From Sphingobium trunci (GTDB lineage: Bacteria; Pseudomonadota; Alphaproteobacteria; Sphingomonadales; Sphingomonadaceae), in NCBI RefSeq assembly GCF_022664535.1, contig NZ_JAKUJY010000014.1:1-64000 (forward strand): a DNA stretch of 64,000 bases, in the 5' to 3' direction. How positions within the stretch are numbered: position 1 is the first letter of the stretch; the number at the start of each line of letters is the position of its first letter. The notes under the pieces were generated by a model. It searched no databases. It saw nothing but the letters and a program-made list of their open reading frames with translations, and was not told the DNA's origin. Position numbers and translations under genes: made by a program. Shown here piece after piece: positions 1-64,000 of this stretch.

Positions 1-711
1 CGCCGCATCGGGATAGGCGTGGATCAGCGCGGCGATATGGAACATGTGCGGCGGCGCCTTGAGCACCCAGCGCTCGCCCGTGGTGAAGGCCTGGAGATGC
101 TGGAGCATGTGCCGGTGCAGCGCATAATAAGGCTGCGCATCGGCGTGCACGAACCAGTCCAGATAGGATCGCACATTCCAGCTCGCATCGAAATTGGGGC
201 TGAAGAAACCCAGGTTCAAAATGGCGTTGCATTCGTCCGGCAATTTCGCGCCGACCAGATGCATGATCCTGAAATCCTCCGGCAGTCCGGCCTGCGCGGC
301 ATCGGTCGCGGCGATGCGCGGATCGCTCTCGAACGTCTCCTGCCTTGGCGGCGGAGACACCTGCCCCAGTTGCCAGGCGAGCGGGCTGCGCGAGGCGGGG
401 TCCTGCGCCAGCAGCGCGTGCAGGAAGGTCGTGCCCGACCGCGGCATGCCGATCACGATCAGGGGGCGCTCGATCCGCTGCGCCGCGATCTCCGGATAGG
501 TCCGGCGGTCGGCATAGAGACACAAACGCTGTTCGAGCAGGCCGGTCAGCCTCTGCGCGGCGGCCGTGCGCGCCTGCTGCGGCAGGTCGCGATCCGCGTT
601 GATCGACTCGACCAGCCGGTCCAGCCCCTCCAGGAAGGAGGAATCCCCGAATGTGTCGAGTCCGGTGCGGCTTACGGCCTCCTCGACGATCCTCTCCCGC
701 CCGATCCCCAT
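1..711 (-). CDS. Sulfotransferase family protein, C-terminus cut by window edge
   Basis: Transfers, by family, a sulfuryl group from PAPS to an acceptor, or is a relative of such enzymes; the acceptor is unknown. Reading the minus strand from the ATG at 711 gives 237 codons that run unbroken to base 1. The 5'-phosphosulfate loop PRSGTTF lies at about residues 90-96, in the context LIVIGMPRSGTTFLHALL. The segment VLKAPPHMFHIAALIHAYPDA near the visible end resembles the second PAPS-binding region of bacterial Sulfotransfer_3 proteins. The gene lies downstream of a TetR gene on the same strand, and a TetR-type palindrome sits about 50 bp before its start, so TetR control is likely. Homologues are common in sphingomonads and mycobacteria near lipid or steroid catabolic genes, but nothing here fixes the substrate. 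Confidence 0.85.
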   Translation of the reverse strand, partial: MGIGRERIVEEAVSRTGLDTFGDSSFLEGLDRLVESINADRDLPQQARTAAAQRLTGLLEQRLCLYADRRTYPEIAAQRIERPLIVIGMPRSGTTFLHALLAQDPASRSPLAWQLGQVSPPPRQETFESDPRIAATDAAQAGLPEDFRIMHLVGAKLPDECNAILNLGFFSPNFDASWNVRSYLDWFVHADAQPYYALHRHMLQHLQAFTTGERWVLKAPPHMFHIAALIHAYPDAA

Positions 712-760
712 GGTCCTTCCTCTCCCGCCTCTTTGGGCTTTCGGGCGAGCCTAGGGGTAG

Positions 761-776
761 TTGACCGATCAGTCAA
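761..776. promoter_or_regulatory. TetR-type operator palindrome before the sulfotransferase gene
   Basis: The sequence TTGACCGATCAGTCAA is a 16-bp inverted repeat centred on GATC, with one mismatched pair. It lies between the stop of the TetR gene and the ATG of the sulfotransferase gene, where a promoter would be expected. TTGAC-N6-GTCAA palindromes are typical of TetR/AcrR operators. That the adjacent TetR protein binds it is an inference. Confidence 0.6.
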
Positions 777-791
777 GAAGCCTTGGAGCTT

Positions 792-1388
792 TCAGGCGGC
801 GCTGGATGAAACATGGTCCAGCATCCGGTGCACCGTCGGTTTCAGCGCCGATATGGGGTCCAGGCTGTTGCCCAGACGGGCCTCGATCATCAGCCCGCTG
901 ACGATATGGCCGATCGTGTCCGCCAGCCAGCCGGTGGCATCGACAGGCCCTTTCCTCTCCGCCAGCGCAGCCCTCAGCAGGTCCTGCATCAGCGCGCGCG
1001 CCTCGGACCTGTGGACATTGGCCGTGGCCGCCGCCTCGGGCACGTTGATGTCGATCGCCATGTGGAAATGGCCGGGCACGAAGCCCATCTCTTCGGTGAG
1101 GCGACGCTGGCTGTCGAGAAACCAGTCGAGATAGGCGTCCAGCCGGTCGGCCCCGCTGCCCGGCTGCGCGACGATGGCCTTGAGTTCCGCGCCATCCTTT
1201 TGCCACACGACATCGATCGCCCGCATCAGCAGTTCCGCCTTCGACCGGAAGGCGTGGTAGAAGCTGCCCTTGTTCGCCGCCGCCGCCTCGCAAATGGCAT
1301 CGACCGAAACGGCATTATAGCCATGGCGCCAGATGAGGGGGATGGCGGCATATATCAGCCGCTGCGATGTCGGGACCCTGGCACTCAT
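792..1388 (-). CDS. TetR/AcrR family transcriptional regulator
   Basis: One-domain ligand-responsive repressor of about 198 residues. The N-terminal helix-turn-helix region reads LIYAAIPLIWRHGYNAVSV followed by DAICEAAAANKGSFYHAF and KAELLMRAID, the usual TetR signature. The C-terminal ligand domain is not recognisable to a substrate class. The open frame extends to a TTG at 1406, but the ATG at 1388 (MSARVPTSQ) is preferred because it sits just before the HTH region; no strong ribosome-binding site favours either. The gene precedes the sulfotransferase on the same strand, with an operator-like palindrome between them, which suggests that it controls that gene. Confidence 0.88.
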   Translation of the reverse strand: MSARVPTSQRLIYAAIPLIWRHGYNAVSVDAICEAAAANKGSFYHAFRSKAELLMRAIDVVWQKDGAELKAIVAQPGSGADRLDAYLDWFLDSQRRLTEEMGFVPGHFHMAIDINVPEAAATANVHRSEARALMQDLLRAALAERKGPVDATGWLADTIGHIVSGLMIEARLGNSLDPISALKPTVHRMLDHVSSSAA

Positions 1389-1478
1389 GATCGGGGACTT
1401 GGGCAAAATCGCGCGCGCTGTCGAGTCCTTTGCCGTTCAGGGCCGGGCCGGAACGGCCCTTCCCCGCAACCGGCCGCA

Positions 1479-2936
1479 TCAGTTGGAATAGACCTTGATG
1501 TCCTTGACGATCATGTCGCCCGAACCGTCGGCATAGGCGCCGGTCGTCTTCACGGCGACATCCATGATCGGATACCAGCGGAATCCGGCGAAGGGATTGA
1601 CCGCCTGATAGGTTTCCCGGCCGTCTATGAACCAGGTGATATAGTCCGGCTGGATATCCACCGCGAAACTGTGAAATCCCTTGGTGAAGCCGCCGATGCC
1701 ATAAACCTCGTCGGTGTTCATGAATATGCCCTGCTGGAAGGTTCGGGTGATATTGGCGCCGCCGTGCAGCGTATTGGCGGTATAGCGGTCGAAATCCCAC
1801 CAGCTTTCATAGCCGAACCCCTCATATATGTCGATTTCGGGTGGCCACCCGGCCGTGGAGATGAGCCAGAATGCAGGCCAGGAACCCCGCCGGTCGGGCA
1901 TCTTTGCGGTGAATTCATACTGGCCATAGCCGATCTGGACCGGCCTTGTATTGTGACCGCTCAGGACGACCGAACCATAATCATAGGCGACCCCATCCCA
2001 TTCGAGCGGTTGCCTGAGCTTCTGGCTGTGCATGACCAGTCCCTGGTCCGTATAGCGCAGGGGCGCCTCGATCCCGGCGTCGCGGTAAACCCAGCCATCC
2101 AGATAGATGCCGGTTTCCTGGTTGCCCGGTTGCGAGCGCCCGTTCGGCAGCTTGGTCGACCAGGCCTTGTCATGGCCCGCATCCGACCATTTCAGCGTAT
2201 CCCGGCTCATCCTCCACTGCAGCGTGCCGCCCGGCGTGAAGGTGCGCGGCTCCCTGCCTTGCGTTTGCGCGGGCGTCGGCTCCTTCTGGAAATCGCACTG
2301 CACATAGGCGCGGTCGGTTCCCATCCTGCCGCCCCAGGGTGCCTCGACGAAGCGGACGATGAAGTCCGCCTGCGGGATGCCAAGGATGATCGGCACCTCG
2401 ACCGTCTTGGTGAGCGGATCGCCGGGGCGGAAGATGAGGGACTTGTAGATCGGCTGGTAATTGACCCCCGCGACCCCTCTCACCAGTCCGTTCCCGTCCT
2501 CGGTCATCACCCTGGCGATAACGGTGTTCGGCGTCGGCCGGTCGAGCGAGACCGGGACATAGGCCATGGTGGCGCCGGGCCGATAGGTGGCCGGCCCGAT
2601 CGAGGCGGTCGCCTGTTCCGGATATCGGGTGCCGTTCGCAAAGTCGAAGTCCGCAAAATCCCCCATGCCCGCGGATGACAGGGATGCAGCCGTGGCCGTC
2701 TCGGCGGCGAGCCGCTGCGCCGACGCGCTTTCTATCGCCGGGCGCATATAGTCCGACATGCTCGACCCGGCGTCCGGAACCTGCCCGCCTGTCGCCGCCC
2801 CCGGCGCGGACGTTTCGGAACGGGAGGGCTGCAGGAAACTCGCCCTGGAGGTCAAACCCCAGGCGCTGACGCACAGCATCGACAGGCACAGGAACAAAGC
2901 GCCCGGAAACGAGCGCGGAAAAAATGGCTTCTTCAT
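1479..2936 (-). CDS. Secreted glycoside hydrolase family 16 protein with Calx-beta-like domain
   Basis: Predicted secreted beta-glucan or galactan hydrolase of 485 residues. The start at 2936 (MKKPFFPRSF) is preceded by an AGGGG ribosome-binding site and is followed by a hydrophobic signal segment (GALFLCLSMLCVSAWG); the longer open frame from 3092 is not needed. Residues of about 80-190 resemble a Calx-beta module (GTRYPEQATASIG to VRFVEAP). The C-terminal half is GH16: the clan-B catalytic motif ExDxxE is seen as EIDIYE at about residues 367-372, in the context WPPEIDIYEGFGYE, followed by GFHSFAVDIQPDYITWFIDG. The substrate cannot be read from sequence. It lies back-to-back with a sugar transporter and a LacI gene, so a role in polysaccharide use is plausible; its nearness to the cellulose operon may also matter. 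Confidence 0.85.
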   Translation of the reverse strand: MKKPFFPRSFPGALFLCLSMLCVSAWGLTSRASFLQPSRSETSAPGAATGGQVPDAGSSMSDYMRPAIESASAQRLAAETATAASLSSAGMGDFADFDFANGTRYPEQATASIGPATYRPGATMAYVPVSLDRPTPNTVIARVMTEDGNGLVRGVAGVNYQPIYKSLIFRPGDPLTKTVEVPIILGIPQADFIVRFVEAPWGGRMGTDRAYVQCDFQKEPTPAQTQGREPRTFTPGGTLQWRMSRDTLKWSDAGHDKAWSTKLPNGRSQPGNQETGIYLDGWVYRDAGIEAPLRYTDQGLVMHSQKLRQPLEWDGVAYDYGSVVLSGHNTRPVQIGYGQYEFTAKMPDRRGSWPAFWLISTAGWPPEIDIYEGFGYESWWDFDRYTANTLHGGANITRTFQQGIFMNTDEVYGIGGFTKGFHSFAVDIQPDYITWFIDGRETYQAVNPFAGFRWYPIMDVAVKTTGAYADGSGDMIVKDIKVYSN

Positions 2937-3330
2937 GATACGACCCCTGTTGTTGTGTTTACGACATGACTGCTTGGCCGGTTCCTCCTTTCCGGAATGG
3001 AGATATCCGCCGCCTGCATCGTCCCCGGCTGCGGATCGAGAGCTATCTTCCTGTAAGAACAATGATTTTTCCATGTCATGGAAATGGACCATGCTCTCGC
3101 TTCATCCGCTTGCCCGCACGATTGGCCGCGATGTGCCAAGGCTCGGCACGGACTTTTCCGGGGCGGTTCCCTGCGTATATGGAACAGCAACAAGGCCGTC
3201 GCCGGACGGCCAAGCCGCCATTCCGAAGAAGAGGATGTAGGCAAACGATTGCAATCGCATTCATCTCCTGTATGCTGCCAGCGCCGGCAGGTCATCGGAT
3301 CGCCCGCGACAATGGAGAGGCAGCAAATTG
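2937..3330. other. Divergent intergenic region between GH16 and the sugar transporter
   Basis: About 390 bp without a credible gene; short open frames on both strands lack homology-like features. It must hold the promoters of the GH16 gene (leftward) and the transporter (rightward). A strong inverted repeat at 3068-3084 is listed separately. A GGAGAGG ribosome-binding site at 3314-3320 serves the transporter. Confidence 0.6.
3068..3084. promoter_or_regulatory. 17-bp perfect inverted repeat, candidate operator
   Basis: TTTCCATGTCATGGAAA has two perfect 8-bp arms around a single central base. It lies about 130 bp upstream of the GH16 start and 250 bp upstream of the transporter start. The neighbouring LacI protein is the obvious candidate ligand, although classic LacI operators have an even-length CG centre, so another regulator is possible. 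Confidence 0.45.
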
Positions 3331-4644
3331 ATGCGTGATCGAGTCGAACGGCCCACCATGCCCCTGTCCCGCATCGTCGAAATGAATCTCGGCTTTCTGG
3401 GCATCCAATTCTCCTTTGGCCTGCAACAGGCCAATATGGGGCCGATCTACCGCTATCTGGGCGCGGACGAGGCGCATCTGCCGCTGCTCTGGCTGGCCGG
3501 GCCGGTCACCGGCCTGCTGGTCCAGCCCATCGTGGGAGCCTTGAGCGACCGTACCGTCAGCCGCTGGGGGCGGCGCACCCCCTATTTCCTGATCGGCGCC
3601 CTGCTGTGCAGCCTGGGGCTTCTGCTCATGCCCTACAGCCCGGCGCTGTGGTTCGCGGCCAGCCTGCTCTGGATGCTCGACGCGGCGAACAACATCACCA
3701 TGGAACCCTATCGCGCCTATGTCAGCGACCGGCTGGATGAAAGCCAGCGATCGCTCGGCTTCCTGACGCAGAGCGCCTTTACCGGCCTCGCGCAGACGCT
3801 TTCCTATCTCGCGCCCTCGCTGCTGGTCTGGTGGGGTTTCGACGCCGATCTGGTCGATGCGAACGGCATTCCCGACGTCACCCGCATCGCCTTTCTGATC
3901 GGCGCGGTCATTTCCCTCGCGACCATCCTCTGGTCGGTGCTGCGCGTGCCGGAACTGCCGCTGCCGCCCGAGGAGGTCAGCCGTATGCGGGCCGAGCGGC
4001 TGTCCTTCGGCACGGCGCTGCGCGATTTCGCGGCGGCGGTGCGGGAAATGCCCGCCGCCATGCGGCAACTGGCGCTGTCCATGCTGCTGCAATGGTTCGC
4101 CATGTTCGCCTATTGGCAGTTCATCAGCTTCGCGCTGGCCCGTGCCATCTTCGATACCGCCGATCCGGCGAGCAGCGGCTTTCGCCAGGCGGTGCTGCTG
4201 ACCGGCCAGGCAGGCGCGCTCTACAATGCCGTCGCCTGCCTGGCCGCCTTCGCCATGGTGCCCTTGAGCCGCCGGGTGGGACCGCACCGGCTGCACGCCG
4301 CCGCCGTCGCGCTCTCGGGCGCGGCGATGCTGGCCATTCCCGGCACGGCCGATCGCGTCCATCTGTTCCTGCTGATGACCGGCATCGGCATCGGCTGGGC
4401 CAGCATGATGGGCAATCCCTATGTGATGCTGGCCAACGCCATCCCGCCGGAACGGACTGGCGTCTACATGGGCATCTTCAACATGTTCATCGTCGTGCCG
4501 ATGCTGCTGGAAACGCTGATCGTGCCGGTCATCTACCGCCCGCTGCTGGGCGGCGACCCGCGCAACATCCTGCTGTTGAGCGGCGTCATGATGATCGCCG
4601 CTGGCGCCGCGACGCTGATCGTGCGGGCGCCGCGCCCAAGCTGA
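3331..4644 (+). CDS. MFS sugar transporter, SLC45-like
   Basis: Inner-membrane permease of 437 residues with about twelve hydrophobic segments, most similar in texture to SLC45/GPH-type sugar:proton symporters. Recognisable parts are LGFLGIQFSFGLQQANMGPIYRYLGA at the N-terminus, the loop GALSDRTVSRWGRRTPYFLIGA (the MFS D-R-x-G-R-R loop), and ITMEPYRAYVSD. ATG 3331 is chosen because GGAGAGG lies about ten bases before it; an in-frame TTG at 3328 is adjacent. It is followed by a LacI gene on the same strand. In sphingomonads and caulobacters such transporters usually sit with LacI regulators and glycoside hydrolases and import glucosides or maltodextrins, but the sugar is not determined here. 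Confidence 0.85.
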   Translation: MRDRVERPTMPLSRIVEMNLGFLGIQFSFGLQQANMGPIYRYLGADEAHLPLLWLAGPVTGLLVQPIVGALSDRTVSRWGRRTPYFLIGALLCSLGLLLMPYSPALWFAASLLWMLDAANNITMEPYRAYVSDRLDESQRSLGFLTQSAFTGLAQTLSYLAPSLLVWWGFDADLVDANGIPDVTRIAFLIGAVISLATILWSVLRVPELPLPPEEVSRMRAERLSFGTALRDFAAAVREMPAAMRQLALSMLLQWFAMFAYWQFISFALARAIFDTADPASSGFRQAVLLTGQAGALYNAVACLAAFAMVPLSRRVGPHRLHAAAVALSGAAMLAIPGTADRVHLFLLMTGIGIGWASMMGNPYVMLANAIPPERTGVYMGIFNMFIVVPMLLETLIVPVIYRPLLGGDPRNILLLSGVMMIAAGAATLIVRAPRPS

Positions 4645-4654
4645 AGCGCCGGAG

Positions 4655-4681
4655 GCGGAAAACCGGTTCCCACTTTTCCGC
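4655..4681 (+). repeat. Intergenic stem-loop of the alphaproteobacterial GGAAAACCGGTTCCCACTTTTCC type
   Basis: GCGGAAAA (4655-4662) pairs perfectly with TTTTCCGC (4674-4681) across an 11-base loop, and the sequence continues to GATGCTCTAG at 4693. Similar short intergenic elements recur in alphaproteobacterial genomes, from memory. It lies between the transporter stop and the LacI start and could attenuate or process the transcript. I did not find a second complete copy in this window. Confidence 0.45.
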
Positions 4682-4702
4682 GCGATGCTCTAGATAACAG
4701 GC

Positions 4703-5716
4703 ATGACGGATCATCATGACGAACCAGTCCGCAGCATCACCGACCTCGCCCGGATAGCGGGCGTATCGGTTTCCACCGTGTCGCGCGCCCTGACATCCAA
4801 GGGCGCGCTCAACAAGGATACGCGCCGCCGCATCCAGGAACTGGCGGCCAGACATGGTTTCCAGCTCAATGTCGCGGCGCAGAATCTCCGGCTGGGGCGC
4901 ACCGGCGCGATCGCGGTGCTGCTGCCGCTCGGGCATGAGCGCGGCCAGCATCTCTCCGATCCCTTCTTCATGGCGATGCTGGGCTTCCTGGCCGACGAAC
5001 TGACCGAGCGCGGCTACGACCTGCTGTTGTCGCGCGTGCTGCCCAATGGGGAGGACTGGCTGGACAGCTTCATCCGCGCGGGGCGCGTCGACGGCGTCAT
5101 CATCATCGGCCAGTCCGACCAGAGCGCGGTGCTGGACCGCACCGCCAGCCATTATCGTCCGCTGGTCATCTGGGGCGCCCACGCCCCGCACAACCGCTAT
5201 CTGACCGTGGGCACCGACAATGTGGCGGGCGGCGTGCTGGCGGCGCGGCATCTGCTGGATCGCGGGCGGACCAGGCTCGCCTTCTTCGGCAATATCGCGG
5301 TGCCGGAATTCGCCGCCCGCTATGAAGGCTTCCTGTCCGGCCTGCCCGCCGAGGCGCGGAACCGGGTCGAACTGGTCCACGCGCATGTGACGCCGGAGGC
5401 GAGCCATCGCGTCGCGGCCGACTATTTCGCGGCGGGCCACCGCCCGGACGGCGTGTTCGCGGCGTCGGACGTGACCGCCATGAGCATCATCGCCGCCGCC
5501 GCCGAACAGCAGATCCGCGTTCCCGACCAGCTTTCCGTGGTGGGTTTCGACGATGTGCCGCTGGCCCGGCTGTCCAATCCGCCGCTCACCACCGTCCGCC
5601 AGGATATCCGGCGCGGCGCGGCGCTGCTGGTCGAGCTGCTGTGCCGGAGGCTGGCGGGCGAGGAAGTGGAGTCGGTCCAGATCGCGCCGGAAATGGTGAC
5701 GCGGGAATCGAGCTGA
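4703..5716 (+). CDS. LacI family transcriptional regulator
   Basis: Sugar-responsive DNA-binding protein of 337 residues. The HTH and hinge are clear at residues 10-60 (SITDLARIAGVSVSTVSRAL to AARHGFQLNVAAQNLRLGRT). The periplasmic-binding-protein-like effector domain follows, with the typical C-terminal run VPDQLSVVGFDDVPLARLSNPPLTTV. It lies 58 bp after the SLC45-like transporter on the same strand and probably regulates it and perhaps the GH16 gene. No ligand can be assigned. It converges on the end of the cellulose operon. Confidence 0.92.
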   Translation: MTDHHDEPVRSITDLARIAGVSVSTVSRALTSKGALNKDTRRRIQELAARHGFQLNVAAQNLRLGRTGAIAVLLPLGHERGQHLSDPFFMAMLGFLADELTERGYDLLLSRVLPNGEDWLDSFIRAGRVDGVIIIGQSDQSAVLDRTASHYRPLVIWGAHAPHNRYLTVGTDNVAGGVLAARHLLDRGRTRLAFFGNIAVPEFAARYEGFLSGLPAEARNRVELVHAHVTPEASHRVAADYFAAGHRPDGVFAASDVTAMSIIAAAAEQQIRVPDQLSVVGFDDVPLARLSNPPLTTVRQDIRRGAALLVELLCRRLAGEEVESVQIAPEMVTRESS

Positions 5717-5826
5717 CGGAAAACCCCGTTCATTGCGCGGAATGGACGGTGCTGGGACAGTTCCGACCGGATCGAAGGGATCTTGCTGCAGAGAAGGCGG
5801 AGGATTCAGCGAGTCGCGGTTCAGAG

Positions 5827-6837
5827 TCAGATTCTGATGCTGCCCATCATGGCCAGGGTCGCGGAATAATAGTCGTTGTCGCCACTGTTCGCAGGCTGTG
5901 GCTGGCCCAGCAGCCAGGCCGCGATGACCGACCCGCCATAGGACAGCGGATAGGGCGCCGTCTCATTGGTCACGACATTGACCCAGGCCGGCAGCGGCTT
6001 GCCCGCGCGGCCCAGCGCCGACCAGTAGCGAGCGATCGCGTCGCACTGGGCGCGCCGCCCGCTCATCAGGCAATAGAGCGGAATCCTGATGCCCTCGAAC
6101 CCGAACAGGGGATCGCGGCCTTCCGCCGGTTCGACGATCTTCTCGCCCTTGATGTCGAGCCAGTCGGCAGGCAGGGCGGCCGGGCCGAAACGGGCGGCTT
6201 TCAGCATGGCCAGCCCGTCGGCACTCAGCGGCGTCCAGATTTGCGGCTCCAGCCTGGCGAAGGCATCGATCGCTGGCCAGACATAATAGGACGGGTTCAC
6301 CACGACCCTGTCATTCTTCACGAAGCCCTCAAGACCGGGCAGCAGCAGCGTGAAGCCGTGGCGCTTCAGGATCAGCCTTTGCTCGACCGCGGCGCGGATC
6401 GCGGCCGACCGCCGCAGATAGTCCGCCTTGCCCCACCGGCGCCCCGCCAGCAGCAGCGCCCAGGCGATCAGCAGGTCGCCGTCGGTGGCGTTGTTGGGGT
6501 CGGCAACGGGATTGGCTTCGCCAGGAACGAAGCGCCAGCTGTGAAGGGCGACATCCTTGCGCAGCAGGGTATCGCGGGTCCAGCGCGCCATGGTTTCGAA
6601 AGCCGCGCCGTCATTGGCGGCCACCGCCAGCACCATGCCATAGCCCTGGCCTTCGCTATGGCTGACGCCCTTGTTGCCGGTATCGACGATCCGGCCCTCC
6701 GGCAGGAGGAACCTGCGCTTGTAATCCAGCCAGCGGGCCATATCGAACATCGGCCTCTCCGGCGCCTTCGCGCGAGCGCAACCCGTGGTCAGTGCATAGG
6801 CAAGGGCGGTCAGAACCGAGCGGCGTTCAAATTCCAT
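5827..6837 (-). CDS. bcsZ: Cellulase of the cellulose synthesis operon (GH8, BcsZ)
   Basis: Periplasmic endo-beta-1,4-glucanase that trims or untangles nascent cellulose and is needed for normal fibre export in other bacteria. The protein is 336 residues from the ATG at 6837 (MEFERRSVLTALAYALTTGCARA), which overlaps the end of bcsD; the longer frame from 6924 is unlikely. The N-terminus carries an RRSVLT twin-arginine-like run and a cysteine at about residue 21 in a weak lipobox. GH8 landmarks are present: VSHSEGQGYGMVLAV with the proton-donor Glu, NNATDGDLLIAWALL with the catalytic Asp, and NPSYYVWPAIDAFA. It is the last gene of the operon and converges with the LacI gene. Confidence 0.92.
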   Translation of the reverse strand: MEFERRSVLTALAYALTTGCARAKAPERPMFDMARWLDYKRRFLLPEGRIVDTGNKGVSHSEGQGYGMVLAVAANDGAAFETMARWTRDTLLRKDVALHSWRFVPGEANPVADPNNATDGDLLIAWALLLAGRRWGKADYLRRSAAIRAAVEQRLILKRHGFTLLLPGLEGFVKNDRVVVNPSYYVWPAIDAFARLEPQIWTPLSADGLAMLKAARFGPAALPADWLDIKGEKIVEPAEGRDPLFGFEGIRIPLYCLMSGRRAQCDAIARYWSALGRAGKPLPAWVNVVTNETAPYPLSYGGSVIAAWLLGQPQPANSGDNDYYSATLAMMGSIRI

Positions 6838-7306
6838 GACGCAATTCGACGCATCCGTCCGCTTGCCGATGGATGCTGGTGCGAAGCCGCGCGCCGCTGC
6901 CCGCCTGCCGGAACCAGCCATCATAGGCGCCCTGCAATATCAAGGGCCCGGCCACGGCCCACAGCCCCTGCTGGTCGCCCTCCAGCGTCACGGGCAGGCC
7001 CTGGTGGAAAATATCGATGCCCTCATCGTCCATTTCGAACTGCACATGGCCCCAATGGAAGGCATGCCAGACTTGATTGGCATGCCGGGTCAGCCTCTCC
7101 AGATCGCGGGCGCCGTCGATGGGATGGGTGACGGCGAGCCGCTGGCCCACCGACAGGAAGAAACCCTGCATCTGTTCGGCCGACGCGGCGGAGGCGATTT
7201 CCGCCAGCAGCAGGCTGGTGAAGCGCGCCGGCGCCTCGCCACCATGCCCGATGAAGGCGCCTTCTCCCTCTTCCGCTATGGGGAATGATTTGACGAACAG
7301 CATCAT
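6827..7306 (-). CDS. bcsD: Cellulose synthase subunit D
   Basis: Small periplasmic subunit (159 residues) that in Komagataeibacter forms a ring guiding glucan chains into crystalline ribbons. Visible hallmarks are MQGFFLSVGQRLAVTHP, LTRHANQVWHAFHWGHVQFEM (compare the LNALLALIGWGTV segment of acetic-acid-bacterial BcsD), EGIDIFHQGLP and ILQGAYDGWFRQAGSGARL. Its start overlaps the bcsC stop in an ATGA/TGATG arrangement (ATG at 7306 or 7303), and its end overlaps the bcsZ start, so translation is coupled. Presence of bcsD makes this a type I bcs operon. Confidence 0.85.
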   Translation of the reverse strand: MMLFVKSFPIAEEGEGAFIGHGGEAPARFTSLLLAEIASAASAEQMQGFFLSVGQRLAVTHPIDGARDLERLTRHANQVWHAFHWGHVQFEMDDEGIDIFHQGLPVTLEGDQQGLWAVAGPLILQGAYDGWFRQAGSGARLRTSIHRQADGCVELRHGI

Positions 7307-10300
7307 TTGTCTCCGAGGGTCTGTCTGAGGCCGATCAGCGACCGGAATTCCTTATATTGACCGAAAGTATTGATATTCAGTTCCCCGCCCAGCCGCGTGT
7401 TCGGGCTGATCTGGTAGAAAAGGGAGCCGCCTGCCTGAAGGCCGAAACCGGTCTTGCTGAGGCTGTCATAGCGCGCGCGCACATCGCTGTTCACCGATTT
7501 CAGATAGTCGAGCACGCCCTGTGCGCCCGGCTCGGTCGGATAGACCGCCTCCCCCTGCTGGTCATAGCTTTGATAGCCCGGCGCCACGCTGGCCTGGACC
7601 GTGAGCGGCCCGTCACTCGATGCATAGCGGATCGGGAAGTTCACGCTCAGGAAGCTTTGCGGGCTGAAATAGCCGCCATGGCCGTAGGTGAAGTAATTCT
7701 GGTTGTTGTCGTAATTCTGGTAATTGACGTTGAAGCCCACCGTCACGCTGGAACGGGCATTCTGCCAGGCACGAAGATAGCCGCCTGCATTGATTTCGAC
7801 GCTCTGATTGTCGCGGACCGCCGTGCCGTCATAATGATGGTAGGAACCGTCGGCATAAACGCCATTGCCGTTCCTGTCATAGGATAGCGACAGGCCGCCG
7901 CCGCTCTTCATCACCGCGCCCCAGAATGCGCCGCTGCGCGGATCGTCCGTCCCCGCATAGGCGACGATGCTGTCGGTAACGGGCTTGCGTTCCGCCCAGA
8001 TGCGGGCAGTCGCATGGGCCGAAAGCCGCGGGGTCAGCTCGATCTTTCCGGTCATATGCTCCTTGGGGAAGCCAAGCGGCGTGACACCCGCCTCCAGCGT
8101 GAGCAGCTTGCTCACATAGCTGGCGGTGATGGCGACGCCGCTCTCATGCTGGGTGTCGGCATTGGTCAGTTGGGCAGGCTGCTGGTCGACGATGGCCTGC
8201 GCCTCCGGCGTGGCGTTGGTGCCGAAACGGGCCAGGCCCGATCCGGTGGGCCGTCCCGAATCCAGCACGACGGCCGTGGCCTTCGCACCCACCCGGCCGC
8301 CCGCGAAGGGCGCCGAAAGCTGGGCGCTGCCGGTCATTTCGCGCAACTGGCTGAGGCCGGTCTCCCCCGACCGCGCGCGATAGCCGGTATCGACATCGAC
8401 ACGCGGCCCGCTTTCATTGGCGCTGCCCTGCAATTGCCGGTCGATATCGGCCAGCACCGGATCGGCCGGAATCGCGGCTGTCCCCTCGCTCCCGGCATAG
8501 CCATAGGGTGCCGCCGTGAATGCGCCGGGGCCTGTCATCGCCGCAGGCGCATAAGACGCGGCATTTGCCGGCGAACCGGGCAGTTCCCCGGTCTGCGGCG
8601 CGAATTCCATCGCCGCCGCGATGGCCGAACCGCTGCCGCTCAGGGCGAAGGGATTGACCGGCTGCGGCGCCGCCGTCGAACGGAAGGGGTTGGCGGACCG
8701 GGGCGCAGCCGCGAAGGGATTGCCGTTGGCCAGGGGCGCGCCCGGCGCCATTCCGGTTTCCTGCATGTAGAGCGTCCGCGCCGTCCTGAAATAGCGCGCC
8801 GCCTCGCCGTCGTCGCCATGCGCCTGCGCCATGCGCCCCGCCGCCATATAGACGCGATAGTCAGCCGGATGCACCTGGATCGCCTGCCTCGCGGTCGCGC
8901 GGGCGGTGTCGAAATCCCCCGCCGCCGCGGCCGTATCGATCAGCCCCACCATCGCGTCGCGGTCCTGGGGTTTTTGCGCCAGCACCATGCGGAACGTCTG
9001 TGCCGCCTGCGGATTGAGGCCGCCCGATTGGTAGAGCCGGGCCAGAGCGGAAAGAATTTCCTCATTCCCCGGCGCCTCGTTCCATGAGGCCTGCAGCAGG
9101 TCGAAAGCCGGCGCATATTGCCCCGCCTGCCGCATCCGCTCCGCCTGCGAGGCGGCCAGCGTGGCCTTGAGATTGCCGAGCGCGCGCTGGCCCGACAGGG
9201 AAGGACCGGCAAGAGCCGACGCTTTCTGCACGGCGCCCGTCGCCAGCCCGTCCTGGCCGGTCGCCGCGAGCACGCGGACGGCATTGTCATAGGCGCCCGG
9301 CCCACTGGCGGGCGCGTCCAGCGCCTGCATCGCCAGTTGCGACGCGCCGCGCGCATCGCCCAGATCCAGCATCGCCTGCGACAGGGCACCCAGCCGGTCG
9401 GCCGGCAGTCCCCGGGTTTCCGACGCCTGCCGCAACATGGCAAGGCCCTGCCCCTGCGCGCCGCGCGCGACGCTGGCCTTCGCCTGGGCGATGGTGGCCG
9501 ACACGTTCAGGCCGGCAACGAAGCTGCGCATTTCGGCCGTGCGCTGCCCTTCGGGAATACGCGCGGCCACCGCCTGCGCATCGCCCGTGCGGCCCGCCTG
9601 GTCGAGGATCAGCGCGGCGGCATAAAGCGGCTCCGTCTTGTCGGAATAGGCAAGCTGGCGGACCAGCGCATCCTGCTCCGCGCTGCGCCCCTGCTGCCGC
9701 AGCAACGCCGCGAGGTCATAGGCGATCCAGGGATCGTCCGGGGAGCTGCCCATGGCCGCGCGCAGCAGCCGTTCGGCGCGCGCCGAGTCACCGGCGTCCA
9801 GTGCCGCCCGCGCCTCGTTGCGGGTCGCGCTCGCCTGCGCCGACTGGGCAGCGGCTCCCCCGCCGCCCAGTTGGCGGTAGAGATCGGCCGCCTCATTATA
9901 GCGGCCCTGTCGCTCATAGACGCTGGCCAGCATCGACACCGCCGGCCCCTTGTCGCGGAAACCGGACTGGACGAGCGCCGAACCCAGGCGCTCGGCCTCC
10001 GCCAGATCGCCCTTGTCCCGCGCCACCCGGGCCGCATCGAGATCGGCGTAGAAGCGCGCCGACGCCAGCGCCTGCGCCCATTTGTCCGCCGGTCCAGCGC
10101 GTGAGGCTCTGGCCAGCAGGTCGCGGGCCTGCGCGAATTCGGACTTGCGCAGCTTGACGATGCCCAGGCCCCCTAAAGCGTCGGAGTCGTTGGCATTGGC
10201 GCTCAGCGCGGTGCGGAACCGGGCCGTGGCGGTGTCGAGCTGCCCCGCCTCCAGCGCGCGAAAGCCTGCGGCGCGGGCGTCGCCCCCCCGGTCGGTACGG

Positions 10301-10632
10301 GCGGGCCGGGCTGCCCGCGCGGCGGGCGCGGTTGCCGGTTGCGCCACCGGCGCCGCCGGACCGGCGGTCCTGGGGGCGGTCTGTTGCGGCCTGGGCGATG
10401 CGGCGGGCGCGCTTCCGGCAAGGCCGCGCCTGGCCTCCGCATTGCCGGGATCGATCGCCAGCACGCGATTATAGGCCTGCCGCGCCAGATCGCCACGCCC
10501 CTTGGATTGCCAGTATCGCGCCTGCTTCAACAGGGGCGCCACCCCGGCCACCTCGCCATGGGCGGCCATGGGTGCCAGCGCCAGGGCGAGCAGCGGCAGC
10601 CGAAGGCTGTTCAACATCTTCTTCATGGTCAT
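7303..10632 (-). CDS. bcsC: Cellulose synthase outer-membrane export subunit BcsC
   Basis: Outer-membrane secretin-like exporter that carries cellulose through periplasm and outer membrane. The start ATG at 10632 overlaps the bcsAB stop (ATGA) and is followed by a signal peptide (KKMLNSLRLPLLALALAPMAAHG). The 1109-residue protein has TPR repeats over about residues 20-650, for example ARQAYNRVLAIDPGNAEARRG and ALGGLGIVKLRKSEFAQARD. A low-complexity proline/alanine stretch lies near residues 70-110. The C-terminal BCSC domain, from about residue 770, is a beta-barrel (SQLREMTGSAQLSAPFAGGRV, NTRLGGELNINTFGQYKEFR). Length and architecture match full-length BcsC. Confidence 0.93.
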   Translation of the reverse strand: MTMKKMLNSLRLPLLALALAPMAAHGEVAGVAPLLKQARYWQSKGRGDLARQAYNRVLAIDPGNAEARRGLAGSAPAASPRPQQTAPRTAGPAAPVAQPATAPAARAARPARTDRGGDARAAGFRALEAGQLDTATARFRTALSANANDSDALGGLGIVKLRKSEFAQARDLLARASRAGPADKWAQALASARFYADLDAARVARDKGDLAEAERLGSALVQSGFRDKGPAVSMLASVYERQGRYNEAADLYRQLGGGGAAAQSAQASATRNEARAALDAGDSARAERLLRAAMGSSPDDPWIAYDLAALLRQQGRSAEQDALVRQLAYSDKTEPLYAAALILDQAGRTGDAQAVAARIPEGQRTAEMRSFVAGLNVSATIAQAKASVARGAQGQGLAMLRQASETRGLPADRLGALSQAMLDLGDARGASQLAMQALDAPASGPGAYDNAVRVLAATGQDGLATGAVQKASALAGPSLSGQRALGNLKATLAASQAERMRQAGQYAPAFDLLQASWNEAPGNEEILSALARLYQSGGLNPQAAQTFRMVLAQKPQDRDAMVGLIDTAAAAGDFDTARATARQAIQVHPADYRVYMAAGRMAQAHGDDGEAARYFRTARTLYMQETGMAPGAPLANGNPFAAAPRSANPFRSTAAPQPVNPFALSGSGSAIAAAMEFAPQTGELPGSPANAASYAPAAMTGPGAFTAAPYGYAGSEGTAAIPADPVLADIDRQLQGSANESGPRVDVDTGYRARSGETGLSQLREMTGSAQLSAPFAGGRVGAKATAVVLDSGRPTGSGLARFGTNATPEAQAIVDQQPAQLTNADTQHESGVAITASYVSKLLTLEAGVTPLGFPKEHMTGKIELTPRLSAHATARIWAERKPVTDSIVAYAGTDDPRSGAFWGAVMKSGGGLSLSYDRNGNGVYADGSYHHYDGTAVRDNQSVEINAGGYLRAWQNARSSVTVGFNVNYQNYDNNQNYFTYGHGGYFSPQSFLSVNFPIRYASSDGPLTVQASVAPGYQSYDQQGEAVYPTEPGAQGVLDYLKSVNSDVRARYDSLSKTGFGLQAGGSLFYQISPNTRLGGELNINTFGQYKEFRSLIGLRQTLGDK

Positions 10633-13600
10633 TTCACCGCTTCCAAGCGCTTGGCCTCCTGCCGCTTGAACAGCAGATAGACAGGCGCGGAGATGAGGAA
10701 GGCCGCCAGCAGGCCGCCCAGTGCGATCAGGATGGGCCGCTGGCTCATCCAGTAGGCGATCTTCATCCAGAACGGCAGGGAACCGACCCAATAGCCGTTG
10801 CCCACGGCAAAGCTGGTCATCCCCTCGCCGTCGACGACGGAAAGATCGCCCTGGACCTCCGCGTTGATCTTGGTGTCGTTGAGCCCGTTGACCATGGCGG
10901 GCAGCGTCTCCGGATCGCTGGCCAGCAGGGCGACGACGCTGCGGCCCGCCGCGAAGGGCGATTCAAAGCCGACGATCCCGCTGAAACTGTCGGAACCGGC
11001 AAAGAAGCCGTCGACGGTGCCGCGATCGCTGCGGTCATAGGGGGAAAACAGGTCGAACAGCCGCTCGACCGGGGTGCGCTCCGTCACGCGCAGGCGGCCG
11101 TCCTGATAGAAGACCGGCGCGCCGGAAAAGAGCGCTTCGGACTGGGCCATGCGTGCCGGCCCGATGACCAGAATATCCTTCCCCTCCATCTGGTACTGGT
11201 TGACCGATCGGGTCACGCTCACCCGGATCGCCGGCGCTCCGGTCGCATCGCCGAACCGTCCCATGACGTTGAGGAAGGTCTCGACCACGGCGGGCGAGGC
11301 GTCGGCCGGAAGCAACACGACCGTTTCGGCCATGTCGGGACGCACCGTGAACGGATAGCCGCCGCCCGCGAAGGTCGCGAGGTCCGGCATGTGCAGCGCA
11401 TGATAGGCGTGGCTGAGGTCGATCGAGCTTTCCGGAAGTATGGCGACGCGGACATTGTCCGGCAGCATCCCTTCGCAACGCTGCTTCGACTGCACCAGCA
11501 GATTATAGTCGAAGACGAGCGAATTCTGCCCGAACAGGTCATAGCGGGGCAAGATGATGTCGGCATTCGACGTATAGGCTGTCGGCCTGTCCCCGCCGAA
11601 CCACTTGTCCCACCAATGTTCGCCGGTGAGCGGCAGCGTGGTCAGATACTGGCCGTTCATCGACAGGTCGAGCCGCGACTTCTGCTTGTCGAGCCATGGC
11701 GCCGAGGGATAGCGGTAGCGCAGGTCGAGCTGGGCGCCCTGGCGCGGCCAGAAGAAGAGGTCGGGCGCCACGTGGAAAGCGGCGCTGAGCGGCCCCGGCG
11801 GCAAGCCGATGCCCTGCAGGGAATAGCGGGGGGCGATCTCGCCCAGCCGCACCGGGCGATCGGTCCGCAGCCAGCGCGGCGCCGAATAGCGCGGATAGGA
11901 TGGCAGGCGCACGCCGTCGAGCGATGCGCTGGAACCACCCAGCAGACCCCGGCCGACGGCCAGTGCCGCCGCCGCCTGCTTCATCTGCTTTTCGTCATTG
12001 CCGCTGACGATCAGCAGTTGCCCATTGTGGTCCGCGGGATTGGTGACGATGGTGGCGGCGGGACCGGACGCGGGGACGGTGATACCGGCGATCCGGCGGC
12101 CCGGCGTCGTGAACAGCACGGCGTTGCCGGTCGGGATCTGCCCATAGCTCGGCCGGAAGGAATAGCCGCGATAGCTGGCCATGCCGCCGAACCAGGATGC
12201 CGTGCTGGCGGCCGCCTCCAGCTCGCCATTGGTCGGCTTGCCGGCAAATATGAAGGGCAGCTTCAGCGCGACATTGTCGTTCCGGTCGAAGAAGGGCGCG
12301 GGAAGCCGCGCCAGGTCGGGCCGCAGCGGCAGGGTCTGGGTCGTCAGGTTCAGGACGGATCGCGTATTGCTGACATTGGCCCAGAGCGAACTGTGGAACG
12401 GGTCTTCGCAGTCCCGCGTGTAATGGCCGATGAAGCGCAGGTTCAGCGAATTGTCGCCCGGCAGGAACAGCGCCGGATTGATCGGGATGGTCGCGGTCTG
12501 TCCGGTGCCGTCCGAAGGGCGCAGCGGCAGCGTGCTCACCACTTCGCCGTTCAGCAGAACCACGATCTGGCTGAGGTCGCCCAGCAGCGAGGGCGAGAAG
12601 TTGAAGGACAGCGTCAGCGAGGCGGCGGTCACGACCTGGTTGCTGCGCAGGCCGAAGGGTATGCCATATTCGCCCCGCGTGCCCGCCAGACGGATCGGGT
12701 TCTTGACCTGCAGGTCCTTGAGCGACAACCGCTGCGGCGCGCCTGCGGCGGCGGGCGCGGGCGCCACGGCGGCGGGCGCATTGACGGGAACGACGGGCGC
12801 GGCATTGGTGGAGGTGGAGGCCAGCGCCCCCGCGGCGGCGGCGGCGGCCACGGCGCGCATCGCCTTCCGCCGGCGGCGCGGCAGCCGCCAGATGTCGATG
12901 ATGGTTTCGATGTCCACGCTGAAAATATCCTTGATCGATCGAAGGCCGGGCACGGGTGCCAGCGGTTCTTCCGGTTGCCATGCGTCGGCACGCCCCATGA
13001 CCGCGCGCACCAGATGGCGGGCGCGTTTCATGCCGATCGGCTGGAAGCGAAGCTTGGCCCGCCCCCCGTCCATGCGCACCGTGTCCACGGGAATGGTGAG
13101 CGTTTCGTCGCCCATCGGCAGCGACACGTCCGTGACCGACCGGCCCTGCAGCGTGAAGCCCTCGGGCAATTCGGCGGCCAGCCCGCCAAGCGATATGTCG
13201 ATGGTCGTGCCGTCGACGACATAGCCATCCTCGAAATAGAGCGTGACCGGCATCCGCACCGCGATGCGGATATTTTCCCGGACCTGACGCCGCTCGCGCG
13301 CCACCGATATGGCGGAAATGAGGATGAGCAGGCTGAAGACCGCCCACGCCGTGTTGAGCAGCAGGGTGTCGAACTGCACGTCGAACAGATGGGGGTAGAG
13401 CAGCTTTGCAAAGCCGAAGACCACGCCGAAGCACAGCAGGGCGGCCGTGATCAGATGCGGCCGCACCGTTCTTGAATCGAAATAGGTCTGGTCGAGCAGG
13501 CTGCCCTTGTCGGTCACGTTGAACTTGCCCTTGCGCGGGCGGAACAGCGTGAACACCGTCGGCTTCACCAGATGGAAGGCCAGCAGCGTCTCATAGATCT

Positions 13601-14957
13601 CACCCCAGAAGGGACGGCGGTCACCGGCCTGGATGCGCTCGCTCGACACGGTCGAGATGAAAAGATGCGGCAGCGCATAGGCGAAGATCAGCGCCGCCGA
13701 TGCGTGGATGATATTCTGTCCGGCGATCAGATAGGCGAGCGGCGATGTCAGGAACACGATGCGCGGCAGGGGAAACTGGAAATGCAGCATCGCGTTCAGG
13801 TAGCAAAGGCGTTGGTGCCAGTTGAGACCCGGCCCGAACAGCGGATTGTCGATCCGCAATATCTGGGTCATGCCGCGCGCCCACCGGATGCGCTGGCCGA
13901 CATGCAGGACGAGGCGTTCGGTCGCCAGACCGGCCGAGAGGCGGATGCCGATATAGGCGGTGTTCCAGCCCATGCGCTGCAGCTTGAGCGCCGTATGGGC
14001 GTCCTCGGTCACCGTTTCCCCGGCAAAGCCGTTGGTCTGTTCCAGCGCCGAACGGCGGATGATGGCGCATGACCCGCAGAAGAAGGTCGCGTTCCACAGG
14101 TCGTTGCCCTTCTGCACCGCCCCGTAGAACAGGTCGCCTTCGCCGGGCAGTTCCTTGACATTGCCCAGGTTGCGCTGGACCGGATCGGGTGAATAGAAAT
14201 GGTGCGGGGTCTGCAGCATGGCGAGCCGCGCATCCTTCTGGAACCAGCCCGCCGTCATCTGCAGAAAGGCGCGGGTCGGCACATGGTCGCAGTCGAAAAT
14301 GGCGATCAGCTCGCCATCCGTCTTCTTCATCGCCGCGTTCAGATTGCCGGCCTTCGCATGCAGATTGTCCGCACGCGTCAGATATCCGCATCCGGCCTGC
14401 CGTGCGAACGCCCTGAATTCGGGCCGCCGCCCGTCGTCCAATATATAGACGTGGAACCGGTCCTTCGGATAATCCATGTCCATGGCCGCGAAGACCGTAT
14501 TCTGGACGATCGTCAGGCTCTCATTATAGGTCGGAATATAGACGTCGATGACGGGCCAGCTTTCCGGATCGCCCTCAATCTCGACGACCGGCCGGTCGAG
14601 CGGCCAGCTCGTCTGCAACAGGCCGAGCACCAGGATGACCCAGGCGTAGAGTTCCGCCAGATAGAGGCCCGAACCCAGCAATGCGGCAGGCAGGCTGTCG
14701 AATTCCAGCGTATGGGTCGTGCGCCAGAAAAGATAACGGGTCGACACCAGCAAGGACAGCATGCCGATGGCGATCGTCGCGCGCCGGTTCCGGGATCGGT
14801 TGAACAGCAGCACCCCGGCCATGGTGGTCAGCGCGAACAGCCACTGGGAACCGAGGTCGAGCGGCACCGTGACGACGACCACGACGACGGCGGCCACGAA
14901 GAGGGCCACCGCGATCCGCAGAAGGGCTCGCGGCGCCAGAAATGAAGGAAGCGGCAT
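10629..14957 (-). CDS. bcsAB: Cellulose synthase catalytic and periplasmic subunits, natural BcsA-BcsB fusion
   Basis: Membrane processive glycosyltransferase that makes and translocates beta-1,4-glucan from UDP-glucose, fused to its periplasmic partner; 1442 residues, like the AcsAB fusions of acetic acid bacteria. The BcsA part has the GT2 set: D174-D175 (YILDDG), DCD at 222-224, TED at 317-319 and QRIRW at 355-359. It has several transmembrane segments, then a PilZ domain with RRQVR at 556-560 and DISLGG at 587-592, so cyclic-di-GMP activation is expected. The BcsB part begins near residue 680, has an Ala/Pro-rich linker, a carbohydrate-binding-like region (ASLTLSFNFSPSLLG) and ends in a transmembrane helix (LIALGGLLAAFLISAPVYLLF). 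Start and stop overlap bcsQ and bcsC. Confidence 0.95.
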   Translation of the reverse strand: MPLPSFLAPRALLRIAVALFVAAVVVVVVTVPLDLGSQWLFALTTMAGVLLFNRSRNRRATIAIGMLSLLVSTRYLFWRTTHTLEFDSLPAALLGSGLYLAELYAWVILVLGLLQTSWPLDRPVVEIEGDPESWPVIDVYIPTYNESLTIVQNTVFAAMDMDYPKDRFHVYILDDGRRPEFRAFARQAGCGYLTRADNLHAKAGNLNAAMKKTDGELIAIFDCDHVPTRAFLQMTAGWFQKDARLAMLQTPHHFYSPDPVQRNLGNVKELPGEGDLFYGAVQKGNDLWNATFFCGSCAIIRRSALEQTNGFAGETVTEDAHTALKLQRMGWNTAYIGIRLSAGLATERLVLHVGQRIRWARGMTQILRIDNPLFGPGLNWHQRLCYLNAMLHFQFPLPRIVFLTSPLAYLIAGQNIIHASAALIFAYALPHLFISTVSSERIQAGDRRPFWGEIYETLLAFHLVKPTVFTLFRPRKGKFNVTDKGSLLDQTYFDSRTVRPHLITAALLCFGVVFGFAKLLYPHLFDVQFDTLLLNTAWAVFSLLILISAISVARERRQVRENIRIAVRMPVTLYFEDGYVVDGTTIDISLGGLAAELPEGFTLQGRSVTDVSLPMGDETLTIPVDTVRMDGGRAKLRFQPIGMKRARHLVRAVMGRADAWQPEEPLAPVPGLRSIKDIFSVDIETIIDIWRLPRRRRKAMRAVAAAAAAGALASTSTNAAPVVPVNAPAAVAPAPAAAGAPQRLSLKDLQVKNPIRLAGTRGEYGIPFGLRSNQVVTAASLTLSFNFSPSLLGDLSQIVVLLNGEVVSTLPLRPSDGTGQTATIPINPALFLPGDNSLNLRFIGHYTRDCEDPFHSSLWANVSNTRSVLNLTTQTLPLRPDLARLPAPFFDRNDNVALKLPFIFAGKPTNGELEAAASTASWFGGMASYRGYSFRPSYGQIPTGNAVLFTTPGRRIAGITVPASGPAATIVTNPADHNGQLLIVSGNDEKQMKQAAAALAVGRGLLGGSSASLDGVRLPSYPRYSAPRWLRTDRPVRLGEIAPRYSLQGIGLPPGPLSAAFHVAPDLFFWPRQGAQLDLRYRYPSAPWLDKQKSRLDLSMNGQYLTTLPLTGEHWWDKWFGGDRPTAYTSNADIILPRYDLFGQNSLVFDYNLLVQSKQRCEGMLPDNVRVAILPESSIDLSHAYHALHMPDLATFAGGGYPFTVRPDMAETVVLLPADASPAVVETFLNVMGRFGDATGAPAIRVSVTRSVNQYQMEGKDILVIGPARMAQSEALFSGAPVFYQDGRLRVTERTPVERLFDLFSPYDRSDRGTVDGFFAGSDSFSGIVGFESPFAAGRSVVALLASDPETLPAMVNGLNDTKINAEVQGDLSVVDGEGMTSFAVGNGYWVGSLPFWMKIAYWMSQRPILIALGGLLAAFLISAPVYLLFKRQEAKRLEAVK

Positions 14958-15694
14958 TACACGTCTCCCGGAACCGTGACGTTTGCCTCTCCCACGGCCT
15001 GGGTCAGGCCGATGCGCTCCTCGACGGCTGACGCGAAGAAACGCAGGTCCTGCAGCGCCGCGCTCGTCGGTGCGTTCTTGGCGATCGGTTCGAACCGGGC
15101 GAGCGCCTCGTTGATCGCCTCGTCGCGGCGGACGGTGGCGATCAGCTGGTCGCCGAACAGGTCACGCACGAAGCTGTGGCTGTGACGCGACAGTTTCTGC
15201 CGGTCGTCCAGCTGGTTGAGCACGAAGACCGTGCGGTCGAGCTGCATTGCGGGCGCGGTCTCGCTCAGGCGGTTCAGCGTGGCGAGCGACGCGGCGGTCG
15301 GCAGCAGGGCGCAGATGTGCAGCGCGCACCGCGGCGTCAGCAGGTCGAGCAGCGGCCGGTCTTCCGAAGCGACATCGACGATCCATATGTGCGCAGGATC
15401 GAACAGCCGGTCGAGCTGCCGTTCGGCTTCGCGCAGAAAGGCCTGGGACCGGAAGTGATGATGCGCCTGCAGGAGCTTGACGCCGAAGGCGACCAGCGCC
15501 TCGCCTTCCACGCCATCCAGTTCCGGCACCGGCTGGGACGGCATGAAACCGAAATGCATCTTGAGCGCATTCTGGAAGGTGCAGTCGAGGGCGTTGACCT
15601 CATATCCCCGACCGGCCAGATGGAGGGCGAGTTGCGCTGCCAGAAAGGTGGAGCCGGTCCCGCCCTTGGGCGACTGAAACAGGATCACCGCCAT
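14957..15694 (-). CDS. bcsQ: BcsQ, ParA/MinD-like ATPase of the cellulose operon
   Basis: Cytoplasmic SIMIBI-class ATPase, 245 residues, linked in enterobacteria to polar placement and activity of the cellulose synthase complex. The deviant P-loop is PKGGTGST at residues 9-16; as in E. coli BcsQ the usual final Lys of the Walker A box is replaced. Also seen are the switch region NALDCTFQNALKMHF, the Walker B-like HIWIVDVASED, and the family-specific end RRDEAINEALARFEPI with APTSAALQDLRFFA. Its stop overlaps the bcsAB start (TAATG) and its ATG overlaps the preceding stop, so it is translationally coupled on both sides. Confidence 0.87.
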   Translation of the reverse strand: MAVILFQSPKGGTGSTFLAAQLALHLAGRGYEVNALDCTFQNALKMHFGFMPSQPVPELDGVEGEALVAFGVKLLQAHHHFRSQAFLREAERQLDRLFDPAHIWIVDVASEDRPLLDLLTPRCALHICALLPTAASLATLNRLSETAPAMQLDRTVFVLNQLDDRQKLSRHSHSFVRDLFGDQLIATVRRDEAINEALARFEPIAKNAPTSAALQDLRFFASAVEERIGLTQAVGEANVTVPGDV

Positions 15695-16023
15695 CAGTCC
15701 AGCTCCGAAAAGCGGCTGAAAAATTCCTGCAGATCAACCGGCTTCTTCTCGGAACCCCTGACCGGGGCCATGCCGTAGCTGCCGAAGATCGGATTCGGGG
15801 GCGATGCGGGCTCCTGCGGTTTCGACGGTGCGGCAGCCGCCTTGATCGGTGGGATTCCCCTGGACGACTGCGGGGCAGCATCATCGCCGACGACACTCTG
15901 ATCGCCCAGAACGGCGGCAAATATCGGCCATAATTCGGTCTCGGAGAACGAATCCTCGAACTCGCGATAGGCGAAGTCCGCACGATTCAGTTTCTCGAGA
16001 AGCTTACGAGCGTCTCGACGCAT
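15694..16023 (-). CDS. Small BcsP/BcsR-like accessory protein of the cellulose operon
   Basis: First gene of the bcs operon, 109 residues. The N-terminus (LLEKLNRADFAYREFEDSF, then ETELWPIFAAVLGD) resembles the BcsR/BcsP small-protein family found before bcsQ. The middle is proline- and alanine-rich (PPIKAAAAPSKPQEPASPP), and the C-terminus ends in VDLQEFFSRFSELD. In enterobacteria BcsR works with BcsQ to stabilise the synthase; the same is assumed here. It overlaps bcsQ by one base and has a GAGGGG ribosome-binding site just before ATG 16023. The exact family (BcsP versus BcsR) needs a profile search. Confidence 0.6.
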   Translation of the reverse strand: MRRDARKLLEKLNRADFAYREFEDSFSETELWPIFAAVLGDQSVVGDDAAPQSSRGIPPIKAAAAPSKPQEPASPPNPIFGSYGMAPVRGSEKKPVDLQEFFSRFSELD

Positions 16024-16418
16024 TGACCCCCCTCAAGGCTTAGGCAGAAATTACATTAGGTTTATATCCATTTTACTATAACTTTGTTAATAGAAAGCCA
16101 GCCCAAAAATGCGCCAGGCCGTCCCACATGACCCAAATCAAGACTCCATTGCCGGCGAGGGGAAGGATGCGAGCGGGCAAGGGCAGTAGTTCGCGGAAGC
16201 ATGCGGCAGGATTGCCTGTTATTTCGGCGGTTTCTTTTCACCCATTGACCCATCCCATTTCCCTGCATGCCTTTTGCGATGCTTTGATCTGAGTTAATGG
16301 ACGAAACGCCAAGAAATGAGCCGGCGCAGGTCCTTCGCGGCGCAGCTTTTACCTGCGCCGGGATTTGGCCCATCCATGTGCAATGAGACGCAACGGGCCC
16401 CCGCCAGGGACCGGCCGG
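16024..16418. other. Intergenic region holding the bcs operon promoter
   Basis: Nearly 400 bp without a supported gene. Bases of about 16040-16100 are markedly AT-rich for this genome (TTTATATCC, TTTTACTATAACTTTG) and lie directly before the first bcs gene, so the leftward promoter is most likely there. The right part contains the hairpin listed at 16321-16361, downstream of the SDR gene. Confidence 0.5.
16321..16361 (-). terminator. Stem-loop downstream of the SDR operon
   Basis: CCGGCGCAGGT (16321-16331) and ACCTGCGCCGG (16351-16361) form a perfect 11-bp stem around a 19-base loop. It lies about 60 bp past the stop of the minus-strand SDR gene. There is no good T-tract, so it may be a weak or Rho-assisted terminator. 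Confidence 0.45.
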
Positions 16419-17270
16419 TCAGGCGTGATCCGCGCCCGGCCCCAGATCGATGCCGAGCGCCTTCCGGTTCCGTTCCGATGCGGCGCGCGAAGGGCCCAGA
16501 TCATAGGGCGGCGCCTCTATCGCCCCGCCGTCCACGACCAGCGTCGTGCCGGTCACATGGCCCGACAGCTCCGACGCGTAGAACAGGATCACATTGGCGA
16601 CGTCTTCAGGCGTGCCGAGGCGGCCGAGCGGGATGCGGGCGATTTCGGCCTGCACATGGTCCACGCCCATGCGCGCGGCCGTGCGCGGCGTGACGGTCAG
16701 GCCCGGCGCCACGGCATTGATGCGGATACCATATCCACCCAGTTCCACCGACAGGCTGCGGACGAGGTGGATCAGCGCCGCCTTGGCCGCGCCATAGGCG
16801 GAGCGGAACGGCATCGCCCCGATCCCGCCGGCCGACGCCATGCCGACGATCGTTCCCGGCATCTTGCGCCGGATGAAGCTGCGTGCCGCGGCCTGGCACA
16901 GGAAATAGAAATAGCGCAGGTTGCGGTCCTGGTCCCGGTCCCATTCCGCCTCGGTCACCTCGATCACGCTGCCGAATTTCGCCGCGCCCACGATGGTGAC
17001 CAGAATGTCGAAGCCACCCAGCCCGGCGATGCTCTGCTCGATCAGCCGCTCGCCCGCGCCGCTCTCCAGAATGTCCGCCTGCAACGCGACGGCGCGCCCG
17101 CCCGCCTCGTGCAATTGGGCAACGACGGCTTGCGCTCGCTCCAGTTCCAGATCGGCGACGGCGACGGCGCATCCCGCCAGCGACAGGCGATGCGCGGTGG
17201 CAGCGCCAATGCCCTGCCCGCCACCGACGACCAGGGCGACCTTGCCCGACAGGCCGAACAGATCGATCAT
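16419..17270 (-). CDS. Short-chain dehydrogenase/reductase
   Basis: NAD(P)-dependent oxidoreductase, 283 residues, classical SDR. The cofactor motif is VGGGQGIGAA near residue 16; the active site is SAGGIGAMPFRSAYGAAK with the Tyr-x3-Lys pair. The end carries an unusual tail, GGAIEAPPYDLGPSR and on. It is a clear paralogue of the SDR at 32601-33476, sharing ILVTIVGAxKxxS, D-x-DQ-x2-NLRYF and the A-P-x-YDL-x2-SR tail, which suggests a subfamily with a common substrate type. It is the last gene of the operon ACAD, ligase, hydrolase, SDR; its ATG directly follows the hydrolase stop. Confidence 0.85.
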   Translation of the reverse strand: MIDLFGLSGKVALVVGGGQGIGAATAHRLSLAGCAVAVADLELERAQAVVAQLHEAGGRAVALQADILESGAGERLIEQSIAGLGGFDILVTIVGAAKFGSVIEVTEAEWDRDQDRNLRYFYFLCQAAARSFIRRKMPGTIVGMASAGGIGAMPFRSAYGAAKAALIHLVRSLSVELGGYGIRINAVAPGLTVTPRTAARMGVDHVQAEIARIPLGRLGTPEDVANVILFYASELSGHVTGTTLVVDGGAIEAPPYDLGPSRAASERNRKALGIDLGPGADHA

Positions 17271-18011
17271 TCAGCCCGCTGCCGCCTTCGCGCCCAGTCT
17301 CTCCCGGAACAGCGCGACCGACCTGGCATAGGCGCGTTCGGCCGCCGGTTCGTGATAATCGTCATTGCCCGGCACGCCATAGCCATGGGTGCTGCCGGGA
17401 AGCTGCTCCATCTCGTAATCGATCCGGTTCTCGTCGAGCGCCGTCCGCAACCGCTCGATCGCGCTGGGGCTGAGATAGGGGTCCGTTTCAGGCAGGCCGA
17501 AATAGATGCGCGCACTGATCCGGTCTAGGTGACGATGCGGCGAATTTTCCGCACGCGTCGCCATGAAGCCCGGATGGAGCGAGGCCACCGCCGCGATCCG
17601 ATCCGGCAATGCCTGGGCGGCGGTCACCGCCAGCCTGCCACCCATGCAATAGCCGATGATGCCTGCCGGTCCCTTCGGCGCCGCCGGATCGCCCGCCGCC
17701 GCGTCGAGGCAGGCCGCCACGTCCTGCGCGCAGCGCTCCGGCGTGATGACCGCGTTCAGCTCCGCCATCCTGTCGAGATCGGTGATATTCTCGATCTGCC
17801 CCTGCCCCGCGCTACGATAGAAGAGGTTGGGCATCACCACGTAGAAGCCGTCGCGCGCATAGCGGCGCGCCTGGTCGTAGAGCGCGGGCCGCATCCCCAT
17901 GCCGTCCATCAACAGGACAAGGGTCGCGACCGGCCGTTCCGGCGTGGCGACGAAAGCCGGCATTTCCCCATCGGGCGTCCCGATGCTGATCCGTTCCTCG
18001 CGCAGCGTCAT
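17271..18011 (-). CDS. Dienelactone hydrolase family protein
   Basis: Cytoplasmic alpha/beta hydrolase of 246 residues in the DLH family. The catalytic triad can be placed: Cys122 in GIIGYCMGGR, Asp177 in GLPETDPYL and His209 in PGSTHGYGV. Family members open enol-lactones or other esters and thioesters. Its place between an acyl-CoA ligase and an SDR suggests a hydrolytic step in the same pathway rather than chlorocatechol metabolism. Start ATG 18011 follows the ligase stop by 36 bp. Confidence 0.87.
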   Translation of the reverse strand: MTLREERISIGTPDGEMPAFVATPERPVATLVLLMDGMGMRPALYDQARRYARDGFYVVMPNLFYRSAGQGQIENITDLDRMAELNAVITPERCAQDVAACLDAAAGDPAAPKGPAGIIGYCMGGRLAVTAAQALPDRIAAVASLHPGFMATRAENSPHRHLDRISARIYFGLPETDPYLSPSAIERLRTALDENRIDYEMEQLPGSTHGYGVPGNDDYHEPAAERAYARSVALFRERLGAKAAAG

Positions 18012-18047
18012 TTCCTTTTCCTCTCCTGCCTGTGCCTGTCCGGCCTG

Positions 18048-19559
18048 TCAGAATGCATATTTTTCCGCGAACATGGTACGCAATGCGGGCCTGCTGATCT
18101 TCAATGAATTGGTCCGCGGCATTTCATCGACATATTCATAGCCGGTCGGAACGAAATAGGCAGGCATCCGCGCGCGCCCGAACGCCTCCAGTTCCTCCGG
18201 GGTCGGGGCGGGCCTGCCGGGGAAAGGCTCGATGATCGCGATCGGCACCTCGCCCAGCCGCTTGTCCTTGATGCCCAGCACCGCGACCTCGCGCACGCCT
18301 TCATGCTGGCGCAGCACGTCCGCCACCTCCTCCGGCAGCACCTTGAAGCCGCCGCGGTTGATCGCCTCGTCGGCACGGCCGTGCAGATAGAGGAAGCCGT
18401 CCTCGTCGATCGACGCCAGGTCGGTCGTCGCGACCCAGTCGGGACCATGGCGGTCGGTCTTGAGCCAGAGAATGCCCTTCTCGCGCGGGGGCAAGGGCGT
18501 TTCGGAACCGCGCTCCGTCACTTTCGCCTGCATGTCGGGGCGCAGGCGCCCGACCGACCCCATCTTGCTGTCGCCGAAGGTCCGCCGGTCGGCCAGCGAC
18601 CAGCTTGCAATGCCGCCCATGAATTCGGACGCGCCATAGTCGATCAGGATGGGCACGCCATATTTCGCCTCGAACGCCCTTTGCGTCTCCACCGGCAGCG
18701 GCGCGGAGCCGGTGCGCAGCGCGATCAGCGAGGACAGGTCCTCGGGCGGGATGTCCGCCTCCATGACCATGGAGATCATGGCGGGCATCAGGCTCAACAG
18801 CTTGGGACGGAAACGCTTGACCGACCGGTGCCAGCCTTCGACCGTGAAGCGGTCGTGCAGGATGATCGGCCGCCCCTGATAGAGCGCCGTCACCGTGTTC
18901 CACAGCCCCGCCGAATGGGCGAAGGTGCTGAAGATCAGCGTGCCGGAGCGCTTGAGCGAAGGCCCTTCGTCCGGCTTCGCGCCGGGTTCGGAACTGTTCG
19001 AATAGCCGAGCGCCTTCATGAAGGTCTTGCGGTCGACCAGGAAGCGCTTGGGATCGCCCGTGGTGCCGCTGCTGATCCGTTCCAGCACCGTGTCGGGCGG
19101 ATTATTGCCGAACGGACCGGGACCGGCACGATCGAGGCCGTCGACGATCCTGACCGGATCGGCATCGCCGATATGCAGCGACAAGGCGATGGCGCCGATC
19201 CTGCGTGCGACGGCGATGGCGGCTTCGGTCCAGTCCTGCGGCGCGGCGAGGATCGCGGGCCGGTTGAACTTTTCCAGGTCGGACGCATATTTTTCCTGCG
19301 CGACATGCGGATTGATCGGCGTGATGCAGTTCCCGGCCATCAGCAGGCCCAGTGCCCCCGCCACCATGGCGGGATGGTTGCGCGCCACCCAGGACACGGC
19401 CTGCCCCGGCTCCACGCCGCCCGCGCGCAGCGCCTTGCCGACCCCTTCGGCCACCGCCGACAGCTCGCCCCAGCTATAGCCCCGCTCCTCGTACCACAAG
19501 GCGGTCGCGGCCGGATCGATCGCGGCGACGGCCCGGAAATGCTGTTCGATATCCGTCAT
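18048..19559 (-). CDS. AMP-dependent acyl-CoA synthetase/ligase
   Basis: ANL-superfamily enzyme, 503 residues, that activates a carboxylic acid to its CoA thioester through an acyl-adenylate. Motifs in order: P-loop ISSGTTGDPKRF near residue 163, DYGASEFMGG in the adenylate site, TTDLASIDEDGFLYLHGRADEAINRGGFKV as hinge region, and PRTNSLKISRPAL with the C-terminal catalytic Lys. It follows the one-chain double ACAD by 13 bp and precedes the DLH gene, so it probably activates the substrate of this operon. The acid is not known. Confidence 0.9.
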   Translation of the reverse strand: MTDIEQHFRAVAAIDPAATALWYEERGYSWGELSAVAEGVGKALRAGGVEPGQAVSWVARNHPAMVAGALGLLMAGNCITPINPHVAQEKYASDLEKFNRPAILAAPQDWTEAAIAVARRIGAIALSLHIGDADPVRIVDGLDRAGPGPFGNNPPDTVLERISSGTTGDPKRFLVDRKTFMKALGYSNSSEPGAKPDEGPSLKRSGTLIFSTFAHSAGLWNTVTALYQGRPIILHDRFTVEGWHRSVKRFRPKLLSLMPAMISMVMEADIPPEDLSSLIALRTGSAPLPVETQRAFEAKYGVPILIDYGASEFMGGIASWSLADRRTFGDSKMGSVGRLRPDMQAKVTERGSETPLPPREKGILWLKTDRHGPDWVATTDLASIDEDGFLYLHGRADEAINRGGFKVLPEEVADVLRQHEGVREVAVLGIKDKRLGEVPIAIIEPFPGRPAPTPEELEAFGRARMPAYFVPTGYEYVDEMPRTNSLKISRPALRTMFAEKYAF

Positions 19560-19572
19560 TTCCGTCTCTCCC

Positions 19573-21858
19573 TTATTCCGCCGCGGCGGCCGTCACGGCG
19601 CCGCTGGCCCGGTCATCGTCCGCCCACAGGTCGCGGGGCATGCCCAGCACCCGTTCGGCCAGCTTGTTGCGGTGAATCTCGCTGGTTCCCCCGCCGATGG
19701 TGGAGGCCCGCGTCGAGAGATAGGCCCTGGTCCACTTGCTTTCGACCAGACCGGCGGCGCCCTGGACATCGATCATCAGTTCGAACAAGGCCCGCTCCGT
19801 TTCCTGCCCGACCAGCTTGGAGATGGAGGTTTCCGCGCCCGGATTGTCCCCGCTCGCAAAGCGGGCGACGTTGCGCAGGCCGTGCAGGCGAACGATCTGC
19901 GTCGACACCCATGCCTTTGCCAGCCGGTCGCGCAGCGCCGGGTCCGGCCCCCATTGGCCCTCATGCTTCAGCAGCGTCCGGGCGATCCGTTCGACGGTCC
20001 CGGCCTGCGCCGCCTGCGAACCCAGGAAATTGGTCAGATGCTCGCCGACCATGGTGGTGCGGTTGACGTTCCACCCGTCGTTCATCCGTCCGACGATATT
20101 GGTCAGCGGAACCCGCACATCGTCCAGGAACACCTCGTTGAAATGGAAATCGCCATTGTTGCGGCGGATCGGGCGAACCTCCACCCCCGGCGCGTTCATC
20201 GGGATCAGCACGACGCTGATGCCCTCATGCTTGGGCCGCGACGGATCGGTGCGGATCAGCGCATACATCCAGTCGGCGATCTGCGCCTGGCTGGTCCAGA
20301 TCTTGTGCCCGTTGATGACCAGTTCATCGCCGTCGATCACGCCGCGCGTGGCGAGCGAGGCCAGGTCCGATCCCGCGCCCCGTTCCGAAAATCCCCCGGC
20401 CCACAATATGTCCGACCGGCGCGTCGGCTCCAGCAGCTTGCGCTGCTCTTCCGATCCGTGCGCGATCAGCGTCGGGCCGACCAGCATCAGGCCGCGATTG
20501 CCCGGCAGGGGCGGCAGGCCGCGCCGCGCCATCTCGGCATAATAGAGCACCTGCTGGGTGAAGCTCGCTTCCCTGCCCCCGGCCCATTTCGCCCAGTGCA
20601 GCGCGGTCCATCCCGCTTCGGCCAGTTCCGCCTGCCAGGCGCGGCGCGCGTCCATCCCGCTGCGGCGCAGTTCCGCGAGCCGCTCGGCGGGGACATGGGC
20701 GTCCAGCCACTGCCGGAAATCGGCGATGAACGCCTCATCCTCCTCGGACGGCACGAAGCCCAGATCGGGGGCATTCTCCTCCGCCCGGTCCTGCGTGGGG
20801 TCCTGCGCGGCCCTGGGCGCGGCCAGTCCCGCCAGAAACTGATCGCCCAGATGGCGGACATGGGCGTCGGGCGTTCCCAGGCTGATTTCGACCTGCTTGG
20901 CGCGCCGCATCAACAGGTGAAGATCATGCTCCCATGTGCAGCCGATCGCGCCGTGCATCTGCACCGCTTCCGCCGTGACGAAACGGGCGGCGCGGCCCGC
21001 CTCCGCCTTGGCGAGGCGCGCGGCGATCTCGTCCGGCAGCCCGTCCTTCACCGATCGCAGCGCACCCCAGAGCGCCGAGCGCGCCCCTTCCAGCGCGAGG
21101 AGGCAATCGGCCATCTTCTGCTTGAGCGCCTGGAAGCGGCCGATGGGCTGGCCGAACTGGTGCCGCTGCAGCGCATAGTCGCAGGTCAGGTCGAGCGCCG
21201 TCTGCGCGGCGCCCAGCGCCTCGGCGGCGATCAGCACATAGGCGAGCGACACCACCCCGTCTGCGGGCGCCTGCGAAACGGGCAGCGCAGGCGCGGACTC
21301 AAGCGTCAGGCGCGCCTGCGGACGCGTGAAGTCCAGCCCCGGCTGCACCGTCCGCGTGACGCCGGGACCGGCCAGGTCGACCAGCCACCAGCGGCCTTCG
21401 CCATGCAGCAGCACCGCATCCAGCAGCCCGCCTTCGAACAGGTCGCCCACCTCGCCGCTGATCCTGCCGTCCGCGACCTGCAATGCGGGAAGCCCCGACC
21501 GGGTGGAAAGGCCCGCCCCGACGATCCGGCTGCCGGACAGGATATCCGCGGCCGCCCGCTCCGCGGCCGACCCCTCGCCCGATGCCACTATATGCGATGC
21601 CAGCGCGGTGCTGACGACGGGTACGGGCGCGACCGCTCCGCCCAGCGTCTCGGCAATGGCGCAATCCTCGGCCAGCCCCAGGCCAAGCCCCTGCCAGCGT
21701 TCGGGCAGGCTGACGCCGACCAGTCCCAGCTCCGCCAGTTGCGTCCAGAGCGGGCGATGCAGCGGCACGGCATCGTCGGCCGCGCGGCGCGCGGCGCTCC
21801 TGTCGGGCACGAGCCGCCGCAGCGTGTCCACAATTTCCTGCTGAACCGAGACCGACAT
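19573..21858 (-). CDS. Acyl-CoA dehydrogenase with two ACAD modules in one chain
   Basis: FAD-dependent acyl-CoA dehydrogenase, 761 residues, about twice the usual length. Residues 1-370 form a beta-like module, ending in QRHQFGQPIGRFQALKQK and AVQMHGAIGCTWEHDLHL. Residues 390-761 form an alpha-like module with WAGGFSERGAGSDLAS, VINGHKIWTSQAQIADW and TIGGGTSEIHRNKLAERVLG. Single-chain double ACADs such as mycobacterial FadE34 (ChsE3) act on bulky steroid side-chain CoA esters; a bulky cyclic substrate is inferred here. Start 21858 is chosen because AGG lies five bases before it and the upstream frame would run through the TonB-receptor terminator at 21984-22008. First gene of a four-gene operon. 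Confidence 0.88.
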   Translation of the reverse strand: MSVSVQQEIVDTLRRLVPDRSAARRAADDAVPLHRPLWTQLAELGLVGVSLPERWQGLGLGLAEDCAIAETLGGAVAPVPVVSTALASHIVASGEGSAAERAAADILSGSRIVGAGLSTRSGLPALQVADGRISGEVGDLFEGGLLDAVLLHGEGRWWLVDLAGPGVTRTVQPGLDFTRPQARLTLESAPALPVSQAPADGVVSLAYVLIAAEALGAAQTALDLTCDYALQRHQFGQPIGRFQALKQKMADCLLALEGARSALWGALRSVKDGLPDEIAARLAKAEAGRAARFVTAEAVQMHGAIGCTWEHDLHLLMRRAKQVEISLGTPDAHVRHLGDQFLAGLAAPRAAQDPTQDRAEENAPDLGFVPSEEDEAFIADFRQWLDAHVPAERLAELRRSGMDARRAWQAELAEAGWTALHWAKWAGGREASFTQQVLYYAEMARRGLPPLPGNRGLMLVGPTLIAHGSEEQRKLLEPTRRSDILWAGGFSERGAGSDLASLATRGVIDGDELVINGHKIWTSQAQIADWMYALIRTDPSRPKHEGISVVLIPMNAPGVEVRPIRRNNGDFHFNEVFLDDVRVPLTNIVGRMNDGWNVNRTTMVGEHLTNFLGSQAAQAGTVERIARTLLKHEGQWGPDPALRDRLAKAWVSTQIVRLHGLRNVARFASGDNPGAETSISKLVGQETERALFELMIDVQGAAGLVESKWTRAYLSTRASTIGGGTSEIHRNKLAERVLGMPRDLWADDDRASGAVTAAAAE

Positions 21859-21983
21859 CATCACCTGCACGCTTATATTATCTTGCCCTGCGACGGATCG
21901 CACGGATGGCCCGGCGCTGCAAAAGTGCAATCGGCAGAGGATTGATGTCTGATCGTCCTTAAAATGGCTTCCGGAACGGAATA

Positions 21984-22008
21984 AGGGCTGCGGCACAGCC
22001 GCAGCCCT
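21984..22008 (-). terminator. Terminator of the TonB-dependent receptor gene
   Basis: A near-perfect 11-bp stem (AGGGCTGCGGC with GCCGCAGCCCT around ACA) lies 23 bp past the minus-strand receptor stop and is followed on that strand by TTATTCC. It separates the receptor from the ACAD operon. Confidence 0.7.
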
Positions 22009-22030
22009 CATCCCCCCCTAGCCCGAAGCC

Positions 22031-24541
22031 TCAGAAACGATAGCGCGCTTCGACGAAATACATGCGCGGCGGGCCGTAAGCCACGGAGTCGACGCCGAAC
22101 TGCCAGATGCCCGTGCCGCCGACCCGATAGAGTTTGTTGGTGACGTTGGTGGCATTGAGCGACAGGTCGAACCGGTCGGCGATGTTGTTGAACTCCAGCC
22201 GCATGTCGAAGGTCGTGTAGCCCGGCGCGATATTCGCCCCTTGCGCGACCGAATTCAGCGGCACGCCGCCGTTGAACAGCACCGCACCGATCGCCGGCAG
22301 TACGAAGCTGGAGTCGTTCAGATAGAATTTGCTCTGATAGGTCATGGACGGAATGAAGGCGATTTCCGCGCCGTCATTCAGCGTGTGGTGGAAACGGCCC
22401 TGGATGTTCAGCTTGTGACGGCTGTTCTGGCCCGGAATATTCCCCGCCATGTAATTATTGTCCACCTGCAGGTTGAGCGCCCGATAGGCCGCAAGCTGCG
22501 AAGGCGTCAGGATGAAGGGCGCGATCGCATTGGCGGCGGCGACCGACACGTCCTGGAACTTCAGATATTTGGCGTCGACGAAGGTATAGTTGCCCGACAG
22601 GCGGAACCAGTCGGTCAGGTTCAGCACCATGTCGGTGTCGAAGCCGCGATAGCGGGTCTTTCCGGCATTCTGGATGGTGGTGACCAGCGCCCCGCCCGAA
22701 AGGTCGAGATAGGACCGCTGCGCCCCCTTATAATTATCCCAGAAGCCTTCGATGTTGAAGGTAGACCGCCGTCCGCCGATCAGGAAGGCAGCCTTCATGC
22801 CGGCATAGAAGTCATCGACATTTTCCGGCCCGAAGTCGGCCAGCGTGCCGCCACGGCCGTTGAAGCCGCCGCGCTTGTACCCGTGGCGATAGCCGCCATA
22901 GAGCAGAACGTCGTCGGTGACCTTGTAGTCGACGCCGCCATTATAGCTCCAGCCCTTGAACTTGCGCGATCCGTTCAGGACCTGGCAGGTGGCGCCCGTC
23001 GGGAGCAGTGATGCGACGCAATTCTCGCCCGATGCATCGAGCGGCGCCACCGCCAGGAACCGGGGCGCATTGTTCACCAGGACCGAACGGTCGGAGATAT
23101 CGTCCCAGGTATGCCGCGCCGCGGCCGTGAAGGACAGTTGATCGTTCGCCTTGAAGGTGAAGGAACTGAAGAGCGACTTGCTGCTGTAGCGCGACTGGCG
23201 ATATTGATGGTCGAAACCGCCCGTGTCGAAGGTCAGCGTCGGGACGTTGATCTTGTCGTTGGCGCCGGGCTGGCGGGTGTTGTCGATATTGCCGCCGACA
23301 ATATATTCGACCGGTCCGACATTGCCCTGCAACTGCAATTCTTCGTAGAATTGGCGGTTCTTCAGGGGCCGCCCCGGCCGAACCAGGTTGATTGCCGGGA
23401 AAGGCGAACCGTCGACGTCGGCCGGATTATTACCATAGCCCTCGGCCGAGATATAGCTCACGATATTCTTGAGGCGCAGATTGTCCGTCGCCTCCCAGGT
23501 CGTGGTGTTGATCGCCGCCCAGGTGCTGGAACGGGGACGGGTCAGGTCCGTATCGACATCGGCAATGCGCGGATTGTCGGGCAGCAGCGTCGGGAAATAG
23601 GCGCCGATCGCTCCGGCGAGCTGCGTCCCTGTCCGCAATTGATGGAGCTGGGAGCTCGCCCTGTTGCGGTCGCCATGCCAGGTGAGGATCGTCGTATTCT
23701 CGATCGAATCGCTCAGGTTGAGCCGCAGCGTGCCGCGAAATTCCAGCACATCCTGATTATAGATGTCCGTTCGCGGGAGAAGGACGGTGCCGGGCCCGGA
23801 AAATTGCCCGGTGAGGAAATTGAAGGTCGCGCCGTTGGTAAAGGAAGCGGCCGAATCCACGCGTCCGGCAACAGTTTCCACATAGCCCTTGCGATGCCAG
23901 GCAAATCCGGCAAGCCGCAAGGCACCAATGTCTCCAAGCGGAAGATTGAGTGCTGCTTCCAGCTGGGCATTGTCATAAGTGCCGAGCTGCCCGCGAACAT
24001 AGCCCTCGAACTTGTCGCTGGGCGTCTGGGGCACGAACAGGACTGCACCACCGGTCGTATTGCGCCCGAACAACGTGCCCTGCGGTCCTTTCAGGACCTG
24101 GACCGACGCCAGGTCGAAATATTGGGGCGGCAGGGTCGGCATCTGGAACGGAGGGCTGAGCGGAACGTCCGCGAAATAGGTCTCCACGCTTCCCGTCGCG
24201 GCGCCGAAGAACTGGCCGCGGCCGCGAATGGCGAAGGATGGTAGCGCGCCGTTGCCGGAATCCGCGCTGGTGACAAGGCCGGGAACCGACTTGGAAAGGT
24301 CGAACGCGCTGGAGACGGCCCGCTCGTTCAGCATGTCCTGGGAAAAGGCGGTGATGGCCACCGGCACATTCTGCAGGCTTTCCGACACGCGGCGCGCGGT
24401 GACGATGATGTCACTGGTCGAACCGAAATCTTGATTGGCTTGGCTCTCCTGCGGAGCCTCTGACTGTGCCAGCGCCGGAGTGGCAAGGCAGGTCATGATC
24501 GCCGCGCACGACGACAGGAAACGGGTTCTGTCAAAAGACAT
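22031..24541 (-). CDS. TonB-dependent outer-membrane receptor
   Basis: Active importer of 836 residues in the outer membrane. A signal peptide (FLSSCAAIMTCLATPALAQ) is followed by the TonB box DIIVTARR near residue 45. The plug domain contains VPVAITAFSQDML, SFAIRGRGQ and VQVLKGPQGTLFGRNTTGGAV, and a 22-strand-type barrel ends in YFVEARYRF. In sphingomonads such receptors take up plant, terpenoid or aromatic compounds as well as siderophores; no iron-related gene is near. It is transcribed away from the P450 gene and lies upstream of the ACAD operon, so it probably imports that pathway's substrate. Confidence 0.92.
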   Translation of the reverse strand: MSFDRTRFLSSCAAIMTCLATPALAQSEAPQESQANQDFGSTSDIIVTARRVSESLQNVPVAITAFSQDMLNERAVSSAFDLSKSVPGLVTSADSGNGALPSFAIRGRGQFFGAATGSVETYFADVPLSPPFQMPTLPPQYFDLASVQVLKGPQGTLFGRNTTGGAVLFVPQTPSDKFEGYVRGQLGTYDNAQLEAALNLPLGDIGALRLAGFAWHRKGYVETVAGRVDSAASFTNGATFNFLTGQFSGPGTVLLPRTDIYNQDVLEFRGTLRLNLSDSIENTTILTWHGDRNRASSQLHQLRTGTQLAGAIGAYFPTLLPDNPRIADVDTDLTRPRSSTWAAINTTTWEATDNLRLKNIVSYISAEGYGNNPADVDGSPFPAINLVRPGRPLKNRQFYEELQLQGNVGPVEYIVGGNIDNTRQPGANDKINVPTLTFDTGGFDHQYRQSRYSSKSLFSSFTFKANDQLSFTAAARHTWDDISDRSVLVNNAPRFLAVAPLDASGENCVASLLPTGATCQVLNGSRKFKGWSYNGGVDYKVTDDVLLYGGYRHGYKRGGFNGRGGTLADFGPENVDDFYAGMKAAFLIGGRRSTFNIEGFWDNYKGAQRSYLDLSGGALVTTIQNAGKTRYRGFDTDMVLNLTDWFRLSGNYTFVDAKYLKFQDVSVAAANAIAPFILTPSQLAAYRALNLQVDNNYMAGNIPGQNSRHKLNIQGRFHHTLNDGAEIAFIPSMTYQSKFYLNDSSFVLPAIGAVLFNGGVPLNSVAQGANIAPGYTTFDMRLEFNNIADRFDLSLNATNVTNKLYRVGGTGIWQFGVDSVAYGPPRMYFVEARYRF

Positions 24542-24858
24542 TCATTCCTCCCCTATAAAGTAATTTAGTCTTTTATTGAAACGAACCAACTCGATATGCC
24601 TGACTGGCCCGGCCGGTGGAGCTTTGCTCTCGGTGAGGACGGGCTTTCCGCTGGTCAACCTCCTTCCTATTGTGTTGAAACGCTATCATATTAACTGACG
24701 AGTGCAAATATCGCCATGCAATCATGCGGGGCAATTATGCGGTTTCTCAAAAATTGATGCGAATTCCCCCTCAAAGGGATAGTAAGGGAGATTGTAGGGT
24801 GGTCCATAATGAACCATCCTCGCCGACGATAAGCCTATAAGAGAGGACGACGAGGCAG
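24542..24858. promoter_or_regulatory. Divergent TonB receptor / P450 promoter region with operator-like palindrome
   Basis: About 315 bp between divergent genes, AT-richer than its surroundings. An imperfect inverted repeat at 24798-24818 reads GGTGGTCCAT, a central A, then ATGAACCATC (8 of 10 pairs match). It lies about 40 bp before the P450 ATG and is a plausible operator for a GntR- or TetR-type regulator. No regulator gene adjoins it. A purine-rich GAGG precedes the P450 start. Confidence 0.45.
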
Positions 24859-26091
24859 ATGGCGACATCCGCACCTGAACGCACCAGACCGGCGCAGGCG
24901 GCGCCGGACCACGTACCCCCGCATCTGATCCGTTCCTTCAACATCTACGGACCGGAACTGGAGGAATGCCCCTTCACCTTCGTGGCGAAGGCGCATGAGG
25001 GGCCCGACGTCTTCTGGGCGCCCGATGCGCGCCTCACCCGCGACGGCACCTGGATCGTCACGCGGGCGCAGGACATCCGCTTCGTCATGTCGAACCCGCA
25101 AATCTTCTCCTCCAAGGGGCAATCGGGCTTTTCGCAACTGATCGGCGAAAATTGGGACATGCTGCCGCTGGAGATCGATCCGCCGCTGCACACGGCGTTC
25201 CGGCAGATCCTCAATCCCATCCTCTATCCCCGCGTGGTGGCGCGGATGCTGGAGGGGGTCATCCAGCGCGCCAACGCCCTGATCGACGATGTGGCGGACA
25301 AGGATGGCTGCGAATTCATGTCGGCCTTCGGCACGCCCTTCCCGATCTCCATCTTCATGCAGCTCATGGGCCTGCCGGAACAGTGGATGCCGGTCTTCCT
25401 GATCTGGGAAGAGGATCTGCTGCGCGGATCGACCATGGCGCGGCGGGTGGCGGCGGCGAAGTCCATCCGCCTCTATCTCGACACGCTCGCCGCCGAACGG
25501 CGCGCCAATCCCAGGGACGACCTCGCCTCGCTGGTCGTCACCTCGAAGATCGAGGGCAGGCCATGGACCGACGATGAAATCATCGGCGCGCTCTACCTCT
25601 TCTTCGTCGGCGGGCTGGACACGGTGGCCTCGTCGCTCGGCTGGTTCTTCGAATATCTCGCCACCCATCCCGAACAGCAGCAATGGCTGCGCGAAAATCC
25701 CTCCGAAATCCCGCACGCGGTCGAGGAACTGATCCGGCGCTTTTCGGTCGTCACCTCCAGCCGGCAATGCACGCAGGATATCGAACTGGGCGGCGTGACG
25801 ATGAAGAAGGGCGACTGGGTGTCCATCACCCATGCGCTCGGCAGCCTCGATCCCCGCGAATTCGACAATCCGATGGAGGTCGATTTCCAGCGCAAGGGCA
25901 TCCGCCATTTCGGCTTCGCCTTCGGGCCGCATTTCTGCATCGGGTCGCATCTGGCCCGCCGCGAACTGGCGGTCGCGCTGGAACTCTGGCTGTCGCGCAT
26001 CCCGCAATGGCGGATCAGGGAAGGCAGCACCGTCAAGCGCCATGGCAGCGGCGTCTTCGGCATCTCCCATCTGGAACTGGCCTGGGATTAG
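24859..26091 (+). CDS. Cytochrome P450
   Basis: Soluble bacterial class I-type P450, 410 residues, which would hydroxylate a substrate with electrons from a ferredoxin and reductase that are not in this window. Motifs: I-helix LYLFFVGGLDTVASS (oxygen-binding G-G-x-D-T), ExxR as EELIRR, and heme-binding FGFAFGPHFCIGSHLAR with the heme ligand at Cys360. Overall pattern is near the CYP101/CYP111-like monoterpene and aromatic P450s common in sphingomonads, but I cannot fix the CYP family. Divergent from the TonB receptor, which suggests that import and first oxidation are co-regulated. Confidence 0.92.
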   Translation: MATSAPERTRPAQAAPDHVPPHLIRSFNIYGPELEECPFTFVAKAHEGPDVFWAPDARLTRDGTWIVTRAQDIRFVMSNPQIFSSKGQSGFSQLIGENWDMLPLEIDPPLHTAFRQILNPILYPRVVARMLEGVIQRANALIDDVADKDGCEFMSAFGTPFPISIFMQLMGLPEQWMPVFLIWEEDLLRGSTMARRVAAAKSIRLYLDTLAAERRANPRDDLASLVVTSKIEGRPWTDDEIIGALYLFFVGGLDTVASSLGWFFEYLATHPEQQQWLRENPSEIPHAVEELIRRFSVVTSSRQCTQDIELGGVTMKKGDWVSITHALGSLDPREFDNPMEVDFQRKGIRHFGFAFGPHFCIGSHLARRELAVALELWLSRIPQWRIREGSTVKRHGSGVFGISHLELAWD

Positions 26092-26096
26092 GGCAT

Positions 26097-26116
26097 GGGG
26101 GGCGGCATCGCCCCCC
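26097..26116. terminator. Bidirectional stem-loop between P450 and SDR genes
   Basis: Six G plus CG pairs with CG plus six C around a GCAT loop, immediately after the P450 stop and 7 bp from the stop of the convergent SDR gene. Position and strength fit a shared terminator, though the T-tract is poor. Confidence 0.6.
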
Positions 26117-26122
26117 ACCCCT

Positions 26123-26986
26123 TCATTTCCTTTCGGGCAGCCAGTTCCGCACCGGCTCGAACTTCGGCATGCGCAGCGTCCGCCTCAGCCAGTTCGCCCC
26201 GTCCAGCACGAAGGTGTGGCCCGAGCAGAAGGCCGCATAATCGGAGCAGAGATAGGTCGCCGCCCAACCCAGCTCATGCACCTGCCCGGTGCGCAGCGCG
26301 GGCTGATGATCCTCGACATCCTCATCCCCCGCCAGCCGGACATGCGGCCTGCGATCGTCATGCAGATAGAGGCCGGGCGCGATGCAGTTGACGCGAATGT
26401 CGTGCGGCCCCCATTCGACCGCGAAGCTCTGCGTCAGATTGGTGATCGCGGCCTTGGCGGCGGCCGAAGGCGCGGTGCCGGGGCCGCCCGTCCAGGCATA
26501 GGTCGCGCCGATGTTCAGGATCGCCCCGCCCCGCCCGTCGGCGATCCGGCGCCGCGCGAATTCGGTGGACATCAGGAAGGTGCCGTCGAGCACGATGCCG
26601 GTGATGGCGCGGAACCCGTTGAAGCTGATATCCTCCGCCGCCGCGGGGAAATTGCCCGCCGCATTGTTGACCAGGATGGTGACGGGCCCGAACGCCGCCT
26701 CCGCCGCGTCGAAGGCGGCCTTGACCTGATCGGGATGGCGCACGTCGCATTCCACGCCGATCGCCTGCCCGCCGGCGGCGACCACGGCATCGATGCCGCT
26801 CTGGCGCCGCTCCGCGTCGCGCCCCAATATGACGACGCGCGCGCCGCACCGGCCGAATTCGATCGCGATCCCCTTGCCGATCCCCGATCCGCCGCCGGTG
26901 ACGATCACCACATCGTCGGCAAATGTGCCTTCCGGCAACATGCGCGTGCCCACCGGAGGGGCATCGCGGGTTCCTTTATAATCCAT
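26123..26986 (-). CDS. SDR of the 2,4-dienoyl-CoA reductase type
   Basis: NADP-binding SDR, 287 residues, closest in pattern to DECR-type dienoyl-CoA or trans-enoyl-CoA reductases: IVTGGGSGIGKGIAIEFG, then ILVNNAAGNFPAAAEDISFNGFRA. The usual Tyr-x3-Lys is absent; the segment reads TYAWTGGPGTAPSAAAKAAI, keeping the Lys but with Ser at the Tyr position, which is a known feature of the DECR group. A substrate with a 2,4-dienoyl-CoA or related unsaturation is therefore likely. Last gene of the operon ACAD, ACAD, hydratase, SDR, after a 133-bp gap. Confidence 0.82.
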   Translation of the reverse strand: MDYKGTRDAPPVGTRMLPEGTFADDVVIVTGGGSGIGKGIAIEFGRCGARVVILGRDAERRQSGIDAVVAAGGQAIGVECDVRHPDQVKAAFDAAEAAFGPVTILVNNAAGNFPAAAEDISFNGFRAITGIVLDGTFLMSTEFARRRIADGRGGAILNIGATYAWTGGPGTAPSAAAKAAITNLTQSFAVEWGPHDIRVNCIAPGLYLHDDRRPHVRLAGDEDVEDHQPALRTGQVHELGWAATYLCSDYAAFCSGHTFVLDGANWLRRTLRMPKFEPVRNWLPERK

Positions 26987-27119
26987 CCTCTCATTTCCTC
27001 TCTTGGCTGCAGCGCATATCTCGCGGCGGTGTCCGTTTCCTCATCGTCATCCGGGTCCGGCCCGGCATCCCGCTTTTCCTCGATCATTGCACGCAAGGAA
27101 GCGGAGGGCGAACGCGTCC

Positions 27120-27899
27120 CTAGCGCCCCTTATAATCGGGCTTGCGCTTCTCGCGCAGCGCGGCGCGGGCTTCCTGATAATCCTCCGACCAGAAGAGCGC
27201 GGTCTGGGTCAGCAACTCCATGCCGATCCCCTCGCGCACCCGTCCGTTCCAGAGGTGGTTGGCAAGCTGCTTGCCCATCGCCAGCGCGATCGGCGGCCGG
27301 GACGCGATGTCGCGGGCGACGGCAAAGGCTTCCTCGTCCAGCGCGTCGCGCGGCACGACGATATCCACCATGCCCCATCGGTCCGCGGTCGCCGCATCCA
27401 CCATCCGGCCGGTCAGCATCATCAGCTTGGTGCGCGAAGGCCCGATCAGCATCGACAGGAACTGGCTGGCCCCGGTATCGGGCAGGATGCCATATCGGAT
27501 TTCCGGGATCGCCATCTGCGCATCGTCGGCGGCGACGCGGATATCGGCCGCCAGCGCCAGTTCGAACCCGCCGCCGATCGCATAGCCGTTGATCGCCGCG
27601 ACGACGGGCTTGGGATGGTCGATGGTCTGGAGGTTGCGCTGCTGATGGCGCAGCACGAAATGATAGTCGCTTTCCTGCTTCGCACGATGCCCCAGCATCG
27701 TCGTGTCCCGCCCGGTGCAGAAGGCGCGCCCTTCCGCCCGGATCAGGATCGCGCGGCTGTCGGGATCGTCCAGCGCCCGGTCGAACTGGTGATGCAGTTG
27801 CTCGTGCATCTCGTCATTGATGGCGTTCAGCTTGTCCGGCCGGTTCAGCGTGAGGATGCCGACCCCCTCCCGCACCGCATATTGAATGAGTTCGGCCAT
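27120..27899 (-). CDS. Enoyl-CoA hydratase/isomerase family protein
   Basis: Crotonase-fold protein of 259 residues. The oxyanion-hole segment is AAINGYAIGGGFELALAADI. The first catalytic Glu is kept in AIPEIRYGILPDTGAS, but the position of the second Glu (rat ECH Glu164) appears to be Leu in IGPSRTKLMMLTGR, so it may be an isomerase, hydrolase or specialised hydratase rather than a standard hydratase. It lies 18 bp after the smaller ACAD subunit gene and probably acts on the product of the ACAD pair. Confidence 0.85.
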   Translation of the reverse strand: MAELIQYAVREGVGILTLNRPDKLNAINDEMHEQLHHQFDRALDDPDSRAILIRAEGRAFCTGRDTTMLGHRAKQESDYHFVLRHQQRNLQTIDHPKPVVAAINGYAIGGGFELALAADIRVAADDAQMAIPEIRYGILPDTGASQFLSMLIGPSRTKLMMLTGRMVDAATADRWGMVDIVVPRDALDEEAFAVARDIASRPPIALAMGKQLANHLWNGRVREGIGMELLTQTALFWSEDYQEARAALREKRKPDYKGR

Positions 27900-27917
27900 A
27901 TCGTCCTTCTCCTGTTC

Positions 27918-28802
27918 TTATTGCAGCAGGGCTTCTCTCCCCGCCTTGGCGACGAAGCCTAGCAGATGCGCGCGCTTGAGGCATAGATGGGGATAGGCCT
28001 CGTCCGTCATGCCGATGCCGCCATGGATCTGGATATTGGCGCGGCTGTTCTCCAGCGCCGCCTGATCCGCCAGCCGCTTCGCCGCCGCGATGTGCATGTC
28101 CGCGCTGGCGTCGTCCGCATCCAGGGCGCTGGCCGCATAATAAAGTTGCGAACGCGCCACCGATGCGCGCACCGCCATGTCCGCGCAGATATGCTTGATC
28201 GACTGGAACCAGCCGATCGGCCGGTCGAACTGCTCGCGGGTGCAGGCATAGGCGGCGCCCATGTCGCGCGCGGCATCGGCGCAACCCACCGCATAGGCGG
28301 CCGCCAGCAGGCGCAGATGGGCCGCCGCGCGGCCGTCCTGCACCGGTTGCGGCGCGGCCGCGCCGGGCAGCAGCGCGAGCGGGCTGGACAGGTCGAGGCC
28401 GGGCGCCGCGTCCAGCGCATCCGGCAGGCCGTACAGCAGCGCGCGCCCGTCCGCCACGCCCAGCGCCACCGACGCCCCATCGGGATCGGCAACGCGCACC
28501 GCCTGGAGCGAGGCGATCGCCAGCGCGGCCTTGCCCTCCGTCCCGGTCCAGCGCCGGTACACGGCCGTCGACAGCGCCGCCACCGGTGCCAGGAACCGTC
28601 CCAGCTCGGCGAAGATCAGTGCCTCCGTGCCATGATCCAGCCCCATGGCCGGGCCGGTCATGTCCAGCCAGCCCATCTCGCCCATCTGCCGCCATGTCCC
28701 TGCGGGCCGCGCCCGGCACTGCTCCAGCGGCATATTGTCGCTGCACCAGTCGGCGGTCGCGCCCTGCAGCGCCAGTTGATCTTCGTTCGGGGTCAGGTCC
28801 AT
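27918..28802 (-). CDS. Acyl-CoA dehydrogenase, beta-like subunit of a split pair
   Basis: ACAD-family protein of only 294 residues, shorter than usual. Start 28802 (MDLTPNEDQLALQGATADW) lies 4 bp after the stop of the larger ACAD gene. The N-terminal half is degenerate; the C-terminal half keeps REQFDRPIGWFQSIKHICADM and ANIQIHGGIGMTDEAYPHL. This short-plus-long tandem is typical of heteromeric ACADs (as in mycobacterial ChsE pairs), in which FAD sites form across the two chains. It probably has no activity alone. Confidence 0.85.
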   Translation of the reverse strand: MDLTPNEDQLALQGATADWCSDNMPLEQCRARPAGTWRQMGEMGWLDMTGPAMGLDHGTEALIFAELGRFLAPVAALSTAVYRRWTGTEGKAALAIASLQAVRVADPDGASVALGVADGRALLYGLPDALDAAPGLDLSSPLALLPGAAAPQPVQDGRAAAHLRLLAAAYAVGCADAARDMGAAYACTREQFDRPIGWFQSIKHICADMAVRASVARSQLYYAASALDADDASADMHIAAAKRLADQAALENSRANIQIHGGIGMTDEAYPHLCLKRAHLLGFVAKAGREALLQ

Positions 28803-28806
28803 GGGC

Positions 28807-29958
28807 TTATCTCGATTTGGGCAGGCCGAGCAGGCGCTCGCCGATGATGTCGCGCTGGATCTGGGCGGAGCCGCCCGCAATGGTCACGGCGAAGCCCAGC
28901 AGATAGTCGGTGATGAAATCGTCGTCGCCATAACGGAAATCGAGCACCGTCTCTCCGGCAAGCGCGATGGCGAGACGCTCGATGCGCTGGCGCAGGTCCG
29001 ACGAGAACAGCCGGATGACCGACGCCTCCGGCCCCGGCTGGCCGGTCCGCGCCACTTCGGAAATGTTGCGGTAGGTCATGGCGCGCAGGGCGAACACTTC
29101 CGCCCGCAGCTGCGCGATCTGCTCGGCAATGTCGGCCTCGCCCAGGCGGCCGCTCGCGCGGGCGCTGTCCAGCAGTTCCTCGATATCCTGCGACAGTTTC
29201 ACCTGCTCGCCGATGAAGCCGGTGCCGCGCTCGAAGCTGAGCGTCGACATCGCCACCTTCCAGCCATTGCCGAGGCCGCCAACGACATTGGCCAGCGGAA
29301 TGCGCACGTCGTCGTAGAAGACCTGCGCGAATTCGGTCTGGCCGGAAATCTTCTGGATCGGCCGGACGGTGATGCCGGGCGAGCGCATGTCGCAGATGAC
29401 CCAGCTCAACCCCTTGTGCCGCTGCGACCCTTCCTCGGTGCGCAGGACCAGTTCCTGCCAGTCGGCGACCTGGGCATAGCTGGTCCAGATCTTGGAGCCA
29501 TTGACGACCAGCTCGTCGCCCTCGATCCGCGCCTTGGTCTTGATGCCCGCCAGATCGGACCCCGCGCCCGGCTCGGAAAAGCCCTGGCACCAGATCGACT
29601 CGCCCTTCAGGATGCGCGGCAGATGCCAGGCCTTCTGCTCCTCGCTGGCATTCAGGATCAGCGTGGGTCCGCCATGGTTGATGCCGACGAAATTGGAACC
29701 GATCCAGGGCGCATGGGCGCGGGCATATTCCTCCAGCCAGATGACCTGCCGAACGATCGGCAGGCCGCGCCCGCCATATTCGGACGGCCAGTTGATCCCG
29801 GCCCATCCGGCATCGAACAGCCGGCGCTGCCACGCCCGGTCGAAATCGACGGCATCCACCGCATTGAGCGGACGCTTTTCCCTGGGGATATTGTCCTCGA
29901 GCCAGTCGCGACATTCCTCCCGGAATCGCTGGTCTTCGTCGGAAAACTGGAATCGCAT
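28807..29958 (-). CDS. Acyl-CoA dehydrogenase, alpha-like subunit of a split pair
   Basis: ACAD of 383 residues from ATG 29958 (MRFQFSDEDQRFREECRDWL), chosen because AGGA lies eight bases before it; ATG 29967 is an alternative. Motifs: WCQGFSEPGAGSDLAGIKT, VVNGSKIWTSYAQVADW, and a C-terminal AGGSAQIQRDIIGERLLGLP. It resembles the alpha-like half of the one-chain double ACAD at 19573-21858. First gene of the operon ACAD, ACAD, hydratase, SDR, divergent from the thiolase gene, so the set covers dehydrogenation, hydration and thiolysis of a side chain. Confidence 0.88.
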   Translation of the reverse strand: MRFQFSDEDQRFREECRDWLEDNIPREKRPLNAVDAVDFDRAWQRRLFDAGWAGINWPSEYGGRGLPIVRQVIWLEEYARAHAPWIGSNFVGINHGGPTLILNASEEQKAWHLPRILKGESIWCQGFSEPGAGSDLAGIKTKARIEGDELVVNGSKIWTSYAQVADWQELVLRTEEGSQRHKGLSWVICDMRSPGITVRPIQKISGQTEFAQVFYDDVRIPLANVVGGLGNGWKVAMSTLSFERGTGFIGEQVKLSQDIEELLDSARASGRLGEADIAEQIAQLRAEVFALRAMTYRNISEVARTGQPGPEASVIRLFSSDLRQRIERLAIALAGETVLDFRYGDDDFITDYLLGFAVTIAGGSAQIQRDIIGERLLGLPKSR

Positions 29959-30295
29959 CTCTGACATCCTCATCGCCGGACCCACGGGGCACGGCCAGCA
30001 TCTGTTTGCGAATCTTGTTGCATCCCGGGCGGCCGGCTGACCAGAGCGCGAAGGCCGGAAATTGATGTTATTGCCAGGCGATTACTGACGAAATGACATA
30101 AAAGTCCCGGCGCCCGCAAATCCCGGCCCAGCCCCAGTCCAGTGATCGCAAGGACAAATCCCGCTTCGGCACCGACCGGCAACCCTTCCGACAACCGGAA
30201 TCAGTTCGCCGGATCGATCATGGAGATTGATCTGCCCGCCACCGCCCGGCTACTCTGCGGCGACAGCATGACTTTTCAGGAGCGGATCGGGTAAT
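29959..30295. other. Divergent intergenic region between ACAD operon and thiolase
   Basis: About 335 bp with no gene. It should hold two divergent promoters. The only repeat I noticed is the weak GATCGATC / GATTGATC pair near 30213-30232. Nothing else is recognisable. Confidence 0.4.
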
Positions 30296-31468
30296 ATGAC
30301 AAATGCGGTGATCATCAGCGCCGTCAGAACGGCGGTAGGCACGGCGAGAAAAGGAACCCTTGCCAATACACGCGCCGAAATACTGGCCGCGACCGTCGTC
30401 AAGGCGGCGGTGGAAAGGGCGCATGTCCCGTCCGAGGAGATTGACGACGTCATCCTCGCCGAATCCATGTATGGCGGCGGCGCTCTGGCCCGGCATGCGG
30501 CGGTCGAGCTGGGCATCCTCCAGGCAGGCGGCATGGCGGTGAACCGGCATTGCGCGGGCAGCCTGTCGTCGGTCGGCATCGCGGCGGGATCAATCGTGGC
30601 GGGCATGGAGCGGGTGGTCGTGGCGGGCGGCGTCACCTCCGCCTCCACCAACCCGGCCATGCGCTGGCGCATTCCGGGCACCGAGGAATATGAGGATTTC
30701 TGGATGCCGCCGACGCATCCCGACACGCCCGAAGCGCCCAACCGGGACATGTCGATCACCGTCGGCTGGAACACGGCGCAGGCGGTCGGCCTGACGCGCG
30801 AGGAGATGGACCGCTGGGCGCTCCGTTCGCACCAGCGCGCCGTCGCCGCGATCGACGAAGGCCGTTTCAAGGACGAGATCGTGCCGGTCCAGGCCCTGCA
30901 GATGGACGGCAGCAGCGTGACCTTCGAGGTGGACGAACATCCCCGCCGCGACAGTTCGCTGGAAAAGCTGGCCAGCCTGAAGGTCCTCCATCCGGAAATC
31001 GAGGGCTTCTCCATCACGGCGGGCAATTCCAGCGGCGTCAACGACGCGGGATCGGCCCTGACCCTCGCCAGCGAGGATTATGCGAAGGCGAATGGCCTGT
31101 CGCCGATCGCGCGCGTGCTCGGCTGGACCGCGAAGGGCGTCGATCCCCGCTATACCGGCCTAGCTGCGACCGAGGCGATCCAGAAGCTGCTCGCCCGCAC
31201 GAACCGCAGGGCGTCCGACATCGCGCTCTGGGAAATCAACGAAGCCTTCGCGTCGGTGCCGATGGCGGCCTGCCGGAAGCTGGAGATCAGCGAGGATATC
31301 GTCAATATTTCGGGCAGCGGCTGCTCGATCGGCCATCCGATCTCGGCCTCGGGCGGTCGCATGCTGGCGACGCTCATCAACGATCTGCGCCGCAGGGGCG
31401 GCGGGCTGGGCATCGCCGCGATGTGCGCGGGCGGCGGCCAGGGCGGCGCCGTGCTGATCGAAGTCTGA
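30296..31468 (+). CDS. Thiolase family protein (acetyl-CoA acyltransferase)
   Basis: Beta-ketothiolase of 390 residues, which would release acetyl-CoA from a 3-ketoacyl-CoA. Catalytic residues are visible: acyl-accepting Cys86 in AVNRHCAGSLSS, the NEAFA motif, GSGCSIGHPISASGGR with the catalytic His, and Cys377 in AMCAGGGQGGA. AGGAG lies about 13 bases before ATG 30296. It is transcribed away from the split ACAD operon and supplies the last step of one beta-oxidation round; it ends at a strong hairpin. Confidence 0.92.
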   Translation: MTNAVIISAVRTAVGTARKGTLANTRAEILAATVVKAAVERAHVPSEEIDDVILAESMYGGGALARHAAVELGILQAGGMAVNRHCAGSLSSVGIAAGSIVAGMERVVVAGGVTSASTNPAMRWRIPGTEEYEDFWMPPTHPDTPEAPNRDMSITVGWNTAQAVGLTREEMDRWALRSHQRAVAAIDEGRFKDEIVPVQALQMDGSSVTFEVDEHPRRDSSLEKLASLKVLHPEIEGFSITAGNSSGVNDAGSALTLASEDYAKANGLSPIARVLGWTAKGVDPRYTGLAATEAIQKLLARTNRRASDIALWEINEAFASVPMAACRKLEISEDIVNISGSGCSIGHPISASGGRMLATLINDLRRRGGGLGIAAMCAGGGQGGAVLIEV

Positions 31469-31478
31469 CAGGGGGGAG

Positions 31479-31506
31479 GCGCTGGCCTGCCGAAACAGGC
31501 CAGCGC
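31479..31506 (+). terminator. Stem-loop after the thiolase gene
   Basis: A perfect 11-bp stem, GCGCTGGCCTG with CAGGCCAGCGC around CCGAAA, 10 bp past the thiolase stop. No T-tract follows. Confidence 0.6.
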
Positions 31507-31562
31507 ATCGAGAACGCTTTCAGGCGTTGCCCGTTTCGAAAGCGCTTTAGATCAGAGCATGA

Positions 31563-31594
31563 GGGCGCTCCGCATCCTATGATGCTGGGCGCCC
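31563..31594. terminator. Second stem-loop in the convergent intergenic region
   Basis: GGGCGC pairs with GCGCCC, and the inner GCATC pairs with GATGC, around CTAT. A short TTTCC follows on the plus strand. It lies 8 bp from the stop of the minus-strand gene at 31603, so it can end transcripts from either side. The preceding AGATCAGAGCATG resembles the end of common alphaproteobacterial intergenic elements. Confidence 0.5.
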
Positions 31595-31602
31595 TTTCCT
31601 GT

Positions 31603-32604
31603 TCAGGCCGCCTGCCCGCGCCGGGCGTCCTCGAAATAGCGAAGGCCCGGATTGGGATATTCCGCCAGCAGCTTCGCCCGGAACTCCCGGTCGTTCAGCG
31701 GATCGGCCGGAATCCTGAGGCTTGAACCGCGCGCTTTCAGATCTTCCCCGAACACCTGCCACACAATGTCATAGTTCAGGTCGTCGCTATGATCGTCATA
31801 GATGTCGGCCGCCTTCTGGTCCTTGAAGGTAAAGGCCTTCCAGACGAGCGAGGCGCGCACCGTTTCGGGCTGCCATTCGAAGCGGACGCCGGTGTCGTCG
31901 ATCACCTGCCACTGACGGCCGTCCGGATGCCGATGCAGTTTCGCCTCGGCGCCGAAGGTGCCGGGCAGGATATGGTCCTCCGCCTTGCCGATCGCCATCG
32001 GCCGATGGAACATGAACTCATTGTCGGTGACGAGGCCATAATTCCAGAAGGGCGGCAGCGCCTGTTCGGAGGGAGCCTCCGGCCCATTGGGCCAGAATTC
32101 GAAACCGCCAATGCTGCCACGGTAGAACAGGATCAGCCCGGTCGTCGACGGCACCGCCCAGGGAATGAAGAGCTGCGAATTATGGATCACCACATGCAGC
32201 CAGAAGGGCCATTTGGTATCGTCGATCCCGCGATAGGGCGATGTGTCGAGATGGGGACGCCCGGCGATCATCGGACCGGACAGGTTCCAGAACATGCCGT
32301 AAGGGCGGATCACCGTGGCATCGAACGCCTCCTTGGCGGCATCGATCAGCTTCCGGTTCTGGAGATAATTCTCCGCGCCTGGAACCTGCACCACCCCGTC
32401 GGTGATCCAATGTTCGCGGAACCAGGGCTCGGCACCCCCCGCCTTCTCATAGCCGCCCTTGCCGTAGATCAGGTTGAAGGGCGCCCGGTTGAACAGGAAG
32501 TTCAGCAATCCATCCGGATCGTCGAACACATCGTTGACACGCACCACCTTGGCCATGATCTTGTCGGTGCGCATGGCGGTCACGGTCGAGGCACTGCTGG
32601 TCAT
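31603..32604 (-). CDS. Unrecognised 333-residue protein with an HxD...H pattern, possible non-haem iron oxygenase
   Basis: I do not recognise this family. ATG 32604 overlaps the stop of the upstream SDR gene (ATGA), so it is expressed with it. There is no signal peptide or membrane segment. The middle is rich in aromatic residues. PHLDTSPYRG gives His118-x-Asp120, and NEFMFHRPMAIG gives His200-Arg201; an HxD with a distal His followed by Arg about 80 residues later is the metal-ligand pattern of 2-oxoglutarate/Fe(II) oxygenases, and the surrounding WLHVVIHNSQLFIPW and TGLILFYRG would fit beta strands. This reading is inference. Neighbours are an SDR, a hydrolase and a double-hotdog protein of a CoA-type pathway. 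Confidence 0.55.
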   Translation of the reverse strand: MTSSASTVTAMRTDKIMAKVVRVNDVFDDPDGLLNFLFNRAPFNLIYGKGGYEKAGGAEPWFREHWITDGVVQVPGAENYLQNRKLIDAAKEAFDATVIRPYGMFWNLSGPMIAGRPHLDTSPYRGIDDTKWPFWLHVVIHNSQLFIPWAVPSTTGLILFYRGSIGGFEFWPNGPEAPSEQALPPFWNYGLVTDNEFMFHRPMAIGKAEDHILPGTFGAEAKLHRHPDGRQWQVIDDTGVRFEWQPETVRASLVWKAFTFKDQKAADIYDDHSDDLNYDIVWQVFGEDLKARGSSLRIPADPLNDREFRAKLLAEYPNPGLRYFEDARRGQAA

Positions 32605-33476
32605 CCTGACATCTCCTGAGTATCGGTTATATTTTCGAGATCGACATCGAGCAGCGCCCCCAGTTTTCGGCGGGTTCGCTTGCGCGATGAACGAAGATCG
32701 TAAAGCGGCGCGGCCGTCGATCCGCCGTCGACCGCCAGGGTCGATCCGGTGATGTGCCGCGCCATGTCGGAAGCGAGGAAGGTCACCGCCATCGCCACAT
32801 CTTTCGGCGAGGCGAGCCGCCCCATCGGTATCTTCTCGATTTCGGCCCGAAAGGCTTCGGCATCCATATATCCGACCGTGCCGGAGGTCATGGTCGCGCC
32901 CGGCGCGACCGCATTCACGCGAATGCCGAAATCGCCCAGTTCGACCGCGACGCTCTTCACCAGATGGATCAACCCCGCCTTCGCCGCGCCATAGCCAGCC
33001 CGGTAGGGCATGGACCGCAGCGCGCCACCGGTCGTGGTGGCAATGATGGCGCCGCCCTGCTTGCGCGCGACCCACAATCTGCTGACGGCCTGGGCATAGG
33101 CGACGAAGTAACGCAGGTTGATCGACTGGTCGTGATCCCAATCGTCCATGCTCATTTCAAGGAAACTGTAGAGTTTCGACGCGCCGACGATCGTCACCAA
33201 TATATCGACCGGACCAAGCGCCGCCTCCGCCGCGGCGATCACGCCAGTCACGGCCCCGCTGTCGAGAACATCAGCCTCGATGCCTATGGCCCTCCGGCCG
33301 CGATCGCGCACGACGGCGGCGACAGCCTCGGCAGCGGCGCCATCCCTGTCGACCAGCGCCAGATCACACCCCGCATCGGCCAGGGCCAGCGCACTGGCCT
33401 CACCCAGCCCCCGGCCCCCGCCGACGACCAGCGCCACCTTGCCGCCAAGGCCCAGCATGTCGACGGCGCCGCTCAT
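32601..33476 (-). CDS. Short-chain dehydrogenase/reductase, paralogue of the SDR at 16419-17270
   Basis: Classical SDR of 291 residues from ATG 33476 (MSGAVDMLGLGGKVALVVGGG), preceded by AGGT. The cofactor motif is VGGGRGLGEAS and the active site is TTTGGALRSMPYRAGYGAAKAG with Tyr-x3-Lys. It shares with the other SDR the motif D-x-DQ-x2-NLRYF and the C-terminal A-P-L-YDL-x2-SR tail, so the two probably act on related intermediates. It is followed directly by the unrecognised protein and preceded, after 206 bp, by the alpha/beta hydrolase. Confidence 0.85.
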   Translation of the reverse strand: MSGAVDMLGLGGKVALVVGGGRGLGEASALALADAGCDLALVDRDGAAAEAVAAVVRDRGRRAIGIEADVLDSGAVTGVIAAAEAALGPVDILVTIVGASKLYSFLEMSMDDWDHDQSINLRYFVAYAQAVSRLWVARKQGGAIIATTTGGALRSMPYRAGYGAAKAGLIHLVKSVAVELGDFGIRVNAVAPGATMTSGTVGYMDAEAFRAEIEKIPMGRLASPKDVAMAVTFLASDMARHITGSTLAVDGGSTAAPLYDLRSSRKRTRRKLGALLDVDLENITDTQEMSG

Positions 33477-33682
33477 GACGCGCAACCTGCCAATCGCTTG
33501 CACCCGATTGAAAACGCCAGGGTACAGGAACGCTCGGATTTCATCGCCATCCTCTTCCATGGGCTCGGCGCGCGCCGATCCGCTTTTCCTTGATGATCGG
33601 CATAGAACAGACCGCCGCGCATTCCATGGGGGACATCGGCGCCATTTATGTCGAAACCGCCTTGGCCAGGATCAGCACCCAT

Positions 33683-34630
33683 TCATGTCACCACGCGCCG
33701 GAAATGACGGGCGGCCAGGGCTCGGATGGTCGTGACCAGCGCGAGCGGCTGATCGGCCATCACATGGTGGCCGCAATCGAGTATCTTGATGAAGGCGGTG
33801 CCCGGCGGCGCGATCGACCGGGTATAGGCGATGTCATCGTCACTCACCAGCGCCGACCGGTCGCCGGTCACGAAGGCCAGCGGGCAAGTGGCGCCGGAAA
33901 TCCATTCGGGCACCCTGGGGATATGATCGCGGATGAGCTTGTTCCGGTGGTCCAGATCATGCGCCCAGCTCCATCTGTCGGGACCGATCTGCGACACCGC
34001 ATGATAGGCCAGATGCCAGCGCAGCGACGGATCGGCGCTCTGATCCGAAAAGGCCAGCCTGAAGCGGGATTGGGCCGCCTCTCTCAAGGGGAATACCGGC
34101 CGTTCCGCTGGCAGGAACGACCTGTCCGCGCTGAAGGATGAGCGAGGCCGCAGCGGCGTGGCGTCGATCGACATGACGCCCGACAGACGCTCGCCCAATT
34201 GCCACGCCGCGCGAAAGGCGGCCATGGCGCCGAAGGAATGGGCCACGATCAGGGGCGGCTGCCCGGCGTCGAACAGGCCCGCGGCTTCGGCCCCGGCGAC
34301 GGCTTCCTCAAGATAGCCGTCGACGCTGTAGCTGTCCCGCCAGTCCGAACGTCCCATGCCGGACCAGGAAATCGCCGCAACCCGCCAGTCAGCCGCGAAG
34401 AAGGGCGCGATGAAGCTCCACCAGTCGGCATTGGCGGCGCTGCCATGCAGGAACAGCAGCCCCGGCCTGCCCCGTTGCCCCCATGTCAGCAGTTCGATCG
34501 AGGCTCCGGCAACGCTTATCTCGGACCGTTCGGGCTCGTTCGCCAGCGCTTCCCCGAACCAGGGCGGCGCGCCGGGCAATGGGGAGGAGGACGGGTCCAT
34601 CTGCATGCCGTCATATCCCTCCCGCATCAT
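33683..34630 (-). CDS. Alpha/beta hydrolase
   Basis: Cytoplasmic alpha/beta-fold hydrolase of 315 residues. Oxyanion motif LLFLHGSAANADWW, nucleophile elbow PLIVAHSFGAMAA with Ser, acid in FVTGDRSALV, and catalytic His in DCGHHVMADQPLA are all present. It could cleave an ester, a C-C bond of a diketone or a CoA thioester. It starts 9 bp after the stop of the double-hotdog gene; ATG 34630 has AGGACAGG before it, and a downstream ATG (MDPSSSPLPG) is also possible. Confidence 0.85.
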   Translation of the reverse strand: MMREGYDGMQMDPSSSPLPGAPPWFGEALANEPERSEISVAGASIELLTWGQRGRPGLLFLHGSAANADWWSFIAPFFAADWRVAAISWSGMGRSDWRDSYSVDGYLEEAVAGAEAAGLFDAGQPPLIVAHSFGAMAAFRAAWQLGERLSGVMSIDATPLRPRSSFSADRSFLPAERPVFPLREAAQSRFRLAFSDQSADPSLRWHLAYHAVSQIGPDRWSWAHDLDHRNKLIRDHIPRVPEWISGATCPLAFVTGDRSALVSDDDIAYTRSIAPPGTAFIKILDCGHHVMADQPLALVTTIRALAARHFRRVVT

Positions 34631-34639
34631 CCTGTCCTT

Positions 34640-35902
34640 TCAGCGGCGCAATCCGCGCGTCAGCATCTCCGCGCCCCGCTTCAGCAGTTCGGGACCAGGC
34701 GTCGGCAGCACGACCGGTCCATGCTCGCGCGAGGGCAGAATGATGGTCGCGCTGCCCGCCGTGGTCTGTTCGCCATTCTGGTTTTCAGCGCGCAGGGCCA
34801 GCTTCACGAACGGGCGGCCGTCCTCTATGCCTTTCTCGACCACTTCGCCCTTGCAGACCTGCAGATCGCCCAGGAAATTGAACCGGCGCAGTTCGACGCT
34901 GTAGCGCCAGAGCCAGGCATCGTCCCCCATCCAGTTGGTCGCCAGATGGATCAGCCAGGCGAAGCGCAGGATCGCATAGTCATAGCCGGTCGGCAGGCCC
35001 AGATCCTGTGCCCGGCTTTCGTCCCAATGGACGCGCTGCGCCACCTGGGGCACGCCCCAGCGGTCATTGGTGTAGAAGGCGGGCATCCGGCGGCGCGCCT
35101 TCCATCCATAGCGCAGCGGCCCGATATCATAGCCGTCCGCCATGCCGGTCGCGATATGGCGCGAGATCAGGTCCACCATCGTCAGCGGCCCCTTGGCGAT
35201 GGGCGTCAGTTCCTGACCCGGCTCGACATCCTCCCACCAGCGCGGTTCGGCGCCGCGGATGACCTCCGCCGCGTAGATTTCATCGATGCGCGCTATGTCG
35301 TCGGGCGTGTAGCTGTGCCGTTCGACATTCTTGTATTTGCCCGCCTCCTTCGATCCCCGGCGCTCGGCATTGACGGCGGAGGTTTCGCGCATCGCGATGG
35401 GCAGGCCCGCCCGGTCCACGAACAGCGAGCGATAGCTGTCGATCACGCTGCGGCCGCCGGAGAAGCTCGACACCTTCTCCTCGATCGCCGAGGTGATATA
35501 TTCCTCATAGGCGACGTCGCCGGGGAATACAGGACGGAAGAAGGTCCAGTCCGTGCCAGCCAGATATTTGCCCACGCCGCGGAACAGCCCCTTGAAGAGC
35601 GGCTTCACCTCAGGCGAATATTCGGTGGTTTCGTTGATGCCCATGGTCTGGACATAGAGCGGATGGGCGATCAGGCCGCGCCAGCGCGTACCGCGCGCAT
35701 AGTCGGGATCGTGCCAGAGGGGATTGTCGTCGCCCGCCAGCCCGAACGCGAAGTGGCGCATCGTGTCGGCGGTGGCCTCCATGTTGAAGGTCGGCGTGTG
35801 CCGCTTCTGCGGAATGCCGATCTGCTTGCGCGCCCGCTCGATGTCCGCGTCGGTGATCTTGCCGTCGATATCCAGCGACTTTTGCGGTTCCACGTCTGCC
35901 AT
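34640..35902 (-). CDS. Double-hotdog MaoC-like dehydratase
   Basis: Protein of 420 residues with two hotdog-like halves, resembling FAS1-type dehydratase/MaoC fusions. The N-terminal part has MRHFAFGLAGDDNPLWHDPDYA, the (R)-hydratase-like A-x2-x-GDxNPxH pattern, and GLIAHPLYVQTM. The C-terminal part has VDLISRHIATG, LPTGYDYAILRFAWLIHLATNWMGDD and FNFLGDLQVCKGEV. Such proteins hydrate enoyl-CoA thioesters in steroid and polyketide pathways. It is the first gene of its operon, with AGGAAAGG before ATG 35902, and lies 86 bp after a LysR gene on the same strand. Confidence 0.82.
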   Translation of the reverse strand: MADVEPQKSLDIDGKITDADIERARKQIGIPQKRHTPTFNMEATADTMRHFAFGLAGDDNPLWHDPDYARGTRWRGLIAHPLYVQTMGINETTEYSPEVKPLFKGLFRGVGKYLAGTDWTFFRPVFPGDVAYEEYITSAIEEKVSSFSGGRSVIDSYRSLFVDRAGLPIAMRETSAVNAERRGSKEAGKYKNVERHSYTPDDIARIDEIYAAEVIRGAEPRWWEDVEPGQELTPIAKGPLTMVDLISRHIATGMADGYDIGPLRYGWKARRRMPAFYTNDRWGVPQVAQRVHWDESRAQDLGLPTGYDYAILRFAWLIHLATNWMGDDAWLWRYSVELRRFNFLGDLQVCKGEVVEKGIEDGRPFVKLALRAENQNGEQTTAGSATIILPSREHGPVVLPTPGPELLKRGAEMLTRGLRR

Positions 35903-35988
35903 CCAAAGATCCTTTCCTTGGGGAAAGCTCTAATTCCCCCGGCCGATGGCTGACCAAGGGCGTTAGCCCGGCCATTCATGTGCTATCG

Positions 35989-36948
35989 TCATAACTGCAC
36001 CTGCCCGGCCGCATCGTCATATTCCAGCCCCTCCTGCGGGGCGGGCTGGCCGATGCCATGTTCGATGGTGATCTGCCGCGCCAGATTCCAGAAATGATCC
36101 AGCAGGCCGCGCTCCGTTTCGCGATGCCGGCACAGGGCGTAGCGGACCGGGGAAAAGGCATCCGACAGCGGGACGACGGAAAAATCGGGGCCGGGCAGCG
36201 CCTCGCTGTAGGGATAGCCGATGCTGACCAGCGCCAGCCTTTCCGTGCGGGCGTAGAAGGGCAGCGCCACGCTGCCTTCCGACACTACATGGGTTTCGGC
36301 ACCGGCGTCGGTGAAGGGCGCATAGATGGTGGAATGGATCTTCGGATTGAGCTTGGGATCAGTCACCGCGATCTTCAGACCGGCCACCTGGTCGGGGGTG
36401 ATACTGTCCATACTGGCCAGCGGATGTTCGGACGGCACGAAAAGCACCGGCCTGCTTTCATGGATCGTCAGATATTCGAATTCGGCGCAATCGAAGGGTT
36501 CGGGCAGGATCGCGGCGTCGATCAGATGGCTGCGCAGCTTGGAGATCAGACGCGGCGTATAATGGTTCGAAATGATCAGGTTCGCGCGCGGATAGCGTTT
36601 GGAAAAACTCTCGAACAGGCTGTTCTTCACTGGAATCCAGAAAGAGGACGGCTGGACCCCGACCAGCAGTTCCGCCTCATGATCGTGGCGCAGCATCCGC
36701 ATGGTCTGCTTGCAGCGGTCCACCACCTCGGCCAGTTCATGCGCCTGGGGCAGCAGCCGCTTGCCCTCCGGCGTCAGCTTGACGCTGCGGGTGGTGCGAA
36801 CGAACAGTTGCAGGCCAAGCTGGTTTTCCAACTGCTGTATCTGCCGCGAAAGCCAGGGCTGATCCACTCTCAGTCGCCGGGCGGCCTTGCTGAACGACAG
36901 TTCCTCGGCGACGATAGCGAACCTTACAAGTCTCTCCAAATCGGACAT
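35989..36948 (-). CDS. LysR family transcriptional regulator
   Basis: LysR-type regulator of 319 residues. The winged HTH occupies residues 1-60 (VRFAIVAEELSFSKAARRLRVDQPWLSRQIQQLENQLGLQLFVRT). The co-inducer domain follows, with VGVQPSSFWIPVKNS and the PVLFVPSEHPLAS segment. It lies just upstream of the double-hotdog operon and downstream of the iac operon, on the same strand as both, so it could control either; the former is closer. Confidence 0.9.
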   Translation of the reverse strand: MSDLERLVRFAIVAEELSFSKAARRLRVDQPWLSRQIQQLENQLGLQLFVRTTRSVKLTPEGKRLLPQAHELAEVVDRCKQTMRMLRHDHEAELLVGVQPSSFWIPVKNSLFESFSKRYPRANLIISNHYTPRLISKLRSHLIDAAILPEPFDCAEFEYLTIHESRPVLFVPSEHPLASMDSITPDQVAGLKIAVTDPKLNPKIHSTIYAPFTDAGAETHVVSEGSVALPFYARTERLALVSIGYPYSEALPGPDFSVVPLSDAFSPVRYALCRHRETERGLLDHFWNLARQITIEHGIGQPAPQEGLEYDDAAGQVQL

Positions 36949-37097
36949 CCCATCCTATCCCCTGTGTCGTTTGTCAGTCAGGCCGGACATACCGCCTGTA
37001 TCGACTTCCTCGCCAGCAATCTTGCGGAAGCTATCCGGACGGAGGGACAGTGTCCATGGACCGCTTGGGGGTTTTGCAACTTCAAGGGGTTAGTCGG

Positions 37098-37892
37098 TCA
37101 GGTCCGGCCAATGGGCACCGTCAGGCAGGCGATCCGGCCGAAGGCGCCGAAATCCGCGGTGCAGCGTTGCCCCACCCGGACCCGGTGCATTCCGGTCACC
37201 GCGCCCGTCGAGACGAACTGCCCGGCTGTGAGCGGAAAGCCAAGCCTGGCGCACTGGTCAAGGGCAAAGGCGAATGCAGCCAGCGGTCCTCCCGGCAGGT
37301 CGGCGGCCGACGCGCTGCGCACCGGAATGCCGTCGATGCTGGTGGAGCAGGTCATGGCGCGCGGGTCGTCAAGCGCAGCGAGTGGAATGTCCGGGCCGAA
37401 GATCTGGCCGTTATTGTTGCCGAAATCGGCGATGGAGGCCAATGAATCGAGGTCCGGCATGGCCGCGAGCGGACTGCCGGCGACCTCCACGCCGATCCGG
37501 ACAGTGCCGATTAGGCGGCGCGCGCGGCCGGTGTCGAAGCCTGCATCCTGCAATGGCTGATCCGCATGCGCGACCATGACATATTCGGCTTCGAACGCTG
37601 CCGACCCACCGACGAAAACCGGGAAATCGGCCTCCTTGCCCTTGTCCAGCCGCGCCACCGAAGCGGCGAATACCGGCCCGACGAAACGGTCCAAGCCGAA
37701 CCGGGCGGCCAGCGCCGGGCTGAGGCGCCGGACCTTCCACCCGGCGATCGCGTCGGGCCAAAGGGCGATGGCGGCGCGCTGGATCGCATAGGCATCGTCG
37801 AGGTTGGAGGGCAGCAATCCTGGAAAGCTCGCCAAGCCGTGCCCATTCTGGCGGGCGGCCACGAAGCGGGCTGCGATCCCGGCCGCCGGCAT
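37098..37892 (-). CDS. 2-keto-4-pentenoate hydratase-like protein at the end of the iac operon
   Basis: 264-residue member of the MhpD/fumarylacetoacetase-fold hydratase/decarboxylase group. Start 37892 (MPAAGIAARFVAARQNG) follows the iacG stop by one base. Family features are AYAIQRAAIALWPDAIAGWKV, FVGGSAAFEAEYVMVAHADQP (metal-binding E-x-E-like region), ADFGNNNGQIFGPDIPL, and TGAVTGMHRVRVGQ near the end. Such enzymes hydrate 2-hydroxypentadienoate in meta-cleavage of catechol, the end product of the known Iac pathway. It is not part of the iac set I know, so this position is notable. A different hydrolytic role is possible. Confidence 0.8.
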   Translation of the reverse strand: MPAAGIAARFVAARQNGHGLASFPGLLPSNLDDAYAIQRAAIALWPDAIAGWKVRRLSPALAARFGLDRFVGPVFAASVARLDKGKEADFPVFVGGSAAFEAEYVMVAHADQPLQDAGFDTGRARRLIGTVRIGVEVAGSPLAAMPDLDSLASIADFGNNNGQIFGPDIPLAALDDPRAMTCSTSIDGIPVRSASAADLPGGPLAAFAFALDQCARLGFPLTAGQFVSTGAVTGMHRVRVGQRCTADFGAFGRIACLTVPIGRT

Positions 37893-37893
37893 G

Positions 37894-38388
37894 TCAGGCA
37901 ACCGCCCGCATCGGCAGCGCGTGATATCGGCGATCGAAATAGACCAGTCCCGGCTCGTCTCCACCCAACAGCAAATGTTCGACTTCGCACAGGAATATGC
38001 TGTGGCTGCCCATCTCCGTCGTCGAATGCACGGTGCAGCCAAAAGCCGCCAACGCACCGGTCAGTGCCGGGACGCCATGGTCCAGCATGGTCCAGTCCGC
38101 CATGGCGAAGCGCGTTTCCATGTCGAGCGTCCTGTTCGCGAAGATGGAAGACAGCGCTTCCTGCGTGCCGGACAGCACATTCACGGTCAGGCGGCCATTA
38201 TCCTTCAGCATGGCGTGCATCCGCGCAGAACGGTTCACGCACAGCAGCAGCGAGGCCGGGCTGTCGCTGACGCTGCATACGGCCGATACGGTCATGCCGT
38301 GGCGGCCCGCCGGACCGTCGGTGACGATGATGTTCACCGCCGCACCCAGCCGCGCCATGGCGGCGCGAAAATCCTGCGTATTGATCAT
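37894..38388 (-). CDS. iacG: Flavin reductase of the IAA catabolic operon
   Basis: Flavin reductase (FlaRed/HpaC-like) of 164 residues. It would supply reduced flavin to the monooxygenase IacA. Recognisable parts are FRAAMARLGAAVNIIVTDGPAGRHGMTVSAVCSVSDSPASLLLCVNRSARMHAML and the C-terminal GGDEPGLVYFDRRYHALP. It follows iacE by 4 bp; in the known order iacHABICDEFG a ferredoxin-reductase gene, iacF, would lie between them, and it is missing here. Confidence 0.87.
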   Translation of the reverse strand: MINTQDFRAAMARLGAAVNIIVTDGPAGRHGMTVSAVCSVSDSPASLLLCVNRSARMHAMLKDNGRLTVNVLSGTQEALSSIFANRTLDMETRFAMADWTMLDHGVPALTGALAAFGCTVHSTTEMGSHSIFLCEVEHLLLGGDEPGLVYFDRRYHALPMRAVA

Positions 38389-38392
38389 GGTC

Positions 38393-39133
38393 CTACCGCA
38401 TCAGCAGGCCGCCATTGATGTCCCAGACGGCACCATTGGCGAAGGCGGCCTCGGGCGAGGCCAGATGGACGGCGGTCGAGGCCACGAAATCGGGCGACCC
38501 CAGATGCTGGACGGGAATGCCGGCGACGATGCCCTCCAGCCTGTCCACCGGCACCAGCGCACGCACCGACGGCAGATCGAGCGGCCCCGGCGCGATCGCG
38601 TTTACGGTGATCCCGAACGGGGCAAGGTCGCGCGCGAACACCTTGGTCAGGGTGATGATGCCGCCCTTGGACGCCGCATAGTGCGCGCCCGTCGCCGTCC
38701 CGCCATTCTGCCCCGCGAGCGAGGCGATGTTGACGATGCGGCCATGGCCCTGATCCTTGAAGGTACGGCCCAAGACCTGGCAGCCGATGAAGGTGCCGCG
38801 CAGATTGACGGCCAGCACCTTGTCGAACTCGTCCGGGCTGATCTCCAGCACCGGGCGGACGATGGTGACGACGGCGTTGTTGACCAGCGCCTCCACCGAT
38901 CCCCATGCCTCCACCAGGCGGTCGCGCGCCGCCTCGAACGCGGCCTGATCGCGCACGTCGAGCGTCAGGCCGAGCGCCGTCCCGCCGCTCGCGTCCAGTT
39001 CCTGCGCCAGCGCCTGCGCGGCAGCGCCGTCGATGTCGGAAACGCCGACATGATAGCCCGCCGCATGGAAGGCGCGGGCGATCGCAGCGCCCAACCCCTG
39101 CGAGGCGCCCGTGATCAGGACAGACCGCCTCAC
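38393..39133 (-). CDS. iacE: Short-chain dehydrogenase IacE
   Basis: Classical SDR, 246 residues: VLITGASQGLGAAIAR for NAD(P), VNNAVVTIVRP, and the active site IASLAGQNGGTATGAHYAASKGG with Tyr-x3-Lys. In the proposed Iac route it converts an indole-derived intermediate such as 2-hydroxy-IAA toward 3-hydroxy-2-oxo-IAA; the exact step is known only from other bacteria. ATG 39133 overlaps the iacD stop (ATGA). Gene name rests on position in the operon as well as sequence. Confidence 0.85.
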   Translation of the reverse strand: MRRSVLITGASQGLGAAIARAFHAAGYHVGVSDIDGAAAQALAQELDASGGTALGLTLDVRDQAAFEAARDRLVEAWGSVEALVNNAVVTIVRPVLEISPDEFDKVLAVNLRGTFIGCQVLGRTFKDQGHGRIVNIASLAGQNGGTATGAHYAASKGGIITLTKVFARDLAPFGITVNAIAPGPLDLPSVRALVPVDRLEGIVAGIPVQHLGSPDFVASTAVHLASPEAAFANGAVWDINGGLLMR

Positions 39134-39651
39134 AGCAGATATCCGATGCCGAACTGGAAATCGTCGGCATTGATGAGGGTCACGACCTTCTCGTCGATGC
39201 GCAGCGAGCCATTCCCGGCCCGGACGATGCGATACCGCATGTCGGCGGGCAGGAAGCGCATATGCTCATATTTATACTCGGCCAGCATCTGCGCACCGCG
39301 CAGGGTGATCGATGTCTCATCCCGTGCCTCGACGACGAAGCGCGACACGGTGCGAACGGTGCGGGCGGGGGGCGCCGAGGACATGGAAAAGCCCGACAGC
39401 AGCCGCTTCACCCGCGCCTGGCGCATCTCCTGGTCGTCATAGACGATGTTGAGCGCGTCGGCATAATCGGCGTCGCGATCGACCGGGATGATATATTTGC
39501 CCGTTTCGGTCCAAAGCTTCAGCCATGGCTTGTAATCCAGCCGGTCGAGCATGTCCGCCTCCGCCCAGATGAAGGCAACGGCTTCCTCGAAAGTCGGTGC
39601 TTCGGTCTGCAAGTCCGTCACGACGCTTTTCTCCTCAAGGGCGATGCTCAT
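39130..39651 (-). CDS. iacD: Aromatic-ring hydroxylating dioxygenase beta subunit IacD
   Basis: Small subunit of the Rieske oxygenase, 173 residues from ATG 39651, which overlaps the iacC stop. Typical beta-subunit features are FIWAEADMLDRLDYKPWLKLWTETGKYIIPVD, the DALNIVYDDQEMRQARVKRLLSG region and the C-terminal RIVRAGNGSLRIDEKVVTL. It is structural and partners IacC; it acts on an oxindole-type intermediate on the way to catechol. Confidence 0.88.
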   Translation of the reverse strand: MSIALEEKSVVTDLQTEAPTFEEAVAFIWAEADMLDRLDYKPWLKLWTETGKYIIPVDRDADYADALNIVYDDQEMRQARVKRLLSGFSMSSAPPARTVRTVSRFVVEARDETSITLRGAQMLAEYKYEHMRFLPADMRYRIVRAGNGSLRIDEKVVTLINADDFQFGIGYLL

Positions 39652-40904
39652 GCGCTCATCATCCTCTTCCACATCTGATAGGCGGCGCGCATGCCGGTTT
39701 CGGCACTGACGTCGCCGGCATTATGGCCCGCCTCGGCCACGCCGTCGGGCGCATCGACGCCGCGGTTGAGCATGATCCAGAGGTCGTCGCCCGCCCGCGC
39801 GCCACGCTGGACCCGTTCCCAGCCCTCGGCATCGTCGGGGGTGCCGAAACCCATCGGTCCCTGGAAATGCTCGTGCAGCCGCAAGCGTGCCCGGTTGCCC
39901 GCCACCGGACCGCCGTCCATGCCGATCGCGACATGCGTGATCTCCGTCTCGTCCACCGTTACCGGGCGCAGGACGCGGAAGAAGGCCATCGAGCAGGCGA
40001 CATTGGGAAAGAGGTTGAGGTTGAAGCCCGAACCGCCGACCGCGCGGACGATCCTGCGAACCTGATCGTCGGGATAGCCCTCGTCGGCCAGTTCCTCCGC
40101 AAGGGCCGCGAAGCGATCGGGGATCGGGGCGTCCAGATTCTCTTCAAGGTCGATGAGATCGGGGATCATCACCATGACGCTGTGGCCATTGCCCAGATCC
40201 TCGACCCAGCCGCCCTGCCCCAGCACATCGAAGACATTTTCCGTCTCGGCGTCGAGACTGTCGAGGAAGGTCTTGTGGACGATCGGGAAATGATAGGCGT
40301 CGGTGGTGTTTTCGAGCTGAATCTTCCAGTTGCCGGGGAAGCGGAACCTGTGTTCGCCCAGCGTCTTGACCCCGAAACCGGCGCCCTGCTTCATGAACAG
40401 GTCGATCCATTTCCTCGCCGGGCCGAGAAAGTCGGCCAGCGGCTCGATATCCTGCTTGAAGGTCGCGAAGATCAGCCCGTGATATTCTTCCGTCCGCAGC
40501 GAGATCAGCGGAAATTCCGACGTGTCGAACGCCTCGTCATACCCCTTGGCATGGGGCACCTTGCGCAGCCTGCCGTCCACATCATAGCTCCAGCCATGAT
40601 AGGGGCAGACGAAGACGCTGGCCTTGCCCTTCTTCTTTTCGCAGACGCTCGCCGCACGGTGGCGGCAACGGTTGAGGAGGACATGGACCTTGCCCTCTCT
40701 GTCGCGCGTCACGATCACCGGCTGGCGACCGACCCACGACGTCTTAAAGCTGTTTTTCGCGGGCACGTCGCTGGCGTGGGCGACCCAGACCCATGTGCTG
40801 TTGAAGATGCGGTCCATCTCCTCCTCGAAGATGGCGGGATCCTTGTAGAGCGCGGTGTGGACGCGGTCGTCCTTTACCAGCGCGGCGAAATCAGTGCTGT
40901 TCAT
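39648..40904 (-). CDS. iacC: Rieske aromatic-ring hydroxylating dioxygenase alpha subunit IacC
   Basis: Catalytic large subunit, 418 residues. The Rieske [2Fe-2S] ligands are C80-x-H82 and C100-x2-H103 (LNRCRHRA, VCPYHGW). The mononuclear iron site is in TTDAYHFPIVHKTFLD with His205 and His210. In the Iac pathway it attacks the hydroxylated oxindole ring, leading to catechol after release of the side chain. It would need electrons from a reductase; iacF is not in this operon, so another ferredoxin/reductase must serve. Overlaps iacI upstream and iacD downstream. Confidence 0.9.
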   Translation of the reverse strand: MNSTDFAALVKDDRVHTALYKDPAIFEEEMDRIFNSTWVWVAHASDVPAKNSFKTSWVGRQPVIVTRDREGKVHVLLNRCRHRAASVCEKKKGKASVFVCPYHGWSYDVDGRLRKVPHAKGYDEAFDTSEFPLISLRTEEYHGLIFATFKQDIEPLADFLGPARKWIDLFMKQGAGFGVKTLGEHRFRFPGNWKIQLENTTDAYHFPIVHKTFLDSLDAETENVFDVLGQGGWVEDLGNGHSVMVMIPDLIDLEENLDAPIPDRFAALAEELADEGYPDDQVRRIVRAVGGSGFNLNLFPNVACSMAFFRVLRPVTVDETEITHVAIGMDGGPVAGNRARLRLHEHFQGPMGFGTPDDAEGWERVQRGARAGDDLWIMLNRGVDAPDGVAEAGHNAGDVSAETGMRAAYQMWKRMMSA

Positions 40905-41437
40905 GCGCCCTCCTCGGCGTCGTGATGGGGGACGGAAATGTCGGCCTCGTCATTCCAGGGGCCGACATCCCGGGAGAAGATATTTTCGGTCAGGAAACGC
41001 GACATGCGCCATGCGCCCTCCTCGAAAACACAGTCGATGCTGAGCGCCGCGCTGCGGAAATCGGAGCGGCCGTCGCGATAGGTCGACACCTGCAACATCA
41101 TCCAGCGGCCAGTGGCATGGCCTGCGTCCAAGACATCGATCGTCTCGGACGAAAGATAATGGCCGTTCATGCGGAAATGCGGCGGGTCAGTGTAGCTGGC
41201 GAGCATCGCGACGATGGCCTCGCGCCCCTGATGCCGCCCGAACGCCTTGCGGTAGCGCCCCTTGCCTTCCCACACGGCATCGCGGGCAAACAGGCCACCC
41301 AGACTATCCATCGGCGTCGACGGGCCCAGCGCGTCGCACAGACGGAAATAGTCCATCACCACGCGCCGGACCGCGCCCTCCGCTTCCAGCAATGCAACCC
41401 GCCGGCTCAGGATCGCAAGGGCGCTCTCGCCGGTCAT
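40901..41437 (-). CDS. iacI: SnoaL-like protein IacI
   Basis: Small NTF2/SnoaL-fold protein of 178 residues, of the type found in all iac clusters between iacB and iacC. Visible segments: VVMDYFRLCDALGPSTPMDSLGGLFARDAVWEGKGRY, EAIVAMLASYTDPPHFRMNGHYLSSETID and GRSDFRSAALSIDCVFEEGAWRMSRF. Its biochemical role is not established, although assistance to IacE-type chemistry has been suggested. Start overlaps the iacB stop (ATGA) and its stop overlaps the iacC start. Confidence 0.85.
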   Translation of the reverse strand: MTGESALAILSRRVALLEAEGAVRRVVMDYFRLCDALGPSTPMDSLGGLFARDAVWEGKGRYRKAFGRHQGREAIVAMLASYTDPPHFRMNGHYLSSETIDVLDAGHATGRWMMLQVSTYRDGRSDFRSAALSIDCVFEEGAWRMSRFLTENIFSRDVGPWNDEADISVPHHDAEEGA

Positions 41438-41796
41438 GCGGGGATGACCAGCTCCCGGCCGATCCGGGCCTCGACGCGCATATATTTCCAGAGGCGATGT
41501 TCGCCGACCTCGATGGTGCGGAACAGGTTGCAGGCAGCGACGGCGGTGGTGCGGTCAGGTACGTCCGCCAGGATGTAGAAAGTCCAGGGCCAGCCGTTGG
41601 GCGACGTGCCGACCATGGTTTCATCATCGTCCAGAGTGCCCAGCACGGTGACGCCCGGCAGGTCGCGAATGCCCTTCAGCATTGCGCCGGTGGCCGCCCA
41701 CACCCTGCCGATCTCGGCGGCGGGCAGGTCGAAGAAATTCTGGAGCACCGCGCCGCAGAAGAGGACGCGCAGGGGTTTGGCGGCTGGTTCGGTCAT
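41434..41796 (-). CDS. iacB: IacB, small protein of the IAA catabolic operon
   Basis: 120 residues with no known domain function, but recognisable as IacB by LKGIRDLPGVTVLGTLDDDETM, NGWPWTFYILADVPDR and ACNLFRTIEVGEHRLWKYMRVEAR. It probably has a ferredoxin-like dimeric fold. It lies between iacA and iacI as in other iac operons. No enzymatic residues can be assigned. Confidence 0.82.
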   Translation of the reverse strand: MTEPAAKPLRVLFCGAVLQNFFDLPAAEIGRVWAATGAMLKGIRDLPGVTVLGTLDDDETMVGTSPNGWPWTFYILADVPDRTTAVAACNLFRTIEVGEHRLWKYMRVEARIGRELVIPA

Positions 41797-41817
41797 GACA
41801 TGCGATCCTCTTGTCGA

Positions 41818-42990
41818 TCAGGGAAATCCGGGCGGGTTGTCGAGGCCGAGCAGCACCCGGCCGGCGCTGGCGAAGCTACCCTCGGACAGGAAGGCATGCT
41901 GCGCCACGACCATCGCATCATGGACATAGGCCGACAGCGGATGGTCATTGTAGATGCCGGTCGTGCCCGACAGCATGAAGGCGGTCTGGGCAACCTCGCA
42001 ACCGGCGCGCGCGACATGGCTGGAGGCGAGGCGCAAAAGGCCCGTCTGCTTGAGCGACGCCGTATCGCCCGCGCATAGCGTGGCCCAGACATCGTCGGTC
42101 GCCTCGTAGAAGAAGGCGCGGGCCGAGCGCAGTTTCGCTTCCGCCTTGGCGATCTCGCTCTGGACATAGGCACGGTCGGCCAGCACGGGCGCACCGGTGA
42201 TCGATGCGCGGCCGCCCGCCATTTGCGTAATCTCGTCCAGCGCGGCACGGGCGACGCCAACGCCAACGATCGCCAGCACCTGGGCGGCAAAGGCCATGGA
42301 GGGATAGCGGTAGAGCGGCGTGTCGAGGGTCGGCGCACCGCCCCGGATGAAAGTCCATGCCTCCGGCACGATCACGCCGTCGACCAGCAGATCGTGGCTG
42401 CCCGTGCCCTGAAGGCCGATCACGTCCCAATTGCGCTCGATCGTGACGGACGAGGCAGGCATGACCGCCATGCGGGGCAGGCCGCCCTTCTCGCCATCGA
42501 CCTTGACGCCGACGCCGATGATGTCCGCGCCGGTCGCGCCGCTGCCGAACTTCCAGCGGCCCGAAACCTTGAGGCCTCCTTCGACCTTCTCCGCGGCCTG
42601 CGGCGGGAAGAGCGCACCGGCGAAGATGACATCCGGGCCATCGGCATAGACCTTCGCCAGGGTCTCCTGGGGGAGCGAGGCAAGATACATGGACGACACG
42701 CCGAAGCTTGCCACCCAGCCGATCGAACCATCCGCTTCCGACAGCCGTTCGATCAGCCGGAGGAAGGTGGCGGGCGACGTTTCCATGCCACCATGGCGGG
42801 TCGATACCAGCGCCCGATAGACACCCAGCCGCCGCAATTCTGCGACGATGTCTGCCGGCAACTGGCCCAGGGCCGCGATTTCCCGCCGGCGCGCCCGAAA
42901 CGATGCAATCATCTCGTCGGGGACCGGCGCGATGCCGGAATCCTCTGGGGCGCTCGGCCCGGAAAGGGCACTCAACGCGTTCATCAGCAT
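41818..42990 (-). CDS. iacA: IacA, flavin-dependent indole-3-acetate monooxygenase (ACAD fold)
   Basis: 390-residue protein of the acyl-CoA dehydrogenase fold used as a reduced-flavin monooxygenase (group D-like), taken to hydroxylate the indole ring of IAA as the first step. Segments: EMIASFRARRREIAALGQLPADI, GSIGWVASFGVSSMYLASLP, GGLKVSGRWKFGSGATGADI, NWDVIGLQGTGSHDLLVDGVIVPEAW, and HPLSAYVHDAMVVAQHAFLSEG. This is the hydroxylase subgroup, without the QxHGGxG end of true ACADs. Reduced flavin would come from IacG. AAGGA lies before ATG 42990; ATG 42984 would give a TGATG overlap with iacH. Confidence 0.88.
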   Translation of the reverse strand: MLMNALSALSGPSAPEDSGIAPVPDEMIASFRARRREIAALGQLPADIVAELRRLGVYRALVSTRHGGMETSPATFLRLIERLSEADGSIGWVASFGVSSMYLASLPQETLAKVYADGPDVIFAGALFPPQAAEKVEGGLKVSGRWKFGSGATGADIIGVGVKVDGEKGGLPRMAVMPASSVTIERNWDVIGLQGTGSHDLLVDGVIVPEAWTFIRGGAPTLDTPLYRYPSMAFAAQVLAIVGVGVARAALDEITQMAGGRASITGAPVLADRAYVQSEIAKAEAKLRSARAFFYEATDDVWATLCAGDTASLKQTGLLRLASSHVARAGCEVAQTAFMLSGTTGIYNDHPLSAYVHDAMVVAQHAFLSEGSFASAGRVLLGLDNPPGFP

Positions 42991-44123
42991 TTTTCCTTAT
43001 GTTGTAAAAGCAGGTCGGATCCGGCGAAGAGCCGGGCGATGGCGCACAGCCGAGCATCATCCCCCCGGCGCGCCACCAGTTGAAGGGCGGCGGGGCGCCC
43101 CGACGGCGTCGTCAGCGGCAGTGAAATGGCGGGGTGGCCGCTGAGGTTGAAGGGCCGCACGAAGGCCGAGAGACGCAGGATCGCGGCGGCATCGCCCAGC
43201 GCATCGGCGCGCGGGGGGAAATCCGGCAGGGTGGGCAGCGCCAGCACGTCGAACCGCTCCAGCAAGGCATCGACCTGGGCGACGAACCGGGCCTTCACCT
43301 GCCCGGCCCATATCAGGCGATCCTGGCGCGCGACCATGGGAGCGCTCCGCAGTCTCTGCTCGACATCGGCGCCCAGCAATCCGCTGTCGACCAGATGCCC
43401 GTATGCCGCCAATGCCTCCGCCGCCATCTGAACGACCCCGGCCTGGAAGGCATCTTCCAGAAGAGGCAGGGCACAGGGTTGCACAGCATCGCCCCGCGGC
43501 GCCAGCGCGGCGGACAGCGCTCCCGCTATTTCGACATCGGCATCGACATGGACGGTTCCGATCGATGGCGAGGCCTGCTCGGCTGCCGGACCGAAGGCCG
43601 GGTCCATCTGCGCCATGGCCTGCTCGATCAGCGGCATGGACCGGGCAAAAAGCCCGACGCAATCCAGCACGCTGTCCGCGGGCGTCACACCGGCACGGCT
43701 GAGCCGTCCGAAACTCGGCTTGAAGCCGATGACGCCGCAACAGGCCGCGGGCATGCGCACCGAACCGCCGGTGTCGGTGCCGAGCGCCAGATCGACCAGC
43801 TCGGCCGCCACCGCCGCAGCCGAGCCGCTCGACGATCCACCGGGAATGAGTCCGGGATGAAGGGGGTTTTCGACATGGCCGGTCCAGTCGTTGAGGCCGG
43901 TCATGCCATAGGCCAGTTCATGCATGCCCGCCTTGGCGACGATCCGGTAGCCGCCGTCCACCAACGCCTGCACCACTTGCGCATGACGTCGTGCGGGCGG
44001 AGCATCGGCAAAGGCGCGCGAACCGCAACATGTCGGCGATCCGGCAATGTCGATGCAGTCCTTGACCGCTACGGCAGGCCCGTCGCCCGATACTTCATAG
44101 CTTTCGATCAGGATAGCAGACAT
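42984..44123 (-). CDS. iacH: Amidase-signature protein IacH
   Basis: 379-residue amidase-signature enzyme. The catalytic Ser-cis-Ser-Lys set is visible: Lys21 in AVKDCIDIAG, the GGSSSG loop at about 95-100, and Ser121 in GTDTGGSVRMP. It may hydrolyse indole-3-acetamide or a related amide to IAA. Start 44123 is chosen because GGGGGAATCGGGG precedes it and because the upstream ATG at 44165 touches the operator palindrome and lacks a ribosome-binding site. First gene of the iac operon, divergent from iacR. Confidence 0.87.
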   Translation of the reverse strand: MSAILIESYEVSGDGPAVAVKDCIDIAGSPTCCGSRAFADAPPARRHAQVVQALVDGGYRIVAKAGMHELAYGMTGLNDWTGHVENPLHPGLIPGGSSSGSAAAVAAELVDLALGTDTGGSVRMPAACCGVIGFKPSFGRLSRAGVTPADSVLDCVGLFARSMPLIEQAMAQMDPAFGPAAEQASPSIGTVHVDADVEIAGALSAALAPRGDAVQPCALPLLEDAFQAGVVQMAAEALAAYGHLVDSGLLGADVEQRLRSAPMVARQDRLIWAGQVKARFVAQVDALLERFDVLALPTLPDFPPRADALGDAAAILRLSAFVRPFNLSGHPAISLPLTTPSGRPAALQLVARRGDDARLCAIARLFAGSDLLLQHKEKC

Positions 44124-44166
44124 CCCCGATTCCCCCGATGGCTGGTCCAGAAAAAGCTGGATCATA

Positions 44167-44186
44167 TTACGTGAATAGTCAAGTAA
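44167..44186. promoter_or_regulatory. 20-bp palindrome in the iacH/iacR intergenic region, candidate IacR operator
   Basis: TTACGTGAATAGTCAAGTAA: arms TTACGTGA and TCAAGTAA match at 7 of 8 positions around a 4-base spacer. It lies 44 bp before iacH and 110 bp before iacR. The form TTAnnTGA-N4-TCAnnTAA recurs at 51880-51899 and 52071-52090. A 20-bp palindrome in the divergent region next to a MarR gene is the classic MarR operator arrangement. Binding by IacR is inference. Confidence 0.65.
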
Positions 44187-44295
44187 TTTTCATTCATTCT
44201 CTTGCTTGAATGCAATCCTGTCTCCCGTTAGGGCTTGGGGACAGGGCAAAATCCGGAGCAGCCGGGCGAGCAGCCCCCGCAAGCAGGGATCAATA

Positions 44296-44766
44296 ATGGT
44301 TGAAGAGGTACAGGAACCCGAAGTCGCAGGCGCCGCCGCTCCCTTCAACATGGAGGAGTGGCCATTCTATTGGCTCACCCGCTTTACCGGCCGCTATCTG
44401 TTGCAGATGGAACTGGCGCTCAAGCCGCTTGGCCTGGATATCCCGCGCTGGCGTGTCTTGATGACGCTGCGCAATCGCGAGGCGATGAGCGTCAGCGAGA
44501 TCGCCGATCACGCCATCGTCAAGCTGCCGACCATGACGAAGATCGTGAAGCGCATGCAGGCCGACAATCTGGTGGACTGCCGCCAGAGCGCCGCCGACGG
44601 CAGGGTGACGGAGGTGTCGTTGACGCCCGCGGGCGTCGTCGCCGGGCGCAAGGCCTGGGACGCGGCCAATCGCATCTACGAACGCGCGTTCGAGGATCTG
44701 TCCCGCAAGGACGTCTCGACGCTCAACAAATTGCTGCGCACCATCACCCGCAGCCTCGCCGGCTGA
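44296..44766 (+). CDS. iacR: MarR family regulator of IAA catabolism (IacR)
   Basis: 156-residue winged-helix repressor. The start ATG 44296 (MVEEVQEPEVAG) has AGGGA before it; the longer frame from a TTG at 44206 is not needed. MarR features: FTGRYLLQMELALKPLGLDIPRWRVLMTL, recognition region MSVSEIADHAIVKLPTMTKIVKRMQADNLVDCRQSAADGR and VSLTPAGVVAGRKAW. In other bacteria IacR is released from DNA by IAA or a breakdown product. It is divergent from iacH and convergent with the TonB receptor gene. Confidence 0.87.
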   Translation: MVEEVQEPEVAGAAAPFNMEEWPFYWLTRFTGRYLLQMELALKPLGLDIPRWRVLMTLRNREAMSVSEIADHAIVKLPTMTKIVKRMQADNLVDCRQSAADGRVTEVSLTPAGVVAGRKAWDAANRIYERAFEDLSRKDVSTLNKLLRTITRSLAG

Positions 44767-44821
44767 CCGCCGCTCCTTTGGCGCAACCGTGACCTGGCCC
44801 GGCCGGGTTTTTGCGTGCAGG

Positions 44822-44854
44822 AAAAAGACCGCCGGCATATCCATGCCGGCGGTC
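44822..44854 (-). terminator. Rho-independent terminator of the second TonB receptor gene
   Basis: A perfect 12-bp stem (GACCGCCGGCAT with ATGCCGGCGGTC) around a 4-base loop, followed on the minus strand by TTTTTC. It lies 22 bp past the receptor stop. Confidence 0.85.
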
Positions 44855-44876
44855 CTGCCGCGACGATCGCCGCTGC

Positions 44877-47018
44877 TCAGAAATTATAGGTCAGCTTGGC
44901 GCCATAGGTACGCGGCGGCGCCATGCCGTAGCTGTAGGTGCCAAAGCGGGTGGATGCGACGGCGCTGGTGATGACGGTCACATTCTCCAGATTCCGGACG
45001 AAGCCCTGAAGGCTCCATTTCTTGTTTTCGGGCGTGAAGGTCACGACCAGATCGCTGCGCGTATAGCCGTCCTGCTTCTGATAGGCGAAATTCTCGATGC
45101 CGTAGAAGGATGAGCTTTCGATATGCGTCTGCGCGCGCGGGGTCAGCGTGCCGCCAAACAGCGGGAAGCTGTGTTCATAGCCCAGGTTGAACGACCAGCG
45201 CGGCGCCTGCGTCGCCCGGTTGCCCGAATAGTCGGTAAGGCAGCTACCGTTCGCAGCCACGCTGACGCACAATTGGGTATATTCCGAATGCAGGAAAACC
45301 GCGCTTCCATCGAACCGGTCCGCATCCGTGGGCTGGAAGACGGTTTCCGCTTCGATGCCCCAGATGCGCGACTTGCCCGCATTGAACACCGCTGACAGGC
45401 CGACGGTCTGGTCGCGCACCGAAACCTGCTGGTCCTTGTAATTGTAGAGGAAGGCGGACAGGTTCAGCTGGAGCCTGTTGTCCAGGAAGCGGTTCTTCAA
45501 CCCTACTTCCCAGGCGGAAATGGTTTCCGGCGCATAAGGCAGGGTATTCTGTCCCGGCACGGTGTTGAACCCGCCCGCCTTATAGCCCGTATCGAACTTG
45601 GCATAGACCATGTTGCGTGGGCTGTAATCATAGATCAGCCCGGCATGATAGGTGGTCTTGTTGCTGGACGAACTGTCGTTTTGCGGCACGTTGCCGCTGC
45701 CGGTATTGCTGTAACCGGCACGACTTTTGAAGTCGTCGGAATAGCGGATGCCCAATTCCGCTTTCAGGCCGTCGATCAGTTCATAGCTCGCCTGACCGAA
45801 AGCGGCCTTCGATCTCGCCTTCACATCATAGGAGAAGATGAAGATGTTCGACGGCGGATTGGCGACTGCATAGCTCTGGAACAGGCTGAGAAGATTCTCC
45901 TGCTCGCGGAACAGATAGCCGCCGATCTGCCATTTGAAACGGCCATTGCCGTTCGACACCAGGCGGACTTCGTGCGACCAGTCATGCACCTTCTCGGTCG
46001 GCAGGAGATAGGCCGACTTGCTGGTCGTGCCATCCAGGTCGCGAAGCTGGGAATAGTCGGTATCGCGGAAGCCCCCCAGATAGACCAGGCTGGCAAAGCC
46101 CAGATCATATTCGCCATTCCACTGGATCGTGCGCAGCGTGGTGTCGATATACTGGTTGGGCAGGCTGTGCGGCGTACCTTCGCCATCGACGTCCGGGCGA
46201 TAGCTGGTGTCGATCGCCGTGCCGTTGAAGCGCAGCGGCGTCCCCCACATGGTCGGACCGACGCCGCCAATCTTGGTCAGCTGGCCGGTCAGCAGGAACT
46301 TCAGGCGATCGGTCGGCTTCCACTGGACATGCAGGCGGACCGACTGGGAATCGGCGTCATCGCCTGCGCGGGCCGGTGCCTCGTTGGTCCGATAGCCGTC
46401 ATGCTTGTTGGTGGTGAAGGCGGCGCGGACGGCCAGCCTGTCGGTGACCGGCAGGTTGATCATGCCTTCGGTCGTGATCTGGTCGTAATTGCCGACGCCG
46501 ACGGCGACCTTGCCCTCAAATTCATCCTTGGGCTTGGCGGTGATGACGTTGATCGCGCCGCCTGTCGCGTTGCGGCCGTAGAGCGTCCCCTGCGGACCGC
46601 GCAGCACCTCGACCCGCTCCAGGTCGAACATGGAATCGCCGAACCCGAAGGGCTTCTGGATGTAGAAACCATCCTGCGCGATCGAAATCGCCGGATCGCC
46701 GATCTCATTGGTGTTCTGGCTCGATACGCCGCGCACCGCGATGATGACGTTGGCAGAATTCTTGGAAATGCCCACACCCGGCGCGATCGCCGCGATGTCC
46801 GTCAGCGTGGAGACGCCGTTTCTCTCCAGCGCCTTCTGGTCGAAGGCCGTGACGGCGATCGCGGTCTTCTGGACCGAGCTTTCCCGCTTTTCCGCCGTCA
46901 CGACGATTTCGTCGATACCGCCGGACGGCTGTTCGGCGGCCTGAGCCATCACCGCATTGACATGAAAACCCGCCAGCACCGCCAGGCTGACACCGCTCAA
47001 ACGCATGAACTGTTTCAT
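44877..47018 (-). CDS. TonB-dependent receptor next to the iac operon
   Basis: Outer-membrane active importer, 713 residues. Signal peptide VSLAVLAGFHVNAVMAQAA, TonB box DEIVVTAEKRESSVQ near residue 36, plug with IAVTAFDQKALERNGVSTL, IIAVRGVSSQNTN and VEVLRGPQGTLYGRNATGGAINV, then a beta barrel ending in APPRTYGAKLTYNF. There is no iron gene nearby. Its location between iacR and an S45 acylase gene suggests that it brings in an IAA conjugate or similar aromatic amide. It ends at a strong terminator. Confidence 0.9.
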   Translation of the reverse strand: MKQFMRLSGVSLAVLAGFHVNAVMAQAAEQPSGGIDEIVVTAEKRESSVQKTAIAVTAFDQKALERNGVSTLTDIAAIAPGVGISKNSANVIIAVRGVSSQNTNEIGDPAISIAQDGFYIQKPFGFGDSMFDLERVEVLRGPQGTLYGRNATGGAINVITAKPKDEFEGKVAVGVGNYDQITTEGMINLPVTDRLAVRAAFTTNKHDGYRTNEAPARAGDDADSQSVRLHVQWKPTDRLKFLLTGQLTKIGGVGPTMWGTPLRFNGTAIDTSYRPDVDGEGTPHSLPNQYIDTTLRTIQWNGEYDLGFASLVYLGGFRDTDYSQLRDLDGTTSKSAYLLPTEKVHDWSHEVRLVSNGNGRFKWQIGGYLFREQENLLSLFQSYAVANPPSNIFIFSYDVKARSKAAFGQASYELIDGLKAELGIRYSDDFKSRAGYSNTGSGNVPQNDSSSSNKTTYHAGLIYDYSPRNMVYAKFDTGYKAGGFNTVPGQNTLPYAPETISAWEVGLKNRFLDNRLQLNLSAFLYNYKDQQVSVRDQTVGLSAVFNAGKSRIWGIEAETVFQPTDADRFDGSAVFLHSEYTQLCVSVAANGSCLTDYSGNRATQAPRWSFNLGYEHSFPLFGGTLTPRAQTHIESSSFYGIENFAYQKQDGYTRSDLVVTFTPENKKWSLQGFVRNLENVTVITSAVASTRFGTYSYGMAPPRTYGAKLTYNF

Positions 47019-47079
47019 CGCTAAAAACCCCTTCCGCTCTTCTTATAGGATCGAACGTTGATATTTTTTTATGTCATTA

Positions 47080-47116
47080 TATCGTAATCTTCAACTATAT
47101 TTATTGCATTGCAATA
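47080..47116. promoter_or_regulatory. Promoter region of the TonB receptor with half-operator and a 15-bp palindrome
   Basis: On the minus strand, TATAGTTGAAGATTACGATA (47080-47099) keeps the left half of the operator seen at iacH and GH3 (TA-x-TTGA), but the right arm is degenerate. Beside it TATTGCATTGCAATA at 47102-47116 is a perfect inverted repeat with 7-bp arms. Both lie 60-100 bp before the receptor ATG and are candidate control sites. Confidence 0.4.
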
Positions 47117-47156
47117 GGATTTTGCGCAATCGTGCCCTGTGTCCGGAAAGGCGCCG

Positions 47157-49580
47157 TCAGCGCCGGTAGGGATCGTCCAGAACTTCTGATTTTTCCATGG
47201 CTTGGCCGATTTCTTCGGGCGTGAAGAGCATCGGCTTATATTGGAAATCCCGGAACAGCCCGACCTGATCGCGGACATGCTCCCCCGTCTCTTCCGCCTG
47301 TCCCGGCGCGACCACGTTGCGCCCGACGACTCCGTCCGGACGCAGTTCCACAAGGTGATTCTGCGTGCCGCGTTCGGCGAGCGGCACGATCACAGGCTGC
47401 TTCGCGCCCTGCGGCACGGCATGGGCGTTGGCCGTTGCGAACTGGGTGAACAGGATCGGATCGGACCAGTGTGCCATATCGCCGCCCCGCTCCGCCGAAA
47501 GCTTCGCCAGAACCGCGCGCAGCACGTCCACCTGCACCTGTGCCGCGCTCCTGCCACCCAGATAGTCCGCCCTGACCGGCAGGGAGGCCGCCTGGCCCGC
47601 TAATATGCGCGCCAGCAATTTGGGTCCGCGCCCGATATCATAAGTGTCGCCGCGCTTGTAGCCCAGCATCTTCGCCAGGGATTTGCCCACCATCTCGGGG
47701 CTGAAGACCCGTTCCGTCATCGCCGTCAGCCAGGCATCATAGATGACGAGCGCCGGGCTGTCATAGCGACCGTCGCCATCGGCATCGATGCGGCGGCGGT
47801 CCCAGCCCGCCAGCATATCGCGCGCCTGCCGCAGTAGCGGATCGCCCGGCGCCTCCTTCCCGATCGCTGCGATCAGGCCGGGGATGAAGAAGCCCGCCGT
47901 CTGGCTCATCGTGCTGGCCACGCGATTAAGCTCTTCCATGTCGGCCAGGGAAACCCTGCCATGCGCCTGCATGAAATCCTGCAGCAATCTGGCGCGTTCG
48001 ACCGAGCTCCAGCCGGTATCGGGGAAATACCATCCCTTGATCGGCTGCTGGTTCCAGTTGGTGAAGAAGCCGCGCGACGGGTTGAGACTGTAGGGTTGCT
48101 GGGAAGAGGGCAGGAACCCGCGCCAGTCGCGCGCGCCCGTGCCGTCAGTGGGAAGGCGGGGATCCTGATCGCCGCTGCGGATCGGGAAACGCCCCGGATA
48201 GACCATGCCGATATTGCCTTGCCGGTCGGCATACCACCAGTTGATGCTGATCGCAGACCGCAGCGCCGCCTTGCGGAATGCCGTGAAATCCTGCGCCAGC
48301 GTCGAATCGAACCAGGCCATTTCGGTGTCCAGCTCATGCCCTTCCCAGGCGCGGGCACGGGCATAGGCGCGATGATTCTTCGCATCGACCGTCAGCACCG
48401 GCCCATGGATGGTGCGATAGAAGGTGGCGGTGACGGGCGCGGCGCCCCTGACCCGGATCGTCTCGGTCCGCGCGGCCATCGCCTTCCACCGGCCCTTGTG
48501 GAAATAGCGGGTCGGATCGGCGGGATCGAGCCGCTCGACAAAAGTGTCGACGGCGTCGCCCCGGCCCACCGTGCTGGACCAGGCCGTGTTGCCATTATGG
48601 CCGAAGAAGATCGGGATGAAGCCGATCGGCGTCGCGCCGACCACGTCCATGCCGCCGCCATGCAGGCCAGCCTCGTACAGGAAGCCAGGCATGGTGAAGC
48701 CCATTTGCGGTCCGCCCATCAGCAGCGGATAGCCGGTCGCCGACTTGGCCCTGCCCACCACCCAGACATTGCTGCCGCCATGATCGTTGAGCGCCAGCGA
48801 GGCCATCTTCGCGCCCAGCATCGCGTCGGTCCTGCCGGTCCCCTCGGCCGCCGCGGCGATGCCGGGACCGGTCGCAGCCGCATGGGGTTGCCCGACCACG
48901 GACAGAGCGCGCAGGCTGCGGCCCTTCCAGTCGCCCGCCGCCAGCGAGGTGACGGCCGCAGGGTCTTCGTCCAGAGGAATGAGATCGTCGAAGATGGCCC
49001 GCGCCCGCGCCTCGCCAAATTGCGCCGTCAGCGCCTCGAGCAGTCCGGCATTGTCCAGTTCCTGCGTCTTGTCCGTGAAGCGGACCGCGACATTGCCGAT
49101 GAAGATCTGGGCCAGGTCCTCGGCCGTCCAGGGCCTGGGGGTGAAGCCAAGCTCTGTAAACCGGGCCGGCAGCCTGCCCTTGGCGATCCAGGCGTTGAGG
49201 CCATCGGCATAGGCCGTGAACAAAGCCCTTTCGGAAGGCTTCAGCGCAGCAAGACGCGCGGTGACCTCCGCCCGGGTGTAGCCGCGCTGGCGCGTCTCGC
49301 GGTCGAAATCGACAAAGGACGGACCCAATATCTCGGCAACCTCGCCCCAGACCGACCGGCGCATCATCTCCAGCTGGAAGAGGCGATCTTGGCCAATGGC
49401 GTAGCCCAATCCATAATAAAGGGCGGGACGGCTCTGCGCATGGATATGAGGGACGCCATAATGATCCCGCTCTATCCGGATGCCGGATCCGGCCGGTTGG
49501 GCAGCGGCCTGTGCCGATACGCCCGCCAGCGCCGTGGCGGCGAACAGCATGCGGTAGGAACAACGAAACAGGGACGTCAT
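47157..49580 (-). CDS. Penicillin acylase family (S45) N-terminal-nucleophile amidohydrolase
   Basis: Periplasmic precursor of 807 residues that would self-cleave into alpha and beta chains. Start 49580 gives the signal peptide MLFAATALAGVSAQAAAQP. Alpha chain: IRIERDHYGVPHIHAQSRPALYYGLGYAIGQDRLFQLEMMRR. The autocatalytic and nucleophilic Ser is about residue 270 in NDHGGSNVWVVG; the beta chain then shows LMGGPQMGFTMPGFLYEAGLHG, FFGHNGNTAWSST, YRTIHGPVL and NWWYADRQGNIG. The family cleaves aryl-acetyl and acyl amides, including phenylacetyl amides and acyl-homoserine lactones. Beside the iac operon, an indole-3-acetyl-amino-acid substrate is an attractive inference. Last gene of the operon TIM-barrel, MFS, acylase. 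Confidence 0.88.
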   Translation of the reverse strand: MTSLFRCSYRMLFAATALAGVSAQAAAQPAGSGIRIERDHYGVPHIHAQSRPALYYGLGYAIGQDRLFQLEMMRRSVWGEVAEILGPSFVDFDRETRQRGYTRAEVTARLAALKPSERALFTAYADGLNAWIAKGRLPARFTELGFTPRPWTAEDLAQIFIGNVAVRFTDKTQELDNAGLLEALTAQFGEARARAIFDDLIPLDEDPAAVTSLAAGDWKGRSLRALSVVGQPHAAATGPGIAAAAEGTGRTDAMLGAKMASLALNDHGGSNVWVVGRAKSATGYPLLMGGPQMGFTMPGFLYEAGLHGGGMDVVGATPIGFIPIFFGHNGNTAWSSTVGRGDAVDTFVERLDPADPTRYFHKGRWKAMAARTETIRVRGAAPVTATFYRTIHGPVLTVDAKNHRAYARARAWEGHELDTEMAWFDSTLAQDFTAFRKAALRSAISINWWYADRQGNIGMVYPGRFPIRSGDQDPRLPTDGTGARDWRGFLPSSQQPYSLNPSRGFFTNWNQQPIKGWYFPDTGWSSVERARLLQDFMQAHGRVSLADMEELNRVASTMSQTAGFFIPGLIAAIGKEAPGDPLLRQARDMLAGWDRRRIDADGDGRYDSPALVIYDAWLTAMTERVFSPEMVGKSLAKMLGYKRGDTYDIGRGPKLLARILAGQAASLPVRADYLGGRSAAQVQVDVLRAVLAKLSAERGGDMAHWSDPILFTQFATANAHAVPQGAKQPVIVPLAERGTQNHLVELRPDGVVGRNVVAPGQAEETGEHVRDQVGLFRDFQYKPMLFTPEEIGQAMEKSEVLDDPYRR

Positions 49581-49605
49581 GCGACCTCTATGATGGAATG
49601 GGCCA

Positions 49606-50913
49606 TCAGGCGGTTTCCAGTTGGCGCCGGAAGGGCGCCAGACCACGGCTCAACACCAGCGCCGCCAGCAGCGCCGCCCCCACCGCGACGATGGCGAGAG
49701 AGCAGCCCGTTCCCTGCGGCCCGCCGAACCAGCGGTCGTTGGCAAGGCCGACCAGCGCGCTGCCGACCCCCATGCCGATCAGCGAATTGATGCCCAGGAA
49801 AAGCGCCGAGATGCGCGAGCGCATCGACGGCGGCGCGACGATCTGCATGACGGCGGTGGATGGCGGCATCGGGAAGGAGGCGAAGAAGAAGGCGATGGCA
49901 AGCAGGATCGTCGCCTGGCCGGCGCTGGCGGCCCACGGAAGCAGGGCGAGCGGCGGAACCGCGCCCAGCGCGCCGATGATGCCGGTGCGGAAGGGCGCGT
50001 CCCTACCGCCCGAACGCGTCAACCGGTCCATGATCGCGCCGCTCGCCAGCACGCCGCCGCCCGCCGCGAAGATCGCGACCCAGCCCAGACGCAGCCCGCT
50101 CTCGCCCGGCGTCAGCGCGAAAACGCGCATCAGATAGGCCGGGGACCAGGACAGCAGGGAGAACAGCGTCATCGCCGCCAGCGTATAGCCCGCCATATGG
50201 GGCAGGAAGATCGCCTTGTTGCGCGACAGGAAATGCATCACCTCCATGACCGAAGGAACGGCGCTCGCAGGCGCGGGCTGCCCGCCGCGAAGGCGCGGAT
50301 CGCGGATCGTCGCCAGCATCACCAGCGCCAGCAGCAGGCCGGGCGCACCCACGATGATGAATGTCAGTTGCCAGGCGGCAAAGCGCAGGCCCAGCCAATA
50401 TTGCGGACCACCCGCGCTCACCGCCCCGATCACCCAGCCGCCCAGCAGGAAGGCGATGCCCGCCCCCAGGAAGGAGCCGAGCGAATAGACCGCGACCGCC
50501 CGTCCCAGCCTTTCCTTCGGGAAAAGGTCGCTGATCAGCGAATAGGTGGCGGGCGAAAGCGCCGCCTCGCCCGCGCCGACGCATACCCTTGCCACGAAAA
50601 GCTGAAGGAAGCCGCGCGCAAAACCGCAGGCCACCGTCGCCAGGCTCCAGAAGGCGACACCGATGCCGATAATCAGCGGCCGGGATTTCCGGTCGGACAG
50701 GGCGGCGATCGGAATGCCCATGGTCGCATAGAAGATCGCGAAGGCAAAACCGTGCAGCAAGCCGAACTGGGTATCGGAAATGCCGAGGTCGGACTGGATC
50801 GGGCCGATCAGCAGCGCCATGATCTGCCGGTCGATGAAGGAGAATATATAGGCGACCATGCAGAGGATCACTGCGATCCATGCGCGCCGATGCGTCAGGT
50901 CCCGATCGGTCAT
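49606..50913 (-). CDS. MFS transporter, spinster-like
   Basis: Inner-membrane permease, 435 residues with about twelve hydrophobic segments. The N-terminus (AWIAVILCMVAYIFSFIDRQIMALLI, then FGLLHGFAFAIFYATMGIPIAALSDRKSRPL) is typical of the spinster-like MFS group, which carries diverse organic acids and lipids. It overlaps the TIM-barrel gene start-to-stop (ATGA) and precedes the acylase by 25 bp, so import of an acylase product is likely, perhaps free IAA or an amino acid. Confidence 0.87.
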   Translation of the reverse strand: MTDRDLTHRRAWIAVILCMVAYIFSFIDRQIMALLIGPIQSDLGISDTQFGLLHGFAFAIFYATMGIPIAALSDRKSRPLIIGIGVAFWSLATVACGFARGFLQLFVARVCVGAGEAALSPATYSLISDLFPKERLGRAVAVYSLGSFLGAGIAFLLGGWVIGAVSAGGPQYWLGLRFAAWQLTFIIVGAPGLLLALVMLATIRDPRLRGGQPAPASAVPSVMEVMHFLSRNKAIFLPHMAGYTLAAMTLFSLLSWSPAYLMRVFALTPGESGLRLGWVAIFAAGGGVLASGAIMDRLTRSGGRDAPFRTGIIGALGAVPPLALLPWAASAGQATILLAIAFFFASFPMPPSTAVMQIVAPPSMRSRISALFLGINSLIGMGVGSALVGLANDRWFGGPQGTGCSLAIVAVGAALLAALVLSRGLAPFRRQLETA

Positions 50914-51824
50914 TGCGGCAATTTTCGCAGATAGGCCATGCTGTCGCGGATCGCGCTCATCGGGTCGTCCGACCGGTCATATTCGACGAAGAAATGCCGC
51001 GCGCCGGCCTTGCGCGCGGCACCGATCAGCCGGGGCAGGTCCAGCCGCCCGGTACCGACCACGGCGAATTCGCCCGCGGCGTCGACATCCTTCACATGAC
51101 AGCCGAAATAGCGGCCCGGATTATTCTCGAAATAGGGGATGGGATCCTGTCCCGCCTTCGTCACCCAGTAGAAATCCAGCTCCATCTTCACAAGGTCCGG
51201 GTCCGTCCCTTTCAGGATCAGGTCATAGATCATGTCCGATCCCAGACGCTGGAATTCGCGATGATGATTGTGGAAGGCAAAGGTCAGTCCGGCATCCCGG
51301 CACATCCGGCCGGCCTGATTGAAGATGCCGATATAGCGATCCAGGATCGCCCGGTCCGCCAGCATGCGCGGCATCAATATGGGCCAGGTCACATAATGCT
51401 GCCCCAGCAGCTTCGCCTTGCCGATCCCGTCCTCGACCAGCGCGAGCGCCTTTTCCGGCTGGAAGGCACGCTCGTAATTTTCGCGATTCTGCTCGGTGCT
51501 GATCTGCTTGCGGGTCCAGGCACCGAAGGAGGCATAAACCTCGTCGGACGCGATATGCTGCGATGGGGAGACCAGCCCGAAACGATCCAGTTGCGCGCGC
51601 AGCCACATCGGGTCGCGGCCGAAGCTGCCGACCGTTTCCACTTCCCTGTAGCCCAGCGCGGCAACCTGTCGCAGCGTGCCTTCGAAATCCTGCTCCAGCA
51701 GCGCGCCGACGGTGAAGAGCTGCAGGCCCCACACATGCCTGCGCGCGGCTCCGGCATCCGACGCCGTGGCATAGCCCGCGGCTGCCATGGCGATCGCCAT
51801 GGCCAGAAAATCCCTGCGATCCAT
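50910..51824 (-). CDS. Xylose-isomerase-like TIM-barrel protein with Tat signal
   Basis: 304 residues. The N-terminus MDRRDFLAMAIAMAAAGYATASDA is a twin-arginine signal, so the protein is exported folded, presumably with its metal. The barrel belongs to the AP-endonuclease-2/xylose-isomerase group: LQLFTVGALLEQDFEGTLRQVAALGYREVE, GLTFAFHNHHREFQRLG, KMELDFYWVTKAGQDP and FGCHVKDVDAAGEFAVVG. Relatives are sugar epimerases, keto-sugar eliminases or glycoside-processing enzymes; the reaction is unknown. First gene of the TIM-barrel, MFS, acylase operon and divergent from the GH3 gene, which hints at processing of a glycoside. Confidence 0.82.
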   Translation of the reverse strand: MDRRDFLAMAIAMAAAGYATASDAGAARRHVWGLQLFTVGALLEQDFEGTLRQVAALGYREVETVGSFGRDPMWLRAQLDRFGLVSPSQHIASDEVYASFGAWTRKQISTEQNRENYERAFQPEKALALVEDGIGKAKLLGQHYVTWPILMPRMLADRAILDRYIGIFNQAGRMCRDAGLTFAFHNHHREFQRLGSDMIYDLILKGTDPDLVKMELDFYWVTKAGQDPIPYFENNPGRYFGCHVKDVDAAGEFAVVGTGRLDLPRLIGAARKAGARHFFVEYDRSDDPMSAIRDSMAYLRKLPQ

Positions 51825-51879
51825 TCCGTTCCCCCTTCCCGCCTTTCCGGCGTCGACAGGACCAGCGGCGACTGCTGGT

Positions 51880-51899
51880 TTAGTTGAATATTCATTTAT
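51880..51899. promoter_or_regulatory. Operator-like palindrome before the TIM-barrel/MFS/acylase operon
   Basis: TTAGTTGAATATTCATTTAT contains the perfect core TGAATATTCA and fits TTAnTTGA-N4-TCAnnTA. It lies 55 bp before the operon's first ATG in the 300-bp divergent region shared with the GH3 gene. Similarity to the iacH site suggests the same regulator. Confidence 0.55.
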
Positions 51900-52070
51900 T
51901 ATGAAATCATGTCAACGTGATTCCGCGCGACTGGCTGGTCTTTGAAAACGAGCCGCGTGGCGGTAAATTCGGCTGCGACAATGCCGTAAAAAGGGCAATA
52001 ACGGACCAGGACGGAAAATCCGCAGCAGATATGGGAAAAGTTGAAATTTCCTACTCAAAGCCACCAAAGA

Positions 52071-52090
52071 TTAATTGACATTTCAATTAA
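52071..52090. promoter_or_regulatory. Perfect 20-bp palindrome before the GH3 gene
   Basis: TTAATTGACATTTCAATTAA has perfect 8-bp arms (TTAATTGA, TCAATTAA) around CATT and includes a TTGACA hexamer. It lies 34 bp before the GH3 start and matches the form of the iacH site. It is the best-formed copy of the three. Confidence 0.65.
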
Positions 52091-52124
52091 ATTGGCTTTG
52101 CTGGGGCTATCAACGGAGGCAGAA

Positions 52125-54914
52125 TTGAAGACAGAATCGCGCGGTGCCGCCAGAGGGCATTTCCGGATCCATCGCCACAGGGCGCAGGTCTTGCTCCACG
52201 CGAGCACCTTCATTCTGGCAGCCGTCGGAATCCATGCCCCGCTGCATGCCCAGACGATCACGCCGACCGCCGCGCCGCTTCCCGAAACCAGCGACGACCA
52301 GCGTGCCCGCGACCTCGTCGCGAAGATGACCCTGGACGAGAAGATCGACATGATCCGGGGGGCGCAGGAAGACGCGAAGACCGACCAGGCGGCCGCAGGC
52401 TATCTGAGGGGCGTTCCCCGCCTCGGCATTCCTTCCATGCGCTTTGCCGATGGTCCTCCCGGCATCCTGACCCGCGAACCGTCGGTCGCCCTGCCCGCGA
52501 CCATGGCGCTGGCGGCGACCTTCAGCCGGGAGGATGCGGAACAGAATGGCGCGGTGGTCGGCCTTGAAGCCCGGCGGCTGGGCGTCGACGTGGCGCTGGA
52601 GCCGTTCGTCAACATCATGCGCGACCTCCATTTCGGTCGCGGCTGGAATACCTTTGGCGAAGACCCTTATCTGTCGGGCATCATGGGCGCCGCGCAGGTG
52701 CGCGGCATCCAGGGCCAGGGCGTGATGGCGCAGGCCAAACATTATCTCGGCTATGATCTGCGCGGTTACAAGACGATCATGGACGAGCAGACCCTGCACG
52801 AAGTCTATCTCGCGCCGTTCGAGGCCGTGATCGACGCGGGCGTCTCATCGCTGATGTGCGCCTACAACTACACCAACGGCCAATATGCCTGCGCCCATGA
52901 GGACCTGCTCGACACCACCCTGCGCAAGGAGCTGGGCTTCAAGGGGTTCGTCACGTCGGACTGGGGCGCGGTGCACAAGCCCACCGACATCAACACCGGC
53001 CTCGACATGGAAATGCCGGGCCTGATGCCCAAGGGCAGCCCCTGGCTGACCATCACCCGTTCCTATTTCGACAATGACACGGCGCCCGTCGAGCCGCTGA
53101 AAATGACGATGGACGTTTTGGGCCGCGTCTTTGGCCGCGCCGTGCCAGAAGAGGGCAAGGGCGAGCGCGCGCCGATCAAGTCGGTGATCTTCCGCGGCCA
53201 GTTTCCCGACGATCCCGATCCGAAGAACATGGCCTCCGCCCTCGCCGACGGATCGGTGCGGATGGCGGCGATCGACCAGGCAGCCTATCGGGTCGTGCAT
53301 GAGATGAACCGCTTTGGCCTGCTGGACCGGGGCAACCACCAGCCGACAGGCGCGGCGGTCGATCCGCGCATCGCGGGCATCATCCGCAAGACGGCGTCCG
53401 ACGCGGCCGTGCTGCTGAAGAATGAAGGCGCCGCCCTGCCCCTCAGCCAGGCCGATCTGGACGATCTGGCCCTGATCGGTCCCGGCGCCGGTCAGGTGGT
53501 GGCGCTCGGCATCAATGCCGAACATTCGCTTGGCCTGCCCGAAACGCAGAACAGCGTCGCCGCCCTGCTCCAGCGCGAGGCCGGCGGCCGCGCAGGCGCC
53601 CATATTGCCTATGCGGTCGCGAACGACATGACCGGTACACCGGTCCCCGCCGACCGCTTCAGCAGCGGCGGCGCGCCGGGCCTGGCCCGCTATGTCGAGG
53701 GCCGCAAGGTGGCGCAGGACAGCAGCCTCGACTTTACCGACAGCAATGGCCGTGCGCTGCCCGCGGGCGCGCAGCCAGGCTGGAAGGGCGAGATCGATAT
53801 TCCGTCGGCGGGCACCTACGGCATCTATCTCCAGATGATGGGCACCCATGGCGAGCTGCTGATCGACGGTAAGCTGGTCGGCCGCTCCAGCGGCATGACC
53901 GGCGCCCGCCATGGCGATACGGTCCAGCCGGGGCAGGACGCGCTGCTCTCCACGACGGACAATCTCAACAATGTCCGCCGCGATGTCGAACTGACGGCGG
54001 GCAAACACAGTATCGAGGTGCTGACCAGCGAAGACACGTCGCACGCGCCGATCCAGATCCGCCTGAACTGGGTCACGCCGGAGCAGCGGCAGGCCAATTA
54101 CCGCCATGCTGTCGAGACCGCTGCGAAGGCCAGGAAGGCCGTCATCTTCGCCTGGGCGCGACAAAGCCCGGTCTTCGGCCTGACGCCCGAACAGAACCGG
54201 CTGATCGAGGATGTGAGCGCCGCCAATCCCAATACCGTCGTGGTGCTGAACACCAGCTATCCCCTCGCCATGCCCTGGCTGGGCAAGGTGAAGGCCGTGC
54301 TCAACATGTGGTGGGGCGGCGACAAGGGCGGCGAGGCGACCGTCGATATCCTGACCGGCCGCGTGAGCCCGGCGGGCCGCCTGCCCTTCACCTGGGGCAA
54401 GGCGCTGGAGGATTATCCCGCCACCGACCCGCGCTATCCCGAACGCGGCGCCCGCGAAGACGGCGTCGTCACCTATTCCGAAGGACTGGATGTCGGTTAT
54501 CGCTGGTTCGACCGGCAGGGCAAGGCGCCGCTCTATGGCTTTGGCCATGGCCTCAGCTACACCAGCTTCGCCTATTCGGGCCTCAGCGTGAAGCCTGCCG
54601 CCGACGGCGGCCTCGAGGTGCGGTTCACGATCGCCAACACCGGAAAGCGCCCCTCGGATGAGGTGGCGCAGGTCTATCTCGGCGCGCCCGCCAATGCCCC
54701 CAAGGGGATCGCCTTCCCGATGCGGGCGCTCGCCGGTTTCGATCGCATCCACCTGGAACCGGGGGAACGCAAGCCGGTGGCCATCCATGTCGCGCCGCGC
54801 AGCCTGCAATATTGGGATGAAAAGACCGGCAGCTGGACAAAGCCCAAGGGCGCGCGCCCAGTCTATGTGGGCGGTTCGTCGCGCGACCTGCCGTTGACCG
54901 CCCGGAGCCGGTAA
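52125..54914 (+). CDS. Secreted glycoside hydrolase family 3 beta-glycosidase with PA14-like insert
   Basis: Periplasmic or secreted beta-glucosidase-type enzyme, 929 residues. The start is a TTG at 52125, five bases after a strong GGAGG; no ATG fits. A signal segment (VLLHASTFILAAVGIHAPLHAQ) follows. GH3 N-domain: LGIPSMRFADGPPGI, FGRGWNTFGEDPYLSG, QAKHYLGYD, and the nucleophile Asp279 in GFVTSDWGAVH. A PA14-like insert lies at about 510-640 (IPSAGTYGIYLQMMGTHGELLIDGKLVG). C-terminal parts are WGGDKGGEATVDILTGRVSPAGRLPFTW and an FnIII-like domain. Divergent from the TIM-barrel operon; substrate may be a plant glycoside. Confidence 0.92.
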   Translation: MKTESRGAARGHFRIHRHRAQVLLHASTFILAAVGIHAPLHAQTITPTAAPLPETSDDQRARDLVAKMTLDEKIDMIRGAQEDAKTDQAAAGYLRGVPRLGIPSMRFADGPPGILTREPSVALPATMALAATFSREDAEQNGAVVGLEARRLGVDVALEPFVNIMRDLHFGRGWNTFGEDPYLSGIMGAAQVRGIQGQGVMAQAKHYLGYDLRGYKTIMDEQTLHEVYLAPFEAVIDAGVSSLMCAYNYTNGQYACAHEDLLDTTLRKELGFKGFVTSDWGAVHKPTDINTGLDMEMPGLMPKGSPWLTITRSYFDNDTAPVEPLKMTMDVLGRVFGRAVPEEGKGERAPIKSVIFRGQFPDDPDPKNMASALADGSVRMAAIDQAAYRVVHEMNRFGLLDRGNHQPTGAAVDPRIAGIIRKTASDAAVLLKNEGAALPLSQADLDDLALIGPGAGQVVALGINAEHSLGLPETQNSVAALLQREAGGRAGAHIAYAVANDMTGTPVPADRFSSGGAPGLARYVEGRKVAQDSSLDFTDSNGRALPAGAQPGWKGEIDIPSAGTYGIYLQMMGTHGELLIDGKLVGRSSGMTGARHGDTVQPGQDALLSTTDNLNNVRRDVELTAGKHSIEVLTSEDTSHAPIQIRLNWVTPEQRQANYRHAVETAAKARKAVIFAWARQSPVFGLTPEQNRLIEDVSAANPNTVVVLNTSYPLAMPWLGKVKAVLNMWWGGDKGGEATVDILTGRVSPAGRLPFTWGKALEDYPATDPRYPERGAREDGVVTYSEGLDVGYRWFDRQGKAPLYGFGHGLSYTSFAYSGLSVKPAADGGLEVRFTIANTGKRPSDEVAQVYLGAPANAPKGIAFPMRALAGFDRIHLEPGERKPVAIHVAPRSLQYWDEKTGSWTKPKGARPVYVGGSSRDLPLTARSR

Positions 54915-55041
54915 GGCGCGAGCAGCGGCATGACAGGATGGCCGGGCAGCGATCGCGCCTCACATCATCGCGCATTTCCGGGAGAATATCGTCCTTTATG
55001 GCGCGGCGTCCGCCTCTTCTTCCCTGTCGAAAGGCCGTTCC

Positions 55042-55794
55042 TCACTCGACGCCGATACCGCCATCGAGCAGGTGGACGCTTCCGGTCATTCCACCGCTCG
55101 CAGCGCTCAACAGAAAGATCGTGGCATTCGCCACCTCCTCCGCCGTGACGAGGCGCTTGATCGGATGCCGCTGGGTGATCATTTCCCAGAAGGCGGGATC
55201 GGGCAACCCCGCCTCGGTCATGGGCGTGCGGATGAAGCTCGGGCAGACGGCGTTGCAGCGGACGCCGCGCACGCCGAAGTCGAGCGCGACCGACTTGGTC
55301 AGCCCGACGACGCCATGCTTGGCCGCGATATAGGCGGGAAGCGCCGGTTCGGCGAGAAGCCCCGCCATCGACGCCATGTTGACGATGGAACCGCCGCCTG
55401 CCGCGAGAATATGGGGAATTTGCGCCTTCAGGCTGTTATAGACACCCGTCAGGTTGACGGCGATGGTCGCGTCCCAAGTGGCAGGCGTGCATTCGACGAT
55501 ATCGCCCCATTCGCCTCCGATGCCGGCATTGTTGACCGCGCCGTCCAAGCGGCCGAAATCGGCGACCACCTCGGCACAGACCCGTTCCATGTCCACCAGC
55601 ACCGCCACGTCGGCGGCATAGGCGCGGGCGCCCTCCACCTGCGCCGCCAGCGCCACGGCCGCCTCCCGGTTGCGGTCGACCACCGCCATGCGGGCGCCCA
55701 GCGCTCCGCCCTTGCGGACGATCGCCTCGCCCAGACCGGCCGCGCCGCCCGTCACCAGAATGACCTTGCCCTGCAGGTCGTCCACCATGCCCAT
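55042..55794 (-). CDS. Short-chain dehydrogenase/reductase
   Basis: Classical SDR of 250 residues from ATG 55794 (MGMVDDLQGKVILVTGGAAGLGEAI), preceded by GAGAGG. Active site NMASMAGLLAEPALPAYIAAKHG has Ser and Tyr-x3-Lys; the end is GGMTGSVHLLDGGIGVE. The pattern resembles hydroxysteroid or 3-hydroxyacyl-CoA dehydrogenases, but the substrate is not assigned. It is the last gene of a long minus-strand operon that enters from the right edge. Confidence 0.87.
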   Translation of the reverse strand: MGMVDDLQGKVILVTGGAAGLGEAIVRKGGALGARMAVVDRNREAAVALAAQVEGARAYAADVAVLVDMERVCAEVVADFGRLDGAVNNAGIGGEWGDIVECTPATWDATIAVNLTGVYNSLKAQIPHILAAGGGSIVNMASMAGLLAEPALPAYIAAKHGVVGLTKSVALDFGVRGVRCNAVCPSFIRTPMTEAGLPDPAFWEMITQRHPIKRLVTAEEVANATIFLLSAASGGMTGSVHLLDGGIGVE

Positions 55795-55829
55795 TGTCCA
55801 TTCCTCTCGCTTGAGCTTGTTTGTCCCGT

Positions 55830-57548
55830 CTATGCCAGCGTGGCGACAGCCTCCAGCCGGGCCGCACCGGCCAGCGCCTGTTCGGCATGCAGCCTCGCCC
55901 GCGCGCCCAGCCGGGCCAGTCCATATCCCGCCAGCGCCCGAAGGCGCCGCTCCACAGGGCCGTCGCCGGGCACGGCCAGCAGCCGTGCCGCCGACCATCC
56001 CAGCGCGGCGTCGGTCGCCAGCGCCAGAAAGGCGGTCGCCCCCGCTTCCGCCTCGCGCGGACGGGCGGTCATCAGCTTCAGCCGGTCGGCGGTGCGGATC
56101 AGCAAGGCCAGTATCACCTTCGCCTCGCCCGCCTCATGCCTTTCACCCATCTCCTCCAGCCTGCCGATCGCCTCGTCGAAATGGCCGACGAATATCCGCA
56201 GCCCTTCCCCGCCTTCCTTCCAGAGGCGGCGATGGAGCAGGTCGATCGCCTGCATCCCGGTCGTCCCCTCGAAAATCGGCAGGACCCTCGCATCGCGCAG
56301 CAATTGCTCGACCGGCCAGTCGGCAGTATAGCCCGCCCCGCCCAACAACTGCATCGCCGTGCTGGCGGTGTCGAACGCCAATTCGCCGCCCAGCGTCTTG
56401 ACGATCGGCAGCAGCCATTGCGCCAGCGCCGCGCTCTCCCGGCCCCGCTCCGCATCGCCTTCGTGGCGGCCAAGATCGGTCTCGACGGCGGCGGCATAAA
56501 TCAGCGCCCGCGCCATTTCGACGTCGGACTGCATGTCCAGCACCATGCGCTGCACATCGGCATGATCGATGATCGGGACGGGTTCCGGCCCGTTGCCGCC
56601 CTGGCGCCGGTCGCGGGCATAGGCCAGCGCAATGTCCGCCGCCGCGCCCGCCATCCCCAGCCCCATGGCGCCCACCGCCATGCGCATGTTCGCGATCATC
56701 ACGAACATCTGTTGCAGCCCGCGTCCTTCTTCCCCCAGCAGAAAGCCCGTCGCACCCTCGAACCCCATGGCGCAGGTCGGCGAGCTGTGCAGGCCGAGCT
56801 TGCGCTCCAGCCCGCGCACGAAAACGCCGTTGGAGGCGCCGCCGATCTCGCTCGGCACGAGAAAGAGGCTGAGGCCCTTGGCGCCTTCGGTCCGGGCCAG
56901 CAGGCAATGGCCGATCCGCTCGGTCAGGTCGTGCGAACCGAAGGATATCCACTGTTTCTCGCCAGTGACCGACCATGTGCCATCATCGCGGGGCACGGCG
57001 AGGGTGCGCATCCGGCCTGCATCGGACCCGGCCCCGACCTCCGAAATGCAGATCGTCGCGCCCCATTCGCCGAACATGAGCCTGGGCAGCCATTGCGCCT
57101 TCAGATCGTCCGGCGCGAAGGCATCGATCAGCCGCGCGGCCGACCGGCTCGGCACCGGCAACATCCCGAAGGCCGCGCAGTGGCGATCGAAAATCTCCTG
57201 CGCGGCGATGGCGACCACCAACGGCAGCCCCTGTCCCCCATGCGCCACCGGCAGGTCGAGCGTCATCCAGCCAGCGCTGGCATAGCTCTGCCAAACGCCG
57301 CGATGCACCGGCGCCAGCCGCACGCAGCCATCCAGCAGGCGCGGCGGCATATGTTCGCCCGCCTGATTGACGCCTTCCAGCTGCTCCGCTGCGAAGGCGG
57401 CCGCTTCGCCCAATATCGCGGCGACGGTGTCCCCGCTGGCTTCCGCGAAGGAAGGCACGATCGACCGCAGCCGGTCCAGTCCCGGCAGCATCGCCAGTTG
57501 CGCCTCGATCGGCCCGATATCGGCCGCCGGGACCGGGGCACGGCTCAT
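55830..57548 (-). CDS. Acyl-CoA dehydrogenase of the long (DmdC-like) type
   Basis: ACAD of 572 residues with the extra C-terminal domain of the DmdC/AidB-like subgroup. Motifs: TLDLPVAHGGQGLPLVVAIAAQEI, ATICISEVGAGSDAGRMRT, VTGEKQWISFGSHDLTERIG, GFLLGEEGRGLQQMFVMIANMRM, AMQLLGGAGYTADWPVEQLLRDARVLPIFEGTTGMQ. Residues after about 440 form the alpha-helical tail. It overlaps the next upstream SDR stop (ATGA). It introduces a double bond in an acyl-CoA whose nature is unknown. Confidence 0.88.
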   Translation of the reverse strand: MSRAPVPAADIGPIEAQLAMLPGLDRLRSIVPSFAEASGDTVAAILGEAAAFAAEQLEGVNQAGEHMPPRLLDGCVRLAPVHRGVWQSYASAGWMTLDLPVAHGGQGLPLVVAIAAQEIFDRHCAAFGMLPVPSRSAARLIDAFAPDDLKAQWLPRLMFGEWGATICISEVGAGSDAGRMRTLAVPRDDGTWSVTGEKQWISFGSHDLTERIGHCLLARTEGAKGLSLFLVPSEIGGASNGVFVRGLERKLGLHSSPTCAMGFEGATGFLLGEEGRGLQQMFVMIANMRMAVGAMGLGMAGAAADIALAYARDRRQGGNGPEPVPIIDHADVQRMVLDMQSDVEMARALIYAAAVETDLGRHEGDAERGRESAALAQWLLPIVKTLGGELAFDTASTAMQLLGGAGYTADWPVEQLLRDARVLPIFEGTTGMQAIDLLHRRLWKEGGEGLRIFVGHFDEAIGRLEEMGERHEAGEAKVILALLIRTADRLKLMTARPREAEAGATAFLALATDAALGWSAARLLAVPGDGPVERRLRALAGYGLARLGARARLHAEQALAGAARLEAVATLA

Positions 57549-58342
57549 TCCACGAACGCCAGCGTGCCGACATCCACCGCCGCCGCGCCGCCATCGGCCA
57601 CCAGCGTCGATCCGGTGATGAAGGAGGCATCCTCCGATGCGAGGAAGGCCACCGCGGCAGCGATCTCCTCCGGCTCCGCCATCCGGCCGAGCGGTGCCTT
57701 GCCCGCCAGTTGCGCGCCGAGCTGTTCGGGCGGAATGCCCATCATGGGACCGACATTCTCCAATATCCGTTCGGTCAGCTCGGTGCGGATCCAGCCGGGG
57801 CAGATCGCGTTGCAGCGGATATTCTCCCGCCCGAAATCGCGCGCGATGGAACGGGCCAGGCCCAGCATCCCGGCCTTTGCCGTGCTATAGGCCACATTGG
57901 CGGGCGCGCTGGCCAGCGCCGCGACCGAAGACACCAGCACGATCGCCCCGCCGCCCAGACGGCGCATGTCCGGCAGCACCGCGCGCGCCGCGAACAGGGC
58001 GCCGTCCAGATTCACCGCCAGGATCCTGTGCCAGTCTTCGGGTGCGATCCTCTCCGCCGATCCCAGCGATTCCGCCGCGGCATTGGCGACCAATATGCCG
58101 ACCGGGCCGAAATGGCTGTTGGCCGCCGCGACCGCGCGGGCCAGATCGTCGGCATTGGTGGTGTCGCCCGGCACGGCCAGCCCGCCGCAGGAGTCAGCCA
58201 CCGCCCTCAACGGCCCTTCGCGCCGCCCCAGCAGCACCGGATGCCCGCCCTCGGCGGCGATCCGGCGGGCGATGGCCGCGCCCAGCCCGGTTCCGGCGCC
58301 GGTGACCAAGGCAACTTTTCCGGCAAAACGTCCGTTCGTCAT
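57545..58342 (-). CDS. Short-chain dehydrogenase/reductase
   Basis: Classical SDR, 265 residues from ATG 58342 (MTNGRFAGKVALVTGAGTGLGAAIAR). Active site LVSSVAALASAPANVAYSTAKAGM with Tyr-x3-Lys; C-terminal ITGSTLVADGGAAAVDVGT. It lies 19 bp after the MDR reductase gene and overlaps the ACAD start. Probably oxidises a hydroxyacyl-CoA in the same pathway. Confidence 0.87.
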   Translation of the reverse strand: MTNGRFAGKVALVTGAGTGLGAAIARRIAAEGGHPVLLGRREGPLRAVADSCGGLAVPGDTTNADDLARAVAAANSHFGPVGILVANAAAESLGSAERIAPEDWHRILAVNLDGALFAARAVLPDMRRLGGGAIVLVSSVAALASAPANVAYSTAKAGMLGLARSIARDFGRENIRCNAICPGWIRTELTERILENVGPMMGIPPEQLGAQLAGKAPLGRMAEPEEIAAAVAFLASEDASFITGSTLVADGGAAAVDVGTLAFVE

Positions 58343-58361
58343 CGCAAGTCTCTCTTTTCGC

Positions 58362-59384
58362 CTAGACAGGATCGGCAATGTGCAGGACCAGCTTGCCCGG
58401 CGCCTTGCCGGAGAACAGGGTCGGGAGCAGTTCTGGCGCCTTCTCGAAGCCATGCTGTCGGTTTTCCTCGACATGGATCCTGCCTTCCGCGACCCACTGG
58501 CCAAGCTGCGCCGCGCCTTGCGGAATCTGGTCGGCATAGAAGAACAGCAATATTCCCTGCACCGTCAGCTGATGGGTGCAGATCCGCATGTAGTTGGCGG
58601 GGCCTTGCAGCTTCACGTCGGTATAGCCGGACGACATCGCGCCGCAGATCAGGATGCGGCCCCTGGGCGCCATGTGCAGGAACAGCTCGTCCAGCATGTC
58701 GCCGCCGACATTGTCGAAATAGGCGTTCACTCCCTCCGGCGCCAGTTCCTTGAGCTTTGCGCCCAGATCGTCGTTCCGGTAATCGATGGCCGCGTCATAG
58801 CCCGCCTGCTCGACGATCCACCGGCATTTTTCCGGACCGCCGGCAATGCCGATGACCTTCTTCGCGCCGCGCGCCCTGGCGATCTGTCCCGCCAGCGACC
58901 CCGTCGCCCCCGTGGCGGCGGACACCACCACCGTATCGCCCGGTCCCACCTTCAGCCCATCGGCGACGCCGAAATAGGCGGTCAGGCCGCCCACGCCGAA
59001 GACGCCCAGATTCCACGAAATCGGATAGTCCGCCTGCGGCAGGTGGCGCAGCGGCATCGGCCCGTCGGCGCGCACCAGGCAATAATCCTGCCAGCTCATG
59101 AAGCCTTCGACCAGATCGCCGGGCCGATAGTCGGGATTGCGGGATTCGACGACCTGGCCGATGCCCATGCAGCGCATCGCTTCGCCCGGCATGATCGGCG
59201 GCATGTAGCCGCCGTCATCGGTCAGCCAGATACGCTGGCTGGCATCGAAGCCGAAGAAGAGCGAGCGCACCAGCACGTCGCCATCCTGCGGCACCGGCAC
59301 CGCGCCTTCGGCCAGCCGGAAATCGTCAGGCCGCACATCCCCCTGGGGACGCCGCGCCAGCAACCACTGCCTGTTGATCGTCAT
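58362..59384 (-). CDS. NADP-dependent MDR oxidoreductase, leukotriene-B4-dehydrogenase-like
   Basis: Zinc-free medium-chain reductase of 340 residues in the CurA/LTB4DH group. NADP site: VVVSAATGATGSLAGQIARARGAKKVIGIAGGPEKC; family motifs YFDNVGGDMLDELFLHMAPRGRILICGAMS and VQGILLFFYADQIPQ. It reduces, by family, an alpha,beta-unsaturated ketone or enone. It lies 49 bp after the acyl-CoA ligase gene. Confidence 0.88.
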   Translation of the reverse strand: MTINRQWLLARRPQGDVRPDDFRLAEGAVPVPQDGDVLVRSLFFGFDASQRIWLTDDGGYMPPIMPGEAMRCMGIGQVVESRNPDYRPGDLVEGFMSWQDYCLVRADGPMPLRHLPQADYPISWNLGVFGVGGLTAYFGVADGLKVGPGDTVVVSAATGATGSLAGQIARARGAKKVIGIAGGPEKCRWIVEQAGYDAAIDYRNDDLGAKLKELAPEGVNAYFDNVGGDMLDELFLHMAPRGRILICGAMSSGYTDVKLQGPANYMRICTHQLTVQGILLFFYADQIPQGAAQLGQWVAEGRIHVEENRQHGFEKAPELLPTLFSGKAPGKLVLHIADPV

Positions 59385-59433
59385 CTGCCTTCCTTTCTGT
59401 GTCTTCCGGATGAGCGGGAAAATGCCGGCCCGC

Positions 59434-60990
59434 TCAGATGCGGCGGCCCGCGTCCCGCCAATAGGTTTCGCGAATATCCTTCTTCAGCACCTTGCCGACC
59501 GGGCTGCGCGGCAGCGTGTCGATGAAATCGACGCTCTTGGGCGCCTTCACCGATCCCAGCCTTTCCTTACACAGGGCGATCAGCTCCTCGCCGCTCACGC
59601 TGGCGCCCGGCTTCAGCTCCACCACGGCCTTCACCGCCTCGCCCCAGCCCGCGTCGGGCACGCCGATCACCGCGCAGTCCAGCACCGCCGGATGCGACCA
59701 GAGCAGTTGTTCGACCTCGCTCGGATAGACGTTGAAGCCGCCGGTGATGATGACGTCCTTCTTGCGGTCGGTGATGTGCAGAAAGCCCTCGGCATCGATA
59801 TGGCCAAGGTCGCCCGTGTGCAGCCAGCCATCGACGATGGTCTCCGCGGTCTTGTCCGGCTGCTTGTAATATCCCTTCATCACGATATCGCCGCGCAGGC
59901 AGATCTCGCCGGTTTCCCCCTGCGGCACCGGAACGCCCGCATCGTCCAATATGGCCGTGGTGTTGAGCACCGAGGGCAGGCCGCAGGAGGAAAGCCGCTG
60001 ATCGTCGGCAATCCGTCCGTCGCGATAATGGTCGCCCGGACGCAGGAAGGCGATCGATCCGGGCGCTTCGGTCTGGCCATAGCCCTGATGCATCACCGGG
60101 CCGAACAGCCTGAGCGCGGCGCGCAGCTTTTCCACAGCCATGGGCGCCGCGCCATACATCAGATAGCGAAGCCGCGAAAAATCGCGGCTTTCGATCCCCG
60201 GCATCTCCAGCAGGCGGTAGATGACGGTGGGCGGCAGGAAGAATTCCGTCACCCCCTCCCCGCACACCAAGTCCAGCAGCGTCACCGGATCGGGCTTGGT
60301 CATCACCACCACCTTGCCGCCGCGCGCCGTGGCGGAGAGCGTCAGGAACCCCGCCGTGTGCGTCATCGGCGCGGCGGCCAGGTTCACGATCGGCTCGCCG
60401 GGAGCATAAGGCGTATTGATGACGCAATTGGCGATCGACACGGTCAGGTTGCGGTGCGTCAGCATCACGCCCTTGGGCTTGCCGGTGGTGCCGCCGGTCG
60501 GCATGATCGCCGCCAGATGGTCCTCCGCCACATGGGTGGAGAGCGGCGCGGCCGGAGCGGCGGCGCAAAAATCGTCCAGCGTCAGCGCGCCTTCGGCCTC
60601 CCCATCGATACATACCAAGGTGCGCAGATGCGGGCATGCCGACCGGATCGCCTGCACGATGGGCGCGAAGGCCTGCTGGAAGAACAGCAGCTCCACGTCG
60701 AACCCCTCGATCAGATGGAGATGATCCTCCGCCGTGCTGCGCGGATTGAGCGGCACCCAGGCGAAACCGGCGCGCCAGATGGCGAGGACGCACAGCCATG
60801 CCTTGGGATCGTTGGCCGCCAGCACCGCCGCCTTGGTCTCAGGCGCCAGACCCAGAGCGGCCAGCCCGTGCCCCACGCGCCAGGTGACGTCGCGGGCCTG
60901 GCCGAAGCTCCACTCCTCCCCGTCCTTCACATAGGCGATGCGGTCGAGGCCCAGGCTGGCTCCCCGGTCGAAAAAGGCGATGAGCGACAT
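59434..60990 (-). CDS. AMP-dependent acyl-CoA synthetase/ligase
   Basis: ANL enzyme of 518 residues. P-loop MPTGGTTGKPKGVMLTHRN, adenylate motif HQGYGQTEAPGSIAFL, hinge WLHTGDLGHIDAEGFLHITDRKKDVIITGGFNVYPSEVE, and the C-terminal Lys in RSPVGKVLKK. It is of the FadD13/long- or aryl-acid ligase kind; the acid is unknown. It follows the enoyl-CoA hydratase by 21 bp. It is only distantly like the ligase at 18048-19559, so the two pathways probably have different substrates. Confidence 0.9.
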   Translation of the reverse strand: MSLIAFFDRGASLGLDRIAYVKDGEEWSFGQARDVTWRVGHGLAALGLAPETKAAVLAANDPKAWLCVLAIWRAGFAWVPLNPRSTAEDHLHLIEGFDVELLFFQQAFAPIVQAIRSACPHLRTLVCIDGEAEGALTLDDFCAAAPAAPLSTHVAEDHLAAIMPTGGTTGKPKGVMLTHRNLTVSIANCVINTPYAPGEPIVNLAAAPMTHTAGFLTLSATARGGKVVVMTKPDPVTLLDLVCGEGVTEFFLPPTVIYRLLEMPGIESRDFSRLRYLMYGAAPMAVEKLRAALRLFGPVMHQGYGQTEAPGSIAFLRPGDHYRDGRIADDQRLSSCGLPSVLNTTAILDDAGVPVPQGETGEICLRGDIVMKGYYKQPDKTAETIVDGWLHTGDLGHIDAEGFLHITDRKKDVIITGGFNVYPSEVEQLLWSHPAVLDCAVIGVPDAGWGEAVKAVVELKPGASVSGEELIALCKERLGSVKAPKSVDFIDTLPRSPVGKVLKKDIRETYWRDAGRRI

Positions 60991-61011
60991 AGGGTCTTCC
61001 CGTGCTGGCGA

Positions 61012-61857
61012 TCAGAGCGAAAGATCGGCGTTGATGCGCGCGATGGTCGCGGGCAGGTCCAGTTCGTTTTCGCGATTCTGGCCCAGTTGCAGGTGCCGCC
61101 CGGCGCTGGCCTGGAGCTTGCCCTGCGCCAGCGCCTCGCGGAACGCGTCGTTTTCGGCGGCAAGGGCGGCGAAGAAATGGTCGGCCATGGGCGCCGTCAG
61201 CCTGCCCTGCACGGCGCGGTGCATGGCGATCACATCGCGCGTCCGGGCATTGATCCGGCCCAGCAGATCGTCGAGATAGGCGTCGATCTCATCCTCGCCC
61301 AGCGCGCGGTTGATGATGCCGTAACGCTCCATCTCCTCGCCGCTGAAGTCGCGCGCGCTCAGCAGGATTTCCAGCGCCCGCGCATGGCCCGCCATGATCG
61401 TCGTGCGCGTGGTCCCTCCCCCCGCGGCCAGAAAATATCCGCTCGCCTCCGGGAAGCAGAGGAGCGACCGGCGGGTGGCGAAGCGCATGTCGAAGGCCAG
61501 GATGAACTCGAACCCGCCGCCGCGCACCCGGCCGTCGACCTTGGCGATCGTCACCTGCGGCAGCGCCTGCCAGTTGAGCGCCATCGCCTGCAGCGCGTTG
61601 ATATCGGGATACCGTCCGGCGCTGGACGGGTCGGTCGCCGACTTTTCCAGTTCGCCGATGTCGAAATGGGCGATGAAGAAATCCGGGTCGGCGCTGTCCA
61701 TCACCACCGCCTTGATGTCCGCGCGTTGCATCAGCATGCCGGAGAGCTGGAACAGCTCCTGGATCATCTTGATGGTGATGAGGTTGATCGGCGGATTGTC
61801 GAGCGTGACATGCAGCACGCCGCCATCCTCGCGCAGCTTCAGGGTTTCAAAGTTCAT
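61012..61857 (-). CDS. Enoyl-CoA hydratase/isomerase
   Basis: Crotonase-fold enzyme of 281 residues from ATG 61857 (MNFETLKLREDGGVLHVTLDNPPIN). Both positions equivalent to rat ECH Glu144 and Glu164 appear kept: CFPEASGYFLAAGGGTT and GHARALEILLSAR. The oxyanion region is KVDGRVRGGGFEFILAFDM. It has an extended C-terminal tail compared with typical members. Operon partner of the ligase. Confidence 0.87.
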   Translation of the reverse strand: MNFETLKLREDGGVLHVTLDNPPINLITIKMIQELFQLSGMLMQRADIKAVVMDSADPDFFIAHFDIGELEKSATDPSSAGRYPDINALQAMALNWQALPQVTIAKVDGRVRGGGFEFILAFDMRFATRRSLLCFPEASGYFLAAGGGTTRTTIMAGHARALEILLSARDFSGEEMERYGIINRALGEDEIDAYLDDLLGRINARTRDVIAMHRAVQGRLTAPMADHFFAALAAENDAFREALAQGKLQASAGRHLQLGQNRENELDLPATIARINADLSL

Positions 61858-61889
61858 GACACTCTCTCCTCTCGGACCTCTCGCCGGTT

Positions 61890-63005
61890 TCAGACCAGCC
61901 GCTCGACCTTGATCCCCGCATAGCCGTAGCTTTGCAGCATCCCCATCAGGTCGCGGTGGCCGAACACCTCGCTGGGGCTGCGGAATCCGGTGAGCGCAGG
62001 CGTTTCCACCGACAGGCGCCGCGCGGCATAGGCCTGCAGCAGGCCCGTGGTGAAATAGCCGCCGGTCGAAACCATCGTCGTCTTCACGATCACATTGTTG
62101 CCGGTGCCGAGGCATGTGTCGTAGGCCCGATGCACCTGCCGCCGCTCGCGCGGCGGGGTGTCCGGCGTGATCGCCACCGCCATGCTGTCGAGCAGCGGAT
62201 AGAGATGATCGTCGGGGATCCACTGCAACGACACCTTGTAGGCGCGCTCCAGTTCCAGCTCCTTCTTGTAGAGTTGCTGGTTCCACATCGCGACCGACAT
62301 CTTGCAGTTGCGCACGCGGCCATCGCGGGCGAACCAGATGGGGTTGGACGTGCCGCCCCAATTGGACGCCTTGAGCACCCGGTTCGACGGCGTCACGATG
62401 TCGCAGGTGTCGATGCCGGGATAGCGGACCAGTTCATTGTCCTGGAGATAATAGGCCGAATAGCGCACCGCATCGAGGATGGTCTGGGCCGATGCGACGG
62501 TCGGCACCGCCTGCGCCACCTCCGTCATGTCCAGACTGTCGACGCCCGGCGTTTCCAGGCAATAGCGCGCGCCGATTTCCGACACGCCATACATGCAGGC
62601 GGTCGACGGGATCAGCGCCAGCCCGGCCTTCGCGAACGCCCGGCCATAATGGTCGCGCAGCCATATCATCCAGTGCTGCTCGCCGGTCGTGTCGACATAA
62701 TGGATGCCCGCCTGCAGCGCGGCCTCCACCACCGGCGGGCCGAAGCGCATGAACGGCCCCACCGTGTTGCACACCACCTTGCGGCCCGCGAACAGCCGGG
62801 TCAGGGCCTCGACCGTGTTTTCGACCTCGCAGATTTCATAGCGGGCATTCTCGATCCCCGGCACGATCCGGCATGCCGCCTCGATCTTCTCGCGGTTGCG
62901 CCCGGCGGCCACGAACGGCACGTCCAGGTCGCGCAGATGCTCCATGACCAGGCGGCCCGTATAGCCGCTGGCGCCATAGACCACGACGGGAAATTCAGCA
63001 CTCAT
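61890..63005 (-). CDS. Saccharopine-dehydrogenase-like NAD(P)-binding protein, possible trans-acting enoyl reductase type
   Basis: 371-residue protein with a Rossmann start, VVVYGASGYTGRLVMEHLRDL, characteristic of the saccharopine-dehydrogenase-like/trans-acting enoyl reductase group. Further segments: CEVENTVEALTRLFAGRKVVCNTVGPFMRFGPPVVEAALQAGIHYVDTTGEQHW. The C-terminal half is specific to this branch and unlike lysine enzymes. In a CoA-thioester operon a reductase or dehydrogenase role on a lipid or steroid intermediate is more likely than lysine metabolism. ATG 63005 follows the ACAD stop by 35 bp. Confidence 0.8.
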   Translation of the reverse strand: MSAEFPVVVYGASGYTGRLVMEHLRDLDVPFVAAGRNREKIEAACRIVPGIENARYEICEVENTVEALTRLFAGRKVVCNTVGPFMRFGPPVVEAALQAGIHYVDTTGEQHWMIWLRDHYGRAFAKAGLALIPSTACMYGVSEIGARYCLETPGVDSLDMTEVAQAVPTVASAQTILDAVRYSAYYLQDNELVRYPGIDTCDIVTPSNRVLKASNWGGTSNPIWFARDGRVRNCKMSVAMWNQQLYKKELELERAYKVSLQWIPDDHLYPLLDSMAVAITPDTPPRERRQVHRAYDTCLGTGNNVIVKTTMVSTGGYFTTGLLQAYAARRLSVETPALTGFRSPSEVFGHRDLMGMLQSYGYAGIKVERLV

Positions 63006-63040
63006 CCGACAATCCTCTCCATAAAGCGCCGATGGTCCGG

Positions 63041-64000
63041 TCAGGGCTGGCCCCAGCCTTCCAGACGGTTGAGCCGGGTCATCAGGAACCCGAAATGCAT
63101 CAGCAGCAGGTTGTTCTCGCCATCCTCGATCTGCATCGCGCGCGCGTCGCGCAGCAGCTTTTCGATCGGATATTCCTGGGTCAGGCCGACCCCCCCGAAC
63201 AGTTGCAGGGCCTCGTTCACGACCGCGAACATCTCGCTGTTGCAGAAGGCCTTGCCCGCCGCGGTGAAATAGGGGTGGGGGCGCGGCGAGCATTTGGTAT
63301 ATTCGGCGACGTGGCGCGCCATGGCCTTGATCGCCTCGACCTTCGCGCCCATCGTCCCCAGCCGGTACTGGGTCAGTTGCAGGTCGGCGAGTAGCGCGCC
63401 GCCCTGTCTGCGCTCGTTCGCATAGGCCAGCGCCAGCTCGAACGCGGCACGCGCCAGCCCGGTGGCGACGTGGCTCATCGCCGTCCCCGCCTGCGCCCAG
63501 GCGCCCGCATGCTTGATCGCATAATCGTCGCGGGTCGCGACCGCCCAGCGGCGCGGCACCTTCACATTGTCGAAGAATATCTCGCCCTGCGGCAGAGCCC
63601 GCTTGCCCAGCTTGGCGAGCGGCCTGCCCTTCGAAATGCCGGGCAGGTCCAGCGGCACGACGATGTTGCAGCCATGGGCGTTGCCCCGATCGTCATGGAA
63701 GCCCTCGCCATAGTCGGCCGCGATGTCGAGCAGCGCCACCTGCGCCACATAACCGTTCGAAACCCAGGCCGACGACTGGCCGTGGATGACGATCTCGTCC
63801 GCGCCGAAACGGGCGACCAGATTGCCCACATTGCCCTTCGCGCCGGGAAAGCGCTCCTCCCCATAGAGCAGCAGTCCATCCGATCCGCGATCCGGCTGGG
63901 TGGCGGCCCAGCAGCCGATCCTGCCCTCGCACATCTGGATCAGTTCGGGATCGCCGCTGCCCAGCGCCGCGCGGATCGGCATCTCGCCCGCGCCCGCCGA
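63041..64000 (-). CDS. Acyl-CoA dehydrogenase, N-terminus cut by window edge
   Basis: The visible 319 residues run to the right edge without a start; the in-frame ATG at 63982 is internal because the reading continues to base 64000. ACAD features: FGADEIVIHGQSSAWVSNGYVA, the GCNIVVPLDLPGISKGRPLAKLGKRALPQGEIFFDNVKVPRRW region, and EALQLFGGVGLTQEYPIEKLLRDARAMQIEDGENNLLL near the end. First visible gene of the eight-gene operon that runs left to 55042. Confidence 0.88.
   Translation of the reverse strand, partial: SAGAGEMPIRAALGSGDPELIQMCEGRIGCWAATQPDRGSDGLLLYGEERFPGAKGNVGNLVARFGADEIVIHGQSSAWVSNGYVAQVALLDIAADYGEGFHDDRGNAHGCNIVVPLDLPGISKGRPLAKLGKRALPQGEIFFDNVKVPRRWAVATRDDYAIKHAGAWAQAGTAMSHVATGLARAAFELALAYANERRQGGALLADLQLTQYRLGTMGAKVEAIKAMARHVAEYTKCSPRPHPYFTAAGKAFCNSEMFAVVNEALQLFGGVGLTQEYPIEKLLRDARAMQIEDGENNLLLMHFGFLMTRLNRLEGWGQP

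Follow-up and report, generated by a model that had tools for sequence, protein, structure and literature searches.

Operons for the degradation of indole-3-acetate (IAA) with a MarR-type regulator, IacR, have been described in Pseudomonas, Acinetobacter, Enterobacter, Sphingomonas and others (PMC11630574, PMC9613470). The main text of PMC11630574 contains none of the words TonB, MFS, acylase and conjugate. In E. coli W, PaaX binds the promoter of pac, the penicillin G acylase gene, and the acylase is a likely scavenger of natural phenylacetate esters and amides; this pac/PaaX system, and also pac of A. baumannii AYE, is the closest precedent for the locus described here (PMC9493321, PMC2265553). 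As with pac/PaaX, an acylase of the penicillin G type has a candidate box for the regulator of the catabolic route of the acid that it would release. Unlike in pac/PaaX, the acid would be indole-3-acetate, the regulator is the MarR-type IacR, and the acylase is accompanied by a TonB receptor, an MFS carrier, a TIM barrel and glycosidases. A literature search, in which subscription journals were thinly covered, turned up neither an acylase under IacR control nor a bacterial system of this composition that salvages IAA conjugates.

The locus occupies positions 37098-54914 of the window, the whole 64,000-nucleotide stretch of Sphingobium trunci DNA that was analysed. The original prediction described an iac operon followed by iacR and five further genes, and Pfam, NCBIfam and PDB searches bore out this gene content, every gene being found at its predicted position. 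The iac genes form a single operon on the minus strand with homologs of IacA, B, C, D, E, G, H and I, accompanied by a divergent MarR gene. In the direction of reading, they encode an IacH-type amidase (42984..44123; PF01425), an IacA-type flavin monooxygenase with the acyl-CoA dehydrogenase fold (41818..42990; PF08028, HsaA-like under the cut-off), an IacB-type small protein (41434..41796), an IacI-type SnoaL-like protein (40901..41437; PF13577), the large (alpha) subunit of an IacC-type Rieske dioxygenase (39648..40904; PF00355, PF00848), its IacD-type small (beta) subunit (39130..39672; PF00866), an IacE-type short-chain dehydrogenase, SDR (38393..39133; PF13561/PF00106), an IacG-type flavin reductase (37894..38388; PF01613, E 2e-39; RutF/HpaC-like under the NCBIfam cut-offs) and a 2-keto-4-pentenoate hydratase-like protein (37098..37892; PDB 1sv6/2wqt, E 3e-9). 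The longest open reading frame of iacH is 42984..44165, and its start at 44123 was inferred from the position of a candidate operator and a three-genome alignment. The IacB-type protein had no Pfam or NCBIfam match and was 45-93% identical to the protein at the same position in other iac loci. The gene types of the operon were seen again in iac stretches of other genera. The operon shares its IacA- to IacI-type genes and its MarR regulator with the known iac operons (PMC11630574, PMC9613470) and differs from them in being closed by the hydratase-like gene. This gene matched NCBIfam PRK11342 under the cut-off (E 4e-13) and had relatives in 6 of the 16 other-genus iac stretches. The IacR-type MarR-family regulator (44296..44766, plus strand) probably starts at 44296, later than the start of the longest open reading frame and in agreement with the three-genome alignment. 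Judged by its PDB matches 7kua (E 2e-34) and 7l19 (E 1e-27), it is similar to two regulators of IAA loci with known structures, the MarR templates from P. putida and E. soli (PMC11630574).

Beyond iacR, a TonB-dependent outer-membrane receptor (44877..47018, minus strand; PF00593, PF07715) is encoded by a gene that is set apart by an upstream gap of roughly 140 bases. It is followed by an S45 amidohydrolase of the penicillin G acylase type, predicted to be exported (47157..49580, minus strand; PF01804, E 2e-141). The likely start of this enzyme, ATG 49580, was inferred downstream of the longest-frame start and agrees with the three-genome alignment. Among solved structures, it is closest to penicillin G acylases (PDB 7reo, E 5e-143); the acyl-homoserine lactone acylase PvdQ and cephalosporin acylases match less well. 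The nucleophile Ser, residue 292 of the longest open reading frame, aligned to beta Ser1, and beta Gln23, Phe57, Ser67, Asn241 and Arg263 and alpha Arg145 and Phe146 were retained as well. At what we take to be the pocket positions of penicillin acylase, the phenylacetyl pocket retained beta Phe57, Ser67, Trp154 and Ile177 and alpha Phe146 but was altered at beta Phe24 (Met), alpha Met142 (Val), beta Ala69 (Val) and beta71, which is Arg here and presumably Phe in the E. coli enzyme. The predicted aryl-acetyl-amide enzyme was thus recovered, by homology, as a member of the penicillin G acylase type. The enzyme might instead act on other amides, such as phenylacetyl amides, N-acyl-homoserine lactones or beta-lactams, the link to iac being shared regulation or arylacetate transport. 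The structural matches fit this reading, and phenylacetate-type amides have been proposed as natural substrates of penicillin acylases (PMC9493321, PMC2265553). However, the altered pocket residues are identical in all four orthologs, and the gene shares an apparent operon with an iac-tracking carrier behind a candidate IacR box, so that this explanation appears quite improbable.

Among the 298 family genomes, S45 homologs in other genomes were 33-37% identical and none was near iac. A scan of a sequence collection, which detects close relatives only, gave one close relative, in the MAG L028, and 40 distant ones, mostly from Algoriphagus. Descent of the acylase gene from a plasmid or phage was rejected, the best plasmid match having 35% identity and the two phage matches being partial (25-33%). 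The acylase of one relative (G385) looks intact because the TAA reported in it lies upstream of the likely start.

The genes for the TIM barrel and the MFS carrier (49606..50913, minus strand; PF07690) overlap by 4 bases, and the carrier and acylase genes are 25 bases apart. Because of this overlap and spacing, the three genes look like one operon. The carrier tracks iac across genera. At a cut of at least 60% identity, which was set after the list had been viewed, all eight genomes with a carrier match were IacA positive, compared with 15 of 298 overall in the family sample, which was drawn from a larger group. The probability of the matches falling within IacA-positive genomes by chance was 4.6e-12 by genome and 5e-7 by genus, with relatedness ignored. 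Seven IacA-positive genomes had no carrier match at this threshold, and a ninth match (44%, G121) was located in an IacA-negative genome. The carrier gene of one genome (G011) contained one internal stop. Relatives of the carrier were also located at most 12 kb from iacA in Acinetobacter and Burkholderia records.

The xylose-isomerase-like TIM barrel (50910..51824, minus strand; PF01261) carries a Tat-type signal and is 3-keto-glycoside lyase-like, with PDB matches to 8tct (E 7e-25) and 8bvk (E 1e-18). It is similar to AtOGE, the Agrobacterium O-glycoside beta-eliminase (PDB 8BVK), in retaining the metal ligands and the catalytic His (PMC10628242). Equivalents of AtOGE H132, H134, D163, H189 and E233 are present, the HNH, ExD, H and E motifs aligning to positions 132/134, 161/163, 189 and 233. 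The Tat-type signal distinguishes it from AtOGE. Also unlike AtOGE, its usual partner, the flavin glycoside 3-dehydrogenase subunit PF13618, was not found in its own genome; one match was found in G346 and two in G385, the two other genomes that carry the block.

A secreted GH3 beta-glycosidase (52125..54914, plus strand; PF00933, PF01915, PF14310) is encoded divergently from this putative operon. Its likely start is TTG 52125 after GGAGG, later than the longest-frame start and in agreement with the three-genome alignment. An SDW motif, which we take to be that of the GH3 nucleophile Asp, was spotted by eye in the translation. By far the best structural relative is the beta-glucosidase PDB 4i3g (E 1e-137), presumably DesR, with which it has the N and C domains and an Fn3-like end in common. 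The predicted beta-glucosidase activity is supported by homology to this type of enzyme; IAA-glucose is an ester and not a usual GH3 substrate. Among the 298 family genomes, the GH3 enzyme had a single relative, in an IacA-negative genome. In the two relatives of the block, unlike in the 4i3g system, GH3 is followed by a GH78 alpha-rhamnosidase. The GH78 gene and a ferredoxin gene are located inside the block in both relatives, with a ferredoxin reductase gene in one. Neither the rhamnosidase nor the ferredoxin was found in the window, and the ferredoxin and reductase had no match in the window or in the 16 other-genus iac stretches. A ferredoxin or ferredoxin reductase gene is present in some iac clusters but is not constant. 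Since the block of the relatives adds an alpha-rhamnosidase, IAA-glucose is probably not the only glycoside concerned, and GH78 points to rhamnosides.

The GH78 enzyme would also suit a reading in which IAA is a cue of plant proximity. Free IAA would then signal the presence of a plant, and IacR would have come to control a broad set for scavenging plant metabolites (TonB receptor, amidase, GH3/GH78, TIM lyase and carrier) whose products are not auxins. This is in line with the presence of GH78 in the set of both relatives, with the possibly incomplete MAG L028, which carries TIM-MFS-S45 at 66-76% identity without an iacA ortholog, and with the TIM relatives of other genomes, which stand beside sugar-catabolic genes and have no IacR box. 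The co-occurrence of the carrier with iac argues against it, as does the acylase, which is of the arylacetyl-amide type, IAA being an arylacetate. We regard this reading as rather unlikely, though by no means negligible.

Candidate IacR boxes were scored with a matrix built from nine sites in six stretches of other genera. Only iac promoters were used and no site of the block was included; the nine sites were chosen by eye from promoter stretches after the conserved promoters of the window had been viewed. In leave-one-out scoring, eight sites reached 17.7-29.7 and one reached 4.5. A putative operator was detected at all four promoters of the block. Three of these were strong, at the promoters of iacH (44162..44186, minus strand; score 34.3), TIM-MFS-S45 (51880..51904, plus strand; 27.7) and GH3 (52071..52095, plus strand; 26.4), and one was weak, at the receptor promoter (47074..47098, minus strand; 15.3). 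The corresponding scores in the two relatives were 27.7 and 25.3 for TIM-MFS-S45, 26.1 in each for GH3 and 13.1-13.6 for the receptor box, which lies within a stretch conserved in all three genomes. The best score in the window beyond the block was 11.2. Across 434 kb in 22 other stretches, scores peaked at 23.0 and 22.3 (L107 and L109), both in MFS-bearing stretches of IacA-positive genomes; the top score in the remaining 20 stretches (394 kb) was 16.1. AT-rich shuffles of the promoters of the block gave a maximum of 20.5 in 300. Two of 20 whole-window shuffles, at 17.3 and 17.7, scored above the receptor box, which is therefore weak on its own. A score above 16 was found in 9 of the 16 other-genus iac stretches and was absent from the other seven (L070, L078, L079, L080, L082, L083 and L084). 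Six of the nine contain training sites, and L075 repeats some training sites. Training-independent boxes scored 32.3 (L072), 32.4 (L076), 34.4 (L143) and 23.5 (L142). Other-genus boxes were also located upstream of a receptor (L076, L077) or an MFS gene (L074, L075).

The S45 acylase was present in 3 of 94 genomes of the genus, and all three contained the whole block in one gene order. The 17.8-kb stretch is thus not joined in this strain only but is kept as a block in G346 and G385 as well. Among the three genomes, the proteins of the block are 78-95% identical and its DNA 83-86%. Outside the block, comparison of the 64-kb window with 60-kb regions of the relatives revealed no DNA match longer than 150 bases. 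Two unrelated gene blocks might be neighbors by accident, and the five-gene set was indeed not found when 16 iac loci from 14 genomes of other genera were examined in stretches of 20 kb, where the expected repeated co-occurrence was limited to MFS carriers and TonB receptors in some. However, the unit is kept in three genomes while its flanks show no such DNA match, and related box sequences occur at its promoters. Because of this conservation and these boxes, accidental adjacency was rejected as very improbable.

By rpoB bit score (rpoB was found in 90 of the 94 genomes), G385 ranked 34th and G346 49th from the genome of the window, and the acylase was absent from all 33 genomes with a higher rank than G385. 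An IS21 pair is located near the G385 copy, and a tRNA search of four stretches surrounding the block copies of the relatives was negative. The patchy distribution and the IS21 pair suggest that the block moved by horizontal transfer; the 83-86% DNA identity is also compatible with descent and loss.

The prediction that these genes form one system gained support from the unit conserved in all three acylase-bearing genomes and from the candidate boxes at its four promoters. We lean slightly towards the view that 37098-54914 is one IacR-controlled auxin-scavenging module. The predicted order of uptake, hydrolysis, import and Iac catabolism makes sense by homology, with a TonB receptor, exported enzymes, an inner-membrane carrier and cytoplasmic Iac enzymes, their locations being predicted from signal sequences. 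Conjugated auxins would pass the outer membrane via the TonB receptor. The acylase would then cleave the indole-acetyl amide bond in the periplasm, where sugars would be stripped by GH3, in the relatives also by GH78, and perhaps by the TIM-barrel lyase. The carrier would import the released arylacetate, which the Iac enzymes would break down and which may relieve repression by IacR, presumed to bind at the module promoters.

IAA conjugates serve as reversible storage forms or arise as intermediates of degradation; the major metabolites in pea are oxIAA-amino acids, and in Arabidopsis oxIAA-glucose predominates (PMC10390838). More tentatively, and with somewhat less than even confidence, we propose a dedicated IAA-sensing pathway that imports amide- and glycoside-bound plant auxin catabolites, opens them in the periplasm and feeds them to Iac. 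Its substrates might include oxIAA-amino acids, oxIAA-glucose or N-glycosylated IAA-amino acids. The four promoter sites and several enzymes are open to direct tests. The acylase would be the second arylacetyl amidase under a catabolic regulator, after PaaX and penicillin acylase, which would support the old proposal on why such acylases exist. IAA-degrading bacteria alter root growth, and the work on them considered here concerns free IAA. A conserved, apparently co-regulated set that could reach conjugates would widen the meaning of auxin degradation and, if the proposal is true, bacteria could erase the bound auxin of the plant, beyond free IAA.

An iac-type operon was identified by profile and structure-sequence searches on the minus strand at positions 37098-44165 of the window. 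Its genes are transcribed in the order amidase, HsaA-like monooxygenase, small IacB-type protein, SnoaL protein, Rieske alpha, Rieske beta, SDR and flavin reductase, which we take to be IacH, IacA, IacB, IacI, IacC, IacD, IacE and IacG, respectively, and end with a 2-keto-4-pentenoate hydratase-like protein. The MarR gene iacR (44296-44766) is divergent from this operon and matched PDB entries 7kua (E 2e-34) and 7l19 (E 1e-27) by sequence, which are described as MarR templates from P. putida and E. soli, respectively (PMC11630574). Past iacR, the minus strand carries genes for a TonB receptor (44877-47018), S45 acylase (47157-49580), MFS carrier (49606-50913) and TIM barrel protein (50910-51824), the last with a Tat-type RRDFL motif at its N terminus; a divergent GH3 gene (52125-54914) comes after them. 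The TIM barrel and MFS genes overlap by 4 bases and the acylase gene starts 25 bases past the MFS gene, so that these three look like a single operon. All of the genes that the original prediction had assembled into an auxin-conjugate salvage island were found at this locus.

The acylase was detected in 3 of the 94 same-genus genomes, namely, the window's own, G346 (86% identity) and G385 (83%). Both relatives share the gene order of the window, GH3-TIM-MFS-S45-TonB receptor-iacR-iacHABICDEG-hydratase, with block proteins 78 to 95% identical to those of the window. The prediction that these genes form one system gains from this comparison within the genus, as the two parts are joined in G346 and G385 too and not in this strain alone. 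The DNA homology starts at 37098 in both relatives and ends at 54901 or 54921; outside the block, no DNA match longer than 150 bases was found between the 64-kb window and the 60 kb around each relative's copy. IacA is present in six of the 94 genomes, three of which carry the block; the others (G357, G375 and G376) have a more distant IacA (49 to 60%) and no acylase. By rpoB bit score, G385 ranks 34th and G346 49th in nearness to the window's genome, and the acylase is absent from all 33 genomes closer than G385. Because these nearer genomes lack the acylase and the order is identical in all three copies, the block is patchy in the genus with its contents kept together, a pattern consistent with either repeated loss or transfer of the whole unit. 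Elsewhere, the window contains a cellulose synthesis operon (5827-15694; BcsQ, a BcsA-BcsB fusion-like ORF, BcsC and a GH8 family enzyme) and an apparent CoA-dependent degradation cluster (16419-35902) with a P450, a TonB receptor, acyl-CoA dehydrogenases, an AMP ligase, a 420-aa protein whose MaoC-type matches are weak and, by eye, a thiolase-like ORF.

Alignment of the promoters of the three block genomes revealed conserved stretches, and a palindromic box of type AGTTGACTATTCACGTAATATG is common to iac promoters of other genera. With a matrix built from nine sites in those other-genus promoters, and from no block site, the top scores in the window were at the promoters of iacH (34.3), TIM-MFS-S45 (27.7) and GH3 (26.4); these palindromes gave hits when read on the opposite strand as well. 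Below them ranked the receptor promoter (15.3), and nothing in the window outside the block exceeded 11.2. Shuffled controls reached at most 20.5 for the block promoters (300 shuffles) and 17.7 for the whole window (20 shuffles). The corresponding sites are present in G346 and G385, and in the regions compared from these two genomes the best score outside the block was 14.3. In 22 other same-family stretches (434 kb), a score above 20 occurred at two places only (23.0 in L107 from G011 and 22.3 in L109 from G119), both in stretches with the MFS gene from IacA-positive genomes; the best score in the remaining 20 (394 kb) was 16.1. In other genera, good boxes precede TonB receptors (L076 and L077) and MFS genes (L074 and L075). 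Less favorably, no box above 16 was found in 7 of 16 other iac stretches, and the matrix scan found none at the TIM genes of other genomes. IacR of E. soli is reported to be a repressor of its iac locus (PMC9613470). Given these candidate boxes and the conservation of the block, co-regulation as a single IacR module is very probable.

Across the family, IacA was found in 15 of 298 genomes (E 1e-60 or better) and the MFS carrier in 9 (E 1e-90 or better). All eight genomes with an MFS of at least 60% identity, from six genera, are IacA positive; the chance of this overlap, calculated without regard to relatedness, is 4.6e-12 by genome and 5e-7 by genus. The MFS gene adjoins iacA in G174 and G220, and is about 6 to 21 kb away in G046, G178, G011 and G083; in G119 the two share a contig but are separated by about 420 kb. 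The MFS carrier belongs with iac. In a plasmid collection, at least five records have both proteins among the matches listed (best 20 for IacA and 15 for MFS); among these matches, an MFS relative (43 to 51%) lies within 12 kb of iacA in Acinetobacter baumannii X4-300, Burkholderia cenocepacia, B. arboris and B. multivorans, and the two are far apart in Novosphingobium sp. EMRT-2. The A. baumannii record has its MFS relative divergent from iac and a penicillin-acylase-type gene about 7 kb past the iac genes. TIM proteins of at least 50% identity occur in 4 of the 298 genomes, all IacA and MFS positive; beyond the window's genome, only G083 of these has TIM near MFS. Acylase matches occur in 10 of the 298, all but the window's own being 33 to 37% identical. 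Outside the genus, acylase and IacA coincide only in G220 and G253, about 200 kb apart or on separate contigs, and no iac-tracking pattern like that of the MFS was seen. The one other GH3 relative at E 1e-180 is in an IacA-negative genome.

The best solved relatives of the S45 acylase are penicillin G acylases (PDB 7reo, E 5e-143), and it retains the nucleophile Ser and most binding residues checked. Among what we take to be the pocket positions, Met beta24, Val alpha142, Val beta69 and Arg beta71 are identical in the window, G346, G385 and a metagenome-assembled contig (L028); the 37% homolog of G220 has just the Met, and the G052 homolog has none. These residues may give a roomier acyl pocket and an extra positive charge, features that would favor indole-acetyl and acidic amino acid moieties, respectively. 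For the TIM barrel, a match was obtained to 8BVK (E 1e-18), an O-glycoside beta-eliminase of Agrobacterium, whose metal ligands and catalytic His it retains. Its relatives in G220 adjoin a GMC oxidoreductase and gluconate-dehydrogenase subunit 3 in what is likely a 3-keto-glycoside route (L139:6398-14903), whereas a search of the window's genome for the subunit 3 family gave no match. The G220 cluster also contains a mandelate-racemase-type enzyme, a PfkB kinase and a GntR regulator. GH3 is closest to the beta-glucosidase 4i3g, presumably DesR, a glucose-removing enzyme acting on a natural product.

In the main rival explanation, IAA is a cue for plant presence, and the substrates of the exported enzymes are other amides and glycosides from plants. 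This is favored by a GH78 alpha-L-rhamnosidase (Pfam) with a Tat-type motif directly after GH3 in both relatives (L100:13056-14741 and L104:15249-17018; closest PDB entry for G346, 4xhc, E 6e-143), where it is part of the block. The L028 contig points the same way, as its TIM-MFS-S45 copy (76, 72 and 66%), which fills the 4.3 kb, comes from a genome with no IacA ortholog (best 27%), although this MAG may be incomplete. At the other end, a 2Fe-2S ferredoxin gene extends the iac operon past the hydratase in both relatives (L101:12762-13076 and L103:17145-17453), as does, in G385 only, a further gene for a ferredoxin reductase (L103:15878-17140). About 0.7 kb from the latter is an IS21 transposase and helper pair (L103:12824-15152). 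GH78, ferredoxin and ferredoxin reductase had no match within the 64-kb window, whose copy seems either to have lost the genes at its two ends or to have lacked them from the start; its Rieske oxygenase may therefore borrow electron carriers from elsewhere. The whole explanation with conjugate hydrolysis as the leading purpose is given slightly better than even chances.

No described bacterial system of this make-up, of which the original prediction likewise knew none, was found in an open-access literature library, and the words TonB, MFS, acylase and conjugate are absent from the main text of a 2024 survey of IAA degraders (PMC11630574). On this basis, the block is regarded as a variation on the known iac operon, extended by uptake and hydrolysis genes. 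Penicillin acylase is described as a probable scavenger of natural phenylacetate esters and amides, with PaaX binding its promoter in E. coli (PMC9493321), and the A. baumannii AYE acylase was proposed to have a comparable role (PMC2265553). The link between PaaX and penicillin acylase parallels that between the iac operon and the uptake and hydrolysis genes here, and by this analogy the block would be the indole-acetate counterpart of penicillin acylase in its proposed scavenging role.
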